NCBI GenBank assembly: GCA_024741835.1
Contig: JAENRP010000433.1
Coordinates: 1 to 32,533, forward strand
DNA from: Diplocarpon mali
Lineage: Eukaryota; Ascomycota; Leotiomycetes; Helotiales; Drepanopezizaceae
Length of the DNA: 32,533 nucleotides
Direction of reading: 5' to 3'
The notes below the pieces were generated by a model. The model was given only the letters and a program-made list of their open reading frames with translations, was not told the origin of the DNA and made no database searches. Position 1 is the first letter of the stretch. Every line of letters starts with the position of its first letter. Positions 1 to 32,533 of this stretch are shown here, piece after piece. The translations under genes were made by a program, and so were the position numbers.

Positions 1-1416
1 TTATATAAATCTTATAATTAAATAAAAGATTAATACTTAAGTTAGGTATAAGAAGAACATTTTATAAAAGGAAAGAAATACTAATGATATTCATTTCTAT
101 TATACCTATTGAGTCTATATATAACCTTCTACTACTAACCTTAATAGAGCGCCTTTTTATTTTAGTAAGCGGGCCTTTAAATAGGTAGGGTTTATTAATT
201 ATATATACTATATAATTAGTATTACTATACTAATCGGATTTAAGGATTTTATAAAGATCGGCTTTTAAGACGTAGGCATCTTTATTATAATTATCGTTTA
301 AATTATTAGAAGTGGATTTAGGTTTAGATAACCTACTATTATTATTAAAGGTATCTGCTAAAGTTTTGGCTAAATAGCCTTTTCCTTTGCCTTTCCTTAG
401 TAGTTGCGGCCTTTGGTAAGATAAGGGCAGTTTGCTTTTTAACTTCTGCTTTAATTACTTCTTAATATTAAAGCTAGCAATTATATCGATCAATTGCCTT
501 TTAACTTTACAATTAGTAATATTATAAGCACTATTATAGAAGTAGTATCCCTAATGAGCTTAAGGGCTCGTCCTACGCTCCTTCTTCTTCTTAAGCTTAT
601 CGTTGCCTTATAATGCAGCATTTGCCGATTTAGAGCGTCCTTTGAGGTCTTACTTAATAGTTTAAAGGAGGTCGATCTTCTTATAGATCTTAAGGTTAGG
701 TTAGATGAGAAGAGATTGTTTCGCAATAGCGAACTTAAGAAAGAGGCTATTAAGTAGGAAATTAAAAAGCTGAGTTTCTTTAAAAGTCATAGCTATCCTA
801 GGATCTGCGGCTCTTACTCTCCTCTTTACTTTATATAATATAAATTAGGTAGAGTCTATATTTATATCTATATCCTTGTTATCTTTGTCTTTTTTATACT
901 AAAATGAAGTGATCTACTATAGTAAATATTAAGTATTAAGGGCAGTTGTCTAAGAGTATTTTACTTTTAAAGTATCCTATCTTATCTTTGTATTATTATA
1001 AACTTAAATAAAATCTCTATCTTTATTACTTAAACCTTTATTAATCTTAAGCTTATATTTAGCTAAGGCTAGCCTATACTCCTTCTCCTTTTCTACATTT
1101 AAAATTTGCCTTTAGGAATCTCAGTTATTATCTATTAAGGCTTTTAAGCTAAGCTTATTTAATATATCTGGCAAATCTTTAGCAGTTATATTAACTATTA
1201 AAGTAAAAGTGGACGAATCGGTAGAAGGAGTATAAGGGGCTATTCTTGCGTATTTAATAAGTGTCTTTTAAATCGCTATTTCGATGCCTTTGCTCTTAAA
1301 GTAAAGCTCTAAATTGTCGAACTATCGTTGCCAGTTCTTTTAAGAGAGTTAGAGGTCTTTAGGCCTAGTATTTCAATCGGAATCGGAAGCTATTGCCGTT
1401 TCGAATAGAATTGCAT
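1..1416 (-). pseudogene. Gag and protease start of copia element X, left copy (degraded, partial)
   Basis: The minus-strand frame reads as a copia Gag followed by the start of protease. Near the N-terminus is the Gag-like stretch FDDLELYFKSKGIE, seen by combining both copies. Further on is a zinc-knuckle region whose first cysteines read as Tyr (about 505-560), and the protease begins near the left edge. In-frame stops are TAA/TAG at likely Gln/Trp positions, as expected from RIP. This copy keeps the gag frame through about 1225, where the right copy has lost one base. A start codon at 1416-1414 is possible, but the coding frame around it shifts between the two copies, so the start is uncertain. 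The product would be the particle protein and processing protease; it cannot be made from this copy. Confidence 0.75.
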
Positions 1417-1553
1417 TTAAAATCAAATAAATTAAATAGTTAAGGGCACTCCTCTTATTGAAAAGTTGAAATGATTAAATAGCAGGTATTATAGAAGTAT
1501 TAAATAGGGAAGAAGTCCTCTTATCAAAAAGGGTTTTTTAGGCTATAACGCAG

Positions 1554-1684
1554 GGAATTATACCTCTTACGAAATATAGTAAAGCAAGGAATCATACCTC
1601 TTATAGTACCAAAGGGGTTATAGAGTAAGGAATCACACCTTTTGCAATACAGGTTAGCTAAATAGGGAATCATACCTCTTATTC
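1554..1684 (-). repeat. Short repeats in the copia X leader, left copy
   Basis: Four imperfect copies of a 17-bp unit read ATAAGAGGTATGATTCC on the minus strand, at about 1668-1684, 1629-1645, 1588-1604 and 1554-1570. They lie between the primer-binding site and gag. The core ATAAGAGG recurs twice more nearer gag. The first unit, followed by CTATTTAGC, is the empty version of the Gypsy-2 insertion site at 23477. Confidence 0.8.
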
Positions 1685-1789
1685 GCCGATTGCTCGCCTC
1701 TTACTATAAGTCTTATTCAACTTCCTACTAATAGTTGTAGCGCAAGTGCTTTCTAAGGGAAGTTAATAATCTATTATCAGTCTATCTAA

Positions 1790-1800
1790 GGCTTATAACC
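1790..1800 (-). other. Primer-binding site of copia X, left copy (half-tRNA-iMet type)
   Basis: Directly inside the LTR the minus strand reads GGTTATAAGCC. If the TA reflects RIP of TG, the original GGTTATGAGCC is complementary to the anticodon stem-loop of initiator tRNA-Met (GGCTCATAACC), the site used by copia elements primed from a cleaved tRNA-iMet. The right copy has the same bases in the same place. Confidence 0.6.
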
Positions 1801-1995
1801 TATTAAGCTTAAGTAAGTCGGCGCAGTAGGTATAGGAAACTTCTAAAGGTTAATAGTCGATATATTAGTAAGAGTTGGGGAAGGAAGGTTACCCCTTTCT
1901 TACCTATAGCTATATACGTATCAATATCCTACTGACTAAGCAGTAGGGTCATATGATAATACATCAGAGTGATAGCTATATCACCTATCTTAATA
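1801..1995 (-). repeat. 5' LTR of copia X, left copy (195 bp)
   Basis: Read on the minus strand the LTR starts TATTAAG (RIP-altered TGTTAAG) and ends CTTAATA (from CTTAACA), giving the expected inverted ends. The copy at 23147-23341 has the same 195-bp length and ends. A CATATG palindrome lies at 1950-1955. Confidence 0.8.
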
Positions 1996-2089
1996 TATTA
2001 TAGAGAAAATAAAAAGGTATAAAAGTTATACTATCTATAGGGTAGAAGTAATAAAGATATATCTCTACTTCTTATCTTATAATAAAGAG

Positions 2090-4030
2090 GAATATACTTA
2101 TAAAAGCACTATTATTAATAGTAAAATTGTCAGTTAGGAAGCGGCATCTAAAGGGCTTAGGTATTACAATTGACCCTTCTTCCTCTATTTCCTCTTACTA
2201 TTTATTACTTAATAATATTAATAAAAAGGAATTATTCCATTTAATCAGCTCTAATACTTTTAAAGCTTTAGGATCAGCCTTGAATTTTATAGCACTTAAA
2301 GATACTTCTATTATTAATAGGTTGGATTTGCGTATCCTAAAAGAGATAAAGAATTGATTATTAAAGTAGATTAGAAAAAGATCAATATCTTCTATTATAT
2401 AAAGAAGTTTAAGGTATTTAATAGTTTTATTAATATCAAATCCTTTATAATTAAGATTATAGTAAACCGAAAGAGAGCGAATATAAAGGTTGCAAAGTCT
2501 TCTTCCTTCGATTCCTACACTAAGAAGATACTATCGAAAGTAAGTTTTTATTATAAAGGATACCTAAATATTATATTATTCTTTAAGCTTAAGGTTAAGA
2601 ATAACCGATTAAGGCATATTACTACAATTACAAATGTCCTAATCAATAGATTCCTCTTTGCGTTCTCTTTCTTATAAGATAAAATAGTCTCGCTCGGCAT
2701 CCGAGAGACTAAGTTCTTGACTTTTATAATTATTAAAGAATCAAATAATATCTATAGAGGCAAACTTATCTAAGATAAGCTATTGAATCTATTTAACAGC
2801 TCTTCTAATTATCTTTAAAGTAGTAGGAATAGGGTCTTCCCTTATATTATTGTTTTTAAAGCAGTTATATATAAATATAAAGAAGTTAAGAACTAGCTCT
2901 TTTAAGTTATTAAAGAAGGAGTTTAAATAGGCGCGCAATCCTTTAATTTCAAATTGCAAATTAACTAAGGTAGCTATCGAACGATCTATCCTTTTTAAAG
3001 GTTAAGCTAAAATTAGTCATTTAATTAAAGGAGAGTCCTTTAAAGATTTTGAAAATTCTAAAAAGGCTGCGCTAAGCGTTTAGGCAGTTTATTCAATAGC
3101 AGTTTCTAGAATCATTTTAGCAAGAGGTAAGTTAAGTCTAGTTTTAAAATTCTCATTTCTAACTCTTAATTTAGGACTGTAAGTTAAATCATATAATTTA
3201 ATATTTATTATATCTTTAGGTTAAAAAGCGAATTTTAAAGCAGGCTTAACTATAAATAACCAATTCCCTTTTTTATTATTAAAGAAATCTCATTTAAACC
3301 CTAATATAAGAGTTTAGTTCTCTTTTAAAATAAGTAAACTATAAGTAGAAGCGCAGAGCCTTAGCATATTAATAATAGTACTATTAAGTAAGGTAATATC
3401 TATAGCTTAATTTGATCTTTTTATAGCCCTATCAGCTGCTATAAGTATTATATTAAATAAGCTTATAAATCTGCAATTGCGAATTCGATTGCCTTAGAAT
3501 TTTGCTACTCCTTCTTAAATAATAAAGAAATTAAGAATCTGAATAGCTTTGGCTATAGGAGTATTTTCCTTAAGAATTTTTAATAATACTCGCCTTCTAT
3601 TATTAGAATCAATATTTATTAGAAAGCGCGAACAAAATAGGAGTCCTCTCTTATTAATAGCTAAATTATCCAATTATTAAATAGATTCTTCCCTTTTATC
3701 TTAGTCTGTTTTGAAAGTATCAGCCAAGGTTATGTATTAATCTGCATCAGCTAAGAATTCCTCTCTAAAGATTCCTTTTAATCTTAATTCTTTAATTAGG
3801 AAGTTATCAAATTAGAGAATTCCAAAGGCTACTTAGGTTGAAAGGTTATTAATAATATTCATATAAGCTAAAAGGAGTTTTTATTGCTCTATATCTCCTA
3901 AGGCTATATAGGTCGATTTGAAGCTCTTTAATAATACAATAGCTCTGCCGTCTTAAGAGAAGTTTATAACTAGTGCTTATTTATCCCCTATCGCAGTAGA
4001 TAAAACCATTTATAAGTTCTTTAAAGGCAT
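2090..4030 (-). pseudogene. C-terminal extension or extra ORF of Gypsy-1, unknown function
   Basis: A minus-strand frame of about 640 codons downstream of integrase. An ATG sits at 4030-4028 (MPLKNL), and the register can be followed line by line from about 4620 (integrase C-terminus) down to 2090; between 2590 and 2190 there are about 130 codons without a stop. Other stops are nearly all TAA or TAG. The stretch 4330-4031 in the same register looks non-coding, so this may be a separate ORF after gag-pol rather than a fusion. It contains one copy of the T-x-x-P-x-L-R-V motif at 3158-3184. I do not recognise a domain; no signal peptide or clear membrane anchor survives, so env-like is a guess only. 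The plus-strand ORF at 2127-2357 is its shadow. Confidence 0.5.
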
Positions 4031-4419
4031 ATTGCTTATAAAAGATAGGGAGTATAAATAAGAGAGTTCAATAGGGTATAAGAATTAAAAGGGCATATAA
4101 GTTGCAATAGGTTTGCTATATATATATTAAGGAAATCGGACTTTTTATTTATTATTTAAGGAAAGTAATAGGAATACTATAATTAAAGGCTAATATTAAG
4201 AATATAAAATAAGTTAAAGTAGGTAAGAATTTAAGATAATCCTAAAAGATCTATATCTTAAATAATAAAGGAGGCGTCCTTACTAAAAATATAAAAATAA
4301 GAATTAGAGAAAGGTAAGACAATTGATAGGCTAGGAAATCGTTTAGTATTCCTATTTACATTCTTTAGATATTTTAAGAATAATAACTTAAGGTTGCGAT
4401 TAGTTAAGTATTTTAATAT

Positions 4420-5650
4420 TCTTTACTCGCAGGACCGGCTTATAGGTTAAGTTAGAAAAATCTTAGTCTTTATCTAAAGGTTTAAAATTGCTTATATTGC
4501 TATTAGTTCTTATAAAAGATTCGGAGGTTATATCAATTTCTAATTTGTCTTTTAAAGGGAATAAGGTCTAGTCGCATTAGTAAAAGTGCTTTAGTCGGTT
4601 GGCTGCAAAGGTTCCTTTAATATTAACTTTATTAAATTCTTAAAGAGAATAGTATCCTTTTTCTTTCTATTTAGATTTAACTTTAAATAGGCCAAGCTAT
4701 CGATAGTTAAGTTTAGTATCTATTAATATATTAATGCTTTTTATAATATTATAGACTAAGATAAGATTATCTTTTTAAATAAAGTGCGTTTTAAGTACTT
4801 TAAAAGCAGCCTATGCTTCTTTAGCTTTTTCCTTATATTATTTCTTTTGCAAAATGATTTCCTTTATATCTATATCTTAAAGCTTAAGTTATTAGCATCT
4901 TATTACTAGCAAATCGGAACGGTTCTGAATTTGACTATAGTTAAATAATCTTTAAATAAGCTATTAGGATTTAAAAGGGAGCTATGCCTCTTTACTATAG
5001 ATAAGGAAAAATAGTATAACTTTAATTGGGTTATAAATTGTCATTTAATAAGCAAAGAGTATTCTATAAAAGTATTTTATCTAATTCTTAAATCCTTTAT
5101 AAGTAACTTTAGATAGCCTATTAAGAATATCGCAATATCCTTGCTCTACTATTCTATTAGCTTTCGAATTATATATTGAGATTTGAACCTATTTAATATT
5201 ATATTTTTATAAAAAAGCTTTAACTACTCCTTTATTTTTAAGGCCTTTATCAATAGTTAGTTTGCTAAAAAGTCTATAGCGATAGACTATATCTTCTTAA
5301 AGGAACTTTGCAATAGATTCAAAGTTAGCAGATTTTAAAGGTCGTCCTTTAGGCCATCCTAATAGGTCTTCCTTTGTTAAAATAAAATATATAATCCCAT
5401 TTTCGGTTATTAATACTTATATAATATTAAGATTGACTTTATAGAAAAGGCCTAATGGCCAAGTTAGGAATAGGGGATTCTCTTTATAATTAGGTTTTCA
5501 TTTCTAATAAGGGATACAACTTTTTATAAAAGCTTTATAGTCTTTAAAAGAACCCTTTTAAAAGAATTTTCTTAAGAGTCGGTAGTAAGTGGACTTAGCT
5601 CCTTAATGGCCAGTCTCCTTATAAACATCTTAAATAGCCTTAGCTTGCAG
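4420..5650 (-). pseudogene. Integrase of Gypsy-1 (degraded)
   Basis: The minus strand reads as a Ty3/gypsy integrase. A zinc-binding N-terminal part lies around 5650-5480 (GH followed by AKSTYYRLLRKFF), then a core with GRPLKSANF near 5345 and IDKG-LKN near 5260 (the second catalytic Asp kept). A stretch reading SKANRIVEQGY near 5170 holds the catalytic Glu. The first catalytic Asp appears as Asn. A C-terminal part reads LGLFKVKSK near 4685 and NRLKHFY near 4600. The core changes reading frame near 5220, so at least one indel is present besides RIP stops. It would insert the cDNA into the host genome. The motif copy TYKPVLRVK (4421-4447) closes the domain. Confidence 0.75.
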
Positions 5651-5859
5651 TTTATTATTATCTAAATAGAGCTATATAAGAAATGAATTATTATTCCTTT
5701 TAAATAATCGTCTTCCTTTTATTAGATAAATTAAAGCTTTAGCTTTGAATTTCTAAAAATCCTTAAAAGCAATTGTCTTTAATTATCTAAGCGTAATTAA
5801 AAATTTCGCAATTTCTTTAAAGTTACCTAAGTAGTTAGGTAATAAAATTCTCTTATTTA

Positions 5860-7450
5860 ACTCGCAGGCTAGGACTAAGAGTCGAGTCCCTTTAAGGCGA
5901 TATATTAATAGATAACCAACTTTATTCTCTACTTACTTATTAATATCTATTTCATCTTCTTTAATCAAATCAAAAGGGTAAAGGCGAGTTCTTCTTAAAA
6001 GGCCGTTGGCAGCGGTATTTTTCATCCTTAGAATATATTTGACTTCAAAGTCTATTAGTCTTATTTAAGCAATCCATTTTATTAGCAAGGCTCTTAATAA
6101 GTCGCTTATAGCTTTATTCAATTATTCTATTAGCACTTTAATATCAGTTTCAAAGATAAAGTAAGTGCTATAAAGGTCGCTTCTCATCTTTTTCATTACC
6201 TTTAAAGCGCTTTTGCATTCCCGCTTAATAGTATTATACTTTATCTCTACTAGATTCAAAAGACCACTTTTAAAGCGAGCTAAATATCTTTTCTATTAGC
6301 TATTAGCTTATTAAAGGATAGTACCCTATCTAATTAAACTTATGTTAACTATTAGTATAATTGGCCTAGCGTCGGCTTTATAATCTATTTTAATTAGATA
6401 TAGCACTTTAAGCAACGCTTACTTCAATTGTTTTATAACCTCTATTTAAGGTTCCTCTTACTAAAACTCAGCCCCTTTTTAAAATAAGGCGTAAATTAGT
6501 ATTGCCTTTTTAGCAAAATCCTTAATCTAAATGCGATAGTATACTATAACGCTAATAAACGCGCAAGCTTCTGCTATATTATTATACCTCTTCCATTTGT
6601 CGATTTTAAGTACTTTAGCCCTTTAAGGACTTCGGCTATTAGAATTAGTAATAAAACCAATAATTTCCATTAATAGAAGATAGTATTATAACTTTAGACT
6701 AACTATTGCTCTTGCCCTTTTAAATTATATAAGCACTTAATCTAAGTTCTAAATATATTCTATTATAAATCATTATATATTAAGAAGAACTTCTTTATAA
6801 TTATAGAATAATCTTAATCCTTTTACTCTTATATTATTTATATAAGAGAGCGCAATATTAGGTATACAATCTACTAATATCTTATAGATTACTTAAACAA
6901 ATTGAGCAATCGAATTTATAGCCTCTTAAGGTAATCTTATTATCTAAAGTAGCTTAAGAGGGGTTTAAATTGCTATTATATCTCTCGATTTAATATTAAG
7001 AATAAATTAGTTATATTTAAAGAAGAAGTTAATAAAAGAGCTGCAAGTTAATCCTACGAATTTATTTAAAAACTCATCTATATTTAAAGGAACGTTAGCA
7101 TCCTTAATAGTTACTCAGTTCATCTCTACTACTACTATTATTAATCTGTAAGTTCCTTTCTCTTTCTTAGCAACTAAGAACCATTTATTCCTATAAGGGC
7201 TATTACAAAACTCGAGAATACCTTGCTTTAGCCTATCCTTTAATATTTCGATTACCTTTTCTTAAAGAGCTTTAAAGACCTTGAATGTTTTCTCTTACTA
7301 AGCTTTATAAGGTATTATCTTAATCTTAATATAAGGTATAACCTCTTCTCGAATCTAGCTAAGTTCTATTTAATCAAAAGCTAAGGCGTCCTCTCGATTT
7401 ATTAAGGTTTTATAAAGTAGTTTGCATTCTTATTCTATTAAATCATCTCC
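5860..7450 (-). pseudogene. Reverse transcriptase and RNase H of Gypsy-1 (degraded)
   Basis: From about 7260 leftward the minus strand reads KQGILEFCNSPYRNKWFLV and KGTYRLI, the start of a Ty3/gypsy RT. The YxDD box appears as YINNI near 6830, both aspartates changed to Asn (GAY to AAY). RNase H follows, and its end VKYI-x-R-x-K-N-TAANGLLRR near 6030 is the usual close before the integrase linker. RT and the flanking linkers at about 7850 and 5880 share one register. The motif copy at 5856-5882 in the RNase H-integrase linker is out of phase with that register. Confidence 0.8.
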
Positions 7451-8159
7451 AATTTTTAGTATATCGAAACGTTCTTTTATTAGCTAATATCTAATAGGTT
7501 TATTAGAAAATCTACCTATAATAAACTTATCGAATTTGCTACTTAGCTTTAAAGGTCGAAGCTTCTTATCTTATTTAAACTAATTATCTAATCCTTTAAA
7601 CTTTAAGCTATTAGAGATTCCCTAATCTACCGGTTATACTTTATTAGCCTTACTTTTATATATAGTTTAAATATTAGCTAGTACTATACTTCTCTACTTC
7701 TTTCCTTTTTTATTAAATCCTATAAAACGGTTCGAATTTTCCTTTTTAAAAACAAATAAAAGATTTTCTAAATTGTTAATTTAAAGTATATAAATAGAAA
7801 TATTATTAGTAATTTTATTATTTTTCACTCGTAGGTCTAGCCTATAAGTGGTTTTTAGGTTTTTTAAAATAATTAGTAAATTATTAAAATTTATAAAACG
7901 AACTCTCTTCTTTACCTTATTTTTCTTTTTTCTTAATTATTAAGCTAATAAAACGCTAATTATACCAATTTTCAAAATTCTAGATTTGACTTTTAATCTA
8001 AAACCGCAAGTTAAATTGCTATTATTTAAAATCGGCAAACTCACCTTTCTTTTACTATAACTCTTCGCTAAGTGCCTTCTTTTACTAGCATTAAGCCTAG
8101 CCCTTATACTAACTAATCGTTTCTTAAAACCTTATTTTAAAATTCAGCTATATCTCTTG

Positions 8160-8520
8160 CGATAACTATTTATCCTTTTAAAGATTGATTTATATTTTAA
8201 AGACTAGCTTTTATAAGACTATCTTTAAAATAGTTAAATATTAGCTGAGATTTTAAAATAAAGGGCATTCTTAAAAGAATATCATTTAAAGAATTCTCTA
8301 TTATTAAAAAGTTAGTATAATTAACAATTCCTTTGACTTTAACCTTTACGTTTTTCACCTATCTATTAAAATTGTATTTTAATCTAAAGACAGTCGAATA
8401 AATAAGGAGTCGATCGCTAACGATTATCAATTAAGCTATTTCCGCCACTTTTCTAATTATTATATTAACTTTTAAACTACAATCGATCAAAGCCTTTACT
8501 TTAACTAATTCTTCTATTAA
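8160..8520 (-). pseudogene. Retropepsin-type protease of Gypsy-1 (degraded)
   Basis: The minus strand reads VKALIDCSLKVNIIIRKVAEIA, matching the ALIDSG start of a gypsy aspartic protease with the catalytic Asp kept. SNDILLRMPFILKSQL follows about 70 codons later, matching the conserved (D)ILLGMPF flap-end strand. It is in the gag register; RT is in another register, equivalent to a -1 change somewhere between about 8150 and 8040. It would cut the polyprotein. Confidence 0.7.
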
Positions 8521-9349
8521 ATAAATAATAATAAGGCTTTTTATTATAACTATTAAACAATTTCAATTGATATTCTAAGATATTAAAATTATTATTATAA
8601 TATTATAATACCTTTAAGTTCCTTTATCTTTTGCAATTTAAAGACATTTAATTAAAGCTAAGTACTTCTTAAAGTTCTTTTATATTACAATTTCCATTTC
8701 CTTATTATTGTTCAAATCTTTAAAGGCAATTAGGATATACTTTCCTAGCACTTTATTAAAGCGTCTAATTAAACTAAATAAGTCTTTAAATGTAAGGTTA
8801 ATTTGCTAGGCTATAATATTCTCTATAGCTTTCTCTATTACAATTGAACTAGCGTATTTATTAACGAATTTTTCCTATTTTAATATCTATCTCTTTCGCT
8901 TAAGGTTAAGGGTCCGCGTAATAACTTTAACTTTTTAATCTTTAAGCTTAGAGCTATCTTTATCTATTATATCTCTAATCAATTCGTCTACTATATCAGC
9001 TTTATCCTCGTCTACTATAGTTCCAGATTATTAGATATCTTTTAGCATTTAGACTCTATATTAAGATTCCTAAGTTATATATATTAATTTCTAGACTTTA
9101 GCTGGTTTTATTAGTATTAAGGGAGTAGTAGATCTAGAAGAACACTGAGTATTCTAAGGGTTTCTAAATATAGAAGCAGTATTAATATTAGCAGATATAT
9201 TATTATTAACCCATCTTAAGATAAAGATGCCTCTAACTTCTATAGCTATTTAATTAAAAGCTAGGTCTTTAAGAACTCCCTTAAGTAGGTTGCTAATTAG
9301 ACCTATATATATATAAGTTGGAATTTTAGTATTTATATTTATAATACGC

Positions 9350-10990
9350 TATTATTCAATCAAATTCTCATTCTATTTTATACTATATATTATCATTCGA
9401 ATAGTTTATAACTATAAGCGATTCTAGTGCTTTTTAATAAGGATAGCTTTTAGCCTAGGTTCTCTAATATAAAGCATCCTATACTTATTAATATATATAA
9501 CCCTAGTATTAATAAAACAATAGAAAAGAGGGCAATTATTACGATACTTATATAAAGTGCAATTGGGTTTTTTATTATTGCAAAAGTTATAAGTTAATTG
9601 TCTTCTATTACTATTCCCTTAGTACCCTATAGTATTAATATTAGCAAAGTGCTAATTAGGATTAATTTCTCCTTCTTTAATCAACTATTAAGTTCTTATA
9701 TTAGCTGGTTATTTCAAATGATAAGAAGCAGGAGTCTGGTAATAGGAACTACTATATTAGCTTATAGTAGCCGAGTTTTGCCTATTATTAAATTAGGAAA
9801 TATGCTATTTTTCCTATAAGAGATTATTAATCTTAGTTTTTAAGCTTTAAATTCGGAGTTCTGTAAATTAGGTCTTAAGTTCCTTAATTCTAGGGTTGGA
9901 TCCTACTCTTAAGTTAGGACTGCAAGTGAAAGGTATAACTACTAGGTTCTTCTTTACCTCCTTTATAACTTCTAAAGCCTTTAAGTATTCTTAGACCAGG
10001 CTCTTAAGGTCTTTAGTATAAGAAGGAATAAGGGCTTTTTCCTACTCTATAATATTAATAGTTCTTTTACTAAGATCTGATTTTAAAGCAAAGGCTAAGA
10101 ATTCCTTAAATAAGGCAAAGGTTATAAAGTCTTACTTATCGATCTTAAAATACTTAATAATCTTATTTTAAAGGCCAGTAGGTAATCTAAGTAAGAAAAG
10201 GCAGCCTCTTTCAACTTCATTAAGTATTTTCTAGCTAATTAAGGTATTCGATATATAAGTAAAAGTCTAATAATAGTTCTTAAGTTCCTTAAGAGTATAA
10301 GTGATTAGAATAAATTCCTTTAAGAAAGCTAAGGTATTGCAAATCTGCTATCTATCAAATTCGCAGAATTCAGATTTAAAGGCCTTAATAAGGAGTTCTT
10401 ATAAACTATAAGTTTTCCATTTAAAGAGGGACTTAATAATATCCTTACTTATATAATTATAGTAGTAAGGAAGTTGAGAAATCATATCCTCTTATATAAT
10501 ACTAAAATCGTAATAAGTTTCCTTATATTACTTAAGGAAATCAGTAATATTAGCGCTTATAAAGTAAGAAGCGCTAAAGGAATTAAGGAAGGGAAAGTGA
10601 CTAGTAATAGCCCTAAATATAGCTATTATCGTTTTATACTAACCGTCTAAGTTAATAGAATCCATAAGGGGCAAAGGAGAAGCTTTAATATTATAAGATT
10701 AATTACTAAAAGGAGTACTTTAAAATTCAAAAGGGCTTAAAGAACATTTAGAATCTGAGTCAATCTTAAAGTAATTAAGACGAGTTTAAAAAGATTCAGA
10801 TAAAGGGTTAATAAAAAGTTTAAAATTATTATTATTATTAGTATTTTTAAATATTAATATTAAAAAAGTAAGTAGTAGTCCTAAGTTATTTAAAGACGTC
10901 TTTTTATCCTCCTACTTATAGGCTAGGCCTAGGAGTAGAATTCCGGATTCTGCTAAAAGTTTAATCTAAGTTTGCTAAGAGATTCTAAGT
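9350..10990 (-). pseudogene. Gag of Gypsy-1 (degraded)
   Basis: A minus-strand frame in the same register as the protease. It contains capsid-like text such as LFKQKTYSLQELLIKAF (about 10420-10370), LKELKNYYQTFTYISNTLI (about 10290-10235) and RLPTGLQNKIIKYFKIDK (about 10190-10135), typical of the helical Gag of fungal gypsy elements. A Cys-containing, knuckle-like part reads CNNKKPNC near 9570. An ATG lies at 10665-10663, but the frame stays open further up to about 10990, so the start is uncertain. Motif copies sit at 9901-9927 (TCSPNLRVG, in phase, after the capsid) and 10910-10936 (out of phase, at the upstream edge). Between 9350 and 8520 the frame continues as poorly conserved linker. 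Confidence 0.65.
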
Positions 10991-11689
10991 GGGTATTAAA
11001 TAGCTAATAGGAGCGTTATAACTAATCGCAATAAGATAAGGTTTACTTAATTAAGGACTAATTTCTAAGATAAGGTTTATATCTAAGATTCTTCTTAGCC
11101 TTTAAGCCAATTCCTATTAGTCCTTAGAATAAAGGGGTCTTTAGAGACGATTCTAAGGCAATTTTTAGAGTTCTATCAAGCCGAGGCAGCTGAATTATCG
11201 GATTCGGATTTCTAAAGATTCTAAAGAGGCACTTTTAGTTAGAGTTTGCGCTTAATATTACTTAAGTACTTAAAACCACTGCTATTTAAGATTGCTATTA
11301 TAAGGTTTACTAAACTTTTTATACTAAAAAGCCGAAAATTCCGAAAATCTCAAAGTTAAGGAAGAAAATAGGGGTTTTCGAAGCAGAGCTAAAAAGGGAA
11401 AATCTAAGGTTATTAATAGTTGCTAAACGAAAATCAATAGTTTTAAGTAACTAAGCGATTAAAGATAAGGGTTTTAAAGTCGATTAAAATGCTATAAGTA
11501 TTTCAAAGACGTATTCTTCAAAAGGCCGGTCTCTTATCTGCAAATTAAAAGATCGATAAGGTTATATAAGGATAGAAATCTTAAGAAATCAGTCCCTATA
11601 TAAGTCACTAATATAAAATAGATTAGAGATAATATAAGAATAGGCTTAAGGGAAGACTTAAAAACAAAAGGAGGAAGCACTATAAGCAG

Positions 11690-11960
11690 GCTCTCTTAAA
11701 TAAGATATTAAGAATAAGTCCTAAGTATAAGGTATATTCAGTACTATAGCAACGCACGCTATCTCTATATACAGAAGATGGCCCTTTTATCCTCCTACCA
11801 TCCTGCGCCGATCATATGATATATATCACAAGACCTATCCATCTCAGGTCTCTATAGTACTTAGGCTATTGGAAAAACTGTTCTTCCAACGACCTAAGGA
11901 GTGTATTATATAGAAAATAGGCTAAATATGCTAGTACGCGCCCTAAGGTGTGGATTCACA
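11690..11960 (-). repeat. 5' LTR of Gypsy-1 (outer part; inner end not located)
   Basis: On the minus strand the element begins TGTGAATCCACACC at 11960. The following 200 bp are richer in G+C than the interior and include the palindrome ATCATATGAT (11811-11820), a TATA-like GGATAAAAGGG (around 11785) and a run of pyrimidines. The second LTR is not in the window, so the inner boundary (somewhere between about 11440 and 11690) cannot be fixed. The stretch 11000-11690 shows no convincing frame and is taken as LTR remainder plus leader. Confidence 0.55.
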
Positions 11961-12480
11961 TTTTGGCCGAGCGGTATTATATATAATAATATACTAAAAA
12001 GGTAGCGTATTATCCAATTAATAGCTTTAAAGTATTTAAAGCTTAGGTTTATATAGAAATAAGATAGCTAGGCGATTGCAAAAGCTATATCTAGGCGTAG
12101 CATAATAGCTATATATAAGGCAAAGCCTACTTTTTCTTAGAACTCCTTAATTCTCGAGTAGGAAGCTATTTCGTAGTTCTTTTTAAGTTCGAAGTAGGGG
12201 AGCGGCGTACTAAGGAAACGCCCTATATTAAGGCCGAACCTCTTCGCCATCTTCTTAATATAAGCGTCATAGAGTAGAGTAATTATACCCTGCTTCCTAT
12301 CTCAAGAGACTCTCACCCTTAAGAACTACTTAATATCTCCTATAGCTATTAATTCATATGCTTCGCGCAGTCCTTCTATAGTCTTCTAAGCTTCTTCTTA
12401 TGGTGCGGTCGGCTGGAGGGCCTTCATTAGGTCGCTCAGGAGGCTCGCAAAAGTAGGGGAAGATGATTAATTGTATTATT
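11961..12480 (-). pseudogene. Copia reverse transcriptase fragment (minus strand)
   Basis: The minus strand reads LREAYELIAIGDIK-x-FLRVRVS (about 12365-12310), LLYDAYIKKMAKRFGL, LSTPLPYFELKK, KEFQEKVGFALYIAIMLRLDIAF and INWIIRYLFSI (about 12010). These are consecutive segments of the C-terminal half of a copia RT. The 5' side is a low-complexity Ser/Ala/Pro stretch (SSSPTFASLLSDLMKALQP), and no RT is seen above 12480. The 3' side ends against the Gypsy-1 LTR at 11960. It is related to, but clearly different from, the copia fragment at 22140-23146. Truncated at both ends and broken by TAA/TAG stops. Confidence 0.75.
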
Positions 12481-12905
12481 CTCTAGTATATATATAGTAA
12501 GGAGACTTCGGAAAGAAAAGGGAGAGTCTATAACTTAGTAAAGTCATATAGAGGGTCTTTAGAATAAGTAGAGACTCCGCCTATTCTATATAATACACCC
12601 CCTAGTTAGGCGATGCTCTTAGAATCGCTTAGCTATATAGATAAAATAAAAGAAAGAATAGCAATTATAAAGAAAAGAGGCTCTATCTTATATACTACCC
12701 CTTTAAAGGTCGTTCCTTTTAAAATAAGAAAGGTCGTTATAAGCAGTAAGCGTTCTTAGAAATCTTTGCGATTTTATACTAGTGCTTTATTAGGCTTTTT
12801 ATAAAGTATTTCCATTATAAAGGTTCTCCTTCCCTTCTTTTAAAAACAATCCTCCTTTATTATTTAAAAATATTATCTTTATACTAATAATTTTTAAATA
12901 TAAAA
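12481..12905. other. No gene seen; contains a 10-bp inverted repeat
   Basis: I see no reading frame I can defend here. The only structure is GTTAGGCGAT at 12605-12614 and ATCGCTTAGC at 12624-12633, complementary in 8 of 10 positions, both mismatches being transitions, separated by 9 bases. It lies upstream of the copia fragment at 11961-12480 and could be the remains of its LTR or leader. Confidence 0.4.
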
Positions 12906-13393
12906 GGAACTCCTACTTATTATAGCCCCGGCCGCCCTTGCAAAGTAAGACCCTTAGAGTCCCTATACCTTACGTTATACTAACTTTACGCTAGGTCGCT
13001 GGCACTCCCTTAAGAGCTGCAACCTTAGTGCGCTTATCCTAGCGCCTGCTAGGCAATAAGCCGCCGCTACTATCGCCCCCGCCGCCGCCGCCGCCCCTAC
13101 TACCGCCGCTACCTAAGAGCCTTGCCCCTACTGCGCGCTATATACCTAAGCCTATAATAGAGCGCGATAATACGTATATATATTATATTATATATAAGAG
13201 TATTAGCAATCTCGATTATTAGTACTTTAATAGCACCTTTAGTATATATTGCATTTATTATATAATACTAAGCAATAGCTGCTAGTAGGCTAGCAAACTT
13301 CTCCTTGCCTTTTAAAAGGCTATTATATCGGCCTATGCCTATAGTGCCTTTAAGAAGGAGGTAGTACTACTACTTAATATAGTAAAAGGTGCG
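12906..13393 (+). pseudogene. Ala-rich, Cys-containing ORF, 5' part, split by Copia-2
   Basis: A plus-strand frame (codons in phase with 12901, 13381) reads a Pro/Ala/Thr-rich tract with a run of Ala codons at 13060-13110. It continues through CPYC (13114-13125), a long polar stretch broken only by TAA/TAG, and ends with C-L-stop-C (13339-13350) and KRC at the insertion point. Counting the GTGCG duplication once, it runs in frame into 21478-22016. The cysteines form C-x2-C, then C-x2-C-x14-C. Function unknown; the start is not visible. The CpG-rich Ala tract has kept its bases while its surroundings are RIP-altered. Confidence 0.55.
13389..13393. repeat. Target-site duplication of Copia-2, left (GTGCG)
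   Basis: GTGCG directly before the left LTR is matched by GTGCG at 21473-21477 directly after the right LTR. Confidence 0.9.
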
Positions 13394-13692
13394 TATTGGT
13401 ACGCAGATTCCTATGCAGGAGGCAAGCTGCCCTCGTTCCTGGGGTTATCTTACATAGCTATACCATATGCGATATAAGGGGTTTCGTATATATTTCAGAC
13501 AGCTATTCAGCCAGAGGACTTCAGAAGGATATCTATATACAGCTAAGAGAGACTATAGGAGGGAGGACATTTATAAGTATAAAGGTACTATCTCAGTTAT
13601 ATAAAGATAAATAGATATTATAATAGATTCTTTTTAATAATAAGTACTTAACTATATTTATATGAATATCGATTACTAGTATAGAACTTATA
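13394..13692 (+). repeat. 5' LTR of Copia-2
   Basis: 299 bp, beginning TATTGG (from TGTTGG) and ending ACTTATA (from ACCTACA). Against 21174-21472 I count about 30 differences, all transitions and no gaps. The first eight changes fall in the right LTR; most later ones fall in this one. Short plus-strand ORFs inside it are not genes. Confidence 0.92.
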
Positions 13693-14059
13693 CTAATTAG
13701 TGGTAGCACCTTTACTACAGATAGCAAGGTTATTAAACTGAAGAATTCTTTCTTGATTTTAAGGAGTACTTAATTGTATTTCCAGCTTACTTTAAATACT
13801 AACTTAAATATATAAAGTAATATCAGTTACTACTAAAGGAGAAAAGGCGAAAGGTATGCGAATTAAGCTAGAGTTATTACTTTAAAGGTAGATACTATCC
13901 TCTTTTACCTGCGTTTTATTATACATTACAATTAAGGCAAAACTAGAGTGCAATTGGTATCCTAACTATAATTAGATAATAGCGTAATAATATATAAAAT
14001 ACAACTATATCGGACTTCTTTCGGACCCTATTAGGGCGTAGAGCAATATCTGGATAATA
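13693..14059 (+). other. Leader of Copia-2
   Basis: No convincing frame. TGGTAGCACC at 13703-13712, about 10 bases inside the LTR, begins TGG as a tRNA primer site would, and is the best primer-binding candidate. No matching tRNA end can be named with confidence. Confidence 0.35.
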
Positions 14060-17000
14060 TTAGGAAATAACCAAGGGAGGACTATTAATACTGCTTATTC
14101 TAAAGCAACCCCAGATACTAAGGGACCTTAAAAGGGATATAAGACCTTAGGAGGATTAACTTAGTAAAGAGGCCCTTAGACTAAAAGATCAATATATAGA
14201 GAACTTCCGAAAGATATTATAAGATAGCAAAAGGAGAAGGTTATACCTTATTAAGGACTTTTAAAAGGAGTTCTAAGATTAGATAGTTAGCGACTTTAAA
14301 TCGCTAGATAAGGACGTTTAATAACGCTTAAGGGATAACCTTTAGTACTATAGAATATACGTTTAATATAAGAAGGGCGTTTCGATCGGCTAGGCACTTT
14401 TTAATATAGTATACTAAGAAGGAAACGAGTGGCTAAAAGACTAGCTAGAGTTATAAACCTAAGAAGTACCGAACTTAGTTATAGCACAATCTTTAAGATA
14501 TAGAATAAGGTTTACTTTAGAATTTGCCAAATCTATACAAATAAGCGAGCCACCTACTTAAAGGGTTACTATAGCTGAATAGGAGATACTACGCTAAGAC
14601 TCGCTTCGGCAAAGATACCTTAGATATAATAATACTTTATAAGATAACTTATATAAAGCAGATACTTTAAGATAAATAATTAAATAATATAACCTTAAAA
14701 AAATACTATATTAACCCTAGTTAAAACGAACCCTAGTCTTGCAATACCTAAAGATCCTAAATCTAATACTAATGCCGCCGATCTAACTAAGAGACGGATT
14801 ATTACTACCCTTTGCTATAGGAAGGGGTTTAAGAGCACTTCTAGACCTTAATTAGAGTAACGCTCAACTATCCTAGTATATTATAGAACCTTTAACTTTA
14901 AATTAGGCCAAAACCCTTATAAATCTGAGTAAGATATATATTAAGGAGACTTAGTACTTAAGTAGGAAAGATCACCTTAATAAGAAGCTTTATATATTCG
15001 CCGATTTATACCAAAGAGCCTTAATAGACTAGAGTATATAATATAGAGCCTTTCTATCTATATTATAAAACTCGGCCTTAATATACTACTATTAGTACTT
15101 GCAAAACAAGAACTTTAAGTTTGTTAAGCTAGTAGAGGCTATTTAGGCCAATTACAAGACCAAAGAGAGAAGTAGCAGATTCCTAAGGAGGTAGTTTCGG
15201 CTGACATTTGACCTATTCTAATAAAAGGACTACTAAAGGGGGAAACCGATCCTAACCTAACTTAAGAACTATACTAAGGAGCTATAAAACTTGCAATTAG
15301 GCCTATATACTAGTATAAGGAACGATCGATCGATTAGAGATAGACTTATATAAGGTATTTCTAAGAATCGGCTATTCTAAATAGCACTTTTTAAGCTACT
15401 AATAACGTTCCTAGCTCTATTAGATAGCTTATAGGCTTGCGTAAAAGTAGTTGCCTAGGACAGACTATCTAAACCCTAGCACCTTAGTTCAGCTACTAAT
15501 AGACCTTAATATCATTTAGCTAAAGAGCAAGGGCAATCTATAATACACTTTTCAAATAGAAAGATAAAGTTTGCCTAAGGTAATAAGAGAGGAATAACCT
15601 TTTAATTAAAACCAGACTATATAAGGTATATTATATACTAGAAAAAGGACTACTATAGTAGTAAGCACTTAGAAGAAGAAAGAGCCGCTTAAAAGTCTTG
15701 CTATATAGCAAGCCGATAAGCCAAAGGCTATAAGCTAATAGATAAAATATATAAGGTATACCTTGCTTAAGAAGATAATAGAGTATATTCGGAAGGTAAT
15801 AGGACTGATAAGAATAAATAGGAAACGTCTTTAAAAGAGGAGGACTAAGCAATTAGCGACCTTAAGGATAGTAATATTAACTTTATTATAGTATTCCTAG
15901 CTTTTAAAAGGGAATATGACTTAAGAACTATACTTGACTAGCTTGAAAAGCAAAAGGCTAAATACCTCTTAATAATAAGGGTTAATAAACCTATACAAAC
16001 GGACCCTAAGGTATTTATAACCTAGTAGACAGATTAGTTCTTCTAAAGATTCCTAATTAATATAGGTACCTTAAATAAAAATATAAGAGGAATCAACTAA
16101 TTCAAAGCCCTATAAAATATATAAGACGCAGTTCTAGCTCCACTTAGCGCTAAAAAGCATAAAATTACCTTTAAGGCAGATTTATAAAATGCAATTAGCA
16201 AGACAACTATTCAAATACTAGTAGGCCTTATCGAATTCTTAATTATAGAGGTAGATATACCGTTTTTAGTCTACTTACAATAATTCGATAAAATAGGAGC
16301 TAAATATAACAATCTGCGCAATTTGCTTATAATCGGCAAGGAGAAATACTTAATTATTAGAAAACATAAGTACCTATAGCTTTTACTTAATATAATAGAG
16401 CAACTTCTGATAACTTCAAAGGGTATAATCAATATATGCCACTTAATAGAAATAGAGATTTAAAGGTTATATAAAAGATTCGAATATCCTTTGGTAAAGC
16501 GCCTTAAATACCTCCTAAACTAGGCCAGTTATAATATAGACTCTAGCATTATAGTAAGAGTAAGGGAAATATACTACTATTATCAATTGCATACCGACGC
16601 CTTTTATAGATTCCGATTTAAGCTATAAGATAATATCGACTTTAATTATACTATATATATTGATATTGCTTAGTTCGGTAGAAGGAACGCCTTTTATATA
16701 GTTGATAAAGTGATAGGATTTAGAGCCGCAAGGTTCTTATAAAAGGGAATAAGAGCACATTCGGCCGACATAGTGTTTTAAGCCCTCAAATTGGCTTGGC
16801 TAGATACTTATATTAGACCTTCTGATTTTATAATATACGACTATAGCACTAACTTCAACTCAGTAGAGTTTAAAAGCTCTTTAAGATCTATAGGAATAAC
16901 CCTTAAACTAGTTCCTATAGAGGCGTATTACTCTATCGGCAAGGTCGAATAGTATCATCGCCCTTTAAGATATGCCTTTAAGATAATAACGGCTAAATAC

Positions 17001-19340
17001 CTTTAATTAAGCGACGATAAAAGGCTGCAAATAGCTATTAAAGCAGTTAATAATATAGCAAGGCCTAATAGGATAATTCCCACTTTACTCATTTTTAAAG
17101 TATATCTGAGGCTAACTGAACTAGATCTACTAAATCTATTAGTAGAATAGAGGGCAATAATAATTAAAAAGGCTATAAAGGAAGTAAGGAAGATCTACGC
17201 TACTCGCAAGGTCAACTACGCTTTAGGTATAAGGAATGGCCTTAGAACCACTTATATCTACGATTTGAAGTTAAAAGACCTAGTATTAGTATATTAGGAG
17301 AAAGGAGGATAGATAGGCCTATTCGAGTTCCTAGGCTTAGAGAACGAAACCTATATAGTTAATATCAGCGGCAAAATAAAGCACTTTAAGTCAATAAGCG
17401 TACGCCTATTTAAAATCGATAATAAAGAGAACTGCTTAAAGGAAACTAAAGGAACTAAACCTAAGGATCGAACAACTACCGAAAGGGAGTAGAACGCAAT
17501 TGATATTAATAAAGAAGTAGAGCCCTCTCGCTTAGTTGAACCGCAACTTAATAGCTGCAAGCAATTACTAAGAGTAAGGGTTCCCTTTATTAAGCCTATT
17601 TCCAGCCTTCCTATAATCGATAATAATTATAATACTAAGATATGAATATCCTTTAAAGTAGACAATAAGCCATATATAGCTAAATCGGAGGTATTCCTAA
17701 TAGAGAAAGAGAATAGGGACTAGGAATTGTCGTAGAAACTATAGGAAGAAGGCAAGATTACTACTCCTAGGCGCCCTTTTTAGCAATCTCGCTTAAAGGA
17801 GTACTAAGGGCTAATAAATAAGGGGGTATTTATACTAATAAATAAAAATGACCCTGCTATAAAAGGCAAGAGGATCTTTAAATCGAAAATGGTTGATAAG
17901 ATAAAGGGGAAGGAGATAGATCACCTATTCGAGAAATCACGCCTAGTTATATAGGCCTAGAACGATACTAGTAAGAAGGAGGAAGGTATAATCACTTAAT
18001 CTCTAATAATCTAATAAGCAAGCTAACGCCTTTTAGTATCACTTTCGGTATTAATCCGGGAATACTTTAAAGAATAGGGTAAGAAGGGCATTCTCGGCCT
18101 ATGGGATATTATATAAGTATATACCTAGGCAGCTTCGAAGCTACTATGCAATATATTTATATTTCCCTTATAAGATATCGCTAAGCTATTCCCTATAGGT
18201 ATAGTCTTTAAAGTAGTACTACCGCTCTATAGCATTCCTAAATTAGGAAACCACTAATTTAGCACTTACTATAAGTACTATTATAGCAATCTCAGTATAG
18301 CCAACTTAACTTATAACCCTTATTTATTATTAACCTTAAGCACTTCTCCCTTTTTCAATATAGTAAGAATACAAATAGATAATACTTTAATACTTAGAGA
18401 AGCAGACTTCTTAAAAAAGGAAGAGGATAAGATCAAAAGGGTAGGATTCCTTATAAAGCTAATATAGCACCTATTGAGCATTGAATTACTAGCTTTCAAT
18501 AGGTATATTATTTCCTAGGAAGAGGATATAGTATATATGCGATAAAAGGGCTAAGGCTAAAGGCTGGAACTAGTTAATACTTCTTAGGAGGACTATAAGT
18601 AATAATACCTAGAGCAAAGAGCAAGGGGAGCTTATTTAGCTATAATCTACTAGCTAAAAGCTTCCTTTGATTTATTAGCTGCAGCCTAATATTAGGATCC
18701 GATAGTTTAGGATACGGAGAATCTAAATAAGCGACTTAAATGGATCCGAAATAACCCTAAAAGAGGCCTAACCTACCTTGCTATTAATTTATAAAACGCT
18801 AAACTATTCGCATTTATTAATAGATCTTTTGCTAATAATAAGGATTTAAGCTCGCAGATCGGCTATATTATCGTACTAGCTACTAAAGAGGAAGGAGAAT
18901 CGCAGTTTACTCTAAAAGGCAATATTCTATACTATAGCTCAACAAAGTGTAAGAGAGTAATAAGAGCTATACTAGCCTCCGAACTATATGCTATAGTAGT
19001 AGGTATTAATATGCTAGTTTCTATAGCTACAACGATCGATATAGTAACAGCTAAGCTGAGTCTACCCCGCCTCCCTACTATTATATATATAAATTCCCTC
19101 TCCTTATATAAGTGTATTATCAAATTAGGTACTATAAAAGAGAAGCGATTAATAATCGATATAATAGCTATTCGACAATTGTACAAGAATAGGGAGCTTA
19201 TAGAGATATATTGGATCGATGGCGCTAGCAACCCCGCCGATGCTATAATAAAAGCCAATCCAAATCAGGCCCTTTAGCAGCTGGTAGATACTAATTCGAT
19301 AACTGTCAGAAAGGAGGAATAGGTATAAAGGCCTATTAGG
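14060..19340 (+). pseudogene. Gag-Pol polyprotein of Copia-2 (degraded)
   Basis: One register throughout. Gag occupies about 14060-15850, with a knuckle near 15627-15670 whose Cys codons read as Tyr (YIIY-x4-Y, SSKH). In the protease the catalytic D-T-G reads N-I-G at 16059-16067. A His/Cys zinc region follows near 16450-16580, with His and Cys turned to Tyr. Integrase keeps D, D, E at 16662, 16839 and 16947 and ends near HFKSISVRLF (about 17400). RT spans about 17700-18600, and its QxDD box reads IQIDNT (about 18370). RNase H spans about 18800-19310: SSTKCKRV, ILASELYA, then the Asp of a TDSKSLY-like motif read as Asn (YINSLSLY), ending WIDGASNPADAI. An ATG-led open stretch of 88 codons (19011-19277) is just the least damaged part of RNase H. 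Broken by dozens of TAA/TAG codons. Confidence 0.88.
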
Positions 19341-19449
19341 GCATAACCAGACTTGAAAAGGTCTTAGATTGATAATATCTGATATTTTTTAATTGCAAGC
19401 TATTAGCAATTTTTTATTTTTATTTATTTTTTTTATTTTATTGCGAGAT

Positions 19450-19547
19450 ATATTCCTACACTTGCTATTACTACCTTCTTTTTTTTTATCTTTTCTTGCT
19501 ATATTCCTACACTTGCTATTACTACCTTCTTTTTATCTTTTCTTACT
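19450..19547. repeat. 51-bp direct tandem repeat
   Basis: Two copies of a pyrimidine-rich unit starting ATATTCCTACACTTGC at 19450 and 19501, differing mainly in the length of the T run. It lies between the pol stop and the antisense gene of Copia-2. No coding frame. Confidence 0.85.
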
Positions 19548-19626
19548 TACCTGCGCGTACTTGCATTTTTTTTATCACTCGAGTAGTACTAGAGAAGGAG
19601 GTTATGACAAAGCAGCGATTATTATA

Positions 19627-20645
19627 TTACTAAAGATAATGATCTACTAACGATTCTACCCCTAATAAGCACTTATCTTAAGTACTAGGATTTCTAAGGC
19701 GTAGATCCCTAGCCCCTTAAGTCTTAAAGGCCTTACTACTCGAAATAGCAACTAAGTTGGCCTGCTCCTCTTAAGCTTATACCTAAGTAAGAGCGGCCGC
19801 AATCTCCTTTAAATTCAGTTCATCTAAATCACCGAGATCCAGATCCCTGCCCTTCGGAGAGCCCTTAGAAGGGACCTATCTACCCTTGCCCTTTTAGCGG
19901 CAGATATTATTAGAGGGAGCTTGAGAACGGCCCTTAGCTAAGCTAAATAGCCCCTTTATACGCTAGAGGGAGCCGAGCACCTCGGCGCCTTAAGTCTTAA
20001 GACGCCCGAGGGTAGTATTGCCGCCTTAGATAGCGCGTAATAGATCTTACGAATAGTCAGTTATTAATATCAAATAGATTCAAGGGCACTTATAGCCTGC
20101 TAGGTATTTGCAAGGTTAATACTATAGCAAAGGGCATAAGCTTCGTTTAGCTAAGCTAGCTAAAGGGCATCTTAAGTCTTTAGGACTATAGAGATTTATA
20201 TCTAAGTCTCTTTAGATAGGATTTAGGCCGCCTTTTAAATCGCTTTAATATCGCTACTAACTTAAGCATTCTAAAGGATAATATACTTATCCTAAGCTTA
20301 GATAAGTATTTAAAACAGATATCTATTAAAGGTTATTAAAGTAAGAGGATATTAAATAGTACTTACTAAGACGCACTTTGCCTACTACGCAATGCAGTAG
20401 TTATACTTCTTAAAAGTAAGAGTATTAAATGCGTATATATGGCTGGTATTATTCTTATTAGCCTCCTTTCTTAATATCATACGCGTATAGTGTACGCATA
20501 GCACCTAAAAGGCCTTAGGCAGGTCCTCGGGATTGCATTTAAGCACTATCCAATTAGCAATATATATATTAAAGGGGGTCGGCCAACTATTAGGGCACTT
20601 ACTAATAATAATAATATTATTAATAGGATAATATGAGATAAGATC
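19627..20645 (-). pseudogene. Antisense Cys-rich gene carried by Copia-2 (degraded, unknown function)
   Basis: On the minus strand, opposite to gag-pol, a frame reads KCPNSWPTPF, ANWIVLKCNPEDLPKAF (about 20565-20515), then a six-cysteine pattern with spacing C-x2-C-x17-C-x9-C-x2-C-x6-C (about 20498-20365), restoring Tyr to Cys where RIP would have acted. A helical stretch rich in Ala, Gln and Leu follows (KAIQKAAQILSKETQI near 20240). The register changes near 20030 by an indel or lost intron. The C-terminal part holds basic KGKGR and KGSPKGR runs and an acidic DLDLGDLDELNLKEIAAALT stretch (about 19840-19780), ending near 19632. The cysteine spacing recalls the fungal Zn2Cys6 cluster but with a longer first loop. 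Function unknown. Frames on the plus strand here are poor. Confidence 0.55.
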
Positions 20646-21173
20646 TACTATAGGGTTAATCAACTTAAAAGTAAGAGGGGGAATCGACCTACTTATAAGA
20701 AGTGGGAGTTGGAGTTAAGAGATTAAGGGAGGAGGGAAGCTTAATATATATACCTTCTTAAAGGCCCCTCTTTTTCCCTTCTACAAATTATTATAATTTA
20801 CAGCCATAGTGGATTATAACTCTAGGTGACTCTTTAATAAAGAGTCTTGAATCTACCAGAACGCAACCGGACTATAATCGTATTACTATAAGGCTCGAAT
20901 AAAGACCTTAGATTGCTTCTATCACTTGGACACCTTTCCTTTCCCTCTTTGCTATTTTATCTTTGCTATTTGCCTTTATCTTTGCTATTCTACTTCATAT
21001 ATACTATCCTTATCACCTATTATATCTGCCTTTGCTATTAAGCTATTTGTCTTTGCTATTTTATTCTTTATTGCCATTTGATTATTTGCTACCGATCTGC
21101 CTCCTTTATATACCTATTCTACGTACTTCCTTATGCGAGTTGAAAAGGTCTTTTTAAAAGAGAGTACTGCCGG
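20646..21173. other. 3' untranslated stretch of Copia-2
   Basis: No gene. It holds a hairpin at 20828-20846 and a pyrimidine-rich zone (20930-21120) with five scattered copies of CTTTGCTATT. The last bases before the right LTR, AAAAGAGAG (21157-21165), could be the polypurine tract. The promoter of the antisense gene, if it had one, should also be here, but I cannot point to it. Confidence 0.5.
20828..20846. other. Perfect 8-bp hairpin in the Copia-2 3' region
   Basis: GACTCTTT at 20828-20835 and AAAGAGTC at 20839-20846 are exactly complementary around a three-base loop. Confidence 0.6.
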
Positions 21174-21472
21174 TATTAGTACGCAGATTCCTATATAGGA
21201 GGCAAGCTGCCCTTATTCCTAGGGTTATCTTATATAGCTATATCATATGCGATATAAGGGGTTTCGTATGTATTTCAGACGGCTATTCAGCCGGAGGACT
21301 TCGGAAGGATATCTATATGCGGCTAGGAGGGACTATAAGAGAGAGGATATTTATAGGTATAAAGGTACTATCTCGGTTATATAGAGATAGACAGACATTA
21401 TAATAGATTCTTTTTAATAATAAGTACTCAACTATATTCACGTGAATATCGATTACTAGTATAGAACCTATA
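21174..21472 (+). repeat. 3' LTR of Copia-2
   Basis: 299 bp, starting TATTAG and ending ACCTATA, followed by the GTGCG duplication. It retains the 12-bp palindrome ATTCACGTGAAT (21436-21447), which is ruined in the left LTR. Confidence 0.92.
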
Positions 21473-21477
21473 GTGCG
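21473..21477. repeat. Target-site duplication of Copia-2, right (GTGCG)
   Basis: Matches 13389-13393. Confidence 0.9.
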
Positions 21478-22016
21478 CTTTAAAGCTTCTATAGTATATT
21501 TATCGAATCTTATTAAGTTCTAAGCTGATTTTAAAAGATAGGAGCGATCGGACCCTAGTACTAAAAGGGCCTGCCACTCCTGCGAGTAGTAGTATTACTA
21601 CCTCCCTTGCTCCTAATATACTATTCCTATTCGCTCCTGGCCCCTTTAGCTCAGACCCGTTCGCCCCTACTATCGCTGCCGCCGCTTCTATCCCCTTTGC
21701 CTCTACTATCGCAGCCGCCGCTATAATCTCCCTATTCGTCTCCTTAGCCCTTGCTATTACCGCGCCTATTATTACCTCTACCGCCCTTACCCCTGCTGCC
21801 CCTATTGTCGCACCTTCTGCTATTGCCCCTACTATTGCTAATATATTTGCCAATAGGCTTTTGGCCAAAGGAGTGCTAGTAGGCCTCTTTTAAAAGGAGA
21901 TCTATATAAAGCTTATAGCTATAGTATCTTAGCTCTTAGCCTTAGCTAAGAGAATCTAAGAGAGGGTCGCGCCTTATAATAGCAGCTTAGGAATATTACC
22001 TATTTTATATTTTTAA
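21478..22016 (+). pseudogene. Ala-rich, Cys-containing ORF, 3' part, split by Copia-2
   Basis: Continues the frame of 12906-13393 exactly once one GTGCG is removed (codon completed by 21478-21479). It reads a Ser/Leu/Lys stretch, then an Ala/Pro/Ser/Thr-rich low-complexity domain (21575-21870) with internal near-repeats such as PTIAAAASIPFASTIAAAA, and ends at TAA 22014-22016. Only TAA/TAG interrupt it. The 122-codon minus-strand ORF at 21500-21868 is the reverse reading of the same Ala-rich tract. No family recognised. Confidence 0.55.
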
Positions 22017-22139
22017 AAAAGGAGAGCTTTTGCAATACGCTTTATAAGAGAAAACAAATAAACGTGACTATAAGAGAGTAAGAGCTTATAAGTATAAGTC
22101 TTTTAATAATAAGTGACTACTTACTAATAAGTGTAAATT

Positions 22140-23146
22140 GCTAAACGATTATTTAAAAGCTTTAGAGGTTTAATAAACGAATAAAGCTTTCAAACTTCTA
22201 ATAGTTTAGGTTCTTAATAAGCCTATCTGCGTATATCTCCTTAATAAGGAGGTAGATTATCTAGAAGCTTCCTCTCTAGTACTCTTAGCAGATTTATATA
22301 TTATTAATTTCAATATATTAAAGGCTTATCTTAATCTTCTTATTCTTTATAATAATTAGCCGAATCGTCTATTAATTATTATAATATATATTCTATTTAA
22401 AGAGAGAGTCTATACGAATCTCCTTAAAGAGGCGTTTTATAGCTATTATCTCCTTTGTAATAGAAACCATACTATAGAGTTCTACTTTAGTAAAAGAAAG
22501 CGTAATAGTCGCTTGGCGATTCGCTCTTTAAATAATCAGTCTTTTAAATAGGAAAAAGATATATCCTTAAAAGGATCTGCAGGTCTCTCGGTCATCTTTA
22601 AAAGAAGCATCTAAAGACGCAACCAGTTAGTATTCCTTAGCCTTAAAGCTATAGGCAATTCCTAAGAAGCGTATACTATATAAGTATTAAAGCGTCTAGT
22701 CCGCGGCTAAAAGGTACTTAAAGCTTGGATTAATTAAAAAGAAAGATAGTTAAAAGACTATAAACGCAATATCCAAGCGTATTATAATTGCTATATAAAG
22801 AATAAAGCCTATTTTCTCTTAATACTCCTTTACCCTTTCTAAGGAAGCTTACCTTAAGTTCTTAATAAACTCCTTCTTTAGCAGTAGAGTACTAGGCACT
22901 CTCCTTATATTAGCTCTGAACTTTTAAGCGATCTTCTCAATATAAGTATTATAAACTAAGAAGATCCTCTTTACCTTCTTATCTTAAATAATCCTTACTC
23001 TAAGGAACTAAGAGATATTTCTTATAATAGTAAGCTTATATGCCCTCTTTAAGTCTTCAATTAGACGAGTCGCCTAATTTAGGTTAAAGGCCTTATATAA
23101 TACTTGAATATCGTTAATATAAAATGCTATAAAGATTATACAATCC
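22140..23146 (-). pseudogene. Copia-3 reverse transcriptase and RNase H, 3' part (truncated)
   Basis: The minus strand reads a copia RT from just above its YxDD box (here YINDI, near 23110), then LKRAYKLTIIRDISWFLRVR, TYIEKIAQKF, PSTPLLKKEF, GFILYIAIITRLDIAF and LLAADQTLQYLYSIRFL. RNase H follows: DASFKDDRETCRSFQGYIF (about 22630-22575), RANRQATITLS and KEIIAIKRLFKEI (about 22430). It ends near 22145 after KFESFIRLLNLQSF. Upstream it is cut off by insertion of copia X at 23147. The open plus-strand frame across 22250-22550 is its shadow. Stops are TAA/TAG. Confidence 0.85.
23142..23146. repeat. Presumed target site of copia X, right copy (AATCC)
   Basis: The five bases before the X LTR. The partner copy would lie beyond the right edge, so it cannot be confirmed here. 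Confidence 0.4.
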
Positions 23147-23341
23147 TATTAAGATAGGTGATATAGCTATTACTCTAATGTATTATTATATGACCTTACT
23201 GCTTAGTCAATAGGATATTGATATATATATAGCTATAAGGAAGAAAGGGGTAACCTTCCTTCTTTAACTCTTACTAATATATTAACTATTAACCTTTAGA
23301 AGTTTCTATTACCTACTACGCCGACTTACTTAAGCTTAATA
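23147..23341 (+). repeat. 5' LTR of copia X, right copy (195 bp)
   Basis: Begins TATTAAGATAGG and ends GCTTAATA; same length and ends as 1801-1995 in reverse. The palindrome CATATG of the left copy reads TATATG here (23187-23192). Confidence 0.8.
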
Positions 23342-23352
23342 GGTTATAAGCC
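23342..23352 (+). other. Primer-binding site of copia X, right copy
   Basis: GGTTATAAGCC directly after the LTR; with RIP of one TG reversed it complements the anticodon stem-loop region of initiator tRNA-Met. Confidence 0.6.
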
Positions 23353-23458
23353 TTAGCTAAACTCATAATAGATTATTAACTTCCTTTAAAAAGCACTTGC
23401 GCTATAACTATTAGTAGGAAGTTAAACGAAACTTATAGTAAGAGGCGAGCAATCGGCG

Positions 23459-23476
23459 AATAAGAGGTATAATTCC
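23459..23476 (+). repeat. First leader repeat of copia X, interrupted by Gypsy-2
   Basis: AATAAGAGGTATAATTCC; Gypsy-2 follows its last base. Further copies of the unit lie at 30029-30045, 30069-30085 and 30103-30119, with shorter ATAAGAGG-type copies at 30149 and 30214. Confidence 0.8.
23472..23476. repeat. Target-site duplication of Gypsy-2, left (ATTCC)
   Basis: Repeated at 30004-30008 directly after the right LTR; the left X copy (about 1667) shows the site with a single ATTCC. Confidence 0.93.
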
Positions 23477-23783
23477 TGTAACGGCTGCACCTCCACTTGG
23501 TGCAATTACCTAGGAGTACGGCGTTTTAAGGTTTTGCAATCTCGATTCGATATAGGGTTATTTCGAATTGATCCTAAAGGTGCAAAAGGATATTCTTATA
23601 TAATATTATATAAATGGATAAAGAGCCTTAAGCTGCTTATATATATAAAGAAGAAGGGCTCTCCCTTAAGGAGGGTTCTCTAACTTCTTTGTTTCCTTTA
23701 TATTAGACCTATAGAATACGCCTTTTATACTACTTCTTGCTCTTATACTTAATCTCGTACTTCGGCGGTTTTGTATTATTATA
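23477..23783 (+). repeat. 5' LTR of Gypsy-2 (307 bp)
   Basis: Starts TGTAAC and ends ATTATA (GTTACA in the right LTR). From 23509 on it aligns without gaps to 29729-30003 with about 36 differences, all transitions, and in about 33 of them this copy carries the A or T. The first 32 bp do not match the right side. Confidence 0.9.
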
Positions 23784-23785
23784 TT

Positions 23786-23798
23786 AAATGAAGAAGTT
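23786..23798 (+). other. Candidate self-priming site of Gypsy-2
   Basis: AAATGAAGAAGTT, two bases inside the LTR, is complementary to AACTTCTTCGTTT in the right LTR (29902-29914), allowing one RIP transition. That site is where transcription would start, 40 bp after a TATA box. This is the arrangement used by self-priming Tf1-type elements. Confidence 0.6.
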
Positions 23799-25425
23799 CT
23801 TTTCTACTAGGGATAGCTTTTAATAATATCCTACCCCTTTTGAAAATCGATTTGCGGTCGTTTCGACTTTCGATAGAGTCAGGATCTTAAAGATCTCTTA
23901 GATAAACTAGAAGCTTGAGTATAGCTTATTAACTAGTATAATTGAGAAATGCTTTTATTAATCGGATTTTCTCAACTACTCCTTTTATAGAAGTACTATA
24001 GGTAGAAGTTAGGAGAGCACTATGCTATTAGAACCCTTTTTCTATAGAACCCCTTTTTAACCGAATTACTACCGAAACCTAAATTGGTAAAATAAATTCC
24101 CTATTAGCCAGAAGTCAGCAAATACGGAATATACCCGGTTTGTTCGGAGAACCAGCTTCTATAGGGAGTACCCCTACCCTAGCTCCTAGGGCCGGACCTT
24201 CTTCTGCTACTAAGGGCAAAAGACCATAATGCTATAGCTAAGCTAATTAAGATAAATAAGACTTTTTAAACCCGAATATCTTATAAGAAATAGTCTTAAG
24301 TTTAGAGGAATCCTTATAATACTAAGATCAATTTAATTAATAACTATAAAGTAAGATTAGCAGGATTGCCTAAGCTATCTTTGGCCTAGAGACCCTAGCT
24401 TATTAAAGCCAAGAGACGGCTTAGCGCATATATTAGACTATTAAGCGAGAATCTACCTACCCTTAAGAGACCTAGCCTCTTTTAAAAGTCGATATAGATA
24501 TAAAACGGCTAAAAATTCAGCTAATTAAAAAGATCACCCCCTTTGATAATAGGACCTCTTTAATATATAAGCAGTAGTTAGCTTTAGTCTAAGACCGATT
24601 GTAAGTTAATACTAACTTGTATTCGAATAAGCAAGCTCGCTAAGCCCTTATTTAAAGATCTACTATAGGATAAGCTTAAACGTACCTCGAACCTTAATAC
24701 CTTTCGAAGACTAACCCCTTTCGGAATTGTTAAGAAATAGTAGAACTACTAAGTAGTTACTTTTTAATTAGCTAAGAGGTAGACCTATTTCGATCCACTT
24801 TCTATTACCTTTATATAAGAGAAGCCGGTCATTTTAAAGAAACTTTCCCTTAGTTTTAAGCCTGATTCTAATCTACTATAATCTAAGGAGAGGTCTTAAG
24901 ATCTAAGTAGTTCTTCTTTATATAGAATAAGATTATCCCTTAGCTTAAAGCTATTTGCGCCTTAGCTAAGGCCTTTTAAAAGAAGGACTATACTATTATA
25001 ATCAACTAATTGAATGCCTTTAATACTAAATGCTAAAGCAATCAACTTCTTAACCCTTCGACTAGAAGCAAGGCGACCTTAATATTATATTAAAAGATAT
25101 CCGATTCGCTCTTTAATAAGACTGCTCGCAGTTTGAGCGCTAGAAGTACTACTTAAGTTTCTAAGATACTAGCCTTAAAGCCTACTACCCCTTTTTACTA
25201 AGATACGCTAGCTAAGGCTAATTCTCTTACTTTACCCTTTAAGCAGGCTACCTACTAGACTTATAGTAAAACTAATCACTATAAGACCGAGTGCCCTTCT
25301 ATAAGTAAGATTAATACCTTAGAAGATGTAAAGGAAGTTAATTTAACTTTAGACTTAATTAAGAATAAGGTCGAAATAGAAGAAGATTAGGAAAACGAAA
25401 AGGCCTAGGAAAAGACTCCTACTTA
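23799..25425 (+). pseudogene. Leader and Gag of Gypsy-2 (degraded)
   Basis: The first about 250 bp are leader with no frame. From about 24050 a Gag-like frame follows: a Pro/Ser/Ala-rich stretch (GEPASIGSTPTLAPRAGPSS near 24160), then a poorly preserved capsid region with frames changing at least once, then a zinc knuckle near 25250-25295 reading Y-x2-Y-S-K-T-N-H-Y-K-T-E-C. That is C-x2-C-x4-H-x4-C with the first two Cys turned to Tyr. Start codon not identifiable. Gag would form the virus-like particle. Confidence 0.65.
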
Positions 25426-25428
25426 AGC

Positions 25429-28400
25429 TTGCAAAAGTGCAACTTATTAAAGCTAGATCTTAACTCTTTAATAGGAGGGAAGCAATTCTTAACCTTTTAT
25501 ACTATTAGTATAAATGGACTTAAAGTATTATTATTAGCTTTAATAGATACTAAAGCCCTTAGTTATCTGTTTTTGAATTATTCCCTTTTTATATATCTTT
25601 CGAAAGCGATTGGTTTTAAAATTCTTCCTCTTTTAGCCCCTATTCCTATCTATAGATTTTAAAATACTATTTGCATATAAGCTATATATTATATGCGCTT
25701 TCACTTAACAATTGATAGAAGGCGTATTTATAACTACCCTTAGGTTATTCTCGACCTAAGCTAGCGCGATACTATTATTAAAGTTAAATAGATACGCTGA
25801 TTCTAATTCAAACTTAACTTAAAGGAAAACCAATTCATATAGCCTTTATATTACCTCTTATCTCTTTAATTTATAAAAGAAATTATCATTTGTCTTCCCC
25901 CTTTTAAAGGACTTTGGATCCAATCTAATTATTAAGCTAATATTAATTATAAAGAATAGGAAATGGCTATAGATAAAGCTCGATAGATTAATAGAAGATA
26001 GTCTTATATTAATTTAATAGTCCTAGCTAGGCGCAAGATCCCTATTACTATTACTAGGCCAGCGCCCTTACCTATAACTAAGCTAGATCTAGGAAAACAG
26101 TCTAATATAAATCGATTATAATCTGACCCTATTTGCAAATGCCCTAAAGCTGCAGTTCCTATTTGCAAAATCAGCGCTAACGCCTTTTATTATAATATAA
26201 AGCGTAAGGAGACTAAGTTCTTTTAAATTAATATTTATAAAGTGGATAGGATTCTAAAGGAAAAATATAAGCTTAAGAATCTTAATATCGAAAAGCTAAT
26301 TAACAATCGACTCTTAAAATAGTACCGATCTCTAAGATAAGCCTTCTTAAAAAGGGATGCAAATACCCTCCTTCCCTATCGGTACTACAATTATAAAATA
26401 TAGCTAAAAGGGCCCTTGCCTAACGCCTATTCTCCCTTCTACTATCAATCTACTAAGGAGCTTAAGGTTATAAAGGAGTACTTACTTAAGAATTTAGATA
26501 AAGGCTTTATTAAGATAAGTACTAGCCCCTTTGCTTCGCTAGTACTATTTATAAAGAAGGCCGATAGTAGCCTCCGATTTTGCATAGACTACTAGAAGCT
26601 AAACGCATTAACTTAGAAAGACGCTTACCTAATTCTAAGGATAGATAAGCTTTTAAGGTAAGTATCTAAAGCTAAGATTTTTATAAAACTAGATATTCGA
26701 GCTACTTTTAATTAGATATAAATGGACCTTAAATTAAAGGAATATACTACCTTTTAAATAAGGTATAGATCTTATAAATATAAGGTTCTCCTATTTAGCC
26801 TTTATAATAGACCTAGTACTTATTAGTAGTATATAAATAATATTCTTTTAAATTACTTAAATGATTTTTATATAGTATATTTAAATAATATTCTAATTTA
26901 CTTTAAGAATATTAAAGAGTATTAGGGCCATATTGAAAAGGTGCTAAAACAACTCTTAAAGGCTGGCCTTTAAGCAGATATTAAAAAGTGCGAGTTCTAT
27001 ATTACTTAAACTTAATATCTTAAATACATTTTAATAATAACTAGGATCGAACTAGACTTTAAAAAGGTCGAACTACTGCGCAATTAGAAATACCTAAAAA
27101 CTATTATTAAAGTGAAGTCCTACTTAGGATTTTGCAAGTTCTACTAATAATTCATTTGCAACTTTAGGCTAATCGCTAAACCTCTTTCTATTTTAACCCA
27201 ATTAATAGTACCTTAGAATTAGATAGAAGAGTGCCGAATCGCTTTTAAAGAGCTTTGCAAGTAGTTGCTTTCAATTCAGCGGATTTACTATTTTAACCCC
27301 GACTTGCCTATAAAGCTGGAAACTAATGCTTCTAATAGCATTATCGCTAGAGTACTTTCTTAATAATACTCTGATAAGCAATAATATTCAATTGGCTTTT
27401 ATTTGCATATACTCTTTAGCTATAAACCTAATTGGGAAATATATAATAAGGAACTCTTTACTATTATTAAATCTTGCTATAAATGGAGACCTAAGCTTAT
27501 ATTACTTAAGGAGTGAGTTTATATTTATTTAGATTACCGCTCCCTTAAGTACTTTATAACTACTAAGGTTCTAATTGTAAAATAGTGCTGATAGATGGAA
27601 TTTTTATCTGACTTTAATTTTCGAATCATATACACTCTTAGTAAAGACAACTAGAAGGCTAATATTCTTAACTGTTAAAAGTAGGATATACCAGTTTATA
27701 AATAAGCGAAGCTAAATAGCCGATCTTAAGTTTTGCTTTCTCTTACCTGATTAGATACTTAAATTAATATCGAACTGGCCGATAAATTTCTCGCCGAATC
27801 TGCCGAAGGCACCTTTGCCTTAATATTAAACGATACTCCCGATTTAACCTTAAATTGACTTAAGGATTCCTTTAATTTGATTAAGAAGCTTTATTAAGAT
27901 AATCGCAAATCCTTTTAAGAGATTTATACTAACCTTCTTAAGAATTACTCCTTAAAAGACGGATTGCTTTGCTTTAAGGAGCATCTTTATATATATTATA
28001 ATACTCTCTTATATACTTATTTAATTTAGGAAGCTTATAACCAACCTTTAAGCGCGCACCTTAGTAGCTTAAAGACCTATTAACTTCTTATTCTTAAGTA
28101 CTATTAGGTTAGGATAGGTTTGGATTATAAAAGATTTATTACAAACTGCAGACCTTATTAATTCTCGCATTTAAAGACAACTAAATAATAAGGCCTTTTA
28201 TAGCCTTTCCCTATTCTTAACTATCTTATGCAGCACTTATATATAGATTTTAAGGATTTTCCTTTTAATAAGTATAGCTTTGATCGAATCCTGGTTTTTA
28301 TAGACCGACTTAATAAGAGCACTATTATAATTCCTTATTAAAAAGATATTAACGCTTAAGGAACTGCCTAACTATTCGTTTAATAGATTTATCGATTCGG

Positions 28401-29400
28401 CTATACTTTAGAGACAATTACCTTAGACCAAGGCCTTTAATTCGTCTCCTTATTTTAAAAAGAGTTCTACTATATTATTAATATTAAGATTAAACTCTTT
28501 ATAGTATACTATAAGGAGACTAATAGCTAAACGGAGATTATAAATAAGTATATTAATTTAAGGCTATAGCCTTTTATTAATTACTATTAAGATAATTAGA
28601 GTAAGCTAATTCTATTAATAGATTATACGCAATTGATTCTCTCTTATACTTTAATTAATATAATCTTATATTAGCTTAGGTTTAAAGTTATACCTTAGAT
28701 AAGTTGGGACTAGATCTTTTTAAAACCGTCTAGCCTATAGGAGAGATTGAATTAAGTAGAAGCTAGGCTAATAGTAGAAAGGATATACTTAGCTTAGGAA
28801 GTAGCAAAAGGCAATATAGAACGCGCTTAAGAGAAAATGCGTAAGTTTACAAATTAATACCAAAGGGAGATTGATTAAAAACCTAGAGATATAGTCTACC
28901 TTTTAATAAAAAATCTTAAGAACTACTGCCTTAGTAGGAAACTGGCCAATTAATAAGATAGTCCTTTTAAGGTTCTTAAGAAGGTAGGCAATTTATATTA
29001 GATTAAGCTGCTTATAGGTTTTATAATATATAATATCTTTGCGCTAGAGCTACTATTTAAAGATCTGCAGAACCCTTTACTAAGTTAGAAATAACCTTAG
29101 CCTATTATAGAAAAGATTATTAGGTAAAAAGAGTATAAGGTATTTAAGATACTAAGTGTACGCCTATCTTAAGGAAACTTAGAGTATTAAGTCAAATGGA
29201 TTAGTTATAACCTTGATTTAAGTTAGTATTATACTTTAAATTTTATAAGATCCTTATATAAGATTCGCGACTTTTATTAGGCTAATCTTATAAAGCTAGG
29301 ACCACCTTAGAACCTATAAGCTTAGCTAAAGGCTTAGGAAAGTGGTATAGATAATTATAGTTACTTAGAAGACGATAGGCCAGACGCGAAATAGGTTAGT
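25429..29400 (+). pseudogene. Pol polyprotein of Gypsy-2 (protease, RT, RNase H, integrase, chromodomain; degraded)
   Basis: Protease begins near 25429; its active-site D-T/S-G lies in ALIDTKALS (about 25534-25560). RT starts near 26470 with LDKGFIKISTSPFASLVLF, contains LDIRATFNQI (about 26690), and its YLDD box reads YLNNILIY (about 26879), both Asp changed to Asn. RNase H follows around 27290-27680. The integrase linker and core include LYIDFKDFP (about 28235), TLDQGLQF (about 28420) and NS-x-TEIINKYI (about 28530), so D, D, E are all kept. A chromodomain lies near 29120-29310 (KEYKVFKILSVRL, KWISYNLDLS, FIRSLYKIRDFYQANL), a module that steers integration to marked chromatin. Stops are TAA/TAG with rare TGA. 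Confidence 0.88.
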
Positions 29401-29464
29401 AAATAAATCTAAAAATATAATTAAAAAAAAAAGAAGAAAAAATAATAAAAATAGAAAAATAATA

Positions 29465-29728
29465 ACACTAGGCCTACTACCCCTTCCTCTTACAACTCCT
29501 CCGACCCCTCTTCCTCTGCGCTTAAGGAGATAAGCTCCAACTCTATTCTAGAGCTAGAGCTCGCCTCCTATCTACGCCCCCGCTCGGAACGACCCCGACC
29601 TCCTCTTGCCGCTGCTGGCGCCGCCCTACTGGCCGCCGCGCCTGATGCTACCCTCGTTACTGCGAGCCCCCCTCCTCCTACGAGAGACTCCGCCGCCACA
29701 GCGGTCCGCTCTGCCGACGCGGCGATAG
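29465..29728 (+). other. GC-rich, little-mutated 3' end of Gypsy-2
   Basis: In sharp contrast to its surroundings this stretch is GC-rich with many CpG. One frame (PSSYNSSDPSSSALKEISS, then RPRSERPRPPLAAAGAALL) is open from about 29465 to 29725 and, apart from TAG/TAA at likely RIP sites, carries on through the LTR. It may be the disordered C-terminal tail of Pol after the chromodomain. Few CpA targets may explain why it escaped RIP. Confidence 0.5.
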
Positions 29729-30003
29729 CCTAGGAGTACGGCGTTTTAAGGTTTCGCAATCTCGATTCGATGCAGGGTTATTTCGAATCGACCCCGAAGG
29801 TATAAAAGGATATTCTTGCATAATATCACGTGAACGGACAAAGAGCCTTGAGCTACTTATGTATATAAGGAAGAAGGGCTCTCCCCTAAGGAGGGTTCTC
29901 TAACTTCTTCGTTTCCTTCGTATTAGACCTATAGAATACGCCTTTTGCACCACTTCTTGCTCCTATACTTGATCTCGCACTTCGGCGGTTCTGTGTCGTT
30001 ACA
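29729..30003 (+). repeat. 3' LTR of Gypsy-2 (shared part)
   Basis: Aligns to 23509-23783 and ends GTTACA before the ATTCC duplication. It is much less RIP-altered than the left LTR. The expected TGTAAC start is not seen upstream; 29697-29728 differs from the left LTR start by about ten transversions. It retains CACGTG (29827-29832). Confidence 0.85.
29862..29868 (+). promoter_or_regulatory. TATA box in the Gypsy-2 LTR
   Basis: TATATAA lies 40 bp before AACTTCTTCGTTT (29902), the inferred transcript start that pairs with the primer site inside the left LTR. Confidence 0.55.
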
Positions 30004-30008
30004 ATTCC
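30004..30008. repeat. Target-site duplication of Gypsy-2, right (ATTCC)
   Basis: Matches 23472-23476. Confidence 0.93.
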
Positions 30009-30255
30009 CTATTTAGCCAACCTATATTATAAGAGGTATGATTCCTTGCTCTATAACCCTTTAGTACTATAAGAGGTATAATTCCTTGCTTTACTATATT
30101 TTATAAGAGGTATAATTCCCTGCGTCATAGCTTAAAAAACCCTTTTTGATAAGAGGACTTCCTCCCTATTTAATACTTCTATAATACCTACTATTTAATT
30201 ATTTCGACTTTTCGATAGGAGGAGTGCCCTTAACCATTTAATTTATTTGATTTTA
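30009..30255 (+). repeat. Leader of copia X with repeated ATAAGAGG units, right copy
   Basis: Non-coding stretch before gag with three 17-bp units (30029, 30069, 30103; consensus ATAAGAGGTATAATTCC) followed by shorter related units at 30149 and 30214. The left copy shows the same arrangement in reverse. Confidence 0.75.
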
Positions 30256-32533
30256 ATGCAATTCGATTCGAAATAGCAATAGCTTCCGATTCCGATTGAA
30301 ATACTAGACCTAAAGACCTTTAATTCTTTTAAAAGAACTGGCAATAATAGTTCGACGATTTAAAGCTTTACTTTAAAAGCAAAGGCATTGAAATAGCGAT
30401 TTAAAAGATACTTATTAAATATGTAAGAATAGCCTTCTATACTCCTTTACTAATTCGTCTACTTCTACTTTAATAGCTAATACAACTGCTAAAGATTTAT
30501 TAAATATATTAAATAAGCTTAGCTTAAGAGCTTTAGTAGATAATAACTAAGAATCCTAAAGGTAGATTTTAAATATAGAAAAGGAGAAGGAGTATAGGCT
30601 AGCCTTAGTTAAATATAAGCTTAAGATTAATAGAGGTTTAAGCAATAAAGACTTAGATTTTATTTAAGTTTATAATAATATAAAGATAAGATAAGATACT
30701 TTAAAGGTAAAATACTTTTAGACAACTGCCTTTAATACTTAGCATCTATTATAGTAGATCACTTTATTTTAATATAGAAAAGATAAAGATAGTAAGGATA
30801 TAGATATAAATATAGACTTTACTTAATTTATATTATATAAAGTAAAGAGGAGAGTAAGAGCCGCAAATCCTAAGATAGCTATAACTTTTAAAGAAACTTA
30901 GCTTTTTAGTTTCCTACTTAAAAGCTTCCCTTTTAAGTTTACTATTATAAAACAATCTCTTCTTATCTAATCTAATCTTAAGATCTATAAGAAGATCGAC
31001 CTCCTTTAAACTATTAAGCAAGACTTTAAAGGATGCTCTAAATTAGCAAATACTATATTATAAGGCAATAATAAGCCTAAAAAGAGGAAGGAGCGTAGGA
31101 TAAGCCCTTAAGCTTATCAAGGATGCTACTTCTATAATAGTACTTATAATATTACTAATTGTAAAGTTAAAAGGCAACTAATTAATATAGTCGCTAGCTT
31201 TAATATTAAAAAGCAATTGAAGTAAAAGTTAAAAAGCAAACTGCCCTTATCTTACTAAAGGCTATAACTACTAAGAAAAGGCAAAGGAAAAGGCTATTTA
31301 GTTAAAACTTTAGCAGATACCTTTAATGATAATAGTAGGTTATTTAAATCTAAATCCACTTTTAATAATTTAGATAATAATTATAATAAAGATGCCTACG
31401 TTTTAAAAGCCGATCTTTATAAGATCCTTAAATCTAATTAGTATAATAATACTAGTTATATAGTATATATGATTAATAAATCCTACCTATTTAAAGGCCT
31501 GCTTACTAAAATAAAAAGGCGCTTTATTAAAGTTGGTAGTAGAAGGTTATATATAGATTTAATAGGTATAGTAGAGATAAATATCGCTAGCATTTCTTTC
31601 CTTTTATAAAATGTTCTCCTTATACCAAGCTTAAGTATTAATCTTTTATCTAGCTATAAGATCTATATAAAATTAAATTTTAGAAGAGTTTTTAATAATC
31701 AATTTATATAATTTATAAATAATAATTATAAAGTGATCTTTAAAGCTAAAATCAAAGATAGACTTTATATTATCTTAAAGGTAATATTATAGAAATTAAC
31801 TCTTAGGCCAGACCTATAAGTAGATTCCTTTAAAGAAAGTATACTTTCTACTTTAATATAATTAAGTAAGGATAAGGAGGATAGATAGACTCTTAAGCTA
31901 AGATCGCAAGTGAAATTCGTAAAAATGACTCTTAAGCTAGGACTATAGGTAGAATGTAATATATCTTTAAAAATGACTCTTAAGCTAGGATTATAAGTGA
32001 ATTTAATAAAAATGACTCTTAAGCTAAAACTGCAAGTGGATTTTACAAATTTGCTAATAATAACTCTTAGGCTAAGATCGCAAGTGAAATTTATAGAAAT
32101 AACTCTTAAGTTAGAACTGCAAGTGAACTTTGCGGATTTATTAAAAACAACTCCTAAGCTAAGACTGCGAGTAGATCTTGCTATTTTTAAGAAATCGACT
32201 CTTAAGCCAAGACTGCAAGTAGATCTTATAATTCTATTAAAAACGACTCTTAAGCCAGGCTTGCAATTGGAAAATGGCAAAACCTCAAGCTGCTATTACT
32301 AATCCTTTTTAGCTACTAATAATAAAGTATCGATTAATAATAGGCTATTAAAGCTATTAAAAGCCGAAAGCCTATTAAAGTATTAGCTAATATATAAAAG
32401 ATTCGTATATTTAAGGCTAGAGAAATTAAAGGGCCTATATAAGGTCTTAACCTTAAAATAGAAGATCTAAGTACTAAAGGATCGCTTAGTATACTGAATT
32501 TGCAAGCTAATAAAACTTCGAAATCGGATGCAA
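30256..32533 (+). pseudogene. Gag-Pol of copia X, right copy (degraded, partial at window edge)
   Basis: Gag begins near 30256 (start uncertain), with FDDLKLYFKSKGIE at 30351-30392. A one-base deletion near 30440, absent from the left copy, shifts the frame. Gag continues with EKEKEYRLALVKYKLK to a knuckle at 31124-31162 spaced C-x2-C-x3-H-x4-C, with Tyr where two of these stood. Protease follows at about 31430-31790: its active site reads NNTSY (likely DSASH originally), then IKVGSRRLYIDLIGIVEI, NVLLIPSLSINLLSS and KIKDRLYII. Next comes the ten-copy repeat array (31799-32272). The pre-integrase domain follows (LIYKRFVYLRLEKLKGL, then LQANKTSKSDA) up to the edge. Integrase and RT lie outside the window. 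Confidence 0.82.
31799..32272 (+). repeat. Ten-copy in-frame repeat array in copia X (T-L-K-x-x-L-Q-V-x)
   Basis: Units start at 31799, 31889, 31928, 31976, 32015, 32063, 32102, 32150, 32198 and 32246. Spacings are 90, then 39, 48, 39, 48, 39, 48, 48, 48, all multiples of three. Each unit reads T-L-K/R-x-x-L-Q-V (for example TLKPGLQL, TLKLRSQVK), joined by 4- or 7-residue Leu/Lys-rich spacers. The array lies between protease and pre-integrase and is in frame with both. RIP damage inside it is light: the plus frame is open from 31997 to 32302. The 171-codon minus-strand ORF is its reverse reading. Confidence 0.85.

Follow-up and report, generated by a model that had tools for sequence, protein, structure and literature searches.

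Introduction

The palindromic coding elements of bacteria are longer than about 35 bp, and among the palindromes of fungal mitochondrial DNA are the GC clusters. In Rickettsia, Wolbachia and Methanocaldococcus, palindromic coding elements lie in frame in unstructured segments of unrelated proteins (PMC2996958). PARCELs are dyad-symmetric tandem repeats in coding DNA that change by whole-codon steps and, in certain taxa, are associated with mobile elements (PMC2996958). Repetitive extragenic palindromes (REPs) are prokaryotic, 20-40 bp long and present at high copy number (PMC3733652). Fungal mitochondrial DNA contains short, putatively mobile palindromes with length variation, those of Fusarium being A/T microsatellites (PMC7218506). 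Finally, the Conserved Hairpin Site of GalEa copia elements, a palindrome of 9 bp and of the CTGATCAGT type, lies directly after the 5' LTR and is conserved across distant copia families (PMC5445492).

The repeat described here was found in a stretch of 32,533 nucleotides (the window). Like the Rickettsia-type elements it is palindromic DNA lying in frame at assorted places, in unstructured segments of unrelated proteins; unlike those elements, which occupy housekeeping genes, it is about 35 bp long, fungal and located in retrotransposon polyproteins, with no empty sites shown. It shares with PARCELs a tandem arrangement, dyad symmetry, a location in coding DNA, an association with mobile elements and whole-codon steps, but the sequences compared differ, and the PARCEL unit is 25 residues (75 nt) long, amphipathic and found in many membrane-targeted ORFs (PMC2996958). 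As with REPs, short palindromes occur at high copy; however, REP/RAYT systems are prokaryotic and, by name, extragenic, whereas our repeat is fungal and mostly intragenic where it could be placed. The fungal palindromes mentioned above differ in being mitochondrial. The GalEa site is likewise a palindrome present across copia families, but our repeat has a sequence other than those of the 9-bp CHSeq1 and CHSeq2 and occupies many internal places. No description of the repeat was found in the available parts of a mainly open literature, including PMC5445492, PMC11527701, PMC12158172, PMC2996958, PMC7218506 and PMC5628827.

Results

The preliminary description listed 17 copies of a 27-bp motif in two retrotransposons, Gypsy-1 and copia X. 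Instead of a 27-bp motif we find a 23-bp core (consensus ACTCnnRRnYYnRRnYYnnGAGT) which, together with outer arms (RAWTYn on the left, nRAWTY on the right), forms a near-palindrome of about 35 bp. The core has 2421 exact matches in the window's own 49.4-Mb genome and 1 in the reversed control. When both arms are required, 399 matches remain in the genome, with 0 in its reversed control, 0 in a second control and about 1 expected. With a narrower pattern, viral contigs gave no match and the prokaryote genomes gave 3 stretches.

The listed copies proved to be real. In a mutation-tolerant scan of the window 16 of them score at least 16 (six in Gypsy-1 and the ten in X), and the 17th, at 7989, scores below 16 but is in register with a unit of another element copy (L031:1501). 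In the window 11 matches score at least 22 and 9 score at least 24, against 0.3 and 0.2 expected from 30 second-order Markov sequences. The scoring scheme was derived from these very copies; the whole-genome control is the cleaner test. Four further matches scoring at least 16 (2313, 7039, 9987 and 30916) are within chance, 6.6 being expected. The units and the retroelement regions near them are listed in Table 1.

Table 1. Repeat units (core coordinates) and neighbouring retroelement regions in the window
Feature	Position	Strand	Element, place and reading phase
Unit	3162..3184	-	Gypsy-1, downstream of S1, past the presumed integrase region; counterpart L029:115, phase 0
Unit	4425..4447	-	Gypsy-1, between S1 and 3162; half types a..a; decayed at the matching place in L004
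Unit S1	5860..5882	-	Gypsy-1, just after the RNase H-like region; phase 1, LASLACE in L004
RNase H-like region	5933..6256	-	Gypsy-1, from L004:1127-1450; weak Pfam RT_RNaseH match, below its cut-off
RT-like region	6893..7261	-	Gypsy-1, from L004:122-490; no Pfam match, non-significant PDB match to RT/RNase H
Unit	7827..7849	-	Gypsy-1, upstream of the RT-like region; counterpart L031:1663, phase 0
Decayed unit	7989..8011	-	Gypsy-1, upstream of the RT-like region; counterpart L031:1501, phase 0; sub-threshold in scan
Unit	9905..9927	-	C-terminal side of the gag-like region (by eye); counterpart L018:495/L025:525, phase 0
Unit	10914..10936	-	N-terminal side of the gag-like region (by eye); counterpart L018:1501, phase 1 if inside the ORF
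First, separate unit	31799..31821	+	Copia X
Nine-unit array	31889..32268	+	Copia X; units at 31889, 31928, 31976, 32015, 32063, 32102, 32150, 32198, 32246; spacings 39/48

We compared 22 site families. Position -2 is Y in all 22 and +2 is R in all 22. The half-sites of the repeat are inverted, and both its centre and the base at +-1 are free; the outer arms are conserved across site families, the right one more weakly (+5 and +6 are individually non-significant), and from position 8 outward no conservation signal was found in the 22 families. The two half-sites are of like type in 7 families and of unlike type in 15, their pairing is often broken at positions 5/19, and both half-site orientations are present on sense strands. 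The stability of the RNA hairpin is uneven, with z-scores from -4.7 to +1.6 in 12 units. A target-site duplication was not found: in a comparison confined to the outer base, this base was identical in 7/22, and, unlike in a MITE, there is no interior between the repeats.

Gypsy-1 seems to be a minus-strand element, so that the domain order in the preliminary description would be reversed. A Gypsy-1 copy, L004, maps to window positions 7382->4361, that is, in reversed direction. Its plus strand contains an RT-like stretch with no Pfam RT match, a weak RT_RNaseH match (0.005) and, as best match to a solved structure, a non-significant one to RT/RNase H (E 0.058). Of the six frames across its RNase H-like part and unit S1, one on the plus strand contains 6 stops and each of the others 11-31. 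The strict sense orientation earlier ascribed to the copies does not stand. Because the palindromic core yields T-R-R-P-G-L-R-V from either strand, strand says little, and on the Gypsy-1 sense strand the half-site orientation is mixed (a..b in three units, b..a in two, symmetric in two).

Element X is a copia element on the plus strand, as had been described, with RVT_2 on the same strand about 2 kb downstream of the arrays of its family. The spacings of its units (90, 39, 48, 39, 48, 39, 48, 48 and 48) are all multiples of 3, and the array is shorter by one 39+48 pair in loci L117 and L121. The confinement of the repeat to two elements was too narrow: two Gypsy-like and two copia families carry units, RVT_2 adjoins both copia families, and the units lie at fixed places (gag, upstream of RT, the RNase H-integrase linker, an extra ORF and downstream of the copia pol gene). 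The proposed placement at domain junctions stands wherever a site could be placed; gag and the extra ORF have to be added to it. Gypsy-2 carries RVT_1 (3.4e-07 in L041), found also at C82:144765, where it ends 751 bases before a unit. In the further copia family RVT_2 follows the array by about 290-330 bases (4 checked). The unit downstream of copia pol starts 787-819 bases after the RVT_2 match (15 checked; 814-817 in 12 of them). This last site is a non-coding place, since the T-run preceding the unit varies by single bases; all 82 matches to the site retain the unit.

All 22 sites tested for copy number are in multi-copy DNA: L027 and L033, although these had been chosen as seemingly isolated or as a clustering singleton, and 20/20 further sampled loci, which match repeat families already identified. 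Among nine decayed pieces compared with Pfam, RVT_1 alone was above its cut-off; three families matched weakly, two of them (Cohesin_load and DotZ) plainly unrelated. The nearest proteins are those of Diplocarpon coronariae.

In phase 0 the core encodes T-R-R-P-G-L-R-V, the site peptide being T-R/P-x-P-G-L/P-R-V. Most placed coding sites read T-x-x-P-x-L-R-V, but the unit at 5860 reads L-A-x-L-A-C-E. This bears out the report of an out-of-phase copy there (start given as 5856), and the unit at 10914 probably reads likewise and is probably a second such case. The repeat is palindromic DNA common to unrelated genes and read in frame inside coding sequence, and it does not have the single reading phase at all places that would be expected of a cleavage site. 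Phase 0 was nevertheless found in 15 of 17 site families, placed by eye and in some cases sharing one element or array (p 4.5e-06 against 1/3; p 0.0003 once stops in phases 1 and 2 are taken into account). It is the sole phase in which undecayed 35-mers never contain a stop. Three quarters of the undecayed forms are also open in phase 2, in which none of the site families was placed. Since stop codons account for only part of the excess of phase 0, the peptide probably plays a role in how well the unit is tolerated. In L041 a frame of 116 aa is stop-free across both units; in L042, L049 and L029-L031 the units are read in frame, with RIP-type stops. A predicted D. coronariae protein (P0002), whose best match in the window's own genome is 94%, reads STRGPGLRV. 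A second protein (P0003), with 71% identity across 40% of the query, lacks such a peptide downstream of the RNase H region, but its linker does not align.

A comparison for clean insertions of 27 bp, or of another multiple of three, had been suggested; in the families examined neither clean insertions nor empty sites were seen. The unit was present at S1 in 20/20 alignable copies (the window and 19 of 20 fetched copies; L069 could not be aligned) and in 100/100 among the matches listed, of 199 counted. The downstream copia site (82/82) and the L033 family (21/21) likewise yielded no empty site; searches anchored in the flanks need exact flanks. Within the L033 family, lengths that differ by 3, 12 and 27 bp were considered as empty and filled sites, but they belong to a separate repeat of about 24 bp. 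Local duplication is seen in L037, in which a pair of units (+45 bp) occupies the place of the single unit of L042.

The 100 listed S1 units had suggested that the unit is hypervariable, which was not upheld: its variation resembles that of C/G columns in the flanks. In one family the variation of the S3 unit is 0.253, against 0.267 at other C/G columns; the value for S2 (0.083) is biased, as its loci were selected by the S2 unit. No transversions were found inside the S2 unit of the S2/S3 element, nor in the S3 unit in a separate comparison, and the unit showed no clear excess of transversions (p 0.05 and 0.29). The four polymorphic transversion columns of the unit fall at positions 5/9/15/19 (chance 0.0009). 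Four-gamete failures numbered 22/54 against 33/175. Sequence exchange between sites is only hinted at by these results, the columns being few and non-independent. Positions 5 and 9 are near linkage equilibrium in the 100 listed S1 units (53/27/11/9, p 0.12).

Discussion

The preliminary description had left the choice between a DNA unit and a shared peptide. The first is supported by the palindrome, the arms, the use of more than one phase, the non-coding place and both orientations; a cleavage or docking peptide as the primary entity is not supported. We lean slightly towards a palindromic coding repeat, a DNA unit first, that hitchhikes in retrotransposon families and is passed between them. 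Because the repeat has spread among families while no clean insertion was found, mobility is something we infer. The module would have moved between element families in their active period, the likeliest route being template switching, or recombination of element RNAs, at the self-complementary sequence during reverse transcription. Tandem duplication together with the spacer (39/45/48-bp steps) may have multiplied it locally, and it would have been amplified along with its host element. Insertions that break a domain or the frame would have been lost, the phase 0 peptide probably being also the best tolerated, and later RIP-type transitions may have blurred the copies. A bolder version, which we put forward tentatively, is that of a eukaryotic selfish palindromic coding element restricted to LTR retrotransposons, moving between unrelated families via reverse transcription, a parasite of parasites of about 35 bp with copies that still exchange sequence at the half-site positions.

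We are aware of no report of so short a coding repeat in several unrelated retrotransposon families that it has colonised. If our reading is true, the repeat shows how polyproteins lengthen in their loose stretches and how sequence passes between unrelated elements. It would also provide a testable marker of Gypsy-copia recombination in fungi and a warning that a peptide motif common to retroelements can be a disguised DNA repeat.

Alternatively, the repeat could be a cis-acting site selected in every active family, either with two half-sites to which a dimeric protein of the host or the element binds, or as an RNA dimerisation or packaging signal, with multiple copies raising affinity. Inverted half-sites around a free centre and free +-1 base are consistent with such a site, as are the lack of empty sites in the families tested and the confinement of the tested sites to repeats. 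We nevertheless consider it rather unlikely, since half-site types are mixed (7/22 alike against 15/22 unlike), pairing is often broken at 5/19, the number and place of units vary between families, array length varies, and the S3 unit changes at a rate similar to that of other C/G columns (0.253 against 0.267).

A stand-alone palindrome moved by a DNA enzyme, in the manner of REP/RAYT or MITEs, would account for the REP-like size and symmetry and for the many unrelated sites. It is improbable given that no copy was seen in single-copy DNA in our samples and that neither target-site duplications nor empty sites were found there.

Still a little less probable is a peptide T-x-x-P-x-L-R-V used by many polyproteins, for instance as a protease site or docking motif. 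Identical DNA lies in phase 1 at 5860, and probably at 10914, as well as at a non-coding place, and the palindrome arms extend past the peptide core. These sites weaken a peptide-only explanation, yet it stays alive: the phase 0 bias (15/17) exceeds stop avoidance, phase 2 is unused though often open, and the units sit between domains at spacings that are multiples of 3. A chance or low-complexity artefact, which a short motif in AT-rich decayed DNA might suggest, has a negligible probability and is excluded by the genome-wide counts of 2421 against 1 and 399 against 0.

Form and frequency of the unit

The copies in the window derive by decay from a near-palindrome of odd length, about 35 bp with a 23-bp core, read in phase 0 approximately as T-x-x-P-x-L-R-V. 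The 17 copies listed in the preliminary description held up, 16 passing a transition-tolerant scan of the window and the seventeenth being backed by homology. Across the whole genome, one form of the near-palindrome with at most 3 mismatches matched 337 times in the forward and 345 times in the reverse direction, against 0 in the control, and the looser pattern ACTCNNRRNYYNRRNYYNNGAGT, matched exactly, gave 2421 (control 1). The extended 35-bp pattern had 399 matches in the genome, about 1 being expected among the 2421 from the composition of the window; the core with reversed flanks had 0.

For base-by-base comparison, the 163 sites in the collected loci were reduced to one representative per site family; the 22 representatives are not all independent, since some share an element or array. 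Position -2 is a pyrimidine and position +2 a purine in 22/22; positions -3, +3, -5 and -6 likewise deviate from even odds, and no deviation was found at positions 8 to 12. Half-sites are of two kinds, distinguished by G or C at core position 5 and at its mirror position, 19, and unlike kinds are paired in 15 of the 22 representatives.

The assembly (49.4 Mb in 676 contigs) contains the window on contig C433. The window is AT-rich (G+C 31%), and its strong depletion of CpA and TpG (0.40 and 0.35 of expectation) is a mark of RIP-type decay. CpG, unlike CpA, is little depleted (0.87). Internal CpG steps of the S1 units occur as CG, TG or CA, and TA.

Features located in the window
Feature	Position	Strand	Observation
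Gypsy-1 unit S1	5860		surely phase 1
Unit	10914		probably phase 1
Open frame	18795-19277	plus	longest on this strand, 160 aa; by eye like copia RNase H end; no Pfam hit
Open frame	31765-32292	minus	175 residues, opposite X array

The frame opposite the array of copia X may be expected because the units are palindromic.

Places in the elements

In Gypsy-2, in-frame units precede RT and also occupy the RNase H-integrase linker (loci L041, L042, L035 and L037). RVT_1 was found on L041, and on contig C82 the RVT_1 match ends 751 bases before the unit. The unit of locus L033 is probably a further Gypsy-2 unit, inside gag, as L108 and L109 adjoin each other on contig C8 and the start of protein P0005 resembles L033. 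In the Gypsy-1 type, units flank a gag-like region on both sides; others precede an RT-like region, follow RNase H, lie further downstream or sit within an extra ORF, gag and RT being weakly supported names given by eye. The long downstream extra ORF of L029/L030 carries several units; the single piece tried had no Pfam match.

Copia elements have a unit array whose distance upstream from the RVT_2 match is 287-332 bases (4 places checked), as well as a unit that follows this match after 787-819 bases (15 places checked); a gag-protease place (L049) was named by eye. Between the units of the X family and the RVT_2 match downstream of them the distance is about 2.0 kb at 3 of 4 places checked and 1.8 kb at the remaining one. 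The site downstream of pol is non-coding and, judged from its distance to RT, we infer that it is LTR-side; the T-run preceding the unit varies there by single bases.

Twenty further loci all matched repeat families known from earlier loci, one of these (L056, L112, L126) and a few others having no assigned name; the 20, a sample of the 2421, were drawn from pattern-match lists and so from low contig numbers. Two unit sites chosen as isolated or singleton are multi-copy.

Reading phase

Among the placed site families, 15 are in phase 0, one is surely and one probably in phase 1, the placing being by eye and some families sharing an element. The X units are in phase with one another, by comparison within X. 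Among 3072 enumerated undecayed 35-mers, stops occur in 0 in phase 0, 1632 in phase 1 and 768 in phase 2. Were stops the sole filter, phase 0 would take a 45% share; the observed 15/17 exceeds this (p 0.0003), so stops account for the bias only in part, and the absence of phase 2 sites has p 0.0009. The remaining bias suggests that the elements tolerate the peptide of phase 0 better than those of the other phases, or that it is wanted.

Mobility and variation

We found no empty site, that is, no element copy lacking a unit where others hold one, in 20/20 alignable copies of S1 (unit present in all 100 listed of 199 counted), in 82/82 matches of the downstream copia site, or in 21/21 of the L033 family (20 of about 40 matches fetched). 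A search with the D. coronariae protein P0002 counted 247 matches; among those listed, all covering the linker include the unit, by query coordinates, and they form one-unit and two-unit classes. Unit number shifts by tandem steps, as between L037 and L042 (+45 bp) and likewise in the X arrays. In the S2/S3 element, mutation in the S3 unit resembles that in other C/G columns. Transversion polymorphisms within the unit, at 15 and 19 in one family and at 9 and 15 in another, fall on positions that differ between families, a hint rather than a proof of exchange among units.

Rickettsia and Wolbachia have palindromic coding elements that are longer than the fungal unit. Clean absence in relatives defines that class, and on this criterion we set the unit beside it, not within it. 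The unit is like these in-frame elements, cited in PMC2996958, in form, but differs in being fungal and in residing in retrotransposons.

The nearest proteins are from Diplocarpon coronariae. Among the genome papers on this species, PMC11527701 gives 20.74% copia and 5.67% Ty3 elements for one strain; the main text of this paper and that of PMC12158172 contain no word starting with "palindrom". The predicted D. coronariae protein P0001 is a retroelement remnant without most of the RNase H-integrase linker, including the unit. Upstream of the unit, the L033 family (L088-L107) carries another, distinct repeat, about 24 bp long, variable in copy number and with small whole-codon steps of 3, 12 and 27 bp.
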